The translations under genes were made by a program, and so were the position numbers. Under the pieces are notes generated by a model. The model saw only the letters and a program-made list of their open reading frames with translations, was not told the DNA's origin and did no database searches. Shown here piece by piece: positions 1 to 64,000 of a stretch of 64,000 nucleotides of DNA. The first letter of the stretch is position 1. Each line of letters starts with the position of its first letter. The DNA is from an uncultured Bacteroidales bacterium (GTDB taxonomy: Bacteria > Bacteroidota > Bacteroidia > Bacteroidales > F082): contig CAMYXP010000003.1 of assembly GCA_947303085.1 (NCBI GenBank), positions 186,001 to 250,000 on the forward strand, written 5' to 3'.

Positions 1-689
1 CACGTATCGCTTCACGTTTGAAGACCGGTCTGACAGCAGACTGCACCAAGCTTGAAATCGGTATCGTCGAGGAGACAGGCGAGAAGCAGTTCCGCTCAAC
101 ACGTCCTGCATTCGGTGGCAACCTGATGGCAACCATTCTTTGCCCTAACACACGTCCTCAGATGTCGACAGTGCGTCCTGGCGTGATGCAGAAACGCGTT
201 CGCGAGGCTGGCCGCAAAGGCACCATCACAATGTTTGCTCCTAAATTCGATGCAAGCAAATTCAAAGTGAAAGTCATCGAGACCAAGATGAATTGCAAGT
301 GCGCTGACGACATCGCCGATGCCAAGATTTTGGTGTCAGGTGGCCGTGGCGTTCACGACAAGGAAGGTTTCAATAAGCTTCAGGCTTTGGCCGATGTGCT
401 CGGTGGCATGGTGTCATCATCACGTGCCATGGTTGACGCAGGCATCATGGATCACTGCTTCCAGGTCGGTCAGACAGGTAAGACAGTGCGTCCGGCCCTT
501 TACATGGCATGCGGTATCTCCGGCGCCATCCAGCACCTCGCAGGTATGGAAGAGTCAGATTTCATCATCGCCATCAACAAGGACAAATACGCACCTATCT
601 TCTCAGCTGCTGACCTCGGCATCGTTGGCGACCTCCACAAGATTGTCCCAATGCTGACAGAACGTCTGAAGAAAGAAGTGGAAAAATAA
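1..689 (+). CDS. etfA: Electron transfer flavoprotein alpha subunit, C-terminal part (5' end outside window)
   Basis: The reading frame is open from base 3, so the gene begins upstream of the window; about 228 residues are visible. EtfA pairs with EtfB to carry electrons from flavin dehydrogenases such as acyl-CoA dehydrogenase to a quinone oxidoreductase or a bifurcating partner in the cytoplasm. The visible part holds the C-terminal FAD-binding domain: [10 protein letters not shown] near the start, then [20 protein letters not shown] and [12 protein letters not shown], the conserved FAD-contacting run of the family. The TTG at 18 lies inside the domain and is not the true start. A hairpin terminator follows at 722-760. 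EtfB would be expected just upstream but is not visible. Confidence 0.95.
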
Positions 690-721
690 TCCTGTAGAGA
701 CGTTTTCTGAAACATCTCAAT

Positions 722-760
722 AAAATTCCCGATGGAAGCGATTCTGTCGGGAATTTTCAT
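722..760 (+). terminator. Terminator after etfA
   Basis: Perfect 11-bp arms AAAATTCCCGA (722-732) and TCGGGAATTTT (747-757) enclose a 14-base loop and run into a T-rich stretch. It lies 33 bases after the etfA stop. The rest of the 690-1006 gap holds AT-rich DNA, a TGTAGAGACG scrap at 693-702 that resembles a dispersed hairpin repeat, and the promoter at 954-984; no gene was seen in it. Confidence 0.75.
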
Positions 761-953
761 TTATTCGAATAATTAATTTGGAATTTGAAGCCAAATATGT
801 TTCTCCATATTCGTTTGAAACGATTTTTGGAGAATATTGTCAATTGTGATGTTGACGGGAATATGGCTGGTTTTCAAGTATAATATCCCTCGTTTTCAAA
901 ATTTAATAACCGCCAATATTAATCAACGATTATTTTTTTTATTTCCATTTTTG

Positions 954-984
954 TTTGATTTCTAAAAAATTATATATAACTTTG
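954..984 (+). promoter_or_regulatory. Bacteroidota-type promoter for the 1007-2975 gene pair
   Basis: TTTG at 954-957 and TAACTTTG at 977-984 are separated by 19 bases, matching the -33/-7 pattern (TTTG, TAnnTTTG) of the Bacteroidota primary sigma factor. The start codon lies 22 bases further on. No Shine-Dalgarno sequence is seen; the leader is AT-rich, as is usual in the phylum. Confidence 0.7.
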
Positions 985-1006
985 CAGTGTTATTAAACTT
1001 ATTAAT

Positions 1007-1780
1007 ATGAAAAGCATAAAATTATTATTCGTGGCATTAATCCTTATCGGTGTAGCTAAGATCGCTACAGCCCAAGATGTTATCGTCAAAAAAGACAATA
1101 CAACGATTTTAAGCAAAGTTGTTGAAATCAACAGCACTGAAATCAAATACAAAAAATGGTCGAACCAAGACGGACCGACCTATGTCATTAATATTAATGA
1201 GGTAAACAGCATTAATTATCAAAATGGCGAGATCGACAAATTTACTGAGCAAACTAAAGAACAGCCTAAACCAGTTAATCAACCGAAACAATCGGTTGCA
1301 AATAACCAGAACAATAATACGGCACCAGTTGTTAGCGGATATATGAGATGTTATGGCAACGGCTTGTCTCTCAATGGCCGCTCATTGTCCGACAGAGAAG
1401 TGCGGGATATTCTTGGTAATGACGGTTATAGCTCATATTCACACGCTCACAGACAAATTAAAACAGGCAAGACATTTACCACTGTTTTCATCGTTTCAAC
1501 AAGTGTGTGCTTTGCATCATATTTTGCTATGATTGCTTTTAATGATCCATATTTCGTCATTCCATTTATAGGTACTTTGGTCGTATCAGATGTTTCATTA
1601 CCACTTATGATTGCCTTTAATGTCGCAGGTAAAACAAAAATGAACAGAATTGCCGACAATTATAATAAACAGCAAAACAATCATTATTCACTTAATGTTT
1701 CACCATCACTGATGAAAGCCAATACCTTCCAAAATCAAAGCAACTACGGAATCGGTTTAACTTTAAGTATGAATTTCTAA
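1007..1780 (+). CDS. Secreted or envelope protein with duplicated N-terminal domain and two membrane segments
   Basis: 257 residues. A signal peptide ends near ATAQ (residue 22). It is followed by a compact domain of about 55 residues (DVIVKKD...STEIKYKKWSNQDGP) that is nearly identical in the next gene. A Q/N-rich linker follows, then a middle region with two hydrophobic stretches around residues 160-210 that may span a membrane, and an aromatic C-terminus (SMNF). The N-terminal domain recurs in many Bacteroidales surface proteins, but I know of no assigned function. The downstream gene starts 10 bases after the stop, so the two are probably co-transcribed from the 954-984 promoter. Confidence 0.8.
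   Translation: MKSIKLLFVALILIGVAKIATAQDVIVKKDNTTILSKVVEINSTEIKYKKWSNQDGPTYVININEVNSINYQNGEIDKFTEQTKEQPKPVNQPKQSVANNQNNNTAPVVSGYMRCYGNGLSLNGRSLSDREVRDILGNDGYSSYSHAHRQIKTGKTFTTVFIVSTSVCFASYFAMIAFNDPYFVIPFIGTLVVSDVSLPLMIAFNVAGKTKMNRIADNYNKQQNNHYSLNVSPSLMKANTFQNQSNYGIGLTLSMNF
1109..1203 (+). repeat. Intergenic-paralog repeat, copy 1 (N-terminal domain)
   Basis: 95 bases that match 1893-1987 at 91 positions by my reading. They code for the same segment of the shared N-terminal domain in two adjacent genes, while the rest of the two genes has diverged beyond recognition. Confidence 0.9.
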
Positions 1781-1790
1781 AAATAAAAAC

Positions 1791-2975
1791 ATGAAAGCAT
1801 TTAGATTTTTACTCTTATCATTGATATTTTTAGGAGTAGCCAAAATAGCTGCAGCCCAGGATGTTATTGTAAAAAAAGACAGCTCGACAATCTTAAGCAA
1901 GGTTGTTGAAATCAACAGCACTGAGATCAAATACAAAAAATGGTCGAACCAGGATGGACCGACCTATGTCATTAATATTAATGAGGTGACAAGTATCAAT
2001 TATGCTAATGGCGAAGTCGACAGATTCGAATCACAGCCTGCTGAAACACCTGTTGAAACTCCTGCCGTCACTGAGGAGCCTCAGCCTCAAGCTGAACCGG
2101 AGCCACAACCTGAGCCTCAACAGCAACCCCAACAGGAAACTGTAGTCGTCGACAATCAGACAACCACAGTGCAACCCGTACAACAGAAATATCAACGCCG
2201 TTTCTCGAGAGAAAGAGTGCAATTCTCACTGAGCTTGGGAACAGCGATGCCTTTAGGCTCTTTCGGAGAATATAGCTCACTGGATTTCTCAGCTCCGTTA
2301 GATGTTTTCAACAACACCGGATTCGGAAATGGTTACGGAGCCGCTAAAATGGGTTACAATGTCAACATGCAACTCCACATTCCTGTGTTTAACAGCAAAA
2401 AGGGTAGCATCCTCGGTATTCTTTTGAAGTTTAATTTCCAATATAATGCCCTTTGTGATAACGAGAAGGAAGACTTCCAGGAATATCTCGACGACTTGTC
2501 ATGGGCTATGAATTATGCATACAACGTGAATGCATATAAGTACAGAGTGACTAAGTTCCCGACTTACACCAACACTGCATTTATGATGGGTATCGATTTC
2601 ACCCATTATTTCGCAAAACCAATAGGAATCTTTGTTGAAACTGACTTCGGCTTGAACATCGCAAGTATTTCAAACTTGGAGATAAACAATGAATACGGCA
2701 ACACCTTTGTCTATTACTATGATTATGTGAACTATTATTCAGATAAGACAAATACCGCCCAATATGACAGCTACTTTACAACCGTGTTTGAAGCCGGCGC
2801 AGGTCTGTTTTTAGTGAATCATATCAGTTTAGGCGTTTACTATACCAGATACTCGCCATTCGATGTTACAGGAACAATGACTACGGAAGGCACATACGGT
2901 CATGATGAGTCACTGATTTATGCAGGCGATATACAAATGTCGAGCTTAAGTTTTAGATTGGGAGTTCATTTCTAA
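1791..2975 (+). CDS. Outer-membrane beta-barrel protein with duplicated N-terminal domain
   Basis: 394 residues. A signal peptide ends near AAAQ. The same 55-residue N-terminal domain as in the preceding gene follows, then a P/E/Q-rich linker (about residues 82-120), then a region of about 250 residues of alternating aromatic and polar strands ending in FRLGVHF. That is the terminal-aromatic signature of an outer-membrane barrel. The layout suggests a periplasmic domain tethered to a barrel in the outer membrane. No enzyme motif is visible. It is probably co-transcribed with the preceding gene. The barrel assignment is inferred from composition and the C-terminal Phe. Confidence 0.8.
   Translation: MKAFRFLLLSLIFLGVAKIAAAQDVIVKKDSSTILSKVVEINSTEIKYKKWSNQDGPTYVININEVTSINYANGEVDRFESQPAETPVETPAVTEEPQPQAEPEPQPEPQQQPQQETVVVDNQTTTVQPVQQKYQRRFSRERVQFSLSLGTAMPLGSFGEYSSLDFSAPLDVFNNTGFGNGYGAAKMGYNVNMQLHIPVFNSKKGSILGILLKFNFQYNALCDNEKEDFQEYLDDLSWAMNYAYNVNAYKYRVTKFPTYTNTAFMMGIDFTHYFAKPIGIFVETDFGLNIASISNLEINNEYGNTFVYYYDYVNYYSDKTNTAQYDSYFTTVFEAGAGLFLVNHISLGVYYTRYSPFDVTGTMTTEGTYGHDESLIYAGDIQMSSLSFRLGVHF
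1893..1987 (+). repeat. Intergenic-paralog repeat, copy 2 (N-terminal domain)
   Basis: Counterpart of 1109-1203. The four differences I count are all single substitutions, mostly at third codon positions, pointing to recent duplication or gene conversion of this domain only. Confidence 0.9.
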
Positions 2976-2988
2976 TATATTGATTTAG

Positions 2989-3894
2989 ATGGAAACAACA
3001 GCGAAAAAGAACTGGCTGAAGATACTTTCTATAATTCTGGGAGTCGTTTTTCTGCTTTCAGGATTCGGAAAGCTGAACGGCGTGGACGCCTTCGAGTCGC
3101 TTATTGAGTCGTATGGCTTCCCGCAGCTGGCATTCATGGCTCCGGCGATAATTATTTTCGAGATATTGCTCGGAATCCTCCTTGTGTTGTGTTTCCGCCT
3201 GAAATTACTGGGACTTGTCTCTGCAATTACATTATTGGTTTTCACAATCTTTTATTCCTACGCATTCATTGTACATGGAATAACAGATTGCGGATGCTTC
3301 GGAAGCAACCCGGTTCTTCAATCCAGTCCGGCGATGTCATACATCAGAAACGCGATAATGATTGGTGTTTCAATAATACTATTAATCTATGGCGACAACA
3401 ACAAAAAACACCTCTCGAAATATGTGTTGTGCCTGATATCGCTGCTGTTGGTGGTCTGCGCCTTCGTCACCGGCAAGTCATTCCGCACACCGTCGATGTT
3501 CGCCAAGCCGCATCCTATGTTCATGAAGCCGCTGTCTGAAACGAGAATCCCTGAATATGTTGAGCTTTCAAGCGATTCGACTTACGTTATTTACGTGTTC
3601 TCCTACGACTGCACAAGCTGTTGGAACAACATGGCGAATTTCATGAACTACGACAAAGACAGCATCGCCGACCGCTCAATAGGTTTCTGCGTAGGAGGGA
3701 AGGGGAAGAAGACTTTCATGAATTATTTTAAACCCGAGTTTACGATTTATGAAATCGACGAAAGCTTCTCCGATAATGTTAAGATTGTCCCGACATTCCT
3801 CTATATCCAAGACGGTATAGTACACGATATCATTCAAGGACAAGTGATAAATTCAAGACTTTTTAGAGATATTTATATAAACAACAACAATTAA
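2989..3894 (+). CDS. DoxX/MauE-type membrane protein with C-terminal thioredoxin-like domain
   Basis: 301 residues. The N-terminal 135 residues form four hydrophobic helices with the family hallmark SGFGKLNG near residue 24 and a CGCFG pair (Cys101, Cys103) after the third helix. This matches the MauE/DoxX fold, whose members pass electrons or handle disulfides across the membrane. A fifth helix (about 145-160) leads to an outward-facing domain of about 120 residues with a thioredoxin-type CTSC motif (Cys208, Cys211). I infer a membrane thiol-disulfide relay. It starts 13 bases after the beta-barrel gene, and the gene 22 bases downstream encodes a secreted peptide with nine cysteines, a plausible client. 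Confidence 0.8.
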   Translation: METTAKKNWLKILSIILGVVFLLSGFGKLNGVDAFESLIESYGFPQLAFMAPAIIIFEILLGILLVLCFRLKLLGLVSAITLLVFTIFYSYAFIVHGITDCGCFGSNPVLQSSPAMSYIRNAIMIGVSIILLIYGDNNKKHLSKYVLCLISLLLVVCAFVTGKSFRTPSMFAKPHPMFMKPLSETRIPEYVELSSDSTYVIYVFSYDCTSCWNNMANFMNYDKDSIADRSIGFCVGGKGKKTFMNYFKPEFTIYEIDESFSDNVKIVPTFLYIQDGIVHDIIQGQVINSRLFRDIYINNNN

Positions 3895-3916
3895 TAACCA
3901 ATAAAATATTTAAAAA

Positions 3917-4162
3917 ATGAAAAAAGCAACTAGAAGAACAATCTTAACTCTTGCTGTTATTCTGTTTTCAGCTCTAGCTTATGTTTCATGTGTAAAAACA
4001 GAAGTCGAACCTAAATGCAGCAGCGACAAGCCATACTATTGCGAAAGCGCAAAGGCTTGTTGCAAGTACAGATATCATGATGGACACGGAACATGCTGGG
4101 AGACAATGGAAGGTTGCCGCTCGACAGGCTATCCGTGCACAGTGTGCCATCTGCAAGATTAA
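3917..4162 (+). CDS. Small cysteine-rich secreted peptide, possible lipoprotein
   Basis: 81 residues. A positively charged hydrophobic leader (residues 1-24) ends at YVSC, so Cys25 may be lipidated, although Tyr at -3 is a poor lipobox. The mature part has eight more cysteines (34, 42, 48, 49, 60, 67, 74, 77) in a spacing of C-x7-C-x5-CC-x10-C-x6-C-x6-C-x2-C, an even number suited to four disulfides. I do not recognise the family. It resembles, in size and context only, other Bacteroidota small secreted peptides encoded beside thioredoxin-fold proteins. The preceding gene for a membrane thioredoxin protein suggests that its disulfides matter. Confidence 0.7.
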   Translation: MKKATRRTILTLAVILFSALAYVSCVKTEVEPKCSSDKPYYCESAKACCKYRYHDGHGTCWETMEGCRSTGYPCTVCHLQD

Positions 4163-4202
4163 AAAAAATCTACATTTTTCGTCAACTTTTAAAAAAAAGT
4201 TG

Positions 4203-4316
4203 TATTTTTGCATCGGGTAAGTCTTATACGACCAGCTCCTGTCGAACTCCCCCAGGGCCGGAAGGCAGCAAGGGTAGATGGTTGAGCGGTGCGATATAAG
4301 TAGCTTACCTTTTTTT
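4203..4316 (+). ncRNA. ffs: Small signal recognition particle RNA (4.5S-type), with its -7 box and terminator
   Basis: The core from about 4239 to 4276 carries the conserved SRP hairpin: GTCGAACTCCCCCAGG, the GGAA tetraloop in GCCGGAAGGC, then AGCAAGGGTAG. The outer stem pairs GGTAAG (4216-4221) with CTTACC (4304-4309) and CTTATA with TATAAG. A run of seven T at 4310-4316 follows, giving a simple terminator. TATTTTTG at 4203-4210 fits the phylum's -7 promoter box, with transcription from about 4211-4216. The RNA binds Ffh and targets nascent membrane proteins to the translocon. Confidence 0.95.
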
Positions 4317-4323
4317 GTATGAA

Positions 4324-4791
4324 ATGATTTTTAACCCGACATATACAGGCAAACAATATTGGTCGACAATCATTATCGCTGGATTGTTGCTAAGTGTTTT
4401 ATTATCAGTCGCTTACGTGATTTTCTACGAGCGCCTTTATGTCGAATATTCTTACCTGTTTTCAATAATTTACCTCATTCCGTTCGTAGTCCAAAGCATC
4501 ACTCTGGCATTCTTCAAAAACAAATTCGTGTGGAGCGAGTTCTCCTACCGACAGGCGTTTTTGATGAGTTTCATGACTGGCATTTTCGGCGCCTTAGTCT
4601 TCAGCGGCGTAATTTATCTGCTTTATGCCTACTTTGGAATGGAAAGCAGGATGGGACTTTATCAAAACGGCCGCATGATGCGCGAGCTTTTCTCGCCAAA
4701 AGCCACCGCCGTGTCACTGTTGATAATAAATGTCATTTTATCGCTGGTTTATTCACTGATTATTAGTATCTTTGCACGTAAAAAAGATTAA
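4324..4791 (+). CDS. DUF4199 family membrane protein
   Basis: 155 residues from the ATG at 4324; an in-frame TTG at 4315 lies inside the SRP RNA terminator and is less likely. Four hydrophobic helices fit the DUF4199 family of Bacteroidota inner-membrane proteins, whose function is unknown. The next gene, a GT2 glycosyltransferase, starts one base after its stop, a pairing seen elsewhere in the phylum, so it may assist a lipid-linked sugar transfer. Its start lies only 8 bases beyond the SRP RNA T-tract and no separate promoter is visible, so read-through from the SRP RNA may drive it. Confidence 0.8.
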   Translation: MIFNPTYTGKQYWSTIIIAGLLLSVLLSVAYVIFYERLYVEYSYLFSIIYLIPFVVQSITLAFFKNKFVWSEFSYRQAFLMSFMTGIFGALVFSGVIYLLYAYFGMESRMGLYQNGRMMRELFSPKATAVSLLIINVILSLVYSLIISIFARKKD

Positions 4792-4792
4792 A

Positions 4793-5728
4793 ATGGATAT
4801 ATCTGTCATCATACCTTTGCTCAATGAAGAGGAATCATTGCCTGAACTCGAGGCCTGGATTCGTCGTGTCATGACCGAAAACAACTATTCTTACGAGATC
4901 GTGTTTGTCGACGACGGCAGCACTGACGGCTCTTGGCATTGCATCCAGCAGCTGAAGGAAAACAACCCGAACATCAAAGGTATCCGCTTCCGCCGCAACT
5001 ACGGTAAGTCGGCCGCTCTTAACGAAGGCTTCAAAATCGTTGAAGGCGACGTGGTCATCACCATGGATGCCGACCTTCAGGACAGTCCCGACGAGATTCC
5101 GGAGCTTTACAACATGATTGAGAAAGACGGCTATGACCTCGTAAGTGGCTGGAAGAAAGTGCGTTACGACTCAAAGATGGCGAAAAACATCCCATCGAAG
5201 TTCTACAACTGGTCGACACGCCGCATGACAGGTATCAAACTCCACGACTTTAACTGCGGACTCAAGGCTTACCGCAACGAAGTAGTGAAAAGCATCGAAA
5301 TCTACGGCGAGATGCACCGTTACATCCCGGTCATCGCCAAAGCCGCCGGATTCACACACATAGGGGAGAAGGTGGTTCATCACCAGAAGCGCAAATACGG
5401 CACCTCGAAGTTCGGAATGAGCCGTTTCGTGAGAGGTTACCTCGATTTGCTCACCATCTCGTTCATCTCGAAGTTCGGCAAACGCCCGATGCACCTCTTC
5501 GGTGGACTCGGCAGCCTGATGTTCCTCGCCGGTTTCATCATCGGATTGATTCTGGTAGTGAAGAAATTCGCCTTCCACGCCTACGGAATGGCAAACCGTC
5601 CGTTGTTCTACCTGGCGCTTGTGTGCATAATTGTTGGCGTACAGCTGTTTATGACAGGATTCCTTGCGGAACTTGTCCAGTCGTCGTCATCAAAACAGAA
5701 AATCTACGGAATCGCTGAACGTATATAA
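4793..5728 (+). CDS. Family 2 glycosyltransferase, DPM1/GtrB type, membrane-anchored
   Basis: 311 residues from the ATG at 4793; a TTG at 4772 falls within the upstream gene. The GT-A domain shows SVIIPLLNEE, the nucleotide-binding VDDGSTDGS, MDADLQDSP (the metal-binding DxD) and DFNCGLKAYR. Two C-terminal hydrophobic helices (about residues 230-300) anchor it in the inner membrane. Enzymes of this type move a sugar from a nucleotide donor to polyprenyl phosphate at the cytoplasmic face. The donor cannot be told from sequence. It forms an operon with the DUF4199 gene, and a palindromic repeat begins on the base after its stop. Confidence 0.9.
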   Translation: MDISVIIPLLNEEESLPELEAWIRRVMTENNYSYEIVFVDDGSTDGSWHCIQQLKENNPNIKGIRFRRNYGKSAALNEGFKIVEGDVVITMDADLQDSPDEIPELYNMIEKDGYDLVSGWKKVRYDSKMAKNIPSKFYNWSTRRMTGIKLHDFNCGLKAYRNEVVKSIEIYGEMHRYIPVIAKAAGFTHIGEKVVHHQKRKYGTSKFGMSRFVRGYLDLLTISFISKFGKRPMHLFGGLGSLMFLAGFIIGLILVVKKFAFHAYGMANRPLFYLALVCIIVGVQLFMTGFLAELVQSSSSKQKIYGIAERI

Positions 5729-5808
5729 CGTCATTTCGACTGAAGCGAAACGGAGAAATCTCATATTATTAACAGTTGGAGATTTCTCGACTACGCTCGA
5801 AATGACGG
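5729..5808. repeat. Dispersed palindromic repeat, full two-armed copy (intergenic)
   Basis: Arm 1 (5729-5762) begins CGTCATTTCGA and ends GGAGAAATCTC. Arm 2 (5778-5808) begins GGAGATTTCTCGA and ends TCGAAATGACGG. The two are near reverse complements around a 15-base AT-rich loop. The element fills almost the whole gap between two convergent genes and may also serve as their terminator. Related copies lie at 38397-38443, 40611-40707, 45478-45505, 46381-46420 and 57291-57328. Confidence 0.9.
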
Positions 5809-5814
5809 TGTGAT

Positions 5815-6225
5815 TCAGTATCTGTCATAAGGATCATCATAAGGCTCGTCAAAGCCTTCTTCATCGAAATATTCTTCCTCGTCTTCACCGAAAATGTCAT
5901 CCTCATCCTCGGCAAACATGTTTTCGCCTTCTTCCCAGTCGAAATCCTCTTCAAGTTTGCTCTCATCAAACTCGTCGATGTCGTTCATGTCGTTCATGAA
6001 GTCGCGCAATTCCTCGTCACTCATCTCATCGAGGTTGGCTGTCAACAACTTATTGTCGCGTGACGATGCCCTCAGCTCCTTCAAAACATCAGGCGCAATG
6101 TAGAAATCATCGATGTTTTCCTGGCAATATTTGATGTATTTAGGGTCTTTTTCAAATACTTCCGCTAATGTTTCACCCTCATATTTTCCAAAAGTGAAAA
6201 TAGAATCAATGTCGTAAAATTTCAT
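5815..6225 (-). CDS. ExoX C-terminal-like domain protein with acidic tail
   Basis: 136 residues. The N-terminal 50 residues contain FTFGKYEGETLAEV and YIKYCQENIDDF, matching the small domain found at the C-terminus of exonuclease-X-like proteins, here without any nuclease domain. The rest is strongly acidic (runs of D and E from about residue 75), ending YDDPYDRY. No catalytic residues are visible. The acidic half may be disordered or mimic nucleic acid; that is inference. It is convergent with the glycosyltransferase gene, with a palindromic repeat between them. Confidence 0.7.
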   Translation of the reverse strand: MKFYDIDSIFTFGKYEGETLAEVFEKDPKYIKYCQENIDDFYIAPDVLKELRASSRDNKLLTANLDEMSDEELRDFMNDMNDIDEFDESKLEEDFDWEEGENMFAEDEDDIFGEDEEEYFDEEGFDEPYDDPYDRY

Positions 6226-6287
6226 ATCTTAATAAATTTTTGATTTACAAAAGTATTAAATTTTCTTAACACAAGCAAGAAAAATAA

Positions 6288-6656
6288 CTATTTTTTAAAA
6301 ATAAAGTAAACAGCGAGTATAAGAAATCCGAATCCAATGAGATGATTCCAGTTAAACTCACCCATTTTGAATACTTTGATACTGATAATCATGAAGATAA
6401 TCAAGCTAACAGCTTCTTGAATAACCTTAAGTTGCACCAAGGTAAATGGTCCGCCGTTAACAATCGAGCCCATTCTGTTGGCAGGAATCATGAACGAATA
6501 CTCAAAAAAAGCCACGCCCCAACTTGCTAAAATGACAAGAATCAAGGGCCAGTCTTTCATAACACCCATTTCGCTAAGCTTAATATTGCCATACCATGCG
6601 AATGTCATGAAGACATTGGAAACCATGAGCATCAAAATAGTGTAAAGTCCCTTCAT
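6288..6656 (-). CDS. DUF486 (DMT-type) small membrane protein
   Basis: 122 residues with four hydrophobic helices. NVFMTFAWYG near the N-terminus and FFEYSFMIPANRMG in the middle are the hallmarks of DUF486, a small branch of the drug/metabolite transporter fold related to SMR-type exporters. The substrate is unknown. It is transcribed away from gmhA, with 61 bases of AT-rich DNA between the two starts. Confidence 0.85.
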   Translation of the reverse strand: MKGLYTILMLMVSNVFMTFAWYGNIKLSEMGVMKDWPLILVILASWGVAFFEYSFMIPANRMGSIVNGGPFTLVQLKVIQEAVSLIIFMIISIKVFKMGEFNWNHLIGFGFLILAVYFIFKK

Positions 6657-6717
6657 TTTTCAAAATTTGCCGCAAAATTCGGAATTTTTTATTTATCTTT
6701 GCAAAAATATTTAAAAA

Positions 6718-7293
6718 ATGATTTCCATTGAAAATATCATAAAAGATTCAATTGATGTTAAGCAATTGATTCTCAAAGATAAAAAACTGGTCAAAAGAAT
6801 CAATGACGCTGCTTCGGTTTGCATTGAATCGCTGAAAAACGGCGGGAAGATTCATTTTTGCGGCAATGGCGGCAGCGCTTCCGACGCACAACATCTCGCG
6901 GCGGAGCTGAGCGGCCGTTTCTATTACGACCGTCCGCCGCTCAATGCTGAGGCTTTACACGTGAATACCAGCTATCTGACAGCCGTCGCCAACGATTATT
7001 CCTACGATATGGTTTATGCCCGCATGCTTCAGGCTTCGGCAAAGAAAGGCGACGTTTTTGTTGCAATCAGCACGTCGGGAAACTCAGCTAACATATTGAA
7101 AGCCATTGAGGTTGCTAAAGCAATTGGTGTTAAAACCATTGGAATGACAGGGGAGACCGGCGGCAAAATGGCCGACGTATGCGATATTATGCTCAATGTG
7201 CCAAGCAAATGCACGCCTCGTATTCAGGAATCTCACATTATGATTGGTCATATCATCTGCGAGATTATCGAAGCCACTATTTTCCCTAGATAA
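6718..7293 (+). CDS. gmhA: Phosphoheptose isomerase GmhA
   Basis: 191 residues. It converts sedoheptulose 7-phosphate to D-glycero-D-manno-heptose 7-phosphate, the first step of ADP-heptose synthesis for LPS core. The SIS fold is shown by FCGNGGSASDAQHLAAELSG, STSGNSANIL and IGMTGETGG, with the active-site QESHIMIGH near the C-terminus. Length is normal. TATCTTTG at 6694-6701 is a good -7 box 16 bases before the ATG; the -33 match is poor. The next gene, a GmhB-like phosphatase, starts one base after the stop, so the two form an operon for successive heptose steps. Confidence 0.95.
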   Translation: MISIENIIKDSIDVKQLILKDKKLVKRINDAASVCIESLKNGGKIHFCGNGGSASDAQHLAAELSGRFYYDRPPLNAEALHVNTSYLTAVANDYSYDMVYARMLQASAKKGDVFVAISTSGNSANILKAIEVAKAIGVKTIGMTGETGGKMADVCDIMLNVPSKCTPRIQESHIMIGHIICEIIEATIFPR

Positions 7294-7294
7294 T

Positions 7295-7834
7295 ATGGAT
7301 TGGAGAGGCAAAATCGACAAAACTTGGACATTGTTCCTCGACCGCGACGGCGTCATCAACGTGCGTCTCATCGACGATTATGTCAAGAATATCAACGAGT
7401 TCAAGTTTTTGCCAGGTGTTTTAGAAGCATTTAAGATATTTGCTGAGAAATTTGGTCGTATCATCATTATAACCAACCAGCAGGGCGTCGGAAAAGGCCT
7501 GATGACACTCCAAGACGTCGATGCAGTTCACGATTTCATGCTTAAAGCTATTGAAAGTCAGAAGGGTAGGGTCGACAAGATTTATATTTGCCCGCAACTG
7601 AAGTCAGATCCGAACAATTTCCGCAAGCCGAGTCCTAAAATGGCTTACATGGCGCAACACGATTTCCCTGACATCGACCTTGAGAAATCCATCATGATAG
7701 GTGATTCTAACTCCGATATCGAGTTCGGCCGTAATGCTGGAATGTATACTATATTAATAGGTGACGAGCCTGTAAAAACAGGTCCGCACGATAAACTCAA
7801 ATCGCTTTCAGAGTTCGCTAAAATATTAAAGTAA
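7295..7834 (+). CDS. GmhB-like HAD phosphatase (heptose 1,7-bisphosphate 7-phosphatase)
   Basis: 179 residues from the ATG at 7295; earlier in-frame starts lie within gmhA. HAD motif I is FLDRDGVIN, motif II is ITNQQGVGKG, and the motif IV region reads IGDSNSDIEFG. The usual GmhB zinc-binding cysteines are mostly absent: only one CPQ is seen, so the metal site is probably degenerate. The role is inferred from HAD type, length and linkage to gmhA. A related histidinol-phosphatase-like role is the alternative. Confidence 0.8.
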   Translation: MDWRGKIDKTWTLFLDRDGVINVRLIDDYVKNINEFKFLPGVLEAFKIFAEKFGRIIIITNQQGVGKGLMTLQDVDAVHDFMLKAIESQKGRVDKIYICPQLKSDPNNFRKPSPKMAYMAQHDFPDIDLEKSIMIGDSNSDIEFGRNAGMYTILIGDEPVKTGPHDKLKSLSEFAKILK

Positions 7835-7877
7835 TACTTTATATAAAATAGTTTAATTTATTTATAACCAATAATAT

Positions 7878-9374
7878 ATGTCAACGTTAATACTAACGGT
7901 TTTTATTGTTTACACAGTGTTGATTCTCGCCATCGCGCACTTCACTTCGCGCAAGTCGACAAACGAGACATTCTTCACCGGAAACCGTAAATCGCCGTGG
8001 TTTGTGGTTGCTTACGGCATGATTGGAGCGTCGCTTTCGGGCGTCACCTTCATGTCGGTGCCAGGCAACGTCTACACCAGCCAATTCACGTATTTCGGCA
8101 TAGTACTTGGCTATATCATTGGTTACGCAGTTATCGCGTTGATACTCTTGCCTTTATACTACAAACTCAACCTCACGTCAATCTATTCGTACCTCGAGAT
8201 GCGCTTCGGAAAGCACTCCGAAAAGACCGGCGCGGCCTTCTTCATCTTGTCGCGTCTGCTCGGCTCGGCTCTTCGTATGTATTTGGTTGTCTTTGTGTTA
8301 TATGAGTTTGTGTTCAAGGCCTGGGGCATCCCGTTCTGGGTTCCGGCAGTCATTTTCATAGCATTGATATTGGTCTATACCTTCAAAGGCGGCATCAAAA
8401 CCGTGGTCTGGACCGACACCCTGCAAACCACATTCCTGCTTCTCGCGGCGATTATCACCGTGGTGTGCATTTTGAAAGAGCTTAACATCTCGATTCCCGA
8501 CCTGCTGAAAGCCTCGTCGGAACAAGGCTACACCAAACTGTTTGAGACCGACCCAAACCACAGCCGTTTCTGGCTGAAACAGATTCTCAGCGGCGCGTTT
8601 ATCACCATAGTGATGACAGGCCTCGACCAGGACATGATGCAGAAAAACATGACGTGCAAGAGTCTCCGCGACGCCCAGAAAAACGTGATGACTTCGAGCA
8701 TCCTGTTCATATTCGTCAACATCATCTTCCTTTGCCTCGGCGCGTCACTCATCTACTATGCGCAACGCACTGGTTTTCAACTGCCTACAAACGAAAGTGG
8801 AGTAGTGGTTAACGACAAGATTTTCCCGGCTATCGCATTCAGTTTCAGCAAGTTCACTAGCATTGTGTTTGTCATCGGACTGGTCGCGGCAGGCTATTCG
8901 TCAGCCGATGGCACACTGACGGCTTTGACGACCACTTTCTGTTACAATTTCCTTGATTTTGGCGACAAAACCGACGTTTCAGAAGAGCAGAAACTCAAGA
9001 CAAGAAAGCGTATTCACATTGTATTTGCGATAGTTTACCTGTTGGTAATCATAGCGTTCCGTCCGTTCCACAATCAATCGCTGATCGACAAAGTATTCGA
9101 AATCGCCGGCTACACCTACGGACCGCTGCTCGGACTGTACACATTCGGACTTTTCATCAAAAACCGACGCCCGGTCGATAAATTTGTACCTTATATCGCA
9201 ATAGCATCGCCAATTTTGAGTTATATATTAAACATGTATTCAACACAACTGTTCAATGGCTATAAATTTGGCTTTGAAATATTGATTATCAATGGATTGA
9301 TTACATTTATTGCATTATTAATCACTTCACAAAAAGTAAAAAGTAACTACACATCGATTGTGTTAAATAAATAA
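7878..9374 (+). CDS. Sodium:solute symporter (SSS/SLC5 family)
   Basis: 498 residues with about 13 hydrophobic helices. GASLSGVTFMSVPG near residue 50 and the GYSSADGTLTAL run near residue 340 are typical of the family, the latter carrying sodium-site Ser residues. It imports a solute with sodium across the inner membrane. The substrate is not readable from sequence; members close to this in Bacteroidota are often placed with sialic acid or other sugar genes, but nothing here confirms that. It follows the heptose genes by 43 bases and may be in the same transcript. Confidence 0.9.
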   Translation: MSTLILTVFIVYTVLILAIAHFTSRKSTNETFFTGNRKSPWFVVAYGMIGASLSGVTFMSVPGNVYTSQFTYFGIVLGYIIGYAVIALILLPLYYKLNLTSIYSYLEMRFGKHSEKTGAAFFILSRLLGSALRMYLVVFVLYEFVFKAWGIPFWVPAVIFIALILVYTFKGGIKTVVWTDTLQTTFLLLAAIITVVCILKELNISIPDLLKASSEQGYTKLFETDPNHSRFWLKQILSGAFITIVMTGLDQDMMQKNMTCKSLRDAQKNVMTSSILFIFVNIIFLCLGASLIYYAQRTGFQLPTNESGVVVNDKIFPAIAFSFSKFTSIVFVIGLVAAGYSSADGTLTALTTTFCYNFLDFGDKTDVSEEQKLKTRKRIHIVFAIVYLLVIIAFRPFHNQSLIDKVFEIAGYTYGPLLGLYTFGLFIKNRRPVDKFVPYIAIASPILSYILNMYSTQLFNGYKFGFEILIINGLITFIALLITSQKVKSNYTSIVLNK

Positions 9375-9381
9375 TAACATT

Positions 9382-10467
9382 ATGAGAAAATTCTTATTAA
9401 TACTATCATTATTTGCTTCATTAAGCGTTGAAGCTCAATATGTTACAACTTTTGCAAAGAATGCTCCGGAAACTCAGGAAGACGGTATTTTGTATTATCT
9501 TCCCCGTAATGTCATAGTACTTGAATTCACCATCGAGGAAACGAATTATTACATCGGCCCATACGCTGAATTCGCTTCCAGGTTATTGGGTATCAGCGAT
9601 TTCGTAAAAGAAAACAAAACCGAATACAGCATTAAGGACGTCGATATCCAACTTACTAACGAAATCGACCCGAACGCCGTTTATTTCATTTCCGCTGACG
9701 AGAAAAGCAAGGAACCATTCCCGAATGTCATTCTCGACACCGACGGTGTGATTCTCGCTTTCGGCCACGACAATATCCCAACAAATCAAACAATAAAACG
9801 CGAGTCATATATTAGAAATGAGTCAAACTATATTGAAAAACAAGAAGTTACATTCTTGGAAATCCTTGATAATGAGATAGAGTTTGACGATGACGACGAT
9901 GATGAGGAAGAGGGTAGAGCTCCACGAAAAATCACCAAGGAAGATAAGGCTAAAGCTGCATTAGACAAGATTTCGAAGATCAGAACCGCTTATTATGAGC
10001 TTATTTCGGGCTTTAACGAGGTTTCTTACGGCAACACCACATCTTATATGGCCGACAACATGAAAAGCCTTGAAAATGAATATATTAGCCTTTTTAAAGG
10101 AAAAATAGTCAAAAACACCTATAAAAAGGTTGTGTTTGTGACACCGGAAAGCAATCAGGCAAATGCTTCAGTATCAGTAGCTAAGATTCCAAATATCGAC
10201 GGTTCATTAAAGGTTCAGTTCGATAGCAAAAACACGCTTACAAACGTTAACTCATTGAGCGACAACGCTAAAAACGCCAGCCAAACAAACAAAATATTCT
10301 ACAGAATCCCGGCTGAATCAAACGTCAAAGTGATGCTAGGAAATAAAATCTTGGCTGAAAAGCAGTTGATTATCAGTCAGTTTGGTGAGATAAGAACTGT
10401 TTCAGCCAAGAACAATAAGATTCTGTTTAACCCGAACACTGGTCAGGTTACATCGATTCTGCATTAA
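9382..10467 (+). CDS. DUF4831 family secreted protein
   Basis: 361 residues. A signal peptide ends at VEAQ (about residue 18). The DUF4831 core begins with LYYLPRNVIVLEF, and a conserved GPYAEFASRLLG follows near residue 60. A long acidic patch (FDDDDDDEEEGR) lies near residue 170. It is probably periplasmic or surface-exposed, and the function of the family is unknown. The gene starts 7 bases after the symporter stop. It ends four bases into the stop region of the convergent DUF3127 gene. Confidence 0.85.
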   Translation: MRKFLLILSLFASLSVEAQYVTTFAKNAPETQEDGILYYLPRNVIVLEFTIEETNYYIGPYAEFASRLLGISDFVKENKTEYSIKDVDIQLTNEIDPNAVYFISADEKSKEPFPNVILDTDGVILAFGHDNIPTNQTIKRESYIRNESNYIEKQEVTFLEILDNEIEFDDDDDDEEEGRAPRKITKEDKAKAALDKISKIRTAYYELISGFNEVSYGNTTSYMADNMKSLENEYISLFKGKIVKNTYKKVVFVTPESNQANASVSVAKIPNIDGSLKVQFDSKNTLTNVNSLSDNAKNASQTNKIFYRIPAESNVKVMLGNKILAEKQLIISQFGEIRTVSAKNNKILFNPNTGQVTSILH

Positions 10468-10844
10468 AATGGCAGGTCGTCGCCGTTGTCTGAAGCGAAA
10501 TATTCTTCATTCATCGGCGGCAAAGGCTGCTGCATAGGCTGTTGCTGGCTCATTGGCTGAGTTGGCTGTGCTGCAGGCTGATCCTGGTCAAATCTGAACG
10601 CTCTGACATCGGTATACCATTTGCCGTTGAATTCACGCGACTCAATGCTGATCTGCGCCTTGACAGTCTGGCCGACAAAGAAACTGTTGATTTCATTGAC
10701 GCGTTCGTTCCAGCACATCAAACAAATCTTTTTAGGATATTGTTCAATCGTTTCGATAATCAATTCCTGTTTTTTCCACGGACCGCGAGGAGAATTTCCT
10801 TCGGTCAAAGTACCTAATTGTACAACTTTTCCAACTATTTCCAT
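10464..10844 (-). CDS. DUF3127 protein, OB-fold-like, with SSB-type acidic tail
   Basis: 126 residues. Residues 1-85 (GKVVQLGTLTEGNSPRGPWKK...VKAQISIESREFNGKWYTDVRA, given here in part) resemble a single-stranded-DNA-binding OB fold, as described for DUF3127. A Q/P-rich linker of about 30 residues then leads to a C-terminal DNGDDLPF. That layout of fold, disordered linker and acidic tail ending in Pro-Phe is the one single-stranded-DNA-binding proteins use to recruit repair partners. The nucleic-acid role is inferred. The 3' end overlaps the convergent DUF4831 gene by four bases. Confidence 0.85.
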   Translation of the reverse strand: MEIVGKVVQLGTLTEGNSPRGPWKKQELIIETIEQYPKKICLMCWNERVNEINSFFVGQTVKAQISIESREFNGKWYTDVRAFRFDQDQPAAQPTQPMSQQQPMQQPLPPMNEEYFASDNGDDLPF

Positions 10845-11030
10845 ATATTTGATTTTAATTATTTTCTCACTGCAAATTTATTAAAAATTTCTGAATGATT
10901 TTCGTTTTTAACAATTTTTAACACAACTTGCAAAATATAGCAGGAAATCTTAAAAATCTTTAACAAATCGCCATATTTTTGACAAAACCCCTTTTGAAAA
11001 ATAATATACATTATGTTAAATAGTTTATGT

Positions 11031-11058
11031 CAAAAAAAGGTGGAGAATCACCTCCACC
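11031..11058 (-). terminator. Intrinsic terminator of the gyrA-TPR unit
   Basis: On the minus strand GGTGGA and TCCACC pair around an 8-base loop (11039-11058) and are followed directly by seven T (11032-11038 read as A on the plus strand). It begins 9 bases after the TPR gene stop. It is the clearest intrinsic terminator in the window. Confidence 0.9.
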
Positions 11059-11066
11059 TGTAATCA

Positions 11067-12311
11067 TTACTCGTCAAGAGCTTTTGCTTTGTCCATCATC
11101 TTCAGACGTGCGTAGATACCTCTCAATGCTTGTTTCACTGCTGGATCATCCGGGAGAAGCTCGTATGTCTTCTCAACGTATGGCAATGCTCTCTCATCGT
11201 AAGTCTTAGCTTCAGCTGCCATCTCGTCAGTAGCTTTCAGATAAGCGTTGAAGTTTGAGTAATCCTTAGGATCTTTGTCGTTTGCTTCCTGATAGATTTC
11301 TGAGGCCTTGTCGATCAACAAAGCGCCTGCGTTGTAGTATGCGTCGGCGTATGTTGCGTTTTCAGCGATGGCTTTCTCATAATATTCAAGAGCTTTGTCG
11401 AGGCTGTAAAGTTCTGATTCCTTGTTGCCGTAGATAGTTCCAAGGATGAAATAATAAACCGGCTGGTCGGTGAACTTCTGAGCCATTGCCTCAATCTGAT
11501 CGATGATTTCAGCCTCTCTGTGAAGTGTCAGATATGTGTTGATCATATCGTTAACTAATTGAGGATCATCAGGATACTTAGCTCTTGCTGTGTTGATTGT
11601 CTCGATTGACTTCTCGCCTTGTCCGAGCTCTCTGTAAGCATTGATGAGACCTGAATAAATTGAAGCGTCATCATAACCTTGTGCAATAAGCATTTCGTAT
11701 GTCTGGGCTGCTTCCGCGTATTTTCCAACCTTAATGGCGCATGTGGCATAGTTGATCAATGCCGCATCGTCGACAGCACCGATCTTTGCTGCTGCTTCAT
11801 TAGCCTTCTGGAAATTGGCCATAGCGTCTTCATAGTTGCCGTTGTTGAAGCTGTCAACACCAAGCTGATAGAATGTGTTGTCGATAGCTTTCACGTATGA
11901 AGAAAGTTCATAACCGTTCTGCTGATAGTATTTCGGGTCGATCTGCTGGATTTTGTCGACAGCGGTCAAAACCTTTGTATATGAATCAGAATCAACATCA
12001 TAGAACTCAGGATATGCACCGATTTTGTAGTAAATAACTGCATAATAATGCCAAGTCTTAGCCTGATTCATTGTAGCATCATGCTGTGATGCGGCGTCGA
12101 TTGATGCTTTTGCCTTCTGCATCATCAATTTGGCGTTTGCCATCTGCTTTGCGGCTTTGTCGGCTTTGTTCTGTGTCTTATAAGCATCAGCCTGGTCAAT
12201 ATACTGCTGTGCAGATTTTTGATTGTTAAAAGCATTTTGAACCTGTACGTTTTGAGCAATAACAAATTGTCCTAAAATTGCTAATGTCAAAGTTAATAAG
12301 ATTTTTTTCAT
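11067..12311 (-). CDS. Secreted tetratricopeptide-repeat protein
   Basis: 414 residues. A signal peptide (MKKILLTLTLAILG...IAQ) is followed by helical repeats with TPR spacing, for example AAQTYEMLIAQGYDDASIYSGL and ALEYYEKAIAENATYADAYYNAG (shortened). Such proteins scaffold periplasmic complexes in Bacteroidota. No catalytic motif is visible. It lies 18 bases downstream of gyrA on the same strand and is followed by a strong terminator, so it is likely co-transcribed with gyrA. Confidence 0.85.
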   Translation of the reverse strand: MKKILLTLTLAILGQFVIAQNVQVQNAFNNQKSAQQYIDQADAYKTQNKADKAAKQMANAKLMMQKAKASIDAASQHDATMNQAKTWHYYAVIYYKIGAYPEFYDVDSDSYTKVLTAVDKIQQIDPKYYQQNGYELSSYVKAIDNTFYQLGVDSFNNGNYEDAMANFQKANEAAAKIGAVDDAALINYATCAIKVGKYAEAAQTYEMLIAQGYDDASIYSGLINAYRELGQGEKSIETINTARAKYPDDPQLVNDMINTYLTLHREAEIIDQIEAMAQKFTDQPVYYFILGTIYGNKESELYSLDKALEYYEKAIAENATYADAYYNAGALLIDKASEIYQEANDKDPKDYSNFNAYLKATDEMAAEAKTYDERALPYVEKTYELLPDDPAVKQALRGIYARLKMMDKAKALDE

Positions 12312-12329
12312 TTTATTAGATTTAATTAG

Positions 12330-14882
12330 TTAAACTTCTTGATTATTTTCTGTATTAACGTCGTTTTGGACTTCGTTATTGTCCTGATTTTCAACGTTTT
12401 CTGCATTTTCGTCAAATTCTTCCTCTTCCTCGATATCTTCAGCCTTTACTTTTGTAACAGCTGCGATTTCGTCGTTGTCACGGAGGTTGATGAGGCGCAC
12501 GCCTTGTGTTGCGCGACCCATAACTCTCAGAGTATCAACGGCTATACGGATAAGGATACCCGACTTGTTGATGATCATGAGGTCGTCGCCGTCGACCACG
12601 TCCTTGATAGCCACCAGCTTGCCGGTCTTATCGGTGATGTTCATAGTCTTGACACCCTTGCCGCCACGGTTGGTAATGCGGTATTCCTCGAGGTCGGAAC
12701 GTTTTCCGTAGCCCTTCTCAGAAACCACCAGCACGTTGGTCTGCGGGTCGTCGATGCAGATCATGCCGACGACTTCGTCGTTCTCGTCGTCAACGGTGAT
12801 AGCGCGCACACCTGATGCCGTTCTACCCATCGGACGTACTGTCGACTCGTTGAATCTGATAGCCCTACCCGACTTCAACGCGATCAAAATCTCGCTGTTG
12901 CCGCTTGTCATCTTGGCTTCAAGCAGCTCGTCGCCTTCGCGGATGCCGAGAGCGATGATACCTGTAGCACGTGGACGTGAGTAAGCCTCGAGCGTGGTCT
13001 TCTTGATGATACCCTTCTTCGTGATGAGTGTAAGATAATGATTCTCACAGAATTCAGGACTCATATCAGTCAAGTTGATGTACGCCTTGACGTTGTCGTC
13101 CGGCTCCAGATGGATGAGGTTCTGGATAGCCCTACCCTTGCTTGCCTTAGTGCCTTCCGGGATTTCGAACACGCGGAGCCAGTAGCATCTGCCCTTCTCG
13201 GTGAAGAACAGCATGTAGTTGTGGTTCGTCGCCACGAAGATCTGTTCGATGAAGTCTTCGTCGCGAGCGTCGGAGCCTTTCGAGCCCTTGCCTCCCCTGC
13301 TCTGGCGGCGGTATTCCGTCAGGTTGGTGCGTTTAATATAATTAAGGTGTGAGATTGTCACTACCACCGCGTCGTCGGCGATGATGTCTTCCATCTTGAA
13401 GTCTTCAGCCGTACGCTCGATGGTACTCTTACGCTCGTCACCGTATTTCTCCTTAACATAAAGCAGCTCTTTCTTGATGATGTCGAACTGCATCGCCGGA
13501 CTTGCAAGCACTTCCTTGAGATGAGCTATGAGTTTGTGTAACTCTTCGAGTTCATCCATGATCTTCTTGATCTCGAGGCCTGCCAACTGACCTAAACGGT
13601 AAGCCACGATAGCAGCTGCCTGCGGGTCGTCGAATCCGTATTGATCCATCAAAGCCTGCTTGGCTTCCTGTGAGCCGCCTTTGCAAGCTCGGATTGTAGC
13701 GATGATCTGGTCGACGATGTCGATAGCTCGTGCGAGACCTTCCAAGATATGAGCGCGTTTCTCAGCCTCACGAAGGTCGTGCTGGGTTCTGCGTACCACG
13801 CACTGATGACGGTGTTCGACGTAATATTGTATCAACTGCTTGAGATTCAATGTGTGAGGACGGCCGTTCACCAAACACACGTTGTTCACGCTGAATGAGC
13901 TCTGGAGGCCTGTCATCTGGAACAATTTATTCAAGACGACACTCGACACCGCGTCGCGTTTCAAGTCGTAAACGATACGCAGACCGTTACGGTCCGATTC
14001 ATCGCGGATGTCAGCGATTCCGTCGAGTTTCTTCTCTCCGATGAGGTCGGCGGTACGCTTGATCATATCAGCCTTGTTGGTCTGGTAAGGCACCGATGTG
14101 GCGATGATGCGCTCGTGGCCGTTATGCTCCTCAATAGTAGTATTTGCACGCAAAACGATACGTCCGCGGCCTGTCTCGAAAGCGTCTTTCACCCCTTCGT
14201 AGCCGTAGATGATACCGCCTGTCGGGAAATCAGGAGCCTTGATATATTCCATCAACTCGCTGACAGTGATGTCGTTCTTGTCGATATAAGCAATGATTCC
14301 GTCGACCACCTCGCTTAAGTTGTGAGGCGGCATGTTGGTTGCCATACCCACTGCGATACCGCTCGCTCCGTTCACCAAAAGGTTCGGGATGAGTGACGGC
14401 AAAACGGTAGGTTCCTGCTCGGAATCATCGTAGTTATTCATAAAGTCAACGGTATCCTTGTCGAGGTCGGCAAGCATCTCCTCAGCGATCTTTCTCAATC
14501 GAGCCTCGGTGTAACGCATAGCCGCTGGCGGGTCAGCGTCCATTGAGCCGAAATTACCCTGACCGTCGATGAGAGGATAACGCATGCTCCAGTCCTGAGC
14601 CAGACGCACCATAGCGTCGTACACCGACGAGTCACCGTGTGGGTGGTACTTTCCTAAAACTTCGCCGACTACCTTAGCTGATTTCTTGTACGGGCGGTTC
14701 GAGAGAACACCCATGTCCATCATGCCGTAAAGGATGCGGCGGTGCACAGGTTTCAAGCCGTCTCTGACATCAGGCAATGCACGAGCCACGATAACCGACA
14801 TAGAGTAGTCGATATAACTCGTTTTCATGTGATCCTCAATGCCAATCGGGACTATTCTTTCACCTTCAAACTGTTCTTCCAT
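12330..14882 (-). CDS. gyrA: DNA gyrase subunit A
   Basis: 850 residues. GyrA cuts and rejoins DNA in the A2B2 gyrase that introduces negative supercoils. The N-terminal domain shows [21 protein letters not shown] and the catalytic Tyr124 in AAMRYTEAR. The quinolone-resistance region reads [10 protein letters not shown], so the residues matching E. coli Ser83 and Asp87 (Ser85 and Asp89 here) are the unmutated ones. C-terminal beta-pinwheel repeats ([15 protein letters not shown]) follow, then an acidic N/E-rich tail. The promoter probably lies at 14925-14932 (TATTTTTG on the minus strand). Confidence 0.97.
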
Positions 14883-15030
14883 CTATCTTTTTCTTTAATT
14901 TTTAAAATTCAAAAAAATAACTGACAAAAATACGGATTTTTTTTGAATTGGAAACATATTTTATTAATATTTTTCAACTTTATTTTAACAAAAATCGTGC
15001 CTAAAAGACGCGTATACGGAATTTTATTTG

Positions 15031-15038
15031 TATTTTTG
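15031..15038 (+). promoter_or_regulatory. -7 promoter box for clpC
   Basis: TATTTTTG followed by CAG, 20 bases before the clpC ATG, fits the TAnnTTTG box. No good TTTG is seen 19 bases upstream. No inverted repeat of CIRCE or CtsR type is visible near it. Confidence 0.5.
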
Positions 15039-15058
15039 CAGTTTGAAATAAAATTTTT

Positions 15059-17581
15059 ATGGATCAGAAATTTTCACCAAGAGTTCGGGAGATAATGTTT
15101 CATAGTCATGAAGAAGCTGTGAAAATGGGCAATCCGTATATCGGTTTGGAACATATTTTTCTCGGAATTGTTGACGATAACGACAGCAACGCAGTACATA
15201 TTTTAAGAACCTTAGACCTTGATATTGAGGCATTTAGAAGCAAACTCGAGGCTTCGATAAGAACCAACAACGTGATCGCTGGCAACTCCGACAACCTGCC
15301 TCTGACAAAGCAAGCCGAACGCGCGTTGAAGTTCACTTATATAGTTGCCAAAGACTTCAACAGCGAGCAAGTCGCATCGGAGCATCTGATGCTCGCAATC
15401 TTGCATGATGACAACAACATCATCTCGCAACGCCTTGAATATGAAGGCATTACATTTGACAGATACAAGAAAGAAGTGATGAAATTGACACCTGAATATC
15501 CTGCGAAAGACAAGGATGAAGAGATTAACACGCCTACAAACGTGTTTCAGGATGAGGAGGAAGAAGACGAAACGCCTACTAAAACCACTGATAATCAACA
15601 AACTAAGAAAAATACAAAGTCAAACACCCCTGTTCTCGACAGCTTCGGCCGTGATTTGACCAAGGCCGCTGAAGAAGGCCGCCTCGACCCTATCGTCGGA
15701 CGTGAGCGTGAGTTGGAGAGAATAGCGCAGGTTTTGAGCCGCAGAAAGAAAAACAACCCTATTCTGATCGGCGAGCCTGGCGTAGGTAAGTCGGCGATTG
15801 CCGAGGGACTGGCGCAACGCATTGTGGAACATAGAGTTTCACGCACTTTGTACAACAAACGCATTGTGGTCTTGGACCTCGGTTCGGTGGTCGCAGGAAC
15901 GAAGTACAGAGGACAGTTTGAGGAACGTATGAAGTCGATTCTCAATGAGTTAGAGAAAAATCCTGACATCATTCTGTTTATCGACGAGATTCATACTATC
16001 ATCGGAGCTGGCAACGCCAACGGCTCACTCGACGCTTCGAATATGTTCAAGCCGGCATTGGCACGCGGAGAGCTGCAGTGCATAGGTGCGACGACATTGG
16101 ACGAGTACCGCCAATACATAGAAAAAGATGGTGCTTTGGAGCGTAGATTCCAGAAAATACTGGTCGAGCCGACGACTCCTGAAGAGACTGTCCAGATTTT
16201 GAAAAACATCAAGAGCAAATACGAAGACCATCATCTGGTGAGCTATTCCGACGATGCCATCGAGGCCTGCGTGAAGCTCACCAACCGTTATATTTCCGAC
16301 AGAAACCTGCCTGACAAGGCCATCGACGCTTTGGACGAAGCCGGCGCGAGAGTGCATATAGGCAACATCCACGTCCCGACTGAGATTATCGAGATGGAGA
16401 AACAGGTCGAGGAGATTCGCAAGGAGAAGAAACAAGCCATCAAAGAGCAGCGTTTCGAGGATGCCGGAAAATATCGTGATGAGGAAAAATCACTGGTCGA
16501 GAAGCTTGAAAAAGCCAAGAAAGACTGGGATAACGACACAAACAGCCATCGCGAGACCGTCACCGAGCAGAATGTAGCGGAAGTCGTGGCCATGATGACA
16601 GGCGTCCCGGTGCAGCGCATCGCACAGAACGAAGGCGACCGTCTCATGAGCATGGAGACAGAGCTTGCAGGCACCGTCATCGGTCAGGACGAGGCGATAA
16701 AGAATGTAGTGAAAGCCATCAGACGTAACCGCGCAGGATTGAAAGACCCGAACCGACCGATCGGAAGCTTCATTTTCCTCGGTCCTACCGGCGTTGGCAA
16801 GACATATCTCGCAAAGGTTTTGGCCAAGTATCTCTTTGATTCTGAGGATGCTTTGATCCGTATCGACATGAGTGAATACATGGAGAAATTCGCTGTCTCG
16901 CGTCTCGTGGGAGCGCCTCCAGGATACGTCGGATACGAAGAAGGCGGCCAGTTGACCGAGAAAGTCCGCCGTAAGCCCTACTCTATCGTTCTTTTGGACG
17001 AGATTGAGAAAGCGCATCCGGATGTGTTCCATCTGCTGCTGCAGGTGTTGGACGACGGCGTTTTGACCGATTCCTTAGGCAGAAAAGTCGATTTCAAGAA
17101 TACCATCATCATCATGACGTCGAACATCGGATCACGCCAGTTGAAGGACTTCGGACAAGGCGTAGGATTTGGCACACAGGCGAAGAAAGATTCGAAAGAC
17201 AAATATTCACGCGCTGTGATAGAAAATGCCTTAAAACGCTCGTTTGCCCCTGAATTCCTCAACAGAATCGACGAGGTGGTGATTTTCGAGTCGCTGAACA
17301 AGGAAAACATCAACAAGATCATTGATATCGAGCTGAAGAAGGTGTTCGAGCGCATCAGAGAGATGGGATTCGAGCCTGAACTGACAGAAAAAGCACGCGA
17401 GTTCATCGTCGAGAAAGGCTGGGACGAGCAATACGGAGCACGTCCGCTGAAACGCGCCATCCAGAAATATGTTGAAGATGTGCTGGCTGAGGAAATCATC
17501 AAATCAAACCCGGCCAAAGGCAGCAAAATCGTGATTGATTACGATGCAGAGAAGGAAGAAACAATTGTAACAACCAATTGA
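15059..17581 (+). CDS. clpC: ClpC-type AAA+ unfoldase (Clp protease ATP-binding subunit)
   Basis: 840 residues. Two Clp_N repeats (1-150), an acidic/Thr linker (about 155-195), and AAA1 with Walker A GEPGVGKS and Walker B LFIDEIHT come first. A coiled region with a UVR-type segment [15 protein letters not shown] follows, then AAA2 with GPTGVGKT and LLDEIEKAH. The GVGFG loop near residue 704 matches the [VIL]GF tripeptide used to dock on ClpP, so this is a ClpP partner rather than a ClpB disaggregase. It unfolds damaged or tagged proteins in the cytoplasm. It stands alone, with its own -7 box. Confidence 0.93.
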
Positions 17582-17590
17582 TACACGTAC

Positions 17591-17610
17591 AGATGCGATT
17601 CATCGCATCT
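17591..17610. repeat. 20-bp palindromic repeat between clpC and cca
   Basis: AGATGCGAT and ATCGCATCT form a perfect 9-bp stem around TC, flanked by TAC/CTACGAGG. It lies 9 bases after the clpC stop. A shortened version (TGTAGAGACG...) lies after etfA at 693. It may act as a terminator, but no T-run follows. Confidence 0.75.
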
Positions 17611-17627
17611 CTACGAGGCATAGAATA

Positions 17628-19094
17628 ATGAATCTGAAGGAATATATAGAAAGTCGTCTTTTTCGGGTAATCACCGCCGCGTCGCGCGAATTGGGATTCA
17701 ATTCCTACATCGTGGGCGGGTACGTGCGTGACCTGTTGCTGCATCGTCAATCAAATGATATTGATGTGGTTACGGTAGGCAGCGGCATTGAATTGGCCAA
17801 GAAAACCGCCGAGTTGTTGCCGGGAAAGAAACACGTGAAATATTACGGTCGTTTCGGCACCGCGATGATCAACGTGAACGGTCATGAGATTGAGTTTGTG
17901 GGCGCCAGAAAGGAGTCGTATACCGCTGACAGCCGTAAGCCGACCTGCGAGAACGGCACATTGGAGGACGACCAAAACCGTCGTGACTTCACCATCAACG
18001 CGATGGCTATCTCATTGAATGAGAACGACTTCGGTGAGCTGGTCGACCCGTTCAACGGAGTGCAAGACCTTGAAGATAAGATTATTCGCACGCCTTTAGA
18101 TCCTGATATCACCTATTCCGACGACCCTTTGCGCATGATGCGCGCCATCAGGTTTGCCACACAGCTGCATTTCATGATTGAAGCTGAATCATTTGAGGCC
18201 ATTCGTCGTAACGCACAGAGAATCAAGATAATATCGATGGAGCGCGTCACCGAGGAGATGAACAAAATCATCATGTCGGACGTGCCGAGTATCGGTTTCA
18301 AACTGTTAGATAAAAGCGGTCTTTTGCCATTGATTTTCCCGCAGATGGCGGCGTTGAAAGGCGTTGAGATTCAGGAAGGCAAAGGGCATAAGGATAACTT
18401 CTATCACACATTGGAAGTGCTTGATAATGTTGCCATTAGCGGTGGCGATTTGTGGCTCAGATGGGCCGCAGTGCTGCATGATATCGCAAAACCATTGACC
18501 AAAAGATTCGAGAAAGAAGCCGGTTGGACATTCCACGGCCACGAGGTGAAAGGTGCGAAGATGGTGCATAAGATTTTCGCCAACTTCAAGCTGCCGTTGA
18601 ACGAGAAGATGAAATATGTGGAGAAGCTGATATACCTCCACCTCCGCCCTATTGTGCTGGCTCAAGACATCGTAACTGATTCAGCAGTAAGGCGTTTGCT
18701 CTTCGACGCTGGCGACGACATCGACGATCTGATGACACTTTGCGATGCCGATATCACCTCGAAAAACGAAGAGAAAAAAGCCCGTTTCCACAATAATTTC
18801 CAGATTGTGAGAAGAAAATTGAAGGAGATTGAGGCTAAAGACCACTTGCGCAACTGGCAGCCGCCTGTCGATGGCACTGTCATCATGAAAACCTTCGGAA
18901 TTCCTGAGAGTCGCGAGGTCGGCGTGATAAAAACAGCCATTCGTGAAGCCATTTTGGACGGCATCATCGGCAACAATTTCGAGGAAGCTTATCAGTTTAT
19001 GAAGACTCAGGGTGAAAAACTCGGTTTGAAGGTGGTTTGTGAGGTCACTGAGCCTGTGGAAGTCAAATCAAACGGACCTGTTCCTGTCAAATAA
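17628..19094 (+). CDS. cca: CCA-adding tRNA nucleotidyltransferase with HD domain
   Basis: 488 residues. It adds or repairs the CCA end of tRNAs. The class II nucleotidyltransferase head shows GGYVRDLLL and the metal-binding NDIDVV, then RRDFTINAMA and a DPLRMMRAIRFA neck. A C-terminal HD phosphohydrolase domain shows LHDIAKP and HGHEVKGA, giving the longer form common in Bacteroidota. The HD domain's substrate (2',3'-cyclic or phosphorylated ends) is inferred from the family. miaA begins 7 bases after the stop, so the two tRNA-maturation genes form an operon. Confidence 0.93.
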   Translation: MNLKEYIESRLFRVITAASRELGFNSYIVGGYVRDLLLHRQSNDIDVVTVGSGIELAKKTAELLPGKKHVKYYGRFGTAMINVNGHEIEFVGARKESYTADSRKPTCENGTLEDDQNRRDFTINAMAISLNENDFGELVDPFNGVQDLEDKIIRTPLDPDITYSDDPLRMMRAIRFATQLHFMIEAESFEAIRRNAQRIKIISMERVTEEMNKIIMSDVPSIGFKLLDKSGLLPLIFPQMAALKGVEIQEGKGHKDNFYHTLEVLDNVAISGGDLWLRWAAVLHDIAKPLTKRFEKEAGWTFHGHEVKGAKMVHKIFANFKLPLNEKMKYVEKLIYLHLRPIVLAQDIVTDSAVRRLLFDAGDDIDDLMTLCDADITSKNEEKKARFHNNFQIVRRKLKEIEAKDHLRNWQPPVDGTVIMKTFGIPESREVGVIKTAIREAILDGIIGNNFEEAYQFMKTQGEKLGLKVVCEVTEPVEVKSNGPVPVK

Positions 19095-19101
19095 TTCGGT
19101 T

Positions 19102-20025
19102 TTGGAAAACAAGCATCTCATAGTACTGGCTGGCCCCACCGCATCGGGAAAAACGGCGACGGCGATAAAGCTCGCGAAGGCTTTTGATGCTGAAATCATA
19201 TCCGCCGACAGCCGTCAGTTTTACAAAGAATTGTCGATTGGAACGGCTGCTCCGACGGCTGAAGAGCTGGCGCAAGTGAAGCATCATTTTGTACACAATC
19301 TGAGCATTGAAGACAAGTACGATGTCGCTGATTATGAAAGAGATATATTATCTTATTTAAAGGAATACTTTAAGACAAAAGACGTCGCCGTCATGACCGG
19401 TGGCTCGGGGCTTTTTATCGATGCTGTGTGCAACGGACTGGATGAGATTCCGGATATTTCGGATGAGGTGCGGAATAGAGTTACTAGAATGCTTGAGGTT
19501 GAAGGACTAGAGGGGTTGCAGAAAGAAGTTGAGCGCGTTGATAAGGATTATTTTCAGATTGTCGATAAGCAAAATCCACGTCGTTTGCAGCGGGCTTTGG
19601 AGGTTTATTATCAAACTAACAGGCCCTACTCCACTTTCAGGCAAGGAAATACTGTAAAAAGAGACTTCAACATTATAAAACTGGCTATTTTGTGGGATCG
19701 CGACAAGCTTATCGAGCGAATTAACAAGCGCGTTGATTTGATGATGCAGCAAGGATTGCTTGATGAAGTGAAGTCGGTGTACTCGAAACGGCATCTAAAC
19801 TCTTTAAACACAGTAGGTTACAAGGAACTGTTCGATTATCTCGACGGAAAATGCAGTTTGGAGCAGGCTGTAGAGCAGATTAAGATCAACACCAGGCAAT
19901 ATGCTAAACGCCAGATGACGTGGCTGCGGAAACGAAATGATTATCAATGGTTTAAAATTGATGAATTCGACGAGATTTTTAACGCCCTTCTCGAATTACT
20001 CTCAGTACCCTGTGGTAAGTCGTAA
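19102..20025 (+). CDS. miaA: tRNA dimethylallyltransferase MiaA
   Basis: 307 residues. It transfers an isopentenyl group to A37 of tRNAs reading UNN codons. The P-loop GPTASGKTATA, SADSRQFYKELSIGTA and the DVADYERD region match the family, with RQYAKRQMTWLRK near the C-terminus. I place the start at the TTG at 19102, which gives the usual short lead ENKHLIVLAGPTASGKT; a GTG at 19039 would overlap cca by 56 bases. No ATG is available in frame upstream of the P-loop. Confidence 0.93.
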   Translation: MENKHLIVLAGPTASGKTATAIKLAKAFDAEIISADSRQFYKELSIGTAAPTAEELAQVKHHFVHNLSIEDKYDVADYERDILSYLKEYFKTKDVAVMTGGSGLFIDAVCNGLDEIPDISDEVRNRVTRMLEVEGLEGLQKEVERVDKDYFQIVDKQNPRRLQRALEVYYQTNRPYSTFRQGNTVKRDFNIIKLAILWDRDKLIERINKRVDLMMQQGLLDEVKSVYSKRHLNSLNTVGYKELFDYLDGKCSLEQAVEQIKINTRQYAKRQMTWLRKRNDYQWFKIDEFDEIFNALLELLSVPCGKS

Positions 20026-20031
20026 TTCTGC

Positions 20032-20064
20032 GAATGGCATTAAAAATCTCTTTCAGTGCCATTC
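20032..20064. terminator. Hairpin after miaA
   Basis: GAATGGCA (20032-20039) pairs with TGCCATTC (20057-20064) around a 17-base T-rich loop, 7 bases after the miaA stop. It may end the cca-miaA transcript together with the larger hairpin that follows. Confidence 0.45.
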
Positions 20065-20075
20065 AGCAATTTATA

Positions 20076-20152
20076 AGCCTTTTTAATATGCAAAAATCAG
20101 GCCTTGTGGTATGCGAAGCATATCCAGACTGATTTTTGCATATTAAAAGGCT
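20076..20152. repeat. Long inverted repeat between convergent genes
   Basis: AGCCTTTTTAATATGCAAAA... (20076-20100) pairs with its reverse complement at 20129-20152 over 24 bp with one bulged T. The 28-base loop itself contains GGTATGC-GAA-GCATATCC. The right arm covers the last codons of the convergent HAD gene. The arms give T-runs on both strands, so it could serve as a two-way terminator. Confidence 0.85.
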
Positions 20153-20751
20153 ATGTTAAATGTTTTTAAATCCTCCTTAAGTTTCTCAGCATTTTCAAAT
20201 CTTATCGCATTGATTCCGACAGCTTTAGCGCCTTTGACATTTTTCAAACTATTGTCGATAAAAAGGCTCTCTTCAGCTTTCAAATTGTATTCATCGAGCA
20301 AAGTGTGGTAAATCTCAGGATACGGCTTCAGTTGCTTGACTTCGCCGCTGACCACGATTTTGTCGATGAGGCTGAAGATGCGATAAGTCTTCTGCACTGT
20401 CGGGAATGTCTCAGCCGACCAGTTTGTGAGGCCGTAAATAACTGGAAAACCGTTGACTTTCAATGACTTGATGAGGTCGTACATACCTGGAAGCTCCTCT
20501 CCCATTGTTTCCATCCAGTTAGTTTGGTATAGCTTCAGGGCTTCGGCGTATTTCGGGAACATCGCTGAGCGTTCTTTCACGGCCTGTGCGAATGGCTTTC
20601 CGCCGTCCATCTCGGCATTCCATTCCGGTGTGCATACATTTTCGAGGAAATAATTCACTTCGTTGATATCGTTAAAATATTTATCGAAAAGATAATGCGG
20701 ATTCCAGTCGACTAGCACGCCGCCAAAGTCGAAAATTATATTCTTTATCAT
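20143..20751 (-). CDS. HAD-superfamily hydrolase (YihX/haloacid dehalogenase-like)
   Basis: 202 residues. The N-terminal IIFDFGGVLVDWNP is HAD motif I with nucleophile Asp9. YGLTNWSAETFP supplies motif II, and SLFIDNSLKNVKGAKAVG holds the acidic motif IV. The type matches sugar-phosphate phosphatases such as YihX; the substrate is unknown. Its start codon overlaps the last base of the threonine aldolase gene, so translation is likely coupled. The 3' end lies in the arm of a long inverted repeat. Confidence 0.85.
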   Translation of the reverse strand: MIKNIIFDFGGVLVDWNPHYLFDKYFNDINEVNYFLENVCTPEWNAEMDGGKPFAQAVKERSAMFPKYAEALKLYQTNWMETMGEELPGMYDLIKSLKVNGFPVIYGLTNWSAETFPTVQKTYRIFSLIDKIVVSGEVKQLKPYPEIYHTLLDEYNLKAEESLFIDNSLKNVKGAKAVGINAIRFENAEKLKEDLKTFNIAF

Positions 20752-21776
20752 TACTTTATCAGTTTTTTCAGGGCATTAACAAAATTTTTCACATCCTGTT
20801 CGGTGGTGTCGAACGAGCACATCCAGCGCACCACGTCGTTGTCGAGATCCCAGTCGTAGAAGAAATACTGTTTCTGCAACTCGGTCCAGACATTACGCGG
20901 AAGCTTCACGAACACACCGTTGACCTGCACCGGATACATCACCTTAACCTGCGGAATATCCTTGACGGCGTTGTATAAAAGCTGTGCCATGCGGTTGGAA
21001 TGCTCAGCATTGCGGCGCCAGAGGCCGTTGTTGAAATAAGCCTCGAACTGCACCGCCATGAAGCGCATCTTCGAGCAAAGCTGCAGTCCTTGTTTGCGGC
21101 GGTATTTGTAGTCTTTCGCCAGCTCAGGATTCAGGAAAACCACCGACTCGCCTATCATCAGGCCGTTTTTGGTGCCACCGAACGATACCACGTCGACGCC
21201 AGCGTCCGTCGTCATCTCTTTGAAGGAGCAATTCAGAGCCACAGCGGCGTTAGCGAGACGAGCGCCATCGACATGGAGATACATGCCGTATTCATGAGCC
21301 AAGTCAGCTAAAGCCTTGATTTCGTTGATGGTATAGAGTGTTCCAAGCTCAGTGGATTGAGTTATCGTTATAGCTTTCGGCTGCGAATGATGCTCAAAGC
21401 CGAAGCCATGGAGGCGTGTCTTAACCAACTCGGGAGTGAGTTTGCCATCGGGAGTGTCGACAGTGAGCAGACGGCATCCGACAATACGCTGAGGAGCGCC
21501 GCATTCATCTACGTTGACGTGAGCGGTCTCAGCGCAGACCACAGCCTCATGCGAGCGCACCATAGCATCGATGGCCATGGTGTTGGCGCCGGTGCCGTTA
21601 AACACAAACGACACAACTGCCTGATTACCAAAGTGTTGCTTGAACAATTGTTCAACACGCGCGCAATATTCGTCGTCGCCGTAAGCCAAAGCATGGTCGA
21701 CGTTGGCATCAGCTATCGCCTTCAAAACCTCAGGACTTATCCCAGAATGGTTGTCGCTTCCGAATCCTCTTTTCAT
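20751..21776 (-). CDS. ltaE: Low-specificity L-threonine aldolase
   Basis: 341 residues. It is a fold-type I PLP enzyme splitting L-threonine or allo-threonine into glycine and acetaldehyde. The N-terminus reads GFGSDNHSGISPE; HVDGARLANA supplies the PLP-contacting Asp, and SFGGTKNGLMIGE carries the Schiff-base lysine. Length is normal. It is probably the first gene of a pair with the HAD gene. The start lies 32 bases beyond the stop of the metallopeptidase gene. Confidence 0.9.
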   Translation of the reverse strand: MKRGFGSDNHSGISPEVLKAIADANVDHALAYGDDEYCARVEQLFKQHFGNQAVVSFVFNGTGANTMAIDAMVRSHEAVVCAETAHVNVDECGAPQRIVGCRLLTVDTPDGKLTPELVKTRLHGFGFEHHSQPKAITITQSTELGTLYTINEIKALADLAHEYGMYLHVDGARLANAAVALNCSFKEMTTDAGVDVVSFGGTKNGLMIGESVVFLNPELAKDYKYRRKQGLQLCSKMRFMAVQFEAYFNNGLWRRNAEHSNRMAQLLYNAVKDIPQVKVMYPVQVNGVFVKLPRNVWTELQKQYFFYDWDLDNDVVRWMCSFDTTEQDVKNFVNALKKLIK

Positions 21777-21808
21777 ATTTCAAAATTTAAAGTGCAAAAA
21801 TACAAAAA

Positions 21809-22492
21809 TTACAAAAACTTCAGTTCCTTCTTCCATAATTTCCAGTCGGGCATCATCTCCTCCATCAAAGAATAGAATCCTGTTTGGTGGTTGAAGTAGA
21901 TGAGATGGCACATTTCGTGTATCATCACCTGGCGGATGCAGTTTTCGTTGAGCTTTATAAGCTGCAAGTTAAGGCTGATGTTACCTTTGCGGGAGCAGCT
22001 GCCCCAGCGGGATCGCATGTCGCGGATGCTGATTTTCGCCGGCGCCACCTTGTATTTCCTGAATCTCTCGATTATCGGAGGAAAAAGTTCGCTGAAAACC
22101 ACTTTGGCACGATTTTTGTACCACTTATTTATTTGGCCTTCCACTAACTCTGGTGATTTAACATTGACAATCAATGAGTTACCTTCAATTAAAACAAAAT
22201 TTTTGTTGCTTTCAACAACCTTAAGCGTATATTTTTCGCCGAGATAATAATGGGTTTCACCCGAAACGTACTTTTTCTGTTGATTACCGGCGTTTTGCAG
22301 TCTGTCGAAATGATTAAAAATCCATCGTTTATGCTGGTTCAGGAATGCGAGCATGTCGCTTTCGCGATACAACAATGGCGCTTTCACCTCGATCACACTG
22401 TCGCGACGTATTTTGGCGACCACACTTCTCCGATGCGAGCGTTTGAACTCGTAGCGGACTTCCAAACCGTTGATGGTGGTAGTTTTAATCAT
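21809..22492 (-). CDS. YgjP-like (DUF45) metallopeptidase-domain protein
   Basis: 227 residues. MIHEMCHLIYFNH gives a zinc-binding HExxH (HEMCH), and the later EEMMPDWK is the family's C-terminal mark. RDMRSRWGSCSRKGNISLN precedes it, as in the SprT/WLM-related YgjP group. Members are often annotated as predicted metal-dependent hydrolases and some occur beside restriction genes. The proteolytic role is inferred. It overlaps the upstream thioesterase gene by four bases. Confidence 0.85.
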   Translation of the reverse strand: MIKTTTINGLEVRYEFKRSHRRSVVAKIRRDSVIEVKAPLLYRESDMLAFLNQHKRWIFNHFDRLQNAGNQQKKYVSGETHYYLGEKYTLKVVESNKNFVLIEGNSLIVNVKSPELVEGQINKWYKNRAKVVFSELFPPIIERFRKYKVAPAKISIRDMRSRWGSCSRKGNISLNLQLIKLNENCIRQVMIHEMCHLIYFNHQTGFYSLMEEMMPDWKLWKKELKFL

Positions 22493-22863
22493 TTGAGCTT
22501 CGCCATAAACCTTTCTATATCAACGATATAGCGAATGTGAGTTCCTTCACCTATGAGGCCATCATCGTCGCATGCCGACACTTTGAATGTCAGCTTACGG
22601 CCGTCGATTTCTTCGAGAATGGCGGTTGCTTTTATCGTTGTGCCGAGTTTTGAAGGCTTTATGTGCGATGTGCTGATATGAGCGCCCACTGTCGATGAGC
22701 CATCCGGCAGATCGTTCTCAACGGCAGTCATTGCTGCGTTTTCCATCAATCCGATCATCGCTGGAGTTGCAAACACGTCGAGGCCGCCGGAGCCGTAAGT
22801 GCGGGCGGTGTTAGTGTTGTTTACAGTTGTTGTTGAGGTATGAGATAATCCGATTTGAAGCAT
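22489..22863 (-). CDS. Hotdog-fold thioesterase (FlK-like)
   Basis: 124 residues. GLDVFATPAMIGLMENAA and STVGAHISTSHIKPS match the small hotdog thioesterases related to fluoroacetyl-CoA thioesterase. In these, Glu in the central helix (MENAA) and a Thr/His pair act on the acyl-CoA. The natural substrate here is unknown; a general acyl-CoA hydrolase is likely. It begins a two-gene unit with the metallopeptidase gene (ATGA-type overlap). Confidence 0.8.
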   Translation of the reverse strand: MLQIGLSHTSTTTVNNTNTARTYGSGGLDVFATPAMIGLMENAAMTAVENDLPDGSSTVGAHISTSHIKPSKLGTTIKATAILEEIDGRKLTFKVSACDDDGLIGEGTHIRYIVDIERFMAKLK

Positions 22864-22886
22864 AGTTTGAAAATTTTTGCAATTAT

Positions 22887-23141
22887 TTATTTCCGTTTCA
22901 GTTCCTTAAGTGCTTGGCAAAGCTGATCCGGGCAAGAAGTAATCTTGTTTCCGCAGCGTATACCTTCCAGTTTGTTGATTACGTCGTCGATCTTCTGTCC
23001 TTGCACCAGTCGGCAGATGCCTTGCAGGTTTCCGTTGCAGCCACCGAGGAACGCCACATTTTGGATGACGTTGTCATCGTCGGCAGTCACGTCGATAAGG
23101 ATTGAGCAGGTGCCTTGGGTGTTGTATTGAATGTGCTTCAT
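22887..23141 (-). CDS. TSCPD-domain protein (TIGR03905-like)
   Basis: 84 residues from the ATG at 23141. It carries FLGGCNGNLQGICRLVQGQ and ends GIRCGNKITSCPDQLCQAL. The TSCPD Cys motif also occurs at the C-terminus of ribonucleotide reductases, and stand-alone members are widespread with unknown function. Four Cys (in GGC, GIC, IRC, SCPDQLC) could bind a metal; that is inference. An in-frame extension upstream to 23327 runs into a repeat element and has no start signal, so I exclude it. Confidence 0.85.
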   Translation of the reverse strand: MKHIQYNTQGTCSILIDVTADDDNVIQNVAFLGGCNGNLQGICRLVQGQKIDDVINKLEGIRCGNKITSCPDQLCQALKELKRK

Positions 23142-23231
23142 TTGAAAAATTTTTGCAAAGATAATAAATTTTGCCTTAACAGGCGGTATTTTGTCACTTT
23201 TCCCTTGATGGAAAAGTAACCAAAAGATCAA

Positions 23232-23384
23232 GGCCCGAATAATCGGCCCACGCTGCAGCCGGTCTAAGGCTGTGATTCTCAACGTGGGTAGTGTTTTCTT
23301 ACAAAAACAAACGACTGGGCGTCCCACTTGAGAATCAGCGCCTTAGTCCGTCTTTTTGGCCAACGCTGCCCCGCGATTCGGGCC
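23232..23384. repeat. Fold-back element (long imperfect inverted repeat) beside the defence island
   Basis: GGCCCGAAT (23232) pairs with ATTCGGGCC (ending 23384), and further in CTAAGGC-x3-GATTCTCA-x2-GTGGG pairs with CCCAC-x2-TGAGAATC-x3-GCCTTAG. Together they form an imperfect hairpin about 150 bases long. The GC content is visibly above that of its surroundings. It is preceded by CTTTTCCCTTGATGGAAAAG. The gap 23142-23558 contains this element and the palindrome at 23467-23501; no gene was seen in it. Confidence 0.8.
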
Positions 23385-23466
23385 GGACCCACCGCACCGC
23401 GAAGCGACTTGGGGGCAAAGCCAAATACTAAACATGGTATTTTATTGATTAACAATTATTTGTAAA

Positions 23467-23501
23467 ATATCTTGAGGTGCCAATTTGGCACCTCAAGATA
23501 T
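23467..23501 (-). terminator. Perfect 35-base palindrome, likely terminator of the restriction operon
   Basis: ATATCTTGAGGTGCCA (23467-23482) and its exact reverse complement (23486-23501) surround ATT. It lies 57 bases after the stop of the minus-strand GIY-YIG gene. Its perfection and lack of a long T-run also allow a protein-binding or integration site. Confidence 0.6.
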
Positions 23502-23558
23502 CTAATCTCCATAATCAGCTTCTACTTCAGCAGCTTTAGAGCTGTAAAGATTTATATA

Positions 23559-24344
23559 TTAGAAATCTTTTGAATTTAATCTATAATCTCTAATAACCTT
23601 ATCTCTTTTCTTCATAACCTCTTTCCAGATGGTTTGTCTGATATCTTCAATCCAGTTGTCTTTAATTGCATCTTTAATTACCTTGTCGAATAGATATTTT
23701 TCTTTCTCAGCACCAACAGGTTCATCTAACTTACCATCTGGAGTATAATCAAAATCCCCAATATCATATACCCAAGGATCTTCTTTATGTCTCTTGAAAT
23801 AACCACAGAAGGTGGTCTGCTTATCTATTGAATAATCCATAAACTTATAACCATACCACACATATCCTTCTTCTCGGGTTAATCTTTCATGAGTGTCACA
23901 AATTTTAGGTCTAATACATTCAAATAGAATGTGTTCAAAGTACGACAACGCATCAGCCCATTTCTGTTCTTCAAACAACTCATACCACTTTTCATCAAGA
24001 ATCTTTTGCGCTAATGGTTTCCTTTCACCACCTAAAAGCATATTATATCCTTTGGCAATGTTTGCAGAATCATATTCTGAAATATACTTCCTCTCTAATT
24101 TATTTAGCTTCTCTACAAGTAATGTCGGTTTCTTTTCATCAACTTCAATCTCTTTCAATACCTCAATTTTAATATTTTCCTTCCCGTATTTGTTAATTGC
24201 GGCATCGCATACCATTTTTGAGTGCAATTTCTTAGAATTGCTCACATGTTCATACCAACGTTTCTCAACACTAGTTGTGGTCTGTCCAATATAGACTTTA
24301 CCATTGGGATATGTATATTTGTATATATAACCTTTTAATGACAT
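23559..24344 (-). CDS. GIY-YIG endonuclease-domain protein at the end of the hsd operon
   Basis: 261 residues. The N-terminal 100 residues are a GIY-YIG domain of homing-endonuclease type: YIYKYTYPNGKVYIGQTT, KRWYEHVSN, INKYGKENIKIEVL, EYDSANIAKGYNMLLGG. The C-terminal 150 residues have no motif I recognise. It starts 8 bases after hsdR, so it belongs to the operon. It could be an accessory nuclease or a passenger homing gene. A second GIY-YIG gene of a different subtype lies at 33934. Confidence 0.8.
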   Translation of the reverse strand: MSLKGYIYKYTYPNGKVYIGQTTTSVEKRWYEHVSNSKKLHSKMVCDAAINKYGKENIKIEVLKEIEVDEKKPTLLVEKLNKLERKYISEYDSANIAKGYNMLLGGERKPLAQKILDEKWYELFEEQKWADALSYFEHILFECIRPKICDTHERLTREEGYVWYGYKFMDYSIDKQTTFCGYFKRHKEDPWVYDIGDFDYTPDGKLDEPVGAEKEKYLFDKVIKDAIKDNWIEDIRQTIWKEVMKKRDKVIRDYRLNSKDF

Positions 24345-24352
24345 CGTTTTAA

Positions 24353-27300
24353 CTAATTTTCATTCTCCTTGAAATTCTCCACCTGCTCCATCACTTCCTT
24401 GAACACTTCTGGGGAATATTGTGGAGGATAACCGTTTTTAACAAGACATATTTTGATGTCGTACTTAAGGTCGTTGCGCACGATGGTGTTGTTAAGCCAG
24501 TCGGCGAATACAGATTTTGCGTCTATGATTTCACGAATCTTATGGGCCAAGCTCTTGCATTTCTCATTTACCACAATGCCATCTAGCATTTTGTCTTCAC
24601 CATACTCGAAATTGTTTTTGTCTCTTAGGTGAATGAGGATATCGTAAAACGCCTTTTCCTCAAAGCTAAGACCCAGCTTACGGAAGCTCTCGCGGTCTTT
24701 CTGCATTTCTTTGAGAATTTCAAGGGCCTGTTCTGTTGCTGTTTGGATAATGCTCTCCGCCGTTTCTTCTTGTGCAGCACCAGCTTCTTGTTCTGACAGG
24801 AATTTCCGTCTTTCGTGGTACTGTTTGATGGTGTTTTCCAACAGTTCCTGAAATCTCTTTGAAGCCAGTTGGTTGGTTCTACCATATTCGGTGATTCGCT
24901 TGCGAAGCAGTTTGACCAACGATTCCAACTTTGAGGCTGGCATCTTAATATCCGAGAGCTTTTCGGTGAACTCCGGACCAAAAATATCCATTTCTTCTCC
25001 TTCTTCGAGGATACTTTCCACATTGTTGTATTTTAAGGCCTCCTCCACCATTTTTGCTACATGGCGATTCATAGTGTCTGTATCTGGAGCATCAGTGCCA
25101 TTCATCTTGTAAATCATGCCTGCAATCGCCATAAAACACTGTGCCAATGCCGATTCCTCTTCTCCCAATTCACCTGATGGTTGACACAAGTCGTAAGCTT
25201 TTCGCATGCGCTTGACTTCTTGTAAAAAGTATGTCTTGAAACTGACTTTTTTGACTTTTTTGCCGTCTTTGCTCTCAGAATTTAGGAATTGGTTGGAAAC
25301 GAGAACAAATTCCGCCGCTTTTGCCAGCAGAGTATAACGTGCGGCAGGATCAGTGTCAGGATTTAGGAATGGCTTCAGTTCATAGCCATTGAACAAACTT
25401 TTGATGATTACCAGATGCTCGCGGAATATGGTGGTGGCTTGCTCTATGTCATCGGTAGATGGAGCCAACGAAGTTCCTCCACCACAACCGCCGTATATTT
25501 TCATTGCCTCCATCATATAATCACGGATGCCAATGTAGTCCACAATCAAACCGAAGTCCTTGTTAGGATACTTGCGGTTCACTCGGCTGATGGTCTGAAT
25601 CAGAGAGTGTTTCTGCAAAGGCTTATCGTTGTACATATATGTGAGGCAATCCACATCGAAGCCCGTAATCCACATGTCCACCACAATAACGATACGGAAG
25701 TTTGAGTATTCCTGCTTAAAGGCTGCATCCAATTCATCTGAACGTTTGTCATTCTTTACACCACCGAGGTAGTTATACATATCCGCTTCATCATTGCTAC
25801 TCACACTGGCCACCATAGCAATAGTTGGCATTTCTTTCAACTTCCGCAACTCTTCAGGTGGAATGACAACTCCGTCCGGAGTCTTCTTCTCTTCAAACCA
25901 TTCTGAATAATGTTTCTTGAACATCATCAACAAATCGTAGGCTATTTTACGATTGGCACATACTATCATGGCTTTTTGCACACGGCTGGGGTCGTTGGCA
26001 ACAGCTGCAACATAGTGATCATGAATATCTACTGCCAATTTATCAAGTCGGTCTGGTTCGCCCAGTAAGACCTCTAACGAGCTCATTGCCTTCTTGCTCT
26101 TGGAAATATCTTCTTTGGTAGAGCCTTCATCGGCACACTTCGAGTAGTAGTTTTCAATATCCTTCACTCTTTCCTGATTAAGCAGCACCTTGGCAATACG
26201 AGGATGATATTTGATGGGGACGGTGATTTCGTCGGCAACAGCCTGGTCCATAGTGTAGCGGTCTATCTCATCGCCAAATGTTTGGTAGGTCTCTGCGATA
26301 GGTGTACCAGTGAATCCAACAAATGTGGCATTGGGCAGTGCTTCACGAAGCACTTTGGCGTAGGGTTTCGATACCATCGCCTTCATGTTCTCATCAGCAT
26401 CCTCACTGAATTGTATGCGGCGCGAGCCTTCAATCTGTGTACGGTGTGCCTCATCGCTAAAACAAATGATGTTCGAACGTTCATTGATGAGGCCAATAGG
26501 ATCATCCTTCCTGTCGCAGAATTTTTGGATGGTGCAAATATAGAAGCCTCCTGTCTTTCGCAACTTTAGTTCCTCACGCAATATTTTGCGACTTGGAACA
26601 ATCCTAACTTCTCCCAAACCCAAAAACTCTTGACTCTTAGTGAACAACTTCGCACCTTGCTTTTGAAGGTCCTCGCGGTCCACAATCATCAAGATGGTGG
26701 GAGAACCCAGTTCATTAGCACAACGCATCGCCAACTGTCGGGCGAGAAAAGCCATCGTATAAGTCTTTCCACAGCCCGTAGCACCGAAGTAGGTGCCGCC
26801 TTTCCCACTCTTGTTTTTCACCGACTTAATAACGCTTTCACGCAACAAACGAGTGGCAAAGAATTGAGGGTAACGGCAGACTATTTCTTTCTCGTCGTGA
26901 TCATAGTTCTCATCCTGGAAATAGACATAATCTCTAAAGATTTCAAGAAAACGGTCAGGGCGATACACGCCTTTCACGATGGTTTCAAGTTCGTCGTATG
27001 GCATCGTCGAAACCTTGTCACCATCCTCAATGCGCCTCCATGCGTAAAAGTGTTCGTAAGGAGTGCGTACAGTTCCCAATCGGGTCTTCACTCCGTCGCT
27101 GATGCAAGCCAACGGACAATAGTGCAGCAAATGCGGAATGTCGCGCCAGTAGCGGATGTTGATTTGCTCCCAAGCGTCAATTATCTTGGCGTTGGCATCG
27201 GCGGGATTTTTCAGCTCAATGACGCAGACCGGCATTCCGTTCACATATAGCAGCACATCTGGTCGGCGAGTTTTGGTTTCCCCGTTGTTGACATATTCTA

Positions 27301-27706
27301 CCGTAAACTGGTTTACCACACGAAAGATATTATTGTTGAGCATCTTCGGATTGTCAAGCGTACTGAAATCGATAAGCCGGATAATGCGAGCTTCGCCGTT
27401 CTTTGGAACAAATTGCATTCCATCCACCATCCATTTATACACCTTATGCAGTGTCGCAAAGTCGGAATCGGCACCTATCAGTCTGACATTTTCGGCAATT
27501 TGACGTATATCTTCATCGTCCAAATCGCTATAGTTCTTTTTGAGGTATTGTAGTAGGTCGTCCATGTAAAGCACTTCCTTGCGGTTCTCTCGTGAGATGC
27601 TGTCGCCGAAGAGGTATTGCCAACCCTCACCCTCAAGGAATGCGATAAACGCATTTTCGTAATCGCTTTCAACGAAGTGGCCGTTGATATTATTAAATTT
27701 TGCCAT
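24353..27706 (-). CDS. hsdR: Type I restriction enzyme, R subunit
   Basis: 1117 residues. It translocates and cuts unmodified DNA as part of the R2M2S complex. The N-terminal nuclease domain has PDVLLYVNGMPVCVIELKNP, with the PD...ELK catalytic residues. Helicase motifs follow: Walker A GATGCGKTY, DEAH in CFSDEAHRTQ, FTGTPI, and VVDMWITGFD with TISRVNRKY for motifs V/VI. Length suits the family and no break is seen. It follows the RloC-like gene by 42 bases. Confidence 0.96.
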   Translation of the reverse strand: MAKFNNINGHFVESDYENAFIAFLEGEGWQYLFGDSISRENRKEVLYMDDLLQYLKKNYSDLDDEDIRQIAENVRLIGADSDFATLHKVYKWMVDGMQFVPKNGEARIIRLIDFSTLDNPKMLNNNIFRVVNQFTVEYVNNGETKTRRPDVLLYVNGMPVCVIELKNPADANAKIIDAWEQINIRYWRDIPHLLHYCPLACISDGVKTRLGTVRTPYEHFYAWRRIEDGDKVSTMPYDELETIVKGVYRPDRFLEIFRDYVYFQDENYDHDEKEIVCRYPQFFATRLLRESVIKSVKNKSGKGGTYFGATGCGKTYTMAFLARQLAMRCANELGSPTILMIVDREDLQKQGAKLFTKSQEFLGLGEVRIVPSRKILREELKLRKTGGFYICTIQKFCDRKDDPIGLINERSNIICFSDEAHRTQIEGSRRIQFSEDADENMKAMVSKPYAKVLREALPNATFVGFTGTPIAETYQTFGDEIDRYTMDQAVADEITVPIKYHPRIAKVLLNQERVKDIENYYSKCADEGSTKEDISKSKKAMSSLEVLLGEPDRLDKLAVDIHDHYVAAVANDPSRVQKAMIVCANRKIAYDLLMMFKKHYSEWFEEKKTPDGVVIPPEELRKLKEMPTIAMVASVSSNDEADMYNYLGGVKNDKRSDELDAAFKQEYSNFRIVIVVDMWITGFDVDCLTYMYNDKPLQKHSLIQTISRVNRKYPNKDFGLIVDYIGIRDYMMEAMKIYGGCGGGTSLAPSTDDIEQATTIFREHLVIIKSLFNGYELKPFLNPDTDPAARYTLLAKAAEFVLVSNQFLNSESKDGKKVKKVSFKTYFLQEVKRMRKAYDLCQPSGELGEEESALAQCFMAIAGMIYKMNGTDAPDTDTMNRHVAKMVEEALKYNNVESILEEGEEMDIFGPEFTEKLSDIKMPASKLESLVKLLRKRITEYGRTNQLASKRFQELLENTIKQYHERRKFLSEQEAGAAQEETAESIIQTATEQALEILKEMQKDRESFRKLGLSFEEKAFYDILIHLRDKNNFEYGEDKMLDGIVVNEKCKSLAHKIREIIDAKSVFADWLNNTIVRNDLKYDIKICLVKNGYPPQYSPEVFKEVMEQVENFKENEN

Positions 27707-27748
27707 AATGTGCTGTTTTTATTACATCAATTTGTCATGGCTATGGAG

Positions 27749-30277
27749 TCATGATTTAAAATCTTCTTTTATTTTTGCCAATTCTGCTGATAATTCTCTG
27801 AGTTTATCAATTGATATAGGATTCTCTATGCTTGCCGTGCCAACGTGGTCTTCTTCTGAAGTCGTATCGTGCACAATTCGCAGTCTATCAACTAAATCAG
27901 GCTTAGAATTTATATACTTAAGTTCATCCCAATTAATACGACTGTTTTTATTACTTACTCTTGGTGGCAATTGATATTTAAAGACTTCTTCATCGATGAT
28001 CTTTTCAACAGCCCTCCTCAACATTATTGATACTCCGTAACTATCTTCGAATGGTCGTTTCGATAAACGATAATTCACTTCTTTTATGATAGAATCCGAA
28101 TCATCACTTTTATAATTAGAAAGAACACCTTTGTCCTTCCCATCACCATATATTTTATATATAAAGATATGTTTTCCTTTTTTATTACAACAGGAGTCAA
28201 AGTTTTTGCATACATGATTTTCCTTAGATGTTTCAAATCCATCAAGAAACAATTTATTATGACAAAACACAATGACCTGATTGTGGAAATCAAGAAGTCT
28301 TTTCGCCAGCATTCCAGCGATATCATGATCTAGACTTGTTACTGGATCATCCAGAATAATAGGATAATTTTCATTTTGAATTTCTGCGAAAAACATTGCC
28401 AATCCAACAGCTTTCTGTTCGCCTTCACTCAAAATATCCGTAACAGAATTATTTCCTGTTAATACTAATTGAGAATTGCATTTTCCCTTGTTACCGTTTA
28501 TCACCACAAGTTGTACCTTTAGGTTATGACGTCCCAAAGCTTTTAATTCTTTCTCAAAACTAGTCTTTAATGCATCGGTTAATAAGTCTTTTTGAGCTTG
28601 ATTTGCCAATGTGGTTAACTGATTTGTTCTTGTTTCAGTTTTTTTTGCTTCAATAGTGTTTGATTTTTCAAATACGGCAAAATATTTCTCGACATCCACT
28701 TTCTGCTCGGAAATAGACTTCTTCTCTTTTAATCTTGCTATTTCTTTTTGCAATTCGCCAACTTTCTTGTCCTTCTCCTCTTTAGTAGTGCTAAGTTCTT
28801 TTATAGTTGCTTCATTCTGTTTCTGCTTGTTCGATAAAACATTTAATTCCGTTGAAAAATCAATTGTTAAAGTTTTTATTTCGTCTGCTGTTTTTGCTGA
28901 TTGTATAGAATCTTTATATTTAGCTAGAAGCCCAATTTTCTTTTCGAGTTCGGTATAATCAGTTATAACATTCTTTATCTCATCTGTTAATACAATTGCC
29001 ACATCATATTTTTCAATCTTACTCTGTAAATCAGTTAATGATTGGGCAGCATCCTTAAGCTCTTTTTCAGAAGTATCACTAAGGTAATCAGCATATGCTT
29101 TAACAATACTTATTGCCTCTTCCGATTTTAATTCTTGTTGACAATAAGGGCATTTTTCAGGCTTTTCCTTTTCTAACAATGAAGAATATCGTTGTCCTGC
29201 CAAAACAAATGATTTCCATTCTTGAGTGTTAGATTTTGGCAACCCCCTCAAAACCACTGAACGTTGACGGGCTTCATCGTTTTTCTTCTTTGCCGATTCA
29301 TATTGCTCCAACTTCTTGCCTAATTCTTCACCATAAAGCTTCATGTTTTCAGTGGCGGCATTCACTTTTGTCACAAAAGTGGATAGTTCTTTGTTATGCT
29401 TTACAAGAAGATCTATGGCGTCTTGGTAATTAGTTTGCAATAATTGCCTATATTCTTCCTCATTTTTATTTAGAGCATTCTTCTCAATATCCGAGAAGTT
29501 AAACTTTTCTTTTATTTCTTTTTGTTCTGTAGCACTAAAATACTCGCGATTAATGAATTTTCTTTTGAGAGCATCTCCAAGTTCTTCTGTTTTAATAACA
29601 GGAAGACATCCTTTTGCTACTTCAACTTGTTCATTAAGTTTTGTGGTAAAAGAGTCTAATACTTTAGCAATATAACCAAACAGATGTAACCCTAAAGGAT
29701 AAATAATAGTTTCATCAGGATTTTTAGTTTGTAGTAATCCATTAAGGTAAGATGTGTCGAATACTTTTATTCCATGAAATTCTGGCAATTTTGTATGAGA
29801 ATCGGTCCAGTTGCAATTCTTTGACGAATTTCCAACTTTATATTTAATCGAAACATTTAAGTTCTTTCTCTCTCCATCATTTGCATATATATTCGGTCGT
29901 ATTTCCTTGTAAACCCCACCCGCCATATTGTTTAATACTCTAAAATAACCACTTTTACCAGAACCATTTAATCCATATAAAACCGTAACATCTTGAGAGA
30001 ACTTAATTGTTTGATCTTCGCATAATGCATTTACTCCACTCACATGTGTAAGTGACTCAAGCAATAGTTTTTCTGAAGATTGTTGTGCAGGTGAAAGTTG
30101 ATTTGTAGGTGCTTGTATAGGTGTATTGTTTAATAGATTATCAAAGATTTCATTCAAACGTGTTTCTGAAATAGAACCATTTGTTTCAATGGCATCTTTT
30201 ATCAAAGCCTTTAACCATTCAGGTTTATTCTTTGAAAACTCCGATAAATAATCTTTTGCATGAACCTTATCACTCAT
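27749..30277 (-). CDS. RloC/PrrC-like ABC ATPase with zinc hook and candidate C-terminal ribonuclease domain
   Basis: 842 residues. Walker A is GLNGSGKS (102-109); two long coiled regions (about 245-345 and 395-560) flank a CPYC zinc hook (376-379). The ABC signature is LSEGE (616-620), Walker B is IILDDP (640-645), and the H-loop is His673. The C-terminal 100 residues contain R754-x3-E758 and an R-x4-H motif (Arg798, His803). These fit the Arg-Glu-His set of PrrC/RloC anticodon nucleases and the R-x4-6-H mark of HEPN RNases. I infer a tRNA-cutting suicide factor held in check by the restriction complex. An Rad50-like DNA-sensing ATPase is the alternative. Confidence 0.75.
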   Translation of the reverse strand: MSDKVHAKDYLSEFSKNKPEWLKALIKDAIETNGSISETRLNEIFDNLLNNTPIQAPTNQLSPAQQSSEKLLLESLTHVSGVNALCEDQTIKFSQDVTVLYGLNGSGKSGYFRVLNNMAGGVYKEIRPNIYANDGERKNLNVSIKYKVGNSSKNCNWTDSHTKLPEFHGIKVFDTSYLNGLLQTKNPDETIIYPLGLHLFGYIAKVLDSFTTKLNEQVEVAKGCLPVIKTEELGDALKRKFINREYFSATEQKEIKEKFNFSDIEKNALNKNEEEYRQLLQTNYQDAIDLLVKHNKELSTFVTKVNAATENMKLYGEELGKKLEQYESAKKKNDEARQRSVVLRGLPKSNTQEWKSFVLAGQRYSSLLEKEKPEKCPYCQQELKSEEAISIVKAYADYLSDTSEKELKDAAQSLTDLQSKIEKYDVAIVLTDEIKNVITDYTELEKKIGLLAKYKDSIQSAKTADEIKTLTIDFSTELNVLSNKQKQNEATIKELSTTKEEKDKKVGELQKEIARLKEKKSISEQKVDVEKYFAVFEKSNTIEAKKTETRTNQLTTLANQAQKDLLTDALKTSFEKELKALGRHNLKVQLVVINGNKGKCNSQLVLTGNNSVTDILSEGEQKAVGLAMFFAEIQNENYPIILDDPVTSLDHDIAGMLAKRLLDFHNQVIVFCHNKLFLDGFETSKENHVCKNFDSCCNKKGKHIFIYKIYGDGKDKGVLSNYKSDDSDSIIKEVNYRLSKRPFEDSYGVSIMLRRAVEKIIDEEVFKYQLPPRVSNKNSRINWDELKYINSKPDLVDRLRIVHDTTSEEDHVGTASIENPISIDKLRELSAELAKIKEDFKS

Positions 30278-30292
30278 ATTTTAATCCTCCTT

Positions 30293-31402
30293 TTATTCTT
30301 CCAAACTTCCCCGAATCAATATAGGGCATATATTTTTGAGTTGCTCTTTCAGTTGAGTGGCAATTGCTTTTCTTTCTTCATAAACAAGATACAAATCAAT
30401 GATTGATTGTTGAATAGTCTCCTCAGGAATTGGTATTTGAACATCTTTCATTTCCTCAAAAGTGAAGTTCTCTCTTGCTGACCCCCAAGAGTTATATCTT
30501 GCATAACGATTAAATTCTTCGCGTTTAAGCCATATTGCAAGATAATCGGATTTTAGTTTTCCTATTGTGGTAAAAACTTCATAAATTGGAGAAACAACAA
30601 CATCTTTTTCAAAATGACTTACTGCGAATGCTAAAACTTTCCATGTATCTGTCGTGGGAACGTATGCGATGTCTAGTGGATGGACAATTTTGTAACCGCC
30701 CAATTCATCTCTATTTACACGACTCTGGGCAATACGAAATCTCTTTTCTGTACTTAATCCAACAACTTCGTCAATCGCTTTATCAGTATTCTTCTCTGAA
30801 TATCGTCTTATATATTTCCCAATCTTCTCGCATTTCATGTTTCTTCGAAGATCTTCAATATACCCATCGCAAACCAACTTCAGTTCCTCCACCTTACTTT
30901 GGTATGCCGCAAGATTGTTTTGCAGCGCCAAATAAACATCAACATATTTGCGCTGGACATCAATATCTGGGAGGGTGATATCTATGTCGCAGAAATCTTC
31001 CCATGAAAATGTTTCTCGTGCGCTACCCCAAGAGTTAAACCGAGAATATCTATCAAACTCAGGACGTTTGAAAAACATGTATAGATAATCGGGTATCAAT
31101 AAATCCAAACGATTACATTTAAATGTTGTGTAAATGGATGATATCAGCACCGAATTCGAGTCGCTATTAAAGGCAAGGGCAATTTTATCTCCACGTCGAG
31201 AAGTGTCAGGAACATACGCAAATTCTCCATGATTTACGACCTTATATGAATCAAGACTCACTCCATCCATATTTGCTTTTGTGTCAATGAAAACTTTCTC
31301 TGTAGAAATACCTCTGACATCATCAAGCAAATATTTACCTAAAGAATTTCGCTCGTCAGTTAATTCAATAAGTTCGCCCAGTTTATACTTAGTCAATCCC
31401 AT
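30293..31402 (-). CDS. hsdS: Type I restriction enzyme, S (specificity) subunit
   Basis: 369 residues from the ATG at 31402; the TTG at 31408 is less likely. It recognises the DNA target for both methylation and cutting. Two target-recognition domains (about 1-150 and 195-330) are each followed by a helical spacer ending in KVEELKLVC and EERKAIATQL. The two domains resemble each other strongly: FNSWGSARETFSWEDF near 124 and YNSWGSARENFTFEEM near 305, each after AYVP and an IY. It overlaps hsdM by 14 bases, coupling their translation. Confidence 0.95.
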   Translation of the reverse strand: MGLTKYKLGELIELTDERNSLGKYLLDDVRGISTEKVFIDTKANMDGVSLDSYKVVNHGEFAYVPDTSRRGDKIALAFNSDSNSVLISSIYTTFKCNRLDLLIPDYLYMFFKRPEFDRYSRFNSWGSARETFSWEDFCDIDITLPDIDVQRKYVDVYLALQNNLAAYQSKVEELKLVCDGYIEDLRRNMKCEKIGKYIRRYSEKNTDKAIDEVVGLSTEKRFRIAQSRVNRDELGGYKIVHPLDIAYVPTTDTWKVLAFAVSHFEKDVVVSPIYEVFTTIGKLKSDYLAIWLKREEFNRYARYNSWGSARENFTFEEMKDVQIPIPEETIQQSIIDLYLVYEERKAIATQLKEQLKNICPILIRGSLEE

Positions 31403-33005
31403 AGCCAATACCTTTAAATGCCTCTTCGAGTTTCTTCTGAGAATCCTTTTCCTGCTGCATCAGGGCTTTCATCTCCTTCTGTATGCGAGCCATTTCCTTT
31501 GGATAGTCAATCTCCAAGTCGTGGTCGATAAACTCGATGTATTTGCTGGGCACCAACGTCCAACCGTTTTGCTCAATCTCATCTATTCCCACGCTTCTAT
31601 ATAACTCTGGCTCGGCAAAGACATTCCCGTCGGTTCCCACAGCCTGCCATTGATGATAAAGGTCGGCCACCCGCTGAATTTGCCCCGTTTCTAACTTTAC
31701 TTTTTTCTTCTGCTCGCCCTTCACAGGATTATCCGTCCATTGTCGCAAATCCATAAAAAGGATTTCGTGTTCGCGGTTGCGCAGCTCGCGTCCATGATAC
31801 TTGCCGCCCCTCTTGTTTTGGTTTAAAATCCAAAGGGTGACACTGATGTCGGTGGTGATAAACAGTTCTCTCGGGAGGATGATAATAGCTTCCACTTTAT
31901 CGTTCTGAATCAGTTTCTTACGGATTTCCAACGTGTCGGTATCGCCTAAAGCGCCGTTGGCCAACAGGAATCCCGCCACACCCGTCAAAGGTTTCAGATG
32001 CGAAAGCATGTGGAGAATCCAAGCGTAGTTGGCATTGCTTTCGGGAGGTATGGCATAATCCGCCCAACGGGCATCTGTGGCAAGGTTGTCATTCCACCAG
32101 CTTTTGAGATTGAAGGGGGGATTGGCCATGATATAGTCGAAATAAAGTCCCTTGTGGAGATCGTTGGTAAACGACGAATCGCTCTCACTGCCCAGATTAT
32201 GGCTAATGCCGCGCAACGCAAGGTTCATCTTGGCCAAGCGGTAGGTAGCGGCCTCCTTTTCCTGCCCGTACACGTTGATGCGGCTGATGTCGCCTCTTTT
32301 AGCTTTCATCAACTTGGAACTCTGTATAAACATGCCACCAGAACCGCAGCAAGGATCGTAAAGTGTGCCATCGAATGGTTCAATGACGGTGGCGATGAGC
32401 TGTACCACATCGTGAGGAGTGTAGAATTCGCCCTCTTCCTTGGTGGCATTCACCGCGAACTCCTTCAGAAAGTATTCATACACACGGCCTATCAGGTCTT
32501 TCTCTTCACCGAAAGTCTTGTGACTGATTTTGTTTACCTCATCCACAATTTTCTTGATGTCGTTTGCCCCGAGATTGCGCTGTGTGAAGGTACCTTTTAC
32601 AAAACAACCTTTCAGTTGCGGGTCGGTTTCGGCGATGCTTTTGAGGGCATTGTCCAAAGCCACATTCAATTCCGGTGCTGTCTTGTTGATAATGGTTGAC
32701 CATCGTGCATCTTTCGGCAAGTTGAAAGTGCCGTCGGTAAAGGTAGGATCGTCGAAAAAAGCCTGCTGTATTGCTTCATCGTCAGGATTCAGGCCATCTT
32801 CAATCAGCTTTTTGCGCAAGTTCACCAAACCGTCCTCATACTTTTCACCGATAAATCGAAGAAATACGAGCGTCAGCATCATGTCGCGCTTCTCGAAGAA
32901 CGACCCTGAGTTTTTCGCATTCCTCAAAATATCTCTGCACTTGAATAATATAGTGTCAAGGTTGAGGGTTTCTTCTTTTACTTTTTTATTTGTTTGTTTT
33001 GCCAT
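31389..33005 (-). CDS. hsdM: Type I restriction enzyme, M (methyltransferase) subunit
   Basis: 538 residues. It transfers methyl from AdoMet to adenine N6. Motif I reads YDPCCGSGGMF and motif IV is ANPPFN, the signature of N6-adenine methylases. The N-terminal helical domain (to about 170) is the part that contacts the S subunit. Length is normal. It is first of the hsdM-hsdS-ATPase-hsdR-GIY-YIG row. The gene upstream on the same strand ends 50 bases before its start. Confidence 0.96.
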   Translation of the reverse strand: MAKQTNKKVKEETLNLDTILFKCRDILRNAKNSGSFFEKRDMMLTLVFLRFIGEKYEDGLVNLRKKLIEDGLNPDDEAIQQAFFDDPTFTDGTFNLPKDARWSTIINKTAPELNVALDNALKSIAETDPQLKGCFVKGTFTQRNLGANDIKKIVDEVNKISHKTFGEEKDLIGRVYEYFLKEFAVNATKEEGEFYTPHDVVQLIATVIEPFDGTLYDPCCGSGGMFIQSSKLMKAKRGDISRINVYGQEKEAATYRLAKMNLALRGISHNLGSESDSSFTNDLHKGLYFDYIMANPPFNLKSWWNDNLATDARWADYAIPPESNANYAWILHMLSHLKPLTGVAGFLLANGALGDTDTLEIRKKLIQNDKVEAIIILPRELFITTDISVTLWILNQNKRGGKYHGRELRNREHEILFMDLRQWTDNPVKGEQKKKVKLETGQIQRVADLYHQWQAVGTDGNVFAEPELYRSVGIDEIEQNGWTLVPSKYIEFIDHDLEIDYPKEMARIQKEMKALMQQEKDSQKKLEEAFKGIGYGID

Positions 33006-33055
33006 AATCTATTTTTCTCTTTCCGACCTAATCTCCCACAAGGTCTTCTATTAAG

Positions 33056-33859
33056 TTAGTTCTCTTTTTCATAGTATTTTGCAAATTCATCATATTCTTC
33101 TTGATATCTTTCTATGATTTCAAAAAGTGTAATTCTTGGGTTTCCTCCAGAATCAAGAGCTCGTTTTAGATCGACTGTGTCATTTTTATAAACGCTATAA
33201 AACAATAACACATCCGCATCATCAATTTTTTTCTCGTTTAACAAAAAACCAAGAAAAGATTCCATGACGCCTTCATCGTTTGATTCTTCTTTTTTATAAT
33301 CTGGTGCAACGACTCTCATTTTACACAAATCCTTAATCAATTCGCTTATCTCCATATTTAAGCTTTTTCCCAAGTTGGTTTTATCAGTTAAAATCTCTAA
33401 TACGTTATGACTAAACGCTCTTTTGTCCTGATAATTCATAACATCACTATTTGTTAAACTGGTTAGCATTAACAAATTAATATCCATCAGCAGCCTGTCA
33501 TCGTCACTTTCCATCGAATGTAAATAAATCAGATAACCCGGACTCGTTCTAAAAATTGCGATGTCTTCGATTTCTTTCGAATAATCAATCTTAGTTTGAA
33601 AAAAAGGCTCTATCGTTGTTTTTGATTCGATGGACTTCAAATCCGCCACCACTTTTAATAGCTCGTATTTCAATTCTTCAGAAATCTGATATTCCTTGCT
33701 ATTTACTTTTTCAGTAAGAGTATTTGTCTTGTTGTTCAAATTGGCACTGAAGATGATAGCAACGATGGAAACAACAATAGCTATTATCGCAAGAATATTT
33801 CCCAATGTTAGATGTTCTTTGATGTTATTGTTCATCGTTTTATTGTCATTGTCAAACAT
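33056..33859 (-). CDS. Unrecognised membrane-anchored protein in the defence island
   Basis: 267 residues. One strong transmembrane helix (about residues 20-43) follows a short Asn-rich N-terminus. The remaining 220 residues are mostly helical and charged. A stretch near 225-250 (LLFYSVYKNDTVDLKRALDSGGNP) has the rhythm of a single ankyrin-like repeat. I recognise no catalytic motif or family. Codon use is AT-rich like the neighbouring island genes. Position just upstream of hsdM and on the same strand suggests an accessory or independent defence gene; that is inference. Confidence 0.65.
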   Translation of the reverse strand: MFDNDNKTMNNNIKEHLTLGNILAIIAIVVSIVAIIFSANLNNKTNTLTEKVNSKEYQISEELKYELLKVVADLKSIESKTTIEPFFQTKIDYSKEIEDIAIFRTSPGYLIYLHSMESDDDRLLMDINLLMLTSLTNSDVMNYQDKRAFSHNVLEILTDKTNLGKSLNMEISELIKDLCKMRVVAPDYKKEESNDEGVMESFLGFLLNEKKIDDADVLLFYSVYKNDTVDLKRALDSGGNPRITLFEIIERYQEEYDEFAKYYEKEN

Positions 33860-33933
33860 AGAAAAGGTTGAAATTTACTCTTATAAAATGTATTTAGTCT
33901 TATTGCGTAACTTTTAACTTAACTTCAAATGAA

Positions 33934-34605
33934 TTATTTTTCATTTTTTTCTTTATCTAATCGAATTTTCCACAGTGTCTTCCCCCGATAGCTGAAATAC
34001 TTCGGCCCTTGATAGGCTCCGCTGTGGTTTTGCATTTTTTCTGGCAGGTAGGTACCACAAAACGCCGAGAGGCTCCAAATGCGACCTTCGTACTCCACCT
34101 TGTTTTTGCCTGCCACTCTCACTTCTAAGTTTAAGGCATCGAAGACCACAGTGTCACCAACAGTTAGTCCGACCATACTGAAATCGAAAGGTGGACGAAA
34201 TGTCTTTTCCTCCTTCTTCACATCTTTGGGTGATTCCAATATTGGGTAGAGTTGGCGAGGAACACCTTTTTCATACTTCATAATTACGGCGTCTGACGAC
34301 AATCGAGCCAGATCGAGCATGATTTCCAAAGCAAGAGCGGGCTCAAGATTGAAAAACTCGCGGTTTTGTCTGATTCGGCGATCGGTCAAACGGTCAATTT
34401 GCTTATGAATGGCTTTTTCTGCCTCGCTGTATTTCGAGGTCTGCATCGTGGCGAAAATCTCAAATGGCAACGGTACGGCTGTGTTGTCAAGCTCCTTCGA
34501 GCGCACATCCACCGGACGTGAGCTTTTGCCTATCTTCACCCAGTCTTCCTTAAAACTCGGATTGGTCAGGATATACACGTATCCTTGTTTATTGTCTTCA
34601 GGCAT
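33934..34605 (-). CDS. GIY-YIG protein of T5orf172/MUG113 type
   Basis: 223 residues. Residues 8-95 (GYVYILTNPSFKEDWVKIGKS, AEKAIHKQIDRL, NREFFNLEP, given in part) are the GIY-YIG variant found in phage T5orf172-like proteins. The C-terminal 70 residues (VVFDALNLEVRV...YEGRIWSLSAF...YRGKTLWKIR) resemble the small DUF4357/RAMA-type domains tied to restriction and modification proteins. I infer a DNA-acting accessory protein. It is on the same strand as the hsd operon but separated by an unknown gene. Confidence 0.75.
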   Translation of the reverse strand: MPEDNKQGYVYILTNPSFKEDWVKIGKSSRPVDVRSKELDNTAVPLPFEIFATMQTSKYSEAEKAIHKQIDRLTDRRIRQNREFFNLEPALALEIMLDLARLSSDAVIMKYEKGVPRQLYPILESPKDVKKEEKTFRPPFDFSMVGLTVGDTVVFDALNLEVRVAGKNKVEYEGRIWSLSAFCGTYLPEKMQNHSGAYQGPKYFSYRGKTLWKIRLDKEKNEK

Positions 34606-34686
34606 GGTAGTATTTTTGTTTTACGAACTACAAAAATACAAACTTTTCTGAAAATTACAAATAATAATAAAAGAAAAAATTCAAAA

Positions 34687-35397
34687 TCAATTGTTTTTAG
34701 CCTTCTTAACTGCATTCTTAAGCACTACGTTTTCTTTTCTCAATACGTTAAGCTCTTTTTGAAGGTCATCAACTGTTTTCTTTTGGTCATTTCTATAGCT
34801 TATTCTTGCCGCTGTCATTCGCTCGCGGATTCCGCCTTGTTCAACAAATTCCTTCTCTTTAATCTTCTGATACGACATCATCATTTTATCAACCATACGA
34901 CAAAGCGTAATCGCAATATTACAAAACTCCTCTTCACTCCAACGATAGAAATATTTCGCATAATCATCAAGGCGATTGTGCTTGCGGCAATATTTCAGCA
35001 TACCATCAAACCGAGGATGATCCTGGCTCCAAAGCGTCAATCCCTTTTTAATAATGTCATCAGCATAATCCTCCCTTAGCTCTTGAATACTTGAACGTGC
35101 GACATTTAGCAGTTTAAGCTCCATCTCAGAAGATGTAACGCCATCAGCAATACCTTCAACGATATTCTGCTTTCCAGAACGTGCCGCCTGAACCATCTGA
35201 TCAACGGTTCTATCACCATATTCGGGCAGAAATCTTTTTGTAAAAACATATGTCATATGATAAAGAACCTCTGTTTTCTGATAAAACCAAAGCTCTTTCC
35301 AATTGACCTGTTTCTTCAAAACAGACTGAATGTTTCCTGCTTTTTCACCGCAGGACTTTGCTAAATCGACATCTGATAAAAGTTTTCTATTTTCCAT
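34687..35397 (-). CDS. Four-helix-bundle-suffix protein (S23/Avd-related)
   Basis: 236 residues. The core shows ELWFYQKTEVLYHMTYVFTKR and ARSGKQNIVEGI, marks of the four-helix-bundle family related to 23S rRNA intervening-sequence proteins and the Avd proteins of diversity-generating retroelements. A C-terminal coiled-coil (DDLQKELNVLRKENVVLKN) forms the suffix. No reverse transcriptase is nearby. The function is unknown and nucleic-acid binding is likely. The 120 bases upstream carry two CTAG hairpins and a 57-base structured element, listed separately. Confidence 0.8.
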   Translation of the reverse strand: MENRKLLSDVDLAKSCGEKAGNIQSVLKKQVNWKELWFYQKTEVLYHMTYVFTKRFLPEYGDRTVDQMVQAARSGKQNIVEGIADGVTSSEMELKLLNVARSSIQELREDYADDIIKKGLTLWSQDHPRFDGMLKYCRKHNRLDDYAKYFYRWSEEEFCNIAITLCRMVDKMMMSYQKIKEKEFVEQGGIRERMTAARISYRNDQKKTVDDLQKELNVLRKENVVLKNAVKKAKNN

Positions 35398-35417
35398 AAA
35401 TTATAGTTTTTGAGAAA

Positions 35418-35451
35418 ACTAGAATTTCTAGTCCAACTAGTTTATCTAGTT
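35418..35451. repeat. Tandem CTAG hairpins ahead of the four-helix-bundle gene
   Basis: ACTAGAA-T-TTCTAGT (35418-35432) and AACTAG-TTTAT-CTAGTT (35435-35451) lie 21 bases upstream of the start at 35397. Two adjacent palindromes with the same ACTAG core look like an operator for a dimeric regulator or an RNA target of the encoded protein. Both readings are inference. Confidence 0.7.
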
Positions 35452-35456
35452 AATAA

Positions 35457-35513
35457 AACGAGGATCTAAAGAGTCCTGGTTATTTCCGGTGTTCTCTCAT
35501 CCCGATCCTCGTT
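35457..35513 (-). other. Structured element, possible small RNA or terminator
   Basis: On the minus strand AACGAGGATC pairs with GATCCTCGTT over 10 bp. Inside, AGAG pairs with CTCT and CCGG with CC-A-GG around an AAATAA loop, and TTTTATT follows the outer stem. It lies 84 bases after the stop of the minus-strand glycosylase gene and 59 bases before the next start. It could end that transcript, or be part of the leader of the four-helix-bundle gene. Confidence 0.55.
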
Positions 35514-35596
35514 ATATCTTTTACCGAGTTAACGATAATGACATTGCAAAAATACAACAATTTTTCTCGCTTGTCAAGAGGCTTCTGAAAATAATT

Positions 35597-36157
35597 TTAA
35601 AACACCTCCTCAAACATCTTCCGATACTCTACAACTTTCTTTTCAAACGGCAATGGATAAGCCCGCGAGGATGACGGCAAACGATACAAAACGAGGTCGC
35701 CTTCTAATGCTATTTTCTTGTTTGGAGCTGGTATCTTTTTGATTTTGAAATAATTACAAACTTCGATGGTAGCCTTCTCCCCCGTCGTGGCTATGGTTTT
35801 GCATTCCGGCATCTGTGCCAACAACAGTTTGATGTCAGTCCTGTCTACGATTACGAGAAATGTATCGGAAGCATTGTCTTTCAACCGATGCACAGAAGTC
35901 GCAGTGTCGAAGAAAGCGATACCTTTTTCATTTAAAAAATCAATTATCTCATTCTTTTTGAAACACTTACGCTCCAAATCGACGAAATGGTTCTTGTCGT
36001 GAAACCAGATCTCTCCTTCCAAACGCCAATGATCATTCATGAAATTAGGGTAAAAGAAATCCATGCACCAACGCTGCTTCGGAGGCGGGAAACTGCCTAA
36101 AAACAACACTTTGGCGTTGGCTGGCAGAAACGGTTGCAAAGGATGACATTCAATCAT
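35597..36157 (-). CDS. Uracil-DNA-glycosylase-superfamily protein
   Basis: 186 residues from the ATG at 36157; an upstream TTG adds only two residues. KVLFLGSFPPPKQRW matches the active-site strand of the mug/UDG fold, with polar residues rearranged, and ATTGEKATIEV and LYRLPSSSRAYPLPFEKK fit the C-terminal half. Such stand-alone Bacteroidota members are usually annotated as UDG-family without a shown substrate. Loss of the usual Asn/Asp makes excision of uracil uncertain. It is divergent from pncB. Confidence 0.75.
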   Translation of the reverse strand: MIECHPLQPFLPANAKVLFLGSFPPPKQRWCMDFFYPNFMNDHWRLEGEIWFHDKNHFVDLERKCFKKNEIIDFLNEKGIAFFDTATSVHRLKDNASDTFLVIVDRTDIKLLLAQMPECKTIATTGEKATIEVCNYFKIKKIPAPNKKIALEGDLVLYRLPSSSRAYPLPFEKKVVEYRKMFEEVF

Positions 36158-36255
36158 AATCAATGATTTTTAAATCGCAAAAATAAGAAAATAAACAATC
36201 TGTATTAAATTTGACAAAAAATATTAAAATCTGTGTAATATGCGAGAAAATGTTA

Positions 36256-36263
36256 TAACTTTG
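36256..36263 (+). promoter_or_regulatory. -7 promoter box for pncB
   Basis: TAACTTTG followed by CAAAA, 19 bases before the pncB ATG, fits the phylum -7 box. No clear -33 TTTG is seen at the usual distance. Confidence 0.5.
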
Positions 36264-36282
36264 CAAAAAATTAGGATGAATC

Positions 36283-37761
36283 ATGGAATTGAATGCTTCT
36301 TATTGCTCCGACAAGTATCAGTATACGATGGGCAAGTCGTTCTACGACAATGGGATGAAGGACAAACGCGCTGTTTTCAACCTCTTCTACCGTAAGGCTC
36401 CGGACACCAACAACTGGGCTGTGGTGAGCGGCGTGCGCGAGGTGCTGAAAATGGTGGAAGGCCTTGGAAAAGCTGACGAAAGCTTCTTCGAGCAATTCCT
36501 TCCTGGCGATGAATACGAAGAAGTGCGCAAATATTTCGCCAACATGAAGTTCACAGGCAACATCTATGCCATGCGTGAAGGCGAGATAGCATTCCCGAAA
36601 GAGCCAATCATCACCATCGAAGGCCCGATCATCGAGGCGCAAGTACTTGAAACTCCTATGCTTTGCATCATGAACCATCAGATGGCGGTGGCAACAAAGG
36701 CATCGCGTGTGACACGTAGCACCACCAAGCCTGTCAGCGAGTTCGGAAGCCGTCGTGCTCACGGTCCGTGGGCTGCAATCTACGGCGGAAAAGCAGCATT
36801 TATCGGCGGTTGCCAAAACACCTCCAACATCGTGACCGGCGTGGAGTTTGGCTTTCCGGCTTCTGGCACAATGGCTCACAGCTATGTGACATCGTTCGGC
36901 CCAACGGTGAAAGGCGAATACGAAGCATTCGACAAATATATCAAGACCCACAAAAACGAGGTGCTTATACTCCTCGTCGACACATACGACACCCTGAAAT
37001 GCGGCGTCAAAAACGCTATTAAGGCATTCAAAGACAATGGAATAGACGACTCCTACCATTACGGCTACGGAATCCGTCTCGACAGCGGCGACCTCACCTA
37101 TCTCTCAATAAAAGCCCGCGACATGCTCGACGAAGCCGGTTTGAAGAATTGTAAGATATTCGCTACCAACGCGTTAGACGAATATCTCATCACCGAATTG
37201 GAGCGTCAGGGATGTAAAGTAGACAGCTACGGTGTGGGTGACGCCATCGCAACAAGCAAGCATAATCCTTGTTTCGGCAATGTTTACAAGCTCGTTCAAG
37301 TCGACGACATGCCGGTTTTGAAACGCTCAGAGGAAAGCAGCAAGCTCATCAATCCTGGTTTCCAGATCACTTATCGTATCATCAGAAACAACAGATTCAA
37401 GATTGACGTGACTTGTCTGAGAGGCGACCGACTTGCGCAAGCCATTGAGAATCATGAAGAAATAACCCTTCGCGATGAGATGGACCGTCTGAAATCGACG
37501 ACATTCCCGGCAGGCTCATACGAATACCGTATTTTACAGCCGCAGGTGATGAAAGACGGCAAACCGATTGTGGAGTACGTCTCGATTACTGAGAAACGCA
37601 ATTATTACCTCGACAACCTCGCCCACCTCGACGACACCGAGAAACGTCTCATCAACCCGCACTACTACAAATGCGATATTTCCGACGACCTTTACGATTT
37701 GAAGGAAAGACTCATCGAAAATATCGTGAAGGAAATCGAGGAATTTGATAAGGAAGATTAG
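36283..37761 (+). CDS. pncB: Nicotinate phosphoribosyltransferase
   Basis: 492 residues. It makes nicotinate mononucleotide from nicotinic acid and PRPP in NAD salvage. The N-terminus YCSDKYQYTMGKSFYDNGM, the EFGSRRAHGPWAAI run (active-site His region), GVEFGFPASGTMAHSYV and IRLDSGDLTYLS are family marks. Length is that of the longer bacterial type. A dispersed repeat follows within a few bases of the stop. No partner gene of NAD synthesis is nearby. Confidence 0.93.
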   Translation: MELNASYCSDKYQYTMGKSFYDNGMKDKRAVFNLFYRKAPDTNNWAVVSGVREVLKMVEGLGKADESFFEQFLPGDEYEEVRKYFANMKFTGNIYAMREGEIAFPKEPIITIEGPIIEAQVLETPMLCIMNHQMAVATKASRVTRSTTKPVSEFGSRRAHGPWAAIYGGKAAFIGGCQNTSNIVTGVEFGFPASGTMAHSYVTSFGPTVKGEYEAFDKYIKTHKNEVLILLVDTYDTLKCGVKNAIKAFKDNGIDDSYHYGYGIRLDSGDLTYLSIKARDMLDEAGLKNCKIFATNALDEYLITELERQGCKVDSYGVGDAIATSKHNPCFGNVYKLVQVDDMPVLKRSEESSKLINPGFQITYRIIRNNRFKIDVTCLRGDRLAQAIENHEEITLRDEMDRLKSTTFPAGSYEYRILQPQVMKDGKPIVEYVSITEKRNYYLDNLAHLDDTEKRLINPHYYKCDISDDLYDLKERLIENIVKEIEEFDKED

Positions 37762-37826
37762 GCTATTGGCAATTAGCCATTGGCCATTAGCGGTTTATTA
37801 TAACAGCCAACAGCCAACGGCCAATG
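37761..37826. repeat. ATTGGC/GCCAAT dispersed repeat between pncB and ribH
   Basis: Repeated units ATTGGCAATTAGCCATTGGCCATTAG (shortened) and GCCAACAGCCAACGGCCAAT form a low-complexity inverted cluster filling the gap between two convergent genes. It can fold through ATTGGC/GCCAAT, so it may act as a terminator for both genes. Confidence 0.7.
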
Positions 37827-37828
37827 TT

Positions 37829-38290
37829 TTATATTTGTTTCAGCAGATTAACCATCTCGATGGCGGTTGTCACTGCATCGTATCCTTTATTACCAGCTTT
37901 TGAACCAGCGCGTTCGACAGCCTGTTCGATGCTGTCGGTTGTGAGAACGCCAAAGATTACTGGCACTTCGGTCTGGAGGCCGACTTGAGCGATGCCTTTT
38001 GTGGCTTCGTTAGCAACCATGTCGAAATGAGGTGTTGCACCACGGATAACGGCACCGAGGCACACGACAGCGTCGTATTTCTTGCTGGCAGCCATCTTCT
38101 TCGCTACGAGCGGAATCTCGAAAGCGCCCGGAACCCAAGCGATATCAATGTTTTTCTCATCGCCGCCGTGACGTTTGAAAGCGTCGATGGCGCCACCCAA
38201 CAGCTTGTTGGTAATGATTTCGTTGAAACGGCCGGCCACGATAGCGATCTTCTGGCCCTCAGCCAATAATTTTCCTTCTAAGATATTCAT
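37829..38290 (-). CDS. ribH: 6,7-dimethyl-8-ribityllumazine synthase
   Basis: 153 residues. It condenses the pyrimidinedione and dihydroxybutanone phosphate into lumazine, the step before riboflavin. [40 protein letters not shown] and the C-terminal [11 protein letters not shown] are the conserved active-site and interface segments. It lies 128 bases downstream of ribBA on the same strand, separated by repeats, and may be transcribed from the same FMN-controlled promoter. Confidence 0.95.
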
Positions 38291-38317
38291 AACTATTTGA
38301 TATTTAATTGTTTATAT

Positions 38318-38396
38318 TTTATTTCTTTTAAAACTTTTTAACTTTAAACTTTAAAACTACTCTAAACTCTACACTTTACACTCTACACTAAAAAAA
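38318..38396. repeat. TTTAAACT/CTCTACACT low-complexity repeat between ribH and ribBA
   Basis: Short units AACTTTAAACTTTAAAACT and CTAAACTCTACACTTTACAC recur in tandem. It joins directly to a palindromic repeat copy at 38397. I see no gene and no promoter here. Confidence 0.65.
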
Positions 38397-38443
38397 GATT
38401 TCTCCACTTCGCTCCATTTCATTTCGCTTCGGTCGAAATGACA
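38397..38443. repeat. Palindromic repeat, half copy forming the 3' end of ribBA
   Basis: Reads GATTTCTCCACTTCGCTCCA... to CGGTCGAAATGAC on the plus strand. On the minus strand its first 25 bases code for the last residues of RibBA (VISTEAK) and supply the stop codon. Confidence 0.9.
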
Positions 38444-39657
38444 GGAGGAATATCTTTTACGTGAAGCATGTGCCCCATTTTTTTGTATTTCGTGTAAAGA
38501 TAAAAAGCGTCCTTTTCGTTGCAGGTCATCTCGATTGGCTCACGACCGACGATTTCGATACCATAGCCTTCCAAACCACTGATTTTCATCGGGTTATTGG
38601 TCATCACGATGATTTTTTTTGCACCGAGGTCAGCCAAGATTTCAGCACCGGTTCCGTAATCGCGCAAGTCGGCAGCGAAACCGAGTGCGAGATTAGCCTC
38701 GACGGTATCCATGCCTTTATCCTGCAAAGTGTAGGCTTTCAGCTTGTTAATCAAGCCGATGCCGCGGCCTTCCTGACGGAGATAGAGCAACACACCCCTG
38801 CCCTTTACCTCGATACGACGCATAGCCTCCTGCAGCTGCTCGCCACAGTCGCAACGCATAGAACCGAAAGCGTCGCCTGTCAAACATTCAGAATGTACAC
38901 GGCAAAGCACAGGTTCAGGCGTACTCAAATCGCCTTTCACCAGCGCCACATGATGCTCGCCAGTGATTTTATCGACATAACCGATAGCTCTGAAAGTGCC
39001 ATATTTTGTTGGCAATTCAGCTTCAGTAACGCGTTCAACCAAGACTTCAGTCTTACGACGATATTTTATCAGCTCTGCTATCGAAGTGATTTTCAGGTTG
39101 TTAGCCTTTGCGAACTTTACCAATTCAGTTGTGCGCATCATGGTGCCATCTTCGCGCATGATTTCGCAGCACAGACCGCATTCCTTCAGTCCTGCGAGGC
39201 GCATCAAATCGACGGTAGCCTCAGTGTGACCGCCACGTTTCAGCACTCCACCCTGACGGGCTTCAAGCGGAAACATATGACCCGGACGACGGAAATCTTC
39301 CGGACGGATGCCGTCTTCAACCACTTTTTGGGCAGTTATCGAGCGTTCAACTGCCGAAATGCCAGTCGTAGTGTCTCTATAATCGATTGAAACTGTAAAC
39401 GCTGTGCAGTGATTGTCAGTGTTTTCAAGCACCATCTGATTGAGTCTCAAACGTTTGCATATCTCCGAGCTCATAGGCATGCAAATCAAGCCTTTGCCGT
39501 ATGATGCCATAAAATTCACGTTCTCGACGGTCGCAAACTCAGCCGCACAAATCAAATCGCCCTCGTTTTCGCGGTCAGGATCATCAACCACGATGATCAT
39601 CTTACCGGCTCGAAGGTCGTCCAAAGCTTCCTCAATAGTATTAAAATCCTTGTTCAT
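38419..39657 (-). CDS. ribBA: Bifunctional DHBP synthase / GTP cyclohydrolase II
   Basis: 412 residues. The N-terminal RibB part (1-200) makes dihydroxybutanone phosphate from ribulose 5-phosphate: [38 protein letters not shown]. The C-terminal RibA part opens the GTP ring: [24 protein letters not shown] with the zinc cysteines, and [11 protein letters not shown]. Both halves look intact. The last eight residues (VISTEAK region) come from a palindromic repeat. It is the third gene after the FMN riboswitch and starts 5 bases after ribE. Confidence 0.95.
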
Positions 39658-39662
39658 TTATG

Positions 39663-40304
39663 TTATATATTATTGTCTTTCAATAAGTTAAGTAGTTTTT
39701 CGTCATGTTGGGCGGTGATGTTGCCAACAAATTTCTCGATATATTTTCCAACGATATCGTTCTCCAAATTCACTGTGTCACCAATCTTTTTCTTTGTTAA
39801 AGTAGTCTCATTTTGAGTGTGCTGAATGATCGAAACACCAAAATCAAAGCTGCTTACATCAGTGACTGTCAATGAGATACCATCAATGGTGATTGAGCCT
39901 TTTTCAACTATGTAACGCAAAATCTCAGGTCTGGTCTCGATTTTCACTCGGATTGCTTTATCGTCGTGAGTCATTTTCGAGATAACACCTATGCCGTCGA
40001 TATGTCCAGAGACGATATGTCCACCGAAGCGACCGTTAGCAGGCATGGCACGTTCACAATTCACCAAATCGTTGATTCTCATATCTTTGAAGTTAGTACG
40101 GTTCATGGTTTCATGCATCACGTCGGCAGTGTATGAGCTGTCGTCGAAGGTCGTAACGGTCAAACAAACGCCGTTAGTGCAGATGCTGTCGCCGATATGG
40201 ATATCCTTCAAAATCCTCTTCACCGCGATAGTCAGCTTGATGCTGTTTGCATGTCGCGCAATCGCTTTCACCTTACCGATTTCTTCAATTATTCCCGTGA
40301 ACAT
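39663..40304 (-). CDS. ribE: Riboflavin synthase alpha chain
   Basis: 213 residues. It dismutates two lumazines to riboflavin. Two lumazine-binding barrels are visible: MFTGIIEEIGKV, ICTNGVCLTV and GHIDGIG in the first, and IDGISLTVTDVSSFDFGVSIIQHT in the second (given in part). It overlaps ribD by 16 bases and is followed by ribBA, so it is the middle gene of the riboswitch-led operon. Confidence 0.95.
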   Translation of the reverse strand: MFTGIIEEIGKVKAIARHANSIKLTIAVKRILKDIHIGDSICTNGVCLTVTTFDDSSYTADVMHETMNRTNFKDMRINDLVNCERAMPANGRFGGHIVSGHIDGIGVISKMTHDDKAIRVKIETRPEILRYIVEKGSITIDGISLTVTDVSSFDFGVSIIQHTQNETTLTKKKIGDTVNLENDIVGKYIEKFVGNITAQHDEKLLNLLKDNNI

Positions 40305-41455
40305 ATCTTTCCTTTAATTAAAATATCTCCGTTAATATTTTGAATATCAATATTTTGCAATTGAATTGCATCGTTCATTTTTTCTATTCCCTTGCCAGCA
40401 ACAGGTGTCTTCGCGCCTTCACCACCGATTATTTTCGGTGCTACAAACGCCCAAACTTCGTCGACGCAACCTGCCTCAAGGAACGCGGCGTTCAGGGTGC
40501 CGCCGCCTTCCAATAATAATGAATCGATGCCCATAGAACCTAATTTGGTCATCAGGTCGTTGATGTCGACGTGATCGTTATTCGATTGACATTCAAGGAT
40601 TTCGACTCCTGTCATTTCGAGCTTGTCGAGAAATCCTTTTTGTTCGTTATCGTTACATGAGGATTTCTCCACTTCGCTCCGCTCTGCTTCGCTACGGTCG
40701 AAATGACAACAAGCAACAATTGTTCTGTATTCCTTTGCCGTCTTAACCAATTGAGAATCAATCGGTATCATTAAATTTGAATCAACAACAATTCTGATTG
40801 GCTGATGATGTTCACCATTCAACCTAACATTCAGCATCGGGTCGTCGGCAAGGACAGTTCCTATTCCCACGATAACGCCTGCCATTTCGCTTCTAAGATC
40901 ATGAACCAGCTTGCGGGATTCTTCGTTTGTCACCCACTTAGAATCGCCTGTATGAGCCGCTATTTTGCCGTCGAGGGTCATTGCGGTCTTCATGATGACG
41001 TACGGACGCTTGGTGGTGATATATTTCAAGAACACCTCGTTCAATTCGCTAATCTCATCTTCGCAAAGTCCGACCTCAACCTCAATGCCTGCATCTTGCA
41101 AAATCTTTACACCTTTTCCAGCTACAAGGGGGTTCGGGTCGAGGATGCCGACGAAGACTTTTTTAATACCTTTTTCAATGATTATTTCGGTGCAAGGAGG
41201 CGTTTTTCCGTAGTGGCAACAAGGTTCAAGTGTTACATAAAGTGAAGCGCCTTTAGTTTCTGATTTACAGCGTAATAGAGTATTACGTTCGGCATGATAT
41301 TCGCCGTATTTTTCGTGATATCCTTCGGCGATGATCTCACCGTCTTTCACGACCACGCAGCCCACCAAAGGATTCGGATGGACGTATCCTCCGCCCTTCT
41401 TGGCTAGCTCGATGGCGCGCCGCATAAACTCGATGTCTTTTTCGCAATATGACAT
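40289..41455 (-). CDS. ribD: Bifunctional riboflavin deaminase/reductase, interrupted in frame by a palindromic repeat
   Basis: 388 residues, longer than the usual 330-370. The deaminase half has HAERNTLLRC and PCCHYGKTPPC, the zinc and catalytic residues. The reductase half has MKTAMTLDGKIAA, TNEESRKLVHDLR and LLLEGGGTLNAAFL, all intact. Residues about 250-282 (HFDRSEAERSEVEKSS... to KLEMTG) are coded by the repeat at 40611-40707 and have no counterpart in the family. They fall in the reductase domain between the VVDSNLMIPI strand and the ILEC segment, where a surface loop is plausible. First gene after the FMN riboswitch. Confidence 0.93.
   Translation of the reverse strand: MSYCEKDIEFMRRAIELAKKGGGYVHPNPLVGCVVVKDGEIIAEGYHEKYGEYHAERNTLLRCKSETKGASLYVTLEPCCHYGKTPPCTEIIIEKGIKKVFVGILDPNPLVAGKGVKILQDAGIEVEVGLCEDEISELNEVFLKYITTKRPYVIMKTAMTLDGKIAAHTGDSKWVTNEESRKLVHDLRSEMAGVIVGIGTVLADDPMLNVRLNGEHHQPIRIVVDSNLMIPIDSQLVKTAKEYRTIVACCHFDRSEAERSEVEKSSCNDNEQKGFLDKLEMTGVEILECQSNNDHVDINDLMTKLGSMGIDSLLLEGGGTLNAAFLEAGCVDEVWAFVAPKIIGGEGAKTPVAGKGIEKMNDAIQLQNIDIQNINGDILIKGKICSRE
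40611..40707. repeat. Palindromic repeat, full two-armed copy inside ribD
   Basis: GTCATTTCGAGCTTGTCGAG... (40611-40636) and GGATTTCTCCACTTCGCTCC... to CGGTCGAAATGAC (40660-40707) are inverted around a 23-base spacer, the same layout as the intergenic copy at 5729-5808. The frame stays open through both arms on the minus strand. Confidence 0.92.
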
Positions 41456-41513
41456 AAAAAAAGCCCCAAATAAACATCAGGGCAGCATATTTTGAAAAAT
41501 TTAAACAAACAAA

Positions 41514-41623
41514 CTTCTCTCATCCGGACTGTCACCGTCGGTTTCGGAATTTCACCGAATCAGTTCCCCTTAGGGAAGTCGCGGACTGTCACCGCCGGAA
41601 AGGAATTTCACCTTGCCCTGAAG
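41514..41623 (-). promoter_or_regulatory. FMN riboswitch (RFN element)
   Basis: On the minus strand it begins CTTCAGGGCAAGGTGAAATT and ends GGTGACAGTCCGGATGAGAG plus AAG. The RFN signature segments GGCGGTGACAGTCCGCGAC and ACCGACGGTGACAGTCCG are both present, with the closing stem CTTC...GAAG. It lies 58 bases upstream of ribD and should lower ribD-ribE-ribBA expression when FMN is plentiful. TATTTTTG on the minus strand (at about 41634-41641) is the probable -7 box. Confidence 0.97.
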
Positions 41624-41661
41624 TTTTCGACTGCAAAAATACACAAATTTTTAATTGTGTA

Positions 41662-42627
41662 CTATATTTTATTGCATTTTTTTAACAAAACGAAGTCGAG
41701 GGTGACCATCGCGGCCATCGCCTCAACGATTGGAAGCACTCGCGGGACGACACATGTGTCATGTCGGCCTTGAATCTCCAATGTCACAGTATTTCCATGA
41801 ATATCAACGGTTTGCTGTGGCAACATCACCGACGGAATCGGCTTGAAAGCGACTCTGAAAACGATATCTTCGCCATTGGTAATGCCTCCTTGAACGCCGC
41901 CCGAGTGATTGGTCTTGGTGCGGATACGCTCGCCGTCAAACATGAATTCATCATTATATTCACTGCCTTTCATCTTCGCAGCCTTGAATCCATCACCGAT
42001 TTCAAAACCCTTCGCCGCATTGATTGTCATCATCGCGTATGCCAACACCGCATGAAATTTCATAAATGCGGGCTCTCCGAGGCCCACAGGAGCGTTTTTG
42101 ATGGTTCCTTGGATAATTGCACCCACCGTGTCCTTTTCTCTTGCCTCACCCATCTCAATCACCTCAGATTGGATTTCGACGCCTTGTGCAGCAAGAATCT
42201 GTTTCGCGATAGCTCCAGCAACAACACACGGCAAAAGCGTTCTCGCCGAACCTCTGCCACCTCCGGCATAATCCCGGATACCATATTTCATCTGATAGGT
42301 GAAATCGGCATGCGACGGACGAAAAACATCCTTAATATTCTCATAATCAGAGGTTTTCGCATCTTTATTACGGATAAGAAACGCTATCGGGGCGCCCGTG
42401 GTCTTGCCTTCAAACAATCCGGAAAGGAACTCAACCTCATCGGGTTCTTTTCTGGCCGACATAGTGGCATCCCGGCCTGGTTTTCTACGTGATAACTCTT
42501 TCTCAATCAGAGTTTTATCCAACAAAATACCAGCGGGACAGCCGTCGATTACTCCGCCGATAGCTGCCCCGTGTGACTCACCGAATGTAGTCAAGCAAAA
42601 TGCCGTTCCAAATGTATTGGAATTCAA
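41662..42627 (-). CDS. aroC: Chorismate synthase, short form
   Basis: 321 residues against about 350-360 usually. It makes chorismate from EPSP with reduced FMN. FGESHGAAIGGVIDGCPAG, RRKPGRDA, DYAGGGRGSARTL, GLGEPAF, HSGGVQGGI and GRHDTCVVPR are all present, covering the FMN and substrate sites. The missing length falls between EVIEMGE and NAPVGLGEP, where most family members have about 25 more residues. It starts 3 bases after the DUF349 gene, so they form an operon. The downstream riboswitch needs FMN, the cofactor of this enzyme. Confidence 0.92.
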   Translation of the reverse strand: MNSNTFGTAFCLTTFGESHGAAIGGVIDGCPAGILLDKTLIEKELSRRKPGRDATMSARKEPDEVEFLSGLFEGKTTGAPIAFLIRNKDAKTSDYENIKDVFRPSHADFTYQMKYGIRDYAGGGRGSARTLLPCVVAGAIAKQILAAQGVEIQSEVIEMGEAREKDTVGAIIQGTIKNAPVGLGEPAFMKFHAVLAYAMMTINAAKGFEIGDGFKAAKMKGSEYNDEFMFDGERIRTKTNHSGGVQGGITNGEDIVFRVAFKPIPSVMLPQQTVDIHGNTVTLEIQGRHDTCVVPRVLPIVEAMAAMVTLDFVLLKKCNKI

Positions 42628-42630
42628 TTA

Positions 42631-44523
42631 TTATTCGTTTAAAATCTTAATCTTTGCCTCGAAGACCTTAACGTCGTTCTTCAACTTCGCGATCTTCTTC
42701 TCGTATTCAGCCTTCAGCAAATCTGACTGCTTGCTGTTGGCGAAGAATCCGATGTTGTTTTCCAATGTTGCGATCTCGTCGCGGAGTTTCTGGATCTTAC
42801 CCTGGAGGTTCATGCGCTCTCTTCTGACTTTGTCGCGCGAATCAGGATCTTCTTTCAGACCAGAAATCATTGTACGATACTCGTTGGTAGTCAATTCGTT
42901 ATCGTTAGCGCGCATCTTGTCGAACATGCCGTCGATTAGGCTGCGATATTCGTTCTGGATAGCGTCTTTCACCTTCATCGGGACGTGACCTATAGCCATC
43001 CATTCTCTCTGGAATCCGCGGATAGCCTCCATATTCTCGTTGCGGTCTTTCTTCAACTCGTAAGCCTTGATGCGCTCGATGAGTTCCTGTTTTGCCTTGA
43101 GGTTAGCATCCTCTTCGCCTTTAATTCCTGAGAAATGCGATGATTTGTTGCCGAAGAAGGCATCGCAGGCGCTGCGGAAACGTTTCCATATCTTATCAGA
43201 ATGACGTTTTGGCACCGGACCGATGGTCTTCCATTCTTCCTGCAGCTTCTTGATGCGGTCGGTAGTCTTCTTCCACTCTGTCGAATCGACGAGATTCTCA
43301 ACTTCCACGCAGATTTGCAGCTTCTTGTTGTAGTTTTCCATCTGCTGCAGCTTGAGCTTGCTGAAGAATTCCTTCTTAGCCTCGAAGAAGGTGTTCATTG
43401 CGCCTTTGAAGCGGTTCCAGATTTCGTCGCTCTGTTTCTTCTGCACCGGACCAATTTCTTTCCAGGTCTTGAACAAATCGTTAACGTCATTCGACTTCTT
43501 CTGATATGCGTTGATGCTGTTAACTGGTTCATTTACAATCTCTTCCATCTTCACGCAGATAGCCTCTTTAGCCTCGAAGTTAGCCTTTTGCTCTTCTTCG
43601 ATCTTAGCATAATGTTCGCGGCGAATCTGGTTGACTTTGTCGGTTGTGTTTTTGAAACGCTCCCAAATCTCATCTTTCTTATCCTGAGGAACAGGGCCGA
43701 TTTCTTTCCACTCGTCGTGATATTTCTGGAGGAGTTTGAATGCCTTTGTCAGTGATTTCTCAAGAAGCAGGAGTTCAGCCTTCTCGCAAAGCTCAATCTT
43801 AGCCTCGAGGTTCTTCTTAAGGTCGAGATCACGTAACTCTCTGTTAATCTTTACCTTATCGTAGAATTTCTCGATGAGGAAATGATATGTGTTCCAAATA
43901 TTCGACACCTCGTTTGCAGGCACCTGACCGATTTCTTTCCATCTGTCTTGCAGCGAGCGGAAGTCGTCGTAAGTCTTTTTCAGAGTCTCCTCAGAGTAAA
44001 TCAAAGCTTTCAATTCTTCAATGATTCCAAGCTTTTTCTGAAGATTCTCATTCTTCTGTTTCTCGAGTTCTTCTTTATATCTTTCCTTGTTTACCTTGTA
44101 GATGTCGAAAGCGGCTTTGAAACGAGTCTCCAGCGGGTCGTCCTTATGTTCGTAGCTTTCTTTTTCGCCACCGTCGAGAATGAATTGCTCCATTTCTTTG
44201 TCAAGGTCTTCCTTATTGAGTTTCAAGAAGTTAGACTTGATTGCAACAACTTTATCCTTAATTTTGGTGACATCCGACTCCTGAACTGTTTCTTCAAGCA
44301 ATTCAACGAGTTGCAGTTTGTTAAGGTTTGAGAAATCGAATTCGTTTTCCTCCTCGATTTCTTCGTTTTCGTTGTTCAAATCGTCAACTTCCTGAGGCAT
44401 TTCCTCGTCTTTTGGAAGCATTTCTTCTTCAGTTACATCAATTTTAACATTGATTTTTACAGAACCTGGCAAAATTGTCGGTTTGTTGAGTTTCTCAATT
44501 GTCTTGAGTTCGGTAGCGTTCAT
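42631..44523 (-). CDS. DUF349 repeat protein
   Basis: 630 residues. At least five helical repeats carry the DUF349 mark W-x-x-I-G-x-V-P/Q (EWKEIGPVPQDKKDEIW, TWKEIGPVQKKQSDEIW, EWKTIGPVPKRHSDKIW, EWMAIGHVPMKVKDAI). The N-terminal 60 residues are acidic, and the C-terminus is a coiled coil. DUF349 proteins are common in Bacteroidota and have been proposed to bind other proteins or RNA; the function is not established. It is upstream of and nearly touching aroC. Confidence 0.9.
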   Translation of the reverse strand: MNATELKTIEKLNKPTILPGSVKINVKIDVTEEEMLPKDEEMPQEVDDLNNENEEIEEENEFDFSNLNKLQLVELLEETVQESDVTKIKDKVVAIKSNFLKLNKEDLDKEMEQFILDGGEKESYEHKDDPLETRFKAAFDIYKVNKERYKEELEKQKNENLQKKLGIIEELKALIYSEETLKKTYDDFRSLQDRWKEIGQVPANEVSNIWNTYHFLIEKFYDKVKINRELRDLDLKKNLEAKIELCEKAELLLLEKSLTKAFKLLQKYHDEWKEIGPVPQDKKDEIWERFKNTTDKVNQIRREHYAKIEEEQKANFEAKEAICVKMEEIVNEPVNSINAYQKKSNDVNDLFKTWKEIGPVQKKQSDEIWNRFKGAMNTFFEAKKEFFSKLKLQQMENYNKKLQICVEVENLVDSTEWKKTTDRIKKLQEEWKTIGPVPKRHSDKIWKRFRSACDAFFGNKSSHFSGIKGEEDANLKAKQELIERIKAYELKKDRNENMEAIRGFQREWMAIGHVPMKVKDAIQNEYRSLIDGMFDKMRANDNELTTNEYRTMISGLKEDPDSRDKVRRERMNLQGKIQKLRDEIATLENNIGFFANSKQSDLLKAEYEKKIAKLKNDVKVFEAKIKILNE

Positions 44524-44690
44524 CTTTTGATAAATGTTTGATAATCAATAATTTAATTAAGTCGTTATCAGAATTTTGCTTTCACAAAACTCGATATTAG
44601 AGTAAAAATAGGCTGCAAAGATAATAATTTTCTCATGATTTTTAATTTTTTTGAAAAAATTTTGTAAGTTTGTAACCTAAATTTTTGCGT

Positions 44691-46187
44691 ATGCTGACTT
44701 TGGAAGAGATTAAGAAAACTATAGTCGAACTCATTGAAAATCTAGGAGAAAAGGTTTTAGAAATCACGGTGATGCCCAGTTCAGGCTCATCGAGACGATA
44801 TTTTCGTGTGAAAACCGACAAGCGAAATCTGATTGGAGCGCATAACATCAACATCGAGGAAAACGACGCTTTCTTCAGTTTTTCCAAGCATTTCCACAAA
44901 TGCGGACTGCCTGTTCCCGAGATTTTGGCGATCTCTTCCGACAAAGATGTTTATGTGCAGACAGATTTAGGCGATGACACGTTGTTCAATCATGTTGAGA
45001 ATTGTTTGAATAACGGGAAATTTGATGAAGAGACAATTAATTTATACAAAAAATCTCTCAATAAACTCGTTGATTTTCAGATAGTTGGACATAAAGGTTT
45101 AGATTATTCCAAGGCATTCCCCACCCCTGCCTTCGACGAGATGTCAATAATGGAGGATTTGAATTATTTCAAATATTGTTTCTTGAAGGAGCAGGAAGAG
45201 ATTTCGTTCAATGAGACACGTTTAGACACTGATTTTCAGCGACTTGCGCAATACATTTTAGAGGCTCCGTCGGATTACTTCATGTATCGTGATTTCCAGT
45301 CGAGAAACATCATGATTGTCGACAACGAGCCTTATTTCATTGATTATCAGGGAGGAAGAAAGGGACCATTGCAGTATGATGTGGTTTCGTTGCTGTATCA
45401 GGTGAAAGCGAGGATTCCGGAGGATTTGAGAAAAGAATTGACTGAGTATTATAAACAGCAACTATCAATAAAAGCTTGTCATTCCGAGCGCAGCGAGGAA
45501 TCTCATAATGCTCAGCAGTTACTTATTAAATCATTCGACAAATTCTTCCCTGCTTTTGTTCTTCTTCGTCTCCTTCAAGTTCTTGGCGCGTATGGTTTTA
45601 GAGGCCTGATACAGAAGAAGTTACATTTCATGCAGAGCATTCCGTATGCCATTAAGGAATTGTTGATAGTGAATGAAAAATGGGAATTGCCGTTTGAATT
45701 GCCTGAGTTGCAGTCGGTGATAAGGCAACTGAACATCGTTTTGACAAAATACGAAAGTGTTGAACCTGAACGACTAACGATTACAGTCAACAGTTTCTCA
45801 TACAAAAACGGCGGCGTACCTTACGACAAGAGCGGCAACGGCGGCGGATTTGTTTTTGACTGCAGGGCTTTGCCAAACCCGGGACGATATGCAGAATTCA
45901 AGAAAAGCACTGGCGAAGACCGCGATGTTATCGAGTTTATGGACGACAAGCCGGATACGCATTATTTCTTGCAAAACGTTCAAATGCTTGTGTTTCAATC
46001 GATTGACAACTATTTGGAACGCGGTTTCAAGAACCTGCAAATCAATTTCGGATGCACTGGCGGTCAGCACAGGTCGGTGTTTTTTGCGCAAACAATCGGC
46101 AGGATGATTCATGAAAACTACCCGATGGTTAACGTTGAAATCAACCATCTGGCACAACATATCTCTCACGTTTATGAAGCAAAATAG
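44691..46187 (+). CDS. AmgK-like sugar kinase fused to RapZ C-terminal domain
   Basis: 498 residues from the ATG at 44691. Residues 1-345 are an aminoglycoside-phosphotransferase fold (SSRRYFRV, YVQTDLGDDTLF, YRDFQSRNIMIV with catalytic Asp, FIDYQGGRKGP) like AmgK, which phosphorylates MurNAc/GlcNAc at C1. Residues about 361-498 match the RapZ C-terminal domain (FDCRALPNPG, GCTGGQHRSV), which binds amino-sugar phosphate and RNA in E. coli. The next gene, MurU-like, overlaps by 14 bases, supporting salvage to UDP-MurNAc. Residues about 263-272 (HSERSEES) come from a palindromic repeat. Confidence 0.8.
   Translation: MLTLEEIKKTIVELIENLGEKVLEITVMPSSGSSRRYFRVKTDKRNLIGAHNINIEENDAFFSFSKHFHKCGLPVPEILAISSDKDVYVQTDLGDDTLFNHVENCLNNGKFDEETINLYKKSLNKLVDFQIVGHKGLDYSKAFPTPAFDEMSIMEDLNYFKYCFLKEQEEISFNETRLDTDFQRLAQYILEAPSDYFMYRDFQSRNIMIVDNEPYFIDYQGGRKGPLQYDVVSLLYQVKARIPEDLRKELTEYYKQQLSIKACHSERSEESHNAQQLLIKSFDKFFPAFVLLRLLQVLGAYGFRGLIQKKLHFMQSIPYAIKELLIVNEKWELPFELPELQSVIRQLNIVLTKYESVEPERLTITVNSFSYKNGGVPYDKSGNGGGFVFDCRALPNPGRYAEFKKSTGEDRDVIEFMDDKPDTHYFLQNVQMLVFQSIDNYLERGFKNLQINFGCTGGQHRSVFFAQTIGRMIHENYPMVNVEINHLAQHISHVYEAK
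45478..45505. repeat. Palindromic repeat, short variant inside the kinase-RapZ gene
   Basis: GTCATTCCGAGCGCAGCGAG then GAATCTCA, a diverged single arm (CCGAGCG in place of TCGA). It is read in frame as CHSERSEESHN in the kinase C-terminal region, after which clear kinase-type sequence resumes. Confidence 0.85.
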
Positions 46188-46938
46188 AAGAACGGCATTT
46201 ATCCTCGCGGCAGGACTCGGCACTCGTCTGAAAGAGCTGACAGCTAATAAGCCAAAGGCTTTAGTATCAATAAATAACGAGCCTTTACTTAAAGTATTGC
46301 TTGAAGTGTTGATACAGCAAGGTTTTAATCATATTGTGGTTAATGTTCATCATTTTGGAGAGAAAATAATTGACTATTTAGGAGATTTCTCCACTTCGCT
46401 TCGCTCCGGTCGAAATGACAAAATGATTGAGATCGAAATCTCCGACGAGCGACCGATGTTGATGGACACAGGAGGTGCAGTTTTGCAGGCTCTGCCCTAT
46501 TTCGCTGATAGCGAGGCGGTACTTGTCCATAATGTCGATGTGCTTACAAACGTTGATTTGAAAGGCTTTTACGACGATTTCTGCAAAAGCGGCGATGCCG
46601 CTTGGCTGCTCACTCAGGAGCGCAACAGCAAGCGTAAATTGGTGTTCGACGATAACGACAATTTTCTTGGAAGGTTTAACAGCGAGACCAACGATTATGA
46701 CGGCAACGGCGCATTGCCAAACCAATGTAAATTATTGTCATTCAGCGGAATACACATTTTCAAACCTGAATATTTCAAAAGTTTTGAAGTAAAACCTTGT
46801 TATATTTTCGAATTGTATAGGAAAATAGCTGTAAATCATAAAGTTACATCAAAATTGATACACCCTGATTATTGGTTTGATTTGGGAACACAGGAACAAC
46901 TGAAAAATGCAGAAGCATGGCTTTTATCAAAAAGATAA
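46174..46938 (+). CDS. MurU-like sugar-1-phosphate nucleotidyltransferase
   Basis: 254 residues from the ATG at 46174. AFILAAGLGTRLKELTANKPKAL is the nucleotide-binding head (shown in part in family terms as AAGxGTRLxPLT), and DTGGAVLQAL and LVHNVDVLTN hold the metal Asp. Such enzymes (MurU, GlmU-N type) make UDP-MurNAc or another NDP-sugar from the 1-phosphate. The partner kinase upstream overlaps it by 14 bases, and the nuclease downstream by 22. Residues about 70-83 (DFSTSLRSGRND) are coded by a palindromic repeat and have no match in the family. Confidence 0.8.
   Translation: MKQNRRTAFILAAGLGTRLKELTANKPKALVSINNEPLLKVLLEVLIQQGFNHIVVNVHHFGEKIIDYLGDFSTSLRSGRNDKMIEIEISDERPMLMDTGGAVLQALPYFADSEAVLVHNVDVLTNVDLKGFYDDFCKSGDAAWLLTQERNSKRKLVFDDNDNFLGRFNSETNDYDGNGALPNQCKLLSFSGIHIFKPEYFKSFEVKPCYIFELYRKIAVNHKVTSKLIHPDYWFDLGTQEQLKNAEAWLLSKR
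46381..46420. repeat. Palindromic repeat, single arm inside the MurU-like gene
   Basis: GGAGATTTCTCCACTTCGCT... CGGTCGAAATGACA, the closest in wording to the arm at 38397-38443. It falls in the loop after DYL and before the IEISDE strand. Confidence 0.9.
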
Positions 46939-49676
46939 GTGATTATATTACAAGTCGTTACGATTTGACAAAGGAGAACATCACAATTGTTTTCCCGAAT
47001 AAACGTGCCGCCTTGCAGTTAAGAAACGAGCTTGCAGAAACGATAAACACCAATTTCTGGGTTCCGCAAATCGTGTCGATTCAGCAGGCCATGGAAGAAT
47101 GGAGCGGTTTGCAACTCATTGATAATATTGAAGTTATCTTCGAGATTATCAAAATGAATCCGAATTTTTTCCAATATGCGGCGCAGATGGCGAAAGATTT
47201 CGATGAAATCGACCAATATGATGTTGATGCTGCCAAGCTTTTCGAGCATTTAAAGTATGCGAAGGAGATTGAGGAATGGAATTTGAGCCTTGAAAACAGC
47301 GTGGAATCAAAATATCTGCAGTTTTTCTCGTCGCTTATCACCTATTATAATAACTTAAATGACACGCTTCAGAAGAACGGTCAGGGTTATTATGGATTGA
47401 TTACCAAGAAGATAGCTCATTTCGATGATTCAACTTTAAAGAAATGCACAAAAGGTCGCAAGATTATTTTCGCGGGTTTCAACGCTTTGACAACGACAGA
47501 AGAAAACATCATCGTTAGAATGGTTGAAAGCGGTAATGCTGTGATTTTGTGGGACTTAGACAGATATTATTTCGAAGATGAGAAACAGGAAGCCGGACTT
47601 TTTGCGAGAAATTTCTTCAAAAAACACCCGAATATCGAGAAAAACTTTGTAGGCGACGGATTTTCACAGAAGAAAGAGATTAATATTATCAGCGTTTCGG
47701 GTAATGCGGTGCAGACTAACGCGTTGCAGCTGATGATGCGAAATGATAGCAAGGATAAGGAGGATAGTGAGGATAGTGAGGATAAGAAAGAAGTTATTGT
47801 TTTGGCGGATGAGTCGTTGTTGATTCCGGTTTTGAACTCGATTCCTGAGAATTATGACAACATCCATGTGACGATGGGCTATCCGTTTGACAAAACGACG
47901 ACATATCACTTTGTGGATCAACTGTTTAGGTATCAAAACGGCCTTTCCGACAACCAGAACAAAATATATCTTTGGACGTTTTTACGTTTCTGTAATACCG
48001 ACTTTATCAAATTGATTTTCAAAGGTTTAGAATATGAAAAGCTGAATGCTTGGCTGATGAAGATGGCTCAGAAATCGGTTTTTTATTTCAAAAAAGATGA
48101 TCTGAAAACGTTTGAGAACAACGAGATACTCTTTGATATTCTGAATATTATTACCAAGAAATGGAAAACCGCAAAAGAGTATGTCACAAATTTGAAGGAT
48201 ATTCTTGTGCTTTCAATAGCAAAACTAGGTAAAGACGACAATTTCACCAAGAATCAGATCAGCGTGGCGGGAAGGATAATCAACAGAATTGAGTTGTTGC
48301 TGAACAAATACTCCGATTACATTAAAATCACTGATTTACAGATGCTTTACGCACAGGTGGCAGCACAGATGTCGATCAATTTGCAGAGTAAGTCGGAAGG
48401 GCTACAGGTTATGGGACTTCTTGAAACCCGAAACCTCGACTTCGACACTATTCATTTTTTGAGTGTCAACGAGAGTATCTTACCGCAAAACAAAAGCAAT
48501 AACAGCTTGATTCCGTATGACTTACGTAAAGACTACGGTTTGCCTACCTATATGCTGCAGCAAGCCGTTTACTCATATCATTTCTATCGTCTTTTGCAAA
48601 ACGCCAAGCATATCAACTTGTATTACAACAACTTAGCTGATTCAGCAGGTTCAGGCATGGGCGAGCCGAGTCGTTTTGTAAGACAATTGGAATATGAATA
48701 CGCTAAGAACAATGCCAAGATAAATATTACGCATTTTCAATATAAGTCACCGAAAATCAATGAGAAACAGAGTAAAATTGAGGTAGCGAAGACCGACGAG
48801 GCATTGAACAAAATTGACAAGCTCTCTCCCACTTCGATCGGGACTTATCTGAGATGTCCGCTTGAATATTATTGGAAACACATTGAGCGAATTGAAGACA
48901 AGTCGCCGGATGAGGAGATACAGGTAAATGTAGTCGGAAAGATTGTACATGGCACTCTCGACCATTTTTACCAACTATTTAACAAAAATGAGCTTGTTTC
49001 GCTGGAACTCTTCGATGAAATGTACAAAAAGCATTTCGAGGAATGTTATCATAAATCATTGATTGACAATGATTTCGCCAACGGATTGCCAGAGACCGGC
49101 TTCAACTGTCTCAACAAAACCGTGATTGACAACATGCTTAAGAACTTTGTCAAATATGAGCGGAAATTACTTGCGGAAGGCAACAAGTTTGCAATCATCG
49201 ACACTGAAGTTAAATTAAGCAAAATTATTGATATTCAAGGACATAAAGTCGAACTAAAAGGATTTGCCGACAGAATCGACAAGGTCAACGACGAAATTCG
49301 CATCATCGACTACAAAACAGGCAAAGTGAATCCTTCCGACGTGAAAATCAACGATAAAGTGGTTGGCATCACGTCGATGACAGAGAAAGCCATACAGTTG
49401 ATGATATACAAATATCTTTATTTGCACAATCATCCTAAGGTTAAACCCGAATTGATTCAACCTGGTATTATCGGTTTCCAGAAGCTAAGTCATGGCGTTT
49501 ATAACTTGGAAATCAACGAGCTGCATGATCTGAGTACATCATTTGAAGTCACCTGCGAGAAGTACTTCAACGAGTTTTTGGAAGAGCTGTTCAACAAAGA
49601 TATACCGTTCGCACAAACTGTAGACGATAAATACTGCAGTTTCTGCGATTTCAAGAACATCTGCAAGCGCAGTTAA
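46917..49676 (+). CDS. AddB-like PD-(D/E)XK nuclease with iron-sulfur cysteines
   Basis: 919 residues. The C-terminal 250 residues carry the RecB-type nuclease: VVGKIVHGTLDHF (His), LKGFADRID (Asp), IIDYKTGK (Asp-x-Lys). Four cysteines fit an iron-sulfur staple: one in YLRCPLEYYW and three in YCSFCDFKNICK. The N-terminal part resembles the inactivated helicase fold of AddB (VFPNKRAALQLRNEL). It probably acts in double-strand-break resection with an AddA-type helicase outside the window. It overlaps the MurU-like gene by 22 bases, an unexpected pairing. Confidence 0.85.
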   Translation: MAFIKKISDYITSRYDLTKENITIVFPNKRAALQLRNELAETINTNFWVPQIVSIQQAMEEWSGLQLIDNIEVIFEIIKMNPNFFQYAAQMAKDFDEIDQYDVDAAKLFEHLKYAKEIEEWNLSLENSVESKYLQFFSSLITYYNNLNDTLQKNGQGYYGLITKKIAHFDDSTLKKCTKGRKIIFAGFNALTTTEENIIVRMVESGNAVILWDLDRYYFEDEKQEAGLFARNFFKKHPNIEKNFVGDGFSQKKEINIISVSGNAVQTNALQLMMRNDSKDKEDSEDSEDKKEVIVLADESLLIPVLNSIPENYDNIHVTMGYPFDKTTTYHFVDQLFRYQNGLSDNQNKIYLWTFLRFCNTDFIKLIFKGLEYEKLNAWLMKMAQKSVFYFKKDDLKTFENNEILFDILNIITKKWKTAKEYVTNLKDILVLSIAKLGKDDNFTKNQISVAGRIINRIELLLNKYSDYIKITDLQMLYAQVAAQMSINLQSKSEGLQVMGLLETRNLDFDTIHFLSVNESILPQNKSNNSLIPYDLRKDYGLPTYMLQQAVYSYHFYRLLQNAKHINLYYNNLADSAGSGMGEPSRFVRQLEYEYAKNNAKINITHFQYKSPKINEKQSKIEVAKTDEALNKIDKLSPTSIGTYLRCPLEYYWKHIERIEDKSPDEEIQVNVVGKIVHGTLDHFYQLFNKNELVSLELFDEMYKKHFEECYHKSLIDNDFANGLPETGFNCLNKTVIDNMLKNFVKYERKLLAEGNKFAIIDTEVKLSKIIDIQGHKVELKGFADRIDKVNDEIRIIDYKTGKVNPSDVKINDKVVGITSMTEKAIQLMIYKYLYLHNHPKVKPELIQPGIIGFQKLSHGVYNLEINELHDLSTSFEVTCEKYFNEFLEELFNKDIPFAQTVDDKYCSFCDFKNICKRS

Positions 49677-50711
49677 TCACTTGAATATCAAGTCGATATA
49701 CACTGGCAGATGATCGCTGTAGCCACCATAGTATTTCGGCCCGACGTAAGTTCGAAACAGTTTCACACCGCCAAACGACTCATCTTTCTCAAAGAGAAAA
49801 TCACCGTGAAAAATTTGAGCGCTGTTTTTCTTATATATCAAGCCTTTATCATTATCAATCAATGAGTTAGAGACAATGATTTGGTCAAAAATCTGCCAGG
49901 TGTATTGGTGTTTCAAAGTGCCTTCGAAACCAAGGTTTTTGCCGTTAGTGAAAAGATTCACCAAAACAGCACCATCACACAAAATATCGTGAATGCTCGA
50001 GTCTTCAGGTGTGTCGTTAAAGTCACCCATTATAATTATTTTTGGTATTGTTTGATGCAGAAAAACAAGCGAATCGACTTTGTGTTTCAATGTGTTAGCT
50101 GCGAGAGCGCGCAGTTTTATCGTTTCACGTTCACCGTCGTAACGTGAAGGCCAGTGATTGACAAAAACATGAAGAGTGTCGCCACGTCTATCGTAAAACT
50201 TTGCATAAAGAATGTCGCGAGTTTTATAGTTTTTGTTTTTCGGGTTTTTAACCTTAACCGGTTCAGTATAAATAAGTTGCAGTTTGTCGATGCAATAAAC
50301 CATCGCCACGTCGATGCCGCGTTTATCGTCGCCTTCGTAGTGAATGATGCGATAATTGTGCGTTTTCAGCGGCGTTTGGTTGAACAAAGAGTTCAGAACA
50401 TATTGATTTTCAATCTCTGCGATGCCAAGAACCGCCAGAGGTTCGTTCCCAGAAATGGCAAGAATAGCCTTGTACATATTGTTGCGTTTCTTATAAAACC
50501 GCGATTTTGTCCAATGCTGGCCGCCATTCTCGGTAAATTCGTTGTACACACGAGTGGAATCGACGAAAGGATCGAAGAAATTTTCGAAATTCCAAAACGC
50601 CACACGGAGTCCGTCTCTCTCCTGCCCCATCGCAGCGAAAGAGTTAACTATCTGAAAACCAATGGTTAAACAGAAAAGCAGAGGGATACTAATTCTAGAC
50701 ATAGGCCTCAT
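49677..50711 (-). CDS. Secreted endonuclease/exonuclease/phosphatase-family protein
   Basis: 344 residues with a signal peptide (cleavage near SFAAMGQ). The EEP fold is shown by VAFWNFENFFDP, AIEN, FVNHWPSRYDGE, IMGDFNDTPEDS and GYSDHLPVYIDL, giving metal-binding Asn, Glu, Asp and His. It probably cleaves extracellular nucleic acids or phosphodiesters in the periplasm. The stop codon abuts the convergent nuclease gene with no gap. The start could be three codons later (50702). Confidence 0.88.
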   Translation of the reverse strand: MRPMSRISIPLLFCLTIGFQIVNSFAAMGQERDGLRVAFWNFENFFDPFVDSTRVYNEFTENGGQHWTKSRFYKKRNNMYKAILAISGNEPLAVLGIAEIENQYVLNSLFNQTPLKTHNYRIIHYEGDDKRGIDVAMVYCIDKLQLIYTEPVKVKNPKNKNYKTRDILYAKFYDRRGDTLHVFVNHWPSRYDGERETIKLRALAANTLKHKVDSLVFLHQTIPKIIIMGDFNDTPEDSSIHDILCDGAVLVNLFTNGKNLGFEGTLKHQYTWQIFDQIIVSNSLIDNDKGLIYKKNSAQIFHGDFLFEKDESFGGVKLFRTYVGPKYYGGYSDHLPVYIDLIFK

Positions 50712-50748
50712 ATTTTTGAATTTTTAGATATGCAAAGATACAAAATAT

Positions 50749-50779
50749 TTTGATATAAACAGAAATTTTAATAATTTTG
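50749..50779 (+). promoter_or_regulatory. Bacteroidota-type promoter for the TlpA-like/mnmE unit
   Basis: TTTG at 50749-50752 and TAATTTTG at 50772-50779 are 19 bases apart, 26 bases before the start at 50806. A minus-strand -7 box (CAAAGATA at 50733-50740) overlaps it for the EEP gene, so the two units share a divergent promoter region. Confidence 0.65.
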
Positions 50780-50805
50780 CGGAAATTAATTTTGAAATAA
50801 TTAGG

Positions 50806-52017
50806 ATGAAGAGCATTATGAGGATTTCCAGGATTGGTTTTTGCTTGATCATGATTATCATGCCTTTAATGGCAATATCGCAAGTAAATATTAAGATTCA
50901 TATTGATAATCAAGCAGATAGCGTTTACTACCTTTATAAATATAGAGGTTCTAAAACGGCGATGTTTGATACAGCCTACTGCACAAACGGAAGCGCGAAG
51001 TTTGTCAGCAAACACTCATATCCCGAGGGTATTTATGTCGTGACAAACGAAAACAGGATTCCACTGACTGAGATTTTGATTGGCAAAGACCAGAAATTCT
51101 CATTGAATATCAAAGACTTAAATGATTTAAACACTGCCACGGTCAAAGGAGCCAAAGAAACCGAAATCTATTATAAACTGATAGCAAAACTTAATAGTAC
51201 TGAATTGAATATCAGTGCTTTAGAAAGTGAAACCGAGTATTATCCCGATAATGTCAGAAAGATCGATTCGTTGAAAAACGACCTCGCCCAGTTTGAAGAA
51301 TCATTGAAAATCAAGAAGAAAGACGCGTTTATCAACCTTGTCATCAATTCTGTTAAGCAACATGGGATGGAAGATTATTGGGATGATTTTCAGCTCGATG
51401 ACAAGAGAATTCTCACTTATCCGTTGATTGACAATAAGCTGGCAACCTATTTCGACAATCTCCCTATAAATGCTGAAATAATAAACGCTGAAATCGACAA
51501 ACTAATAGCAAAGACTGGCGATTGCGTCGAGACACGTGATTATCTGATATGGTATTTTTACAGGAAATATTACTCACCGAATTACATGAATTTAGACGAC
51601 ATATACATTCATTTGGTTGACGAGTATTTTCTGAAGTTAGAGATGGAAAATGTGTCGGAAAGCATTGTAAACCTGATGGCCGAGCGCGCAAACTATCTTG
51701 AAAATTTGAAATTAGGAGCGAAACTCCCGGAAATTGGAAGTCTGTATTCCATTGAGTCTCAATATATTGCGGTTATCTTTTTCGACAAAACCTGTCAGAA
51801 ATGCGCTCAGGAAGGACGTATTTTGGAGGAGATTCGCACGCGACATCCCGAAATGACGATTTACCCTGTTGAGATTCATTCGGGAATCAAGGAAAACATT
51901 CTTTCTTTATATGATATTCAGACCACTCCGATGATTTACCTGCTTGACAGCAAGAAGAAAATCATTGCGAAACGCATCAAAGCGGGACAGGTTGAACAAT
52001 GTTTAAACATGGATTAA
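50806..52017 (+). CDS. TlpA-like periplasmic thiol-disulfide protein with DUF4369-type N-terminus
   Basis: 403 residues. A signal peptide precedes a beta-rich N-terminal domain (YYLYKYRGSKTAMFDTA), similar to the DUF4369 part of Bacteroidota thioredoxin proteins, then a helical middle. The C-terminal thioredoxin fold has FFDKTCQKC, giving an active-site CQKC, and TTPMIYLLD with the cis-Pro. It probably reduces or isomerises disulfides in the periplasm. mnmE starts two bases after the stop in a likely shared transcript. Confidence 0.85.
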   Translation: MKSIMRISRIGFCLIMIIMPLMAISQVNIKIHIDNQADSVYYLYKYRGSKTAMFDTAYCTNGSAKFVSKHSYPEGIYVVTNENRIPLTEILIGKDQKFSLNIKDLNDLNTATVKGAKETEIYYKLIAKLNSTELNISALESETEYYPDNVRKIDSLKNDLAQFEESLKIKKKDAFINLVINSVKQHGMEDYWDDFQLDDKRILTYPLIDNKLATYFDNLPINAEIINAEIDKLIAKTGDCVETRDYLIWYFYRKYYSPNYMNLDDIYIHLVDEYFLKLEMENVSESIVNLMAERANYLENLKLGAKLPEIGSLYSIESQYIAVIFFDKTCQKCAQEGRILEEIRTRHPEMTIYPVEIHSGIKENILSLYDIQTTPMIYLLDSKKKIIAKRIKAGQVEQCLNMD

Positions 52018-52018
52018 A

Positions 52019-53536
52019 ATGAGCAGAAACGACACTATTTGCGCGGTTTCGACGGCTTCAGGAGTTGGAGCCATAGCTGTTATCAGGCTTTCAGGCATGG
52101 AAAGTCATAAAATAGCTTTACATATTTTCAGAAAAAAGAATGGTAATCCACTGGATATCAATGACATAAAAGCGAACAAAGCCTATTTCGGCGAGATTTT
52201 CGACCCAATACCAGACGACAAGCCTATGGTTGACGAGGTGCTGATTACTTTTTTCAAAGCCCCCCACTCCTACACCGGCGAAGATTCGGTGGAGATAAGC
52301 TGTCACGGCTCGGTATTTGTGCAGCAAAAGATTATGGAGTTGCTTTGTGTGCGCGGATGCAGATTGGCTGAACCAGGAGAGTTTTCAAAGAGAGCCTTCA
52401 TTTACGACAAGATGGATTTGGCTCAGGCTGAGGCCGTTGCCGACTTGATAGCGTCGCAAAATGAGGCGGAGCACAGGATTGCGGTGAACCAGCTGAAAGG
52501 AGGATTTTCCAATGAATTGCGCGCATTGAGGGCGCAGTTGGTCGATTTGACTTCACTTTTGGAGCTTGAGCTAGACTTCTCAGAAGAAGACGTGGAGTTT
52601 GCCGACCGCACGAAACTCTATGATTTGCTTGGAAAAGCGATGACACACATCGGGAAGCTAAGTGATTCATTCAGACTGGGTAACGCTATAAAAAACGGCA
52701 TACCGGTGGCTATTGTCGGAGAGACGAACACTGGAAAAAGCACCTTGCTGAACGCCATTCTCGGTGAAGACCGCGCCATTGTGAGCGACATAGCAGGAAC
52801 CACACGCGACACCATTGAAGAGACATTTAACATTGAAGGCACTTTGTATCGTTTCATCGACACGGCAGGCATTCGCGAGACCTCGGAAACCATTGAAAAG
52901 ATTGGCATTGAGCGCACTTTCAAGAAAATTGCGGAAGCCGACATCGTTATAGGAATGGTCGACGGATCAAAAAGCATGCAGGCGATTGTCAAAGCCTGGA
53001 AAAACATTGTTTCGCATGTTAACATATTGACACAGAAGCTGTTACTTGTAATCAACAAGAGCGATTTGATGGATGCAGCGACAATGTTCAGTCTTAACGA
53101 CGATTATATATATTTGATGAAATCGACATACGAGAAAAACATAGAACGCAACGGCGGCTACATGACCGACGAGTATCAATACAGCATAACCGGCAGAGAT
53201 TTGCATGACATGATAAATCTTATGCAGTTTAATTATATGTCGGCAAAGAAAGCTGAGGACGTTGAGGATTTGAAAAAGTCAATCAGTTATGCCACCCGCA
53301 CTCACAAAATTGACAGCAACACCGTTTTGGTGACGAACATCCGTCATTTTGAGGCACTTACACATGCTTTGGAGAGTCTGCGGCAGGTAAAAAACGGCAT
53401 GGACAACAAGCTTTCAGCCGATTTGCTCGCACAGGATTTAAGGCAGGCGTTGTATCACATCGGCAGCATCACCGGAGAGGTCACAAACAACGAGGTTTTA
53501 GGCAATATTTTCGGCAGATTCTGCATCGGTAAATAA
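52019..53536 (+). CDS. mnmE: tRNA modification GTPase MnmE with an enlarged G-domain
   Basis: 505 residues, about 45 longer than usual. With MnmG it modifies U34 of tRNAs. The N-terminal tetrahydrofolate domain (TICAVSTASGVGAIAVIRLSG), G1 GETNTGKST, G3 DTAGI, G4 NKSD, the SAK G5 and the C-terminal FCIGK with its catalytic Cys are all present. About 40-50 extra residues lie between NKSD and MSAK (residues about 350-405: YIYLMKSTYEKN... to DMINLMQ). That segment reads as ordinary coding sequence, not a repeat. Confidence 0.92.
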   Translation: MSRNDTICAVSTASGVGAIAVIRLSGMESHKIALHIFRKKNGNPLDINDIKANKAYFGEIFDPIPDDKPMVDEVLITFFKAPHSYTGEDSVEISCHGSVFVQQKIMELLCVRGCRLAEPGEFSKRAFIYDKMDLAQAEAVADLIASQNEAEHRIAVNQLKGGFSNELRALRAQLVDLTSLLELELDFSEEDVEFADRTKLYDLLGKAMTHIGKLSDSFRLGNAIKNGIPVAIVGETNTGKSTLLNAILGEDRAIVSDIAGTTRDTIEETFNIEGTLYRFIDTAGIRETSETIEKIGIERTFKKIAEADIVIGMVDGSKSMQAIVKAWKNIVSHVNILTQKLLLVINKSDLMDAATMFSLNDDYIYLMKSTYEKNIERNGGYMTDEYQYSITGRDLHDMINLMQFNYMSAKKAEDVEDLKKSISYATRTHKIDSNTVLVTNIRHFEALTHALESLRQVKNGMDNKLSADLLAQDLRQALYHIGSITGEVTNNEVLGNIFGRFCIGK

Positions 53537-53563
53537 CTTAAGTAAATCAAAATCAATAACATA

Positions 53564-55627
53564 ATGAGTCAGAACATATCTAAATTAAGAAACATCGGTA
53601 TCGCGGCGCATATTGACGCCGGCAAGACCACCGTTTCGGAGCGAATCCTTTTCTTCACCGGCGTGAACCGCAAGCTCGGTGAGACACACGACGGCCAGGC
53701 CACCATGGACTTCATGAAACAGGAGCAGGAACGTGGCATCACCATCGCGTCAGCGGCTATCACAGCGCACTGGAACGACTATCAGATTAACCTCATTGAC
53801 ACCCCCGGCCACGTCGATTTCACTGTGGAAGTCGAGCGTTCGCTGAGAGTCATCGACGGAATGGTGGCGGTGTTCTGCGCTGTTGGAGGCGTACAGCCGC
53901 AGAGCGAGACGGTGTGGAACCAGGCCGACAAATATCGTGTTCCACGTCTAGCTTTCGTCAACAAAATGGACAGAACCGGCGCTGACTTCAACGAGGTCGT
54001 GAACCAGATGAACAAATACCTCGGAGCCAACGCAGTTCCGTTGCATCTACCCATCGGTGTCGAGTCAGACTTCGAAGGCATGATAGACCTCGTTAACATG
54101 AACTCAGTGATTTTCAAGGAGAAAGAGCGTATCGTCGGCCCTATTCCAGAGAATATGATGGAACAGGCGAAGGCAGCACGTCAGAACCTCATTGAGCACG
54201 TCGCCGACTTCGACGACGACATCGCGGAGCTTTATCTCGCTGAGGAAGATATTCCGCTTGATTTGCTGAAATCAGCTATCAGAAAAGCCACCATCAAACT
54301 GATGATGGTGCCCGTTTTATGTGGATCGGCATATAAAAACAAAGGTATCCAGCTGTTGCTCGACGCCATAGTCGATTACCTGCCGTCGCCAAAAGACCTT
54401 GGTGCCATCATCGCGCACGACCCTAACGACGAGGAGAAGACATGCCAGCGCAATCCTGTCGAGAGCGAGCCATTGTCGGCATTGGCATTTAAGCTCATCA
54501 ACGACCCGTACGTCGGACAGCAGACGTTCATCAGAGTGTTCAGCGGCAAGCTCACCAACGGAATGAGCGTTTACAACACCAACAAAGGTAAGACCGAGCG
54601 CATCGGACGTATTTTCCGCATCAAAGCCAAGGAACGCGAGGAGATTCAGGAGGCAAGCGCAGGTGAAATAGTGGCTCTCGTGGGCATGAAGATAACTCGT
54701 ACAGGCGACACTTTGTGCGACGAGCATGCACCATTGCTGCTTGAAAACATCCATATCCCGCCAGCGGTCATCGAGATGAAGGTGAACCTCGAAGACAAGA
54801 AAAACCGCAACAAACTCGGCGAGGCATTGGCGAAGCTGTGCAACGAAGACCCTTCGTTCCGCGCGCATTTCGACGAGGAGACTGAAGAGACCATCATCGC
54901 AGGCATGGGCGAGCTGCACTTGGAGATCATCGTCGACCGTCTGAAAGACGAGTTCAAGGTGCCGGTGACTGTCGGCGCACCATCGGTATCATTCAGAGAG
55001 ACAATCACTTCGCAGTTCGAATGCAACTACCGCTTTGTGAAACAGACAGGCGGCAAGGGACAGTTCGCACATACCGTCATACGCTTCGAGCCTAATCCCG
55101 GCAAGGGATTCGAGTTCGTCGACATCACCAAGGGCGGCGTGATTCCGAAGGAGTTCATACCATCGGTTGAGAAAGGCTTGCAAGCCGCGATGAACAAAGG
55201 TCCATTCGCGGGCTATCCTGTCGTTGACGTGAAATGCGTTCTCGTCGACGGTAGCTCCCACCCTGTCGACTCAAGCGACATGGCGTTCCAGGTTTGCGCC
55301 CAGATGTGCTTCAAGCAGGCGTTTATGAAGGCAAATCCAGTATTGCTTGAGCCGTTGATGAAGGTCGAGGTCAACACACCAGACGACTACATCGGCAACG
55401 TGACAGGCGACCTCAACAAACGTCGCGGACGCATAGAGGCGATGCGTCGTTTCCGTAAAGGTTCGCAAAAACTCGACGCTTTCGTGCCGTTGATGGAGAT
55501 GTTCGGATATGCCACCGCTTTGAGAAACATCTCCTCTGGAAGAGCAAATTATTCGATGGAATTCCATAACTACACCCCGATGCCGAAGGATAAGCAGGAG
55601 GAGATTGTGAAGGAAAGGAATAAGTAA
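53564..55627 (+). CDS. fusA: Elongation factor G, stand-alone copy
   Basis: 687 residues. It drives translocation on the ribosome. G1 AHIDAGKTT, switch I RGITI, G3 DTPGHVDF and G4 NKMD are intact, followed by EF-G domains II-V with GGKGQFAH. It lies after mnmE rather than in the usual rpsL-rpsG-fusA string, so it may be a second EF-G paralog of the species. It is not a tetracycline-protection protein, whose N-terminus differs. The leader before the ATG is AT-rich, without a clear promoter. Confidence 0.9.
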
Positions 55628-55634
55628 GTCGTTA

Positions 55635-56609
55635 TTAAAATTTCTTTCTTAATCTGAATCTCAACCTTTCGAATCCAGTCTTTTTCAGTGATTCGACATG
55701 ACGTTCGAGCTTGTCGCCGGTTATGCCGCTGAATGGAATCAAAATGCCGGAATCGAAGATGTCGCCGAACTCATCGTTTATGCCAGTGCCGAAATATTGC
55801 ATATCGGGCGAGAGATTCATGTAAGAGTTAACCAACGGAGGGATATTCACGCCGCATTCCATGATGAATGCTTTGAATGCTTTGTAATCTTCCTTGAAGT
55901 CATTGGTTTTCAAATATTTTGAATATCTCAAAGAGCGTCTCACAACGACCTTTTTCTTCAACTCGATGAGATGACGGTTTTTCGCTCCGAACCACTTGTT
56001 CAGGAACACCTGAATCATCTCGCGAGCCTTGGTCGGATACTGGGTGTAGATCGTCATTTTGCCGAAGAAATACTCCATTCGGCCTTTATGAAGAAGCATA
56101 AGAGCACCCAAGCCGTCGAAGAGGTTATCCAAAGCGAAGATGCTCTTCTTCCCTGCCCTAGTGCTTTGATAATCAACGGTTACGAATGACCTACCAAGCT
56201 CAATTGTCTTGTCGATGTAATTCGACAAAAACCTTCTTGAGAACTTGAACATATGCGATGATGTCAATATCGGTTGACCGAATTTGTCGTAGACGATGCT
56301 GTCGCAAAGCGCGTATCTGTATCCGCCTACGATGCGCTCAGCCTCAGGATCCCATAGCACCAGCTGCTTGTAGCCGTAAGCCTCGTCGATGTCGAACTTA
56401 TCCAAATCCAATGGCTGACCAGTGCCGCCGCCTCCTGCACGAAAAGCCTCCTCACGCAGACGGCCGATCTCACGCACCACATTAGGCGCGTTCTGGTTGT
56501 TCACGACGTAAATCTCATTGTCACCACGATTAGTCTTTCTGAGAAACTTATCTTTCGTCAGCTCCGATTTCAACAAATCGACGTCAACAGGTGAAATTAT
56601 CTTCTTCAT
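55635..56609 (-). CDS. GlsB/OlsB-like N-acyltransferase
   Basis: 324 residues. The acyltransferase core (VREIGRLREEAFRAGGGGTG, KQLVLWDPEAERIVGGYR, ELGRSFV, FDGLGALMLLHKGRMEYFFG) belongs to the OlsB-related family once called putative hemolysins. In Bacteroides the enzyme acylates glycine for glycine lipids (GlsB). The function is inferred from the family. It is the last gene of the minus-strand Hdr operon, 2 bases after the membrane subunit. Confidence 0.8.
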   Translation of the reverse strand: MKKIISPVDVDLLKSELTKDKFLRKTNRGDNEIYVVNNQNAPNVVREIGRLREEAFRAGGGGTGQPLDLDKFDIDEAYGYKQLVLWDPEAERIVGGYRYALCDSIVYDKFGQPILTSSHMFKFSRRFLSNYIDKTIELGRSFVTVDYQSTRAGKKSIFALDNLFDGLGALMLLHKGRMEYFFGKMTIYTQYPTKAREMIQVFLNKWFGAKNRHLIELKKKVVVRRSLRYSKYLKTNDFKEDYKAFKAFIMECGVNIPPLVNSYMNLSPDMQYFGTGINDEFGDIFDSGILIPFSGITGDKLERHVESLKKTGFERLRFRLRKKF

Positions 56610-56611
56610 AA

Positions 56612-58348
56612 CTAAATATTCTCTACCACAACCTCAGCGATGTCTTTCACTGCGACCGGCGATTTTCTCGCGAATGTCTTAAGACAAAGCGGACATGCTG
56701 TCACAATCTGTTCAGGGTTATTGAACATCAAGTCGTTAACCGAATTTTCAGTTATCTCGTCGCGCTCTTGCTGTGTCAAGTTGAAGCTGCCCAAACTTCC
56801 GCCACAACAGATGCTCAGTTCTTTCTCCGACTTCGCTTTCTTCAGATTACCAACATTTTCGATCACTTCGCGAGGCTCGTCGTAAACGCCGAATGCACGG
56901 CCGAGCTCACATGGGTCGTGATAAACATAGTTCACCTCGCCCTTGTTGACTTTCAACTTACCGTTCTTAATCAACTCGTCGATATACTGTGTATGATGCT
57001 GAATCTCAATGCCTTCAAGATGATTTTCCTCTTTGAAAACTTTATAGCAGATTGGGCATGAAAGCACCAGTTTCTTAGCTCTTGATTGCTTGATAATCTC
57101 AGTGTTTTTAGCAATCATAGCTTGTGCTTCAGCGGTTTTTCCACTTAACAGCATCGGGCGTCCGCAGCAAATGCCACCGTCTTTGTCCATAAACTCATAA
57201 TTCTCGCCTGCAGCCTCCATGATTTGTTTCATGGCACGCATGATTTTAGGGGTTAGTTGGGTCATGCAGCCGGCGAAATAAAGAACAGAAGGAGATTTCT
57301 CCGCTCCCTGCGGTCGGTCGAAATGACGGTCTTCGAGATATGAATGGTCGCTATTAATAATATAAGGTGTGGCTTCACGTTGAGTCATCTTGATGTCACA
57401 CGACTCGATGCTCAACGGACAAACGGCGACGCATTTTCCACACTGCATGCAGGTTTCGGCTATGCGTTTAGCTTCCTTGTCATCAGCATTTCTTAACTTT
57501 TTCATGAAATAAGCCGATGTATTGCCACTCATCTTATCGTTGACGCTCATAGGGCAAGCATCGATGCACAAACCGCAGCTCGGGCATGAGTAAATCTGCG
57601 CCAAAGCGTAGCCTTTGCGAGGCTCACGAGGCTTCAAACCTGCATGACGCAGCAAGATAAACAGCGCCTCCGTCGGGATGTGCATATAGCGAGTGAACGG
57701 CAGCAAGCACATAAATATCATCAAATCGATGGAATAGAGCCACCAAAATGCCATGATATTACTCTTTTCGGCAATTAATCTGAATGGGAAGATGGTCCAC
57801 AAGGCAAAACGTACCATGTTATCGGCAAAACCGAACTTCGTGACACGCTTCACTCCCACTATCTTCGAGTAAATCTTCTTAACCACAGCGATGAGGATGC
57901 CGCTGATAATCATCAGAAGGAAGAAGTCCATCAGGAAGGCGAAAACTGGAGTTTCCGTTGCGAAATGCTTGTAAAATATCGGATAATAGAAGTTAGTGAA
58001 CGTGCGCGCAAAGCCTTCAACCTCAACGCCTTCGAGCGGTTTCAGGGTGAAAAGCATCACGTGTCCGATCACGATAATCATAAACCAGCCGAACGCTATG
58101 GCCGAGTGCATGTAACCCAAAATAGGGTTACGTTTCCAAATCTTAACATGGAAAAGGCAGTCGCCAAACAGGTCGCGGATGTTAGCCCAAGCGGTCTTAG
58201 GTGTCACCAGCGAGCGCCAGAACTGTTTCCTGTCGTCTTTCGGCAACAGACAGATAACTCTAAAAAGCCCCACAACGCAGTACGTCAGCACGAAAGCCAT
58301 GCCTAGCACAAACGGGAGCACAAATGGATGGAAAATATACTGGTTCAT
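56612..58348 (-). CDS. Membrane heterodisulfide-reductase-like iron-sulfur subunit (HdrE-HdrD fusion type)
   Basis: 578 residues. Five hydrophobic helices (to about 225) resemble the cytochrome-b/NarI-type anchor. Two 4Fe-4S motifs follow (CPSCGLCIDACP, CMQCGKCVAVCP), then two CCG domains with YFAGCMTQL, GGICCGRP, SCPICYKV, YHDPCELG, SICCGGSLG and ACPLCLKTF. I infer that electrons from the soluble subunits reach menaquinone here. Residues about 341-353 (HFDRPQGAEKSPS) are coded by a palindromic repeat just before the first CCG motif. It overlaps the small iron-sulfur gene by four bases. Confidence 0.82.
   Translation of the reverse strand: MNQYIFHPFVLPFVLGMAFVLTYCVVGLFRVICLLPKDDRKQFWRSLVTPKTAWANIRDLFGDCLFHVKIWKRNPILGYMHSAIAFGWFMIIVIGHVMLFTLKPLEGVEVEGFARTFTNFYYPIFYKHFATETPVFAFLMDFFLLMIISGILIAVVKKIYSKIVGVKRVTKFGFADNMVRFALWTIFPFRLIAEKSNIMAFWWLYSIDLMIFMCLLPFTRYMHIPTEALFILLRHAGLKPREPRKGYALAQIYSCPSCGLCIDACPMSVNDKMSGNTSAYFMKKLRNADDKEAKRIAETCMQCGKCVAVCPLSIESCDIKMTQREATPYIINSDHSYLEDRHFDRPQGAEKSPSVLYFAGCMTQLTPKIMRAMKQIMEAAGENYEFMDKDGGICCGRPMLLSGKTAEAQAMIAKNTEIIKQSRAKKLVLSCPICYKVFKEENHLEGIEIQHHTQYIDELIKNGKLKVNKGEVNYVYHDPCELGRAFGVYDEPREVIENVGNLKKAKSEKELSICCGGSLGSFNLTQQERDEITENSVNDLMFNNPEQIVTACPLCLKTFARKSPVAVKDIAEVVVENI
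57291..57328. repeat. Palindromic repeat, single arm inside the Hdr membrane subunit gene
   Basis: GGAGATTTCTCCGCTCCCTG then CGGTCGGTCGAAATGACG. It is shorter in the middle than other copies but keeps both ends. Read on the minus strand it encodes the linker between the ferredoxin and CCG domains. Confidence 0.9.
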
Positions 58349-58656
58349 CGTGTAATATCTAACAAAATCTTACGAATATTGATGCCGCGCGGACACACCA
58401 GAGTGCATTTGCCGCAAAGCATGCAACGTTGAATCATTTTTTTTGCCTCGTCTTCCTTGCCTCTCTGAAGCATCAGAAGGAGTCGGCGGAAGCTCATCTC
58501 GGTGAAGTTTCCAGCCGTGCAAGTCGCTGTGCATGAACCACATGCGATGCAAGTGTTGACGTCAGGATTGGTCTCCTTCAGACGGTTGAACGTCGTCAGG
58601 TCGATGCTGTCCATCTTGACGTGCGAACTTGGTGATAAACAGAATCCGAAATCCAT
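58345..58656 (-). CDS. Small two-cluster ferredoxin subunit (HdrC-like)
   Basis: 103 residues. Two motifs, CIACGSCTATCTAGNF and CMLCGKCTLVCPRGIN, bind two 4Fe-4S clusters as in HdrC. It should pass electrons between the flavin subunit and the membrane subunit that it overlaps by four bases. The next gene upstream ends two bases before its start. Confidence 0.88.
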   Translation of the reverse strand: MDFGFCLSPSSHVKMDSIDLTTFNRLKETNPDVNTCIACGSCTATCTAGNFTEMSFRRLLLMLQRGKEDEAKKMIQRCMLCGKCTLVCPRGINIRKILLDITR

Positions 58657-58658
58657 AA

Positions 58659-59669
58659 CTACTTGTTATTTATGTAGTTAAACACTTCCACTGCCACTGA
58701 GCGCGCCTCGCCAACTGTGTCAGGCAACGACTTAGGAGCGGTGCATGCGCCTGCCACGAACACTCCGTCTTGCTTAGTGTCGTTCATGCCCAGATACATG
58801 TCTTTGTTCTGCATGAAACCGTCGCTATTGTTGGCAACACCAAGCTTCTGCTGTATCGCGTCGATGCTCTTGTTTTTCTCCATGCTGCACATCAAAACCA
58901 GCACGTCGAGGGTCATCTTCAACGGCTTGCCGAACAAAGTGTCCTCCGCCTTGATGACGAGACGGCCGTCCATGTCTTCCGACACCTCGCAGACACGGCC
59001 ACGGACGCATTTCACGTCGAAGTCTTTCTGGGTCTTGAGATATAAATCCTCATAACCCGGACCAAACATTCGCAAATCCATGTAGAAGGTGTAAACCTCA
59101 GCCTCCGGGAACACTTCCTTGATCTCGCAGGCCTGCTTCAATGCCGTTGTGCAGCAAACCTTTGAGCAATAGGTGTTGCAAACCTTCACGTCGCGGGCGC
59201 CAACGCAATGCACGAAACCTATCTTCTTCGGATTATTGATACGAGCATCTTTGCCAGTTCTGAAGAATTTCTCGAGTTCGACGCTGGTCATCACGTTGTT
59301 ATAAATGCCGTAGCCATATTCCTGCTTTCTCTCAGCTTTGAAAATATCAAAACCAGTAGCAAGAATCACAGCTTTTGCATCAATTGTTTCATTATTGCTT
59401 AAAACTGCATGAAAACCATTGTTATCTTTTTGAATATCAGTAACTTCGGTATTCAGATATGTCTTAACGTCTTTCACCTGCTCAAGCATCTGGTCGACCA
59501 CGTCTTTTGCAGGATGAAATGCCGGGAACAGTCTGTCCCACTGAGCGATATGACCTCCAAGGGCCTCGCTTTTTTCAACAATAATCGGATTAAGCCCAAG
59601 CTTTTGCAGCTGTGTGGCTGCTTCCATTCCGGCGGCTCCACCGCCAATAATCAATATATTTTCTTTCAT
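58659..59669 (-). CDS. HdrA/QmoA-like FAD subunit, short form
   Basis: 336 residues from the ATG at 59669, far shorter than archaeal HdrA (about 650). The FAD-binding ILIIGGGAAGMEAA opens it, GGHIAQWDRLFP follows, and a Cys cluster appears in HCVGARDVKVCNTYCSKVCC, as in HdrA. It ends with GACTAPKSLPDTVGEARSVA. The insertion and C-terminal ferredoxin domains of full HdrA are absent, and neighbouring small proteins supply clusters instead. Bifurcation cannot be decided from sequence. An in-frame extension to 59723 lies within the gap and is excluded. Confidence 0.85.
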   Translation of the reverse strand: MKENILIIGGGAAGMEAATQLQKLGLNPIIVEKSEALGGHIAQWDRLFPAFHPAKDVVDQMLEQVKDVKTYLNTEVTDIQKDNNGFHAVLSNNETIDAKAVILATGFDIFKAERKQEYGYGIYNNVMTSVELEKFFRTGKDARINNPKKIGFVHCVGARDVKVCNTYCSKVCCTTALKQACEIKEVFPEAEVYTFYMDLRMFGPGYEDLYLKTQKDFDVKCVRGRVCEVSEDMDGRLVIKAEDTLFGKPLKMTLDVLVLMCSMEKNKSIDAIQQKLGVANNSDGFMQNKDMYLGMNDTKQDGVFVAGACTAPKSLPDTVGEARSVAVEVFNYINNK

Positions 59670-59682
59670 AACTTCTTGATTA

Positions 59683-60753
59683 TCAAACTGATTTAATACA
59701 TGATGGACACATTGGCTGACCAAGGTCTTTGCCGTTCAAGCCCTGATATTTTTTCTTCGGGTCGTATGGGATTCCCATCTTCTCTAGCAATGGTTCAATT
59801 GCCACTTGATGCATCTGCAGACCGAGGTCCCACGGGTCGTAACCCATCACCAAACCTGCCACTTCCTCGTATGTCAAAGCTGGAATGCCGTAGCCGTTCT
59901 TGCCGTAGGTCTTGCCGGTCTGCTCAGCGATGACGTATTGCCATCTGTCGAGGAAATAAGGGCATCCCGGACAGTTGGTGATGATCAGATCAGGCTCGTA
60001 AGGCTCCATTGACTCGAATTTCTTGTGAGTGTTCGACTCTGAATAGCCACGGTTAGCTTGCACGAAATACTGACGGAATCCAAATCCGCAGCACTGACGG
60101 CGCTCCGGGTAATCGACAACCTCTCCGCCCCATGCCTCAATCATTCCGACAAGTACGTGCGGATATTCAGCACCACCAAAGCCTTTCGACGGGAACATCT
60201 TCGAATAGTGACATCCAATATGCTCTACCACCTTCAAAGGCTTGCCAGTCTTGGCGTTCACGAGCGGAAACTTCATTTGTTTCGCAATCTCAAACCTGAA
60301 TTTATAGATGATATCGCTAGCGTGAGCGAGATATTTCGGCTTTGCGAACTCTTTCTTGCAAGAATCCCAGAGATACTGGCGAATCTTTGCCTCCAGCTCA
60401 GGATATTCGTGCCATGTTTCGAGCGTCTCGGTGTAGCATCCGAATGAGGTGATGCATGAGCAGACGTAGTTTTCGTAGCCGCTCTCCTTCATCAATGCAA
60501 ACTGGCGCGCGATGATAGTCATTGCCGTCTCCTGCGGGATTGTGTCGCTGTGATAGGCAATGCCGCCGCAGGTTGTATGATATGGGTTCTCGTAAAAATC
60601 CTTGCCAAGTTTATTCCTTGTGATGTCTAAGAAAGTCACCTCCGAACCAGGGAAAAATGCCTGACGGATACAGCTTCTCACATAAAAATAATGGTCATCG
60701 GGAATGTCTTTCTGATAATCAGCCCAAATCTTCTGTTTTCCTTCAATAATCAT
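59683..60753 (-). CDS. HdrB-like CCG-domain subunit
   Basis: 356 residues. The C-terminal CCG motif is complete: GCHYSKMFP, about 40 residues, QCCGFGFRQ, about 36 residues, NCPGCPYFL, the pattern that binds the non-cubane cluster of HdrB. The N-terminal one is reduced (CSCITSFGCYTE). In methanogens this subunit reduces heterodisulfide; here the substrate is unknown. It lies between the ferredoxin-type and flavin genes of the operon. Confidence 0.87.
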   Translation of the reverse strand: MIIEGKQKIWADYQKDIPDDHYFYVRSCIRQAFFPGSEVTFLDITRNKLGKDFYENPYHTTCGGIAYHSDTIPQETAMTIIARQFALMKESGYENYVCSCITSFGCYTETLETWHEYPELEAKIRQYLWDSCKKEFAKPKYLAHASDIIYKFRFEIAKQMKFPLVNAKTGKPLKVVEHIGCHYSKMFPSKGFGGAEYPHVLVGMIEAWGGEVVDYPERRQCCGFGFRQYFVQANRGYSESNTHKKFESMEPYEPDLIITNCPGCPYFLDRWQYVIAEQTGKTYGKNGYGIPALTYEEVAGLVMGYDPWDLGLQMHQVAIEPLLEKMGIPYDPKKKYQGLNGKDLGQPMCPSCIKSV

Positions 60754-60780
60754 TGTATATTCAAAGATTTAATTTCAAAA

Positions 60781-61494
60781 TTAATGATTCAAATGTTTCT
60801 CCCAATCATTTTTGGTATATACTTCCATGAAGTATTCCTCGTCGGAAAGGTTTTCTTTCACTGCCTCCTGATGAGCGTCATTCAATACCTGTTCCATCAG
60901 TTCGGTAGCACCTGTAACATCGAAGATATTCTTAAGTTGGTCGAGACTTTCCTTCGGAATCTTACGAAGTCCGCCGGGGCCGTCACCGTCGAGGTTTGAA
61001 CCCATGCGGGCATGCAAATCATCCAAATTGTCGTTAATCCATTTGCCGACAGGACCGAATTCTTTATGTGTCTCATAGTCGAAAGTGCGCGGATAAACAC
61101 AATAGCCGTAGTTTAAGATATTGGAACACAAGTCTTTAACAACCACGTACTGCTGTCTTCCCTTCTCCGACTGCATATAAAGTCCGCTTCGCATCGAGAG
61201 TTTGCGCAAAGCCATGATAACCAATCCCGGAGCATTGGCACGAGGGCAACGTGTCACACACGACATGCACTCGCCGCAGTACCAGATAGTGTCGCTTTTC
61301 AGGAGTTCTTCCAGATCTTCCTCATTTTTACGCGCCACAATGTTCACAATATTTTTCGGATTGTATTTGTAGAACTCGGCAGCCGGACAAACAGCCGTGC
61401 AAACGCCGCAGTTCATGCAGGCCTTCATGCCCTCTTTTATTCTGTAATCCTTGTAAAGTTCCTCAACAAGATGTCCTTTAAATCTATATTCCAT
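60781..61494 (-). CDS. Ferredoxin-domain subunit (HdrC-like), first gene of the Hdr operon
   Basis: 237 residues from the ATG at 61494; an upstream frame to 61533 runs through an operator palindrome. Two cluster motifs are CMNCGVCTAVCPAAEF and CGECMSCVTRCPRAN. The remainder is helical and not recognised. It is followed within 27 bases by the HdrB-like gene. The promoter and operators at 61512-61591 lie directly upstream. Confidence 0.87.
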   Translation of the reverse strand: MEYRFKGHLVEELYKDYRIKEGMKACMNCGVCTAVCPAAEFYKYNPKNIVNIVARKNEEDLEELLKSDTIWYCGECMSCVTRCPRANAPGLVIMALRKLSMRSGLYMQSEKGRQQYVVVKDLCSNILNYGYCVYPRTFDYETHKEFGPVGKWINDNLDDLHARMGSNLDGDGPGGLRKIPKESLDQLKNIFDVTGATELMEQVLNDAHQEAVKENLSDEEYFMEVYTKNDWEKHLNH

Positions 61495-61511
61495 AAAAGT
61501 AAATTGACGTA

Positions 61512-61591
61512 TAGTAAACCATTTTACTAACAAGGTGCAAAAATAGTAAAATTTTGAAAAGCCAAAACAAGAATAGTAAAATTTTTTACTA
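61512..61591 (-). promoter_or_regulatory. Promoter of the Hdr operon with two palindromic operators and an additional half-site
   Basis: TAGTAAA-N4-TTTACTA occurs at 61512-61529 and 61574-61591, and a half-site TAGTAAA at 61544-61550, with starts 32 and 30 bases apart, about three helical turns. The minus-strand -7 box TATTTTTG lies at 61538-61545, overlapping the middle half-site, with TTTG as -33 at 61563-61566. The first palindrome lies near the transcription start and the third above the -33. This looks like a repressor or activator array; the regulator is unknown. Confidence 0.7.
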
Positions 61592-61678
61592 ATTTTTTTA
61601 ACATTTTTTTACATTATATTTCAGAAAAAATTATTTTTGCATGTTGAAAAATATTTTTTGATTTAAATCATTATAAAA

Positions 61679-63526
61679 ATGTGCGGAATTGTAGCATACA
61701 TTGGTAAAAAAGACGCTTATCCTATTTTAATTAATGGATTGAAACGTCTGGAATATCGTGGCTATGACAGTGCCGGAGTAGCATTGTTAAACGATAAAAA
61801 CGAACTCAACGTTTACAAGACAAAAGGCAAAGTCTCTGATTTAGAGGCATTTACCAAATCCAAGGATATCAGCGGCCACATAGGTATCGCTCACACACGT
61901 TGGGCCACTCACGGCGAGCCTAATGACATCAACGCACACCCGCACCTCTCACGTTCAGGCAACATCGCTTTGATTCACAACGGAATCATCGAGAATTACC
62001 TTACAATCAGAAAGGAACTTGAGAATCGCGGTTATGAGTTTAAGTCAAGCACCGACACTGAGGTTTTGGTGAATCTCATTGAAGATGTGCAGCTTACGCA
62101 GAAAGTCGACCTTTTTGAGGCCACACGTATCGCTTTGAACCACGTGAACGGCGCTTATGCCATAGCTTTGATTGAAAAAGGTCATCCCGACACATTGGTT
62201 GCAGCGCGTAAAGGCAGTCCGATGGTTGTCGGAATCGGCAAAAACGAGTTCTTCATCGCTTCCGACGCCACCCCTATCGTCGGTTTGACATCGAAGGTGG
62301 TTTACATTGAAAATGAAGAGGTTATGAAGGTGAAGCTCGGCGAAGACCTGAAGCTCAAGACCATCGACGATGTTGAGATCACACCTTATATTCAAAAGCT
62401 CCAGCTGAACCTCGAGTCAATCGAGAAAGGCGGCTTCGACCACTTCATGCTGAAGGAGATTTACGAGCAGCCTACTACAGTGCGCGACACGATGCGCGGC
62501 CGTCTGCACGCCGACCTCGGCACCGTGACACTCGGCGGCATCTTCGATTATGAAAAGAAGATCCTCAACGCCCGCAACATCATCATCGTGGCTTGCGGAA
62601 CATCATGGCACGCAGGACTTGTGGGCAGTTACCTTATTGAATTATATTCAGGCATCCGCGTGAAGGTGGAGTATGCTTCGGAGTTCCGTTATCGTAACCC
62701 TGTCATATTCCCTGACGATGTCGTCATCGCCATCTCACAGTCGGGCGAGACAGCCGACACCCTTGCAGCCATTGAGATTGCGAAGGAGAAAGGCGCTACG
62801 GTTCTTGGCATCTGCAACGTCATCGGCTCATCGATTTCGCGTGTCACCGACGCTGGCGTTTACACACACGCAGGTCCGGAAATCGGTGTGGCTTCAACGA
62901 AGGCGTTTACAGCACAGGTGGCGGTTCTCACGATGTTCGCCATACGTCTTGCCGAACTCACAGGCTACATCCCGAAGTCGAAGATCATGGAACTAATCCA
63001 CGAACTTGATTTGATTCCTGAAAAGATTAAGACAACTTTGGAGAGAAGCAAAGACATCACCAAAGAGATTGCAATGCAGATGAAAGACGTCCACAACGCC
63101 TTGTATCTCGGCCGTTTGCAGAACTTCCCTGTCGCCCTCGAAGGCGCTCTCAAGCTGAAAGAGATCTCTTACATCCATGCCGAAGGCTATCCGGCGGCAG
63201 AGATGAAACACGGCCCTATCGCATTGATAGACAAAGACATGCCTGTCATCTTCATCGCGACAAACAAATCAACTTACGAGAAAGTCGTTTCCAACGTTCA
63301 GGAGGTCAAGGCTCGTCAAGGTAAGATTATCAGCGTGGTGACTGAAGGTGATGTTTTGGTGAAGGAGATGTCGGACTACGTCATCGAGATCCCTGATACT
63401 GAATGCACTTACGCGCCGTTGCTGGCTACTATCCCGTTGCAGCTCCTCGCCTACTACATCGCTGTGTACCGCGGATGCAACGTCGACCAGCCTCGTAACT
63501 TGGCAAAATCTGTTACAGTTGAATAA
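61679..63526 (+). CDS. glmS: Glutamine-fructose-6-phosphate aminotransferase
   Basis: 615 residues. It makes glucosamine 6-phosphate, the entry to UDP-GlcNAc, peptidoglycan and LPS. The N-terminal glutaminase begins MCGIVAYIGKKDA with nucleophile Cys2, and HTRWATHGEP follows. Two SIS domains show VACGTSWHAGL, SQSGETADT and AMKHGPIALID-type segments, and the C-terminus is LAKSVTVE. Length is normal. TATTTTTG at 61632-61639 is the likely -7 box. No glmS ribozyme was seen in the 184-base leader. Confidence 0.97.
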   Translation: MCGIVAYIGKKDAYPILINGLKRLEYRGYDSAGVALLNDKNELNVYKTKGKVSDLEAFTKSKDISGHIGIAHTRWATHGEPNDINAHPHLSRSGNIALIHNGIIENYLTIRKELENRGYEFKSSTDTEVLVNLIEDVQLTQKVDLFEATRIALNHVNGAYAIALIEKGHPDTLVAARKGSPMVVGIGKNEFFIASDATPIVGLTSKVVYIENEEVMKVKLGEDLKLKTIDDVEITPYIQKLQLNLESIEKGGFDHFMLKEIYEQPTTVRDTMRGRLHADLGTVTLGGIFDYEKKILNARNIIIVACGTSWHAGLVGSYLIELYSGIRVKVEYASEFRYRNPVIFPDDVVIAISQSGETADTLAAIEIAKEKGATVLGICNVIGSSISRVTDAGVYTHAGPEIGVASTKAFTAQVAVLTMFAIRLAELTGYIPKSKIMELIHELDLIPEKIKTTLERSKDITKEIAMQMKDVHNALYLGRLQNFPVALEGALKLKEISYIHAEGYPAAEMKHGPIALIDKDMPVIFIATNKSTYEKVVSNVQEVKARQGKIISVVTEGDVLVKEMSDYVIEIPDTECTYAPLLATIPLQLLAYYIAVYRGCNVDQPRNLAKSVTVE

Positions 63527-63532
63527 AAATAG

Positions 63533-63565
63533 AGTTAGATGACGATGTCGTCTAACTTTATTTTC
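63533..63565 (+). terminator. Terminator after glmS
   Basis: AGTTAGATGAC (63533-63543) pairs with GTCGTCTAACT (63547-63557), with one T-G wobble, around GAT, followed by TTATTTTC. It begins 6 bases after the glmS stop and overlaps the last codons of the convergent nitroreductase gene. Confidence 0.75.
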
Positions 63566-64000
63566 GGCACATAATGCACGCCGTCGACACGGTAATATGC
63601 TCTGCTTTCATCGACTGAAATCGGTGTCAGTTTGATATTTTCCGCCCCTTTTCCTACAGCTAAAATGGCTAAAGGCTCACATTTCAAGTCGAAATGCTCC
63701 ATAATATTTGCTTTGTTGAAGGCGCAAATCATCACGCAGTTGAGACCCATCTCGGTAGCTTTCAGCGACATGCTCTGCAACGAGATGCCAAGGTCGATGT
63801 CAATGATTTTTGTCTCCTGTGCCGAGGTGCAGACGATGATAAACGCCTCAGGCTCAGTGCCTTCGTAAGGAAGATGCAGCTCAGGCAACATGCCGCCAAG
63901 TTTGATGTTCTTCAAAACAAAATCAGCGTCCTCGCCTTTCGTCACGAGCTTGAAACGCAGCACCTGCTGGTTCTTTCCCGATGCGATTTTTATGTTCACA
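63535..64000 (-). CDS. Nitroreductase-family protein, 5' end outside window
   Basis: About 155 residues are visible; the frame is open to the window edge and the N-terminal 30-40 residues are missing. GKNQQVLRFKLV near the start corresponds to the FMN-contacting SGKNQQPWRF-type segment. GISLQSMSLKATEMGLNCVMI is the typical helix, and the C-terminal part has PLAILAVGKG. Members use FMN and NAD(P)H to reduce nitro compounds or quinones. The GTG at 63999 is not the true start. Confidence 0.85.
   Translation of the reverse strand, partial: VNIKIASGKNQQVLRFKLVTKGEDADFVLKNIKLGGMLPELHLPYEGTEPEAFIIVCTSAQETKIIDIDLGISLQSMSLKATEMGLNCVMICAFNKANIMEHFDLKCEPLAILAVGKGAENIKLTPISVDESRAYYRVDGVHYVPKIKLDDIVI

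Follow-up and report, generated by a model that had tools for sequence, protein, structure and literature searches.

The 64-kb window, the whole stretch of DNA analysed here, carries a short palindromic repeat at six places. Eight GTCATT[T/C]CGA arms are spread over these places, seven of them exact GTCATTTCGA arms and one, at 45478, a GTCATTCCGA arm:

5729..5808, plus strand: complete dimer, A unit then inverted B unit (arms 5730+ and 5797-)
38397..38443, minus strand: single A unit with a lengthened middle, at the end of ribBA (arm 38433-)
40611..40707, plus strand: complete dimer, B unit then inverted A unit, in frame within ribD (arms 40611+ and 40698-)
45478..45505, plus strand: single C-type unit, in frame in a kinase-RapZ gene, peptide HSERSEES (arm 45478+)
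46381..46420, minus strand: single A unit, in frame in a MurU-like nucleotidyltransferase gene (arm 46410-)
57291..57328, minus strand: single A unit, in frame in the gene of an Hdr-like iron-sulphur protein (arm 57318-)

A glycosyltransferase gene and a convergent ORF are separated by 86 bp, most of which the first dimer occupies; the ribD dimer reads A then B along the direction of the gene. A sequence-only reading had recognised the six places, which are real, and had given them common ends and cores; these are shared by only five, the copy at 45478 belonging to a sister (C) type, GTCATTCCGA...GAGGAATC. With up to one mismatch allowed, the window contains 18 arm matches against a shuffled mean of 8.5 (none of 100 shuffles reached 18), and GAGAAATC has 11 matches against 4.6 (none of 100 as high). 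The same reading took five copies to be genic and in frame. The ribD, kinase-RapZ, MurU-like and Hdr-like ORFs, whose domains were checked, do remain open across their copies, but the ribBA copy contributes just the last codons and the stop. Rfam at gathering thresholds returned only an FMN riboswitch and an SRP RNA from the window, the repeats matching no known RNA family, and a search of one literature collection for HSERSEES found no paper.

In its complete short form, the element pairs two unlike arms (A + B units) face to face, with GTCATTTCGA outermost; eight of the nine T-type dimers in a larger sample of the source genome, described below, pair A with B. In each unit, ATTYC and GRAAT form a 5-bp outer stem, and the middle varies in length. 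Single units fold poorly, while the dimer at 5729..5808 forms one single-stranded hairpin (z -5.7, with none of 200 shuffles as good), as does that at 40611..40707 (z -5.1). Both window dimers have the layout of a REPIN, in which two inverted units make one hairpin. The base preceding GTC was T in 24 and C in 15 of the 39 sample arms, giving a TGTC or CGTC tag, in a search whose pattern imposed the GTCATT part of the arms and left this base free. Of six possible frames, an average of 4.33 were open in 33 units, compared with 3.72 in shuffled units (maximum 4.15 of 200) and 3.95 in random genome pieces (maximum 4.39); nine dimers averaged 1.33 against 0.93 after shuffling (maximum 1.67). Selection of the repeats for open frames was rejected, as the openness of the units lies within the range of ordinary genome sequence.

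In the 2.31-Mb source genome (G000), we counted 159 exact arms, decayed copies being missed, against three for the reversed pattern; a strict 31-base pattern returned the window copy only. The sample held 39 arms in 25 clusters, which extrapolates to ~130 elements per genome; it is contiguous rather than random, being made up of contig C3, which includes the window, and 160 kb from the start of C2, with the armless first 4 kb of the window (1-4000) counted twice. The earlier estimate of hundreds per genome was somewhat high; a dispersed, non-autonomous, two-armed family was supported. Clusters lie within ORFs of at least 150 codons in four of six cases in the window and in 3 of 19 elsewhere in the sample, compared with 82% of random positions. 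The window is atypical of the family: the five genes touched there do not represent it, and most copies are intergenic. Sixteen genomes are high-copy at a cut of 38 arms, which was set after seeing the data (the next below are G036 with 33 and G031 with 28), and 15 of them form one clade.

Copy positions differ between species, as had been expected of a mobile family. The ribBA site has T arms in 7 of 12 clade genomes, remnants in two and none in three, and the MurU-like site has T arms in 7 of 12, a remnant in three and none in two. At the kinase-RapZ site (11 clade genomes), C occurs alone in three, T with C in two, T in four and neither in two. The ribD site (15 clade genomes) has T in eight, C in two, another palindrome in four and none in one; the RibD loop of sister species thus holds T dimers in either orientation, C units or a GTAGAGACG / GTAGGGACG palindrome. 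The opposing possibility, that genic copies are ancestral, holds in part, since six of seven clade genomes carry a T-type arm at the Hdr-like site (the seventh has another palindrome). The family had also been called active, which the comparison of G051 with G064 (~90% identity) did not bear out: no clean recent insertion was found between them. Of 20 clusters, 19 had an orthologous pair, and in 16 of these at least one exact arm was also present in the other genome; the remaining three comprised one decayed arm and two pairs with 64-75 bp without an exact arm.

A helper enzyme had been postulated, and a gene flanked by the same arms does exist elsewhere, though it encodes a single-domain GIY-YIG nuclease (PF01541, E 3.9e-15) and not a protein of the TnpA-REP type. 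In this long form, a gene of about 105-120 codons lies between the same two ends as the short dimer. The structure model of the nuclease (pLDDT 85.5) matched best in the PDB a UPF0213 GIY-YIG protein, followed by Slx1. The source genome has two such cassettes, both beyond the window (G000:C1 near 71011 and G000:C7 near 92028), and G047 has five with arms on both sides. Of the 20 genes or gene fragments of this nuclease in the high-copy clade, 17 are flanked by arms on either side and three on one side only (two of these at contig ends), and the arms are 402-426 bp apart in 13 of 14 T-type cassettes. Two short G051 dimers match the left end of that genome's own cassette over 59-65 bp and the right end of G000:C7 over 50-53 bp (96%); no nuclease remains were seen in the interiors of these dimers. 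Depending on the species, the sdaA-thpR junction contains the cassette, contains just the dimer or is a 1-nt overlap of the two genes. The nuclease was not detected in 4 of the 15 clade genomes (G017, G061, G066 and G038; 80-94% complete), each of which retains between 86 and 187 arms. Within the genus, many low-copy genomes also have small GIY-YIG genes, with arms on both sides in none of 18 and a single arm in one. The arms kept by these four genomes, the armless genes, the dimer interiors, the poor folding of single units and the G051-G064 comparison are points against tying the repeats to the nuclease.

On a tree of 49 relatives, the repeat label follows the nuclease clade and needs four changes, compared with a mean of 25.2 after shuffling (none of 200 as low). 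Of 30 loci with GTCATTNCGA arms, 27 have them on both sides. In a fourth nuclease clade, all 18 members have two or more occurrences of CCATTCC[CG], a motif picked after inspection of the data, in their flanks, compared with 2 of 30 others. The agreement between nuclease clade and repeat type covers Bacteroidales, cyanobacteria, a Chloroflexi and an Elusimicrobia genome and, together with the near-constant arm spacing, suggests a long association; it also predicts that each nuclease should recognise its own repeat.

In Neisseria, the Ssn single-strand nucleases are said to have been described in 2025 as paired with their repeat, dRS3. An Ssn-type system combines a protein of roughly 100 aa with one GIY-YIG domain, a many-copy cognate repeat and sequence-specific cutting of single-stranded DNA only. 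The genes described here likewise encode a single GIY-YIG domain and accompany a many-copy repeat (159 arms in G000, with arms beside the gene), a likeness by description and at the level of genes. The elements are best read as REPIN-like and putatively served by a GIY-YIG nuclease, as with Ssn/dRS3.

The analysis shows the flanking of the gene by arms, the near-constant spacing, the agreement of clade and type, the shared ends, the absence of a Y1 gene here and the differences in site content between species. We consider a partnership of nuclease and repeat very likely, and the copies are probably REP- or REPIN-like palindromic elements whose partner is the small GIY-YIG nuclease rather than a Y1 transposase. 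The short repeats look like stripped-down relatives of the longer nuclease-carrying element. Cutting plus repair-copying is a possible mechanism, somewhat short of probable: the nuclease would recognise either the arm or the hairpin that a dimer forms, probably on single-stranded DNA, and would cut there, and copies would spread when the cut was repaired with another copy as template, a process that resembles homing or gene conversion more than transposition. Genic copies would be a tolerated remainder that keeps the frame and lies in variable stretches or at a protein end. More tentatively still, GIY-YIG cassettes with nuclease-free dimers spread by cut-and-repair copying may represent a second, RAYT-independent lifestyle of REP-like repeats, in which a palindrome could take over the site of an unrelated one, a possible case being the RibD loop.

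Mobilisation of the repeats by a TnpA-REP-type (RAYT) Y1 HUH transposase, either at present or recently, would fit the REPIN-like dimers and the presence of Y1 genes in 42 of 60 genus genomes, including 4 of the 15 clade genomes. This explanation is largely refuted and now very improbable. A PF01797 profile, which matched in 5 of 14 control genomes, had no match in the 99.9%-complete source genome, and no arms lay near any of the 24 Y1 loci examined across the genus; these were 20 whole loci of ~3 kb and four checked within 700 bp, five of the 24 coming from the high-copy clade and most whole loci from low-copy genomes, where the test is weak. The predicted Y1 gene between the same arms was not found among them, and Y1 was rejected as the repeat partner. 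Nine of the 20 whole loci are flanked by palindromes of their own, different from the arms. Y1 genes occur in 4 of 16 high-copy genomes against 38 of 44 others, but 15 of those 16 are one clade.

The two other explanations accept the nuclease and differ on its role. It might be a passenger or homing-type parasite that landed in an already abundant repeat spread by other means, as could be argued from the persistence of repeats in the four genomes without it and from the G000:C1 cassette, which adjoins an extra A unit resembling the nuclease-free dimer of the same junction in G055 and G053. The near-constant arm spacing and the long association suggested by clade-type agreement across several phyla make this unlikely. 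Such a nuclease could also restrict incoming single-stranded DNA. In an uptake or restriction system of this kind, repeats would mark the genome, the nuclease would limit incoming single strands, and dispersal would be slow drift plus recombination; Ssn has a role in Neisseria transformation, and turnover between G051 and G064 is slow. We regard this as less likely again; several cassettes per genome (five two-armed in G047) and the series of cassette, dimer and empty site at one junction point to dispersal of the cassette.

Among known families, the repeats resemble the CGTC-tagged REPs, in which the GTC tag follows a C or a T, unlike units pair head to head and some copies lie in frame within genes (Di Nocera et al. 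2013, PMC3733652); all these features recur here. In the sections of that survey drawn on here, no Y1 gene flanked by these repeats and no dedicated enzyme is described, and Neisseria dRS3 is CGTC-1 (PMC3733652). Our repeats likewise flank none of the Y1 genes examined but differ in lacking the 8-9 bp stem and 4-5 nt loop given there (PMC3733652) and in flanking a GIY-YIG gene; if the association is true, the cassette could supply the enzyme that the survey, as far as these sections go, left missing for CGTC-type repeats. REPINs with a RAYT are, in the portions of the literature used, short inverted hairpin pairs with many copies and slow turnover that persist without the enzyme gene, and RAYTs are described as single-copy (PMC8049555, PMC6006769). 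The elements studied here share the former features, whereas their enzyme is GIY-YIG and not Y1, they have no GTAG tag and up to several cassettes occur per genome. Rickettsia RPE-4 and RPE-6, which the same parts of the 2013 survey place in CGTC families (PMC3733652), are comparable by description as palindromes in frame inside proteins. The RibD site offers a natural series on the tolerance and exchange of inserts inside a biosynthetic enzyme.

All six places at which the sequence-only reading had put repeats carry them, with eight arms (GTCATT[T/C]CGA) in all, seven GTCATTTCGA and one GTCATTCCGA. Three units can be distinguished, A (GTCATTTCGAC...GGAGAAATC), B (GTCATTTCGAG...TCGAGAAATC) and C (GTCATTCCGA...GAGGAATC), and A and B face each other in two complete dimers:

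5729-5808, complete A + B dimer, one long single-stranded hairpin (z -5.7)
40611-40707, complete A + B dimer, one long single-stranded hairpin (z -5.1)

For both dimers, 0 of 200 shuffles folded as well. The four single units of the window gave z -2.4 for one and -0.8 to 0.0 for the other three. The structured form is the dimer, not the single unit. The genome of the window, G000 (2.31 Mb, 12 contigs, 99.88% complete), contains 159 GTCATTYCGA arms, whereas the reversed pattern occurs 3 times. A sample of 448 kb (444 kb distinct) held 25 clusters with 39 arms, and A was paired with B in 8 of its 9 T-type (GTCATTTCGA) dimers. Seven of the 25 clusters lay within ORFs of at least 150 codons in any frame, compared with 82% of random positions. 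Four of these seven are among the 6 clusters of the window; the other three, including an unpaired arm that may be due to chance, are among the 19 outside it. The repeat family avoids genes, and the run of genic copies in the window is unusual for it.

Across 60 genomes of the genus, 16 contained 38 to 364 arms and the other 44 contained 3 to 33, with 0 to 12 for the reversed-pattern control. Fifteen of the high-copy genomes have RibD proteins at least 81% identical to that of the window and are referred to here as the clade; the sixteenth, G001, lies outside it (60%). The sequence-only reading had proposed help from an unseen enzyme, for example a transposase of the TnpA-REP type, and had suggested looking for a Y1 gene flanked by the same arms. 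This enzyme class was not supported: arms were nearby in 0 of the 24 Y1 loci examined. A Y1 transposase was present in 42 of the 60 genomes, namely 4 of the 16 high-copy ones and 38 of the 44 others (Fisher p 1.5e-5, relatives not being independent), and the matches in G011 and G064 cover only positions 2-82 of 121. Different palindromes, CCCCGTAGGGG, GGCCGTTAGGCC or CCCCGAAGGGG, flanked 9 of 20 Y1 loci (L032, L033, L036, L041, L044, L047, L049, L050 and L051).

In contig G000:C1, a single-domain GIY-YIG protein is encoded by an ORF that has a B unit on one side and an inverted unit on the other. A Pfam search of the nuclease returned GIY-YIG, no NCBIfam model scored above its cut-off, and a PDB profile search gave two UPF0213 proteins (E 0.002-0.003); its predicted structure (pLDDT 85.5) best matched 1zg2, with Slx1 next. 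Ssn proteins, GIY-YIG single-strand nucleases, reportedly act on a repeat in Neisseria, dRS3 (a 2025 report). Using PF01541 against the same 60 genomes, we inspected the flanks of 21 small GIY-YIG loci or fragments of the clade. One further G000 gene, which we take to be YhbQ-like, had no arms within 700 bp. The other 20 had arms on both sides in 17 cases and on one side in 3, of which two stop at a contig end and one is a truncated gene. In the 14 loci with GTCATTTCGA arms on both sides, these are 376 to 426 bp apart (402 to 426 in 13), and in one of them, G047:C129, the nuclease gene is interrupted by a stop. A second nuclease subfamily, in G058, G015 and G044, is flanked by GTCATTCCGA arms. 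The window itself holds another GIY-YIG gene, with no arms of the repeat family beside it, directly downstream of a helicase-like ORF that presumably resembles a type I restriction subunit:

23559-24344, minus strand, 261-aa ORF with a GIY-YIG match at its N-terminus (E 5.9e-8)
24353-27706, 1117-aa helicase-like ORF

A scan of GTDB genomes with an alignment of nine nucleases yielded 50 loci, 16 of them clade loci again and 34 new; 49 entered a tree, the fragment L250 being excluded. Arm labels were T in 14, C in 7, G (a third kind) in 9 and none of these in 19, with arms on both sides in 27 of the 30 labelled loci. Members of the G group include cyanobacteria as well as one Chloroflexi, one Elusimicrobia and one Bacteroidales record. 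One tree clade held 18 of the 19 unlabelled loci, and at least two copies of CCATTCC[CG], a motif picked only after the flank sequences had been seen, occurred in the flanks of 18 of 18, compared with 2 of 30 others; the flanks of L246 carried none of the four repeat types. The repeat label required 4 changes on the tree (minimum 3), compared with a mean of 25.2 after shuffling and a count this low in 0 of 200 shuffles, in a test where near-copies favour a low count and several forks are weak. Among 18 small nuclease genes of low-copy genomes of the genus, none had GTCATTYCGA arms on both sides and one had a single arm. Six of the 18 (L140, L141, L142, L145, L146 and L150; another subfamily, MCYMYIL.CSNGQYYVGST) were flanked by the CCCTGAGCCTGTCGAAGG palindrome. 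Their six genomes hold 16 to 63 copies of this palindrome, compared with 0 to 3 in each of the 15 clade genomes, and several additional genomes also have it in abundance.

Long forms, or cassettes, in which the nuclease gene lies between the two ends of a dimer, coexist with nuclease-free short dimers. Upstream of the G051 cassette lie three additional short dimers with a period of 150 bp; those of G064 and G011 are similar but fewer or less regular. Two G051 short dimers match the G051 cassette at its left end over 65 and 59 bp (86 and 88%) and the G000:C7 cassette at its right end over 53 and 50 bp (96%), with no remains of an intervening nuclease gene. At the junction between genes that we take to be sdaA and thpR, G064 and G047 have a spacer of 440 bp that holds a cassette, G000 has one of 494 bp in which an extra A unit accompanies the cassette, and in G055 and G053 the spacer is 111-112 bp with only a dimer. 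In G044 and G061 there is a 1-nt overlap of the two genes, and exact arms are absent from the 155-193 bp of G051, G005, G038, G017 and G058; thpR was not found in G015, and sdaA was unmatched in G011 and G066.

At the RibD site, the 15 clade genomes carry T arms (8), C arms (2), another palindrome (4) or none (1), and T dimers occur in either orientation and in differing frames. Between RTI and the conserved VDIND, the stretch measures 34 residues in G058, G015, G011, G038, G066 and G005, and likewise exactly 34 in the element-free proteins of G059, G009, G039 and G001; in those of G017 and G052 it is 44. Since the 34-residue length is the same with and without an element, it seems that a palindrome took the place of sequence, or of another palindrome, and was not merely added. 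Alternatively, selection on the length of the RibD loop, with separate gains and losses, would account for it. Comparable mixtures of states are found in 7 to 12 genomes at the kinase-RapZ, MurU-like and Hdr-like sites, and it is mainly these mixed or replaced palindromes at genic sites that lead us to favour, with low confidence, repair-type copying as the way in which copies may be made. GIY-YIG enzymes are known to act in homing (PMC1564403). The ribD loops of G011, G038, G066 and G005 (L078, L080, L083 and L085) hold GTAGAGACG or GTAGGGACG with its inverse where other species have the repeat. One repeat copy in G047 ribD (L077) and one in the G053 Hdr-like gene (L138, about 14778-14868) each contain, in frame, an extra palindromic segment, GACCCGAGCGRAGCGAGAGC.., that has a short hairpin.

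The CGTC-tagged REPs of Di Nocera et al. (PMC3733652) form heterodimers and in-frame genic copies and apparently lack a dedicated transposase; the tag and the dimer habit are common to both families, whereas stem and loop lengths differ. Sites are mostly common to G051 and G064, which are about 90% identical (in 16 of 19 comparable clusters, each genome has one or more exact arms); turnover is visible between species of roughly 80-88% identity, although no event was observed in progress. In four of the 15 clade genomes no nuclease is detectable, yet 86 to 187 arms remain; either the assemblies are incomplete or the repeats outlive the gene. REPINs persist likewise in E. coli genomes lacking RAYT (PMC8049555).

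Other features of the window include two neighbouring ORFs, probably the product of tandem gene duplication, with 80% identity over a 249-nt stretch, and two RNA elements:

1007-1780 and 1791-2975, plus strand, neighbouring ORFs
4208-4314, plus strand, Bacteroidales small SRP RNA
41508-41629, minus strand, FMN riboswitch upstream of ribD
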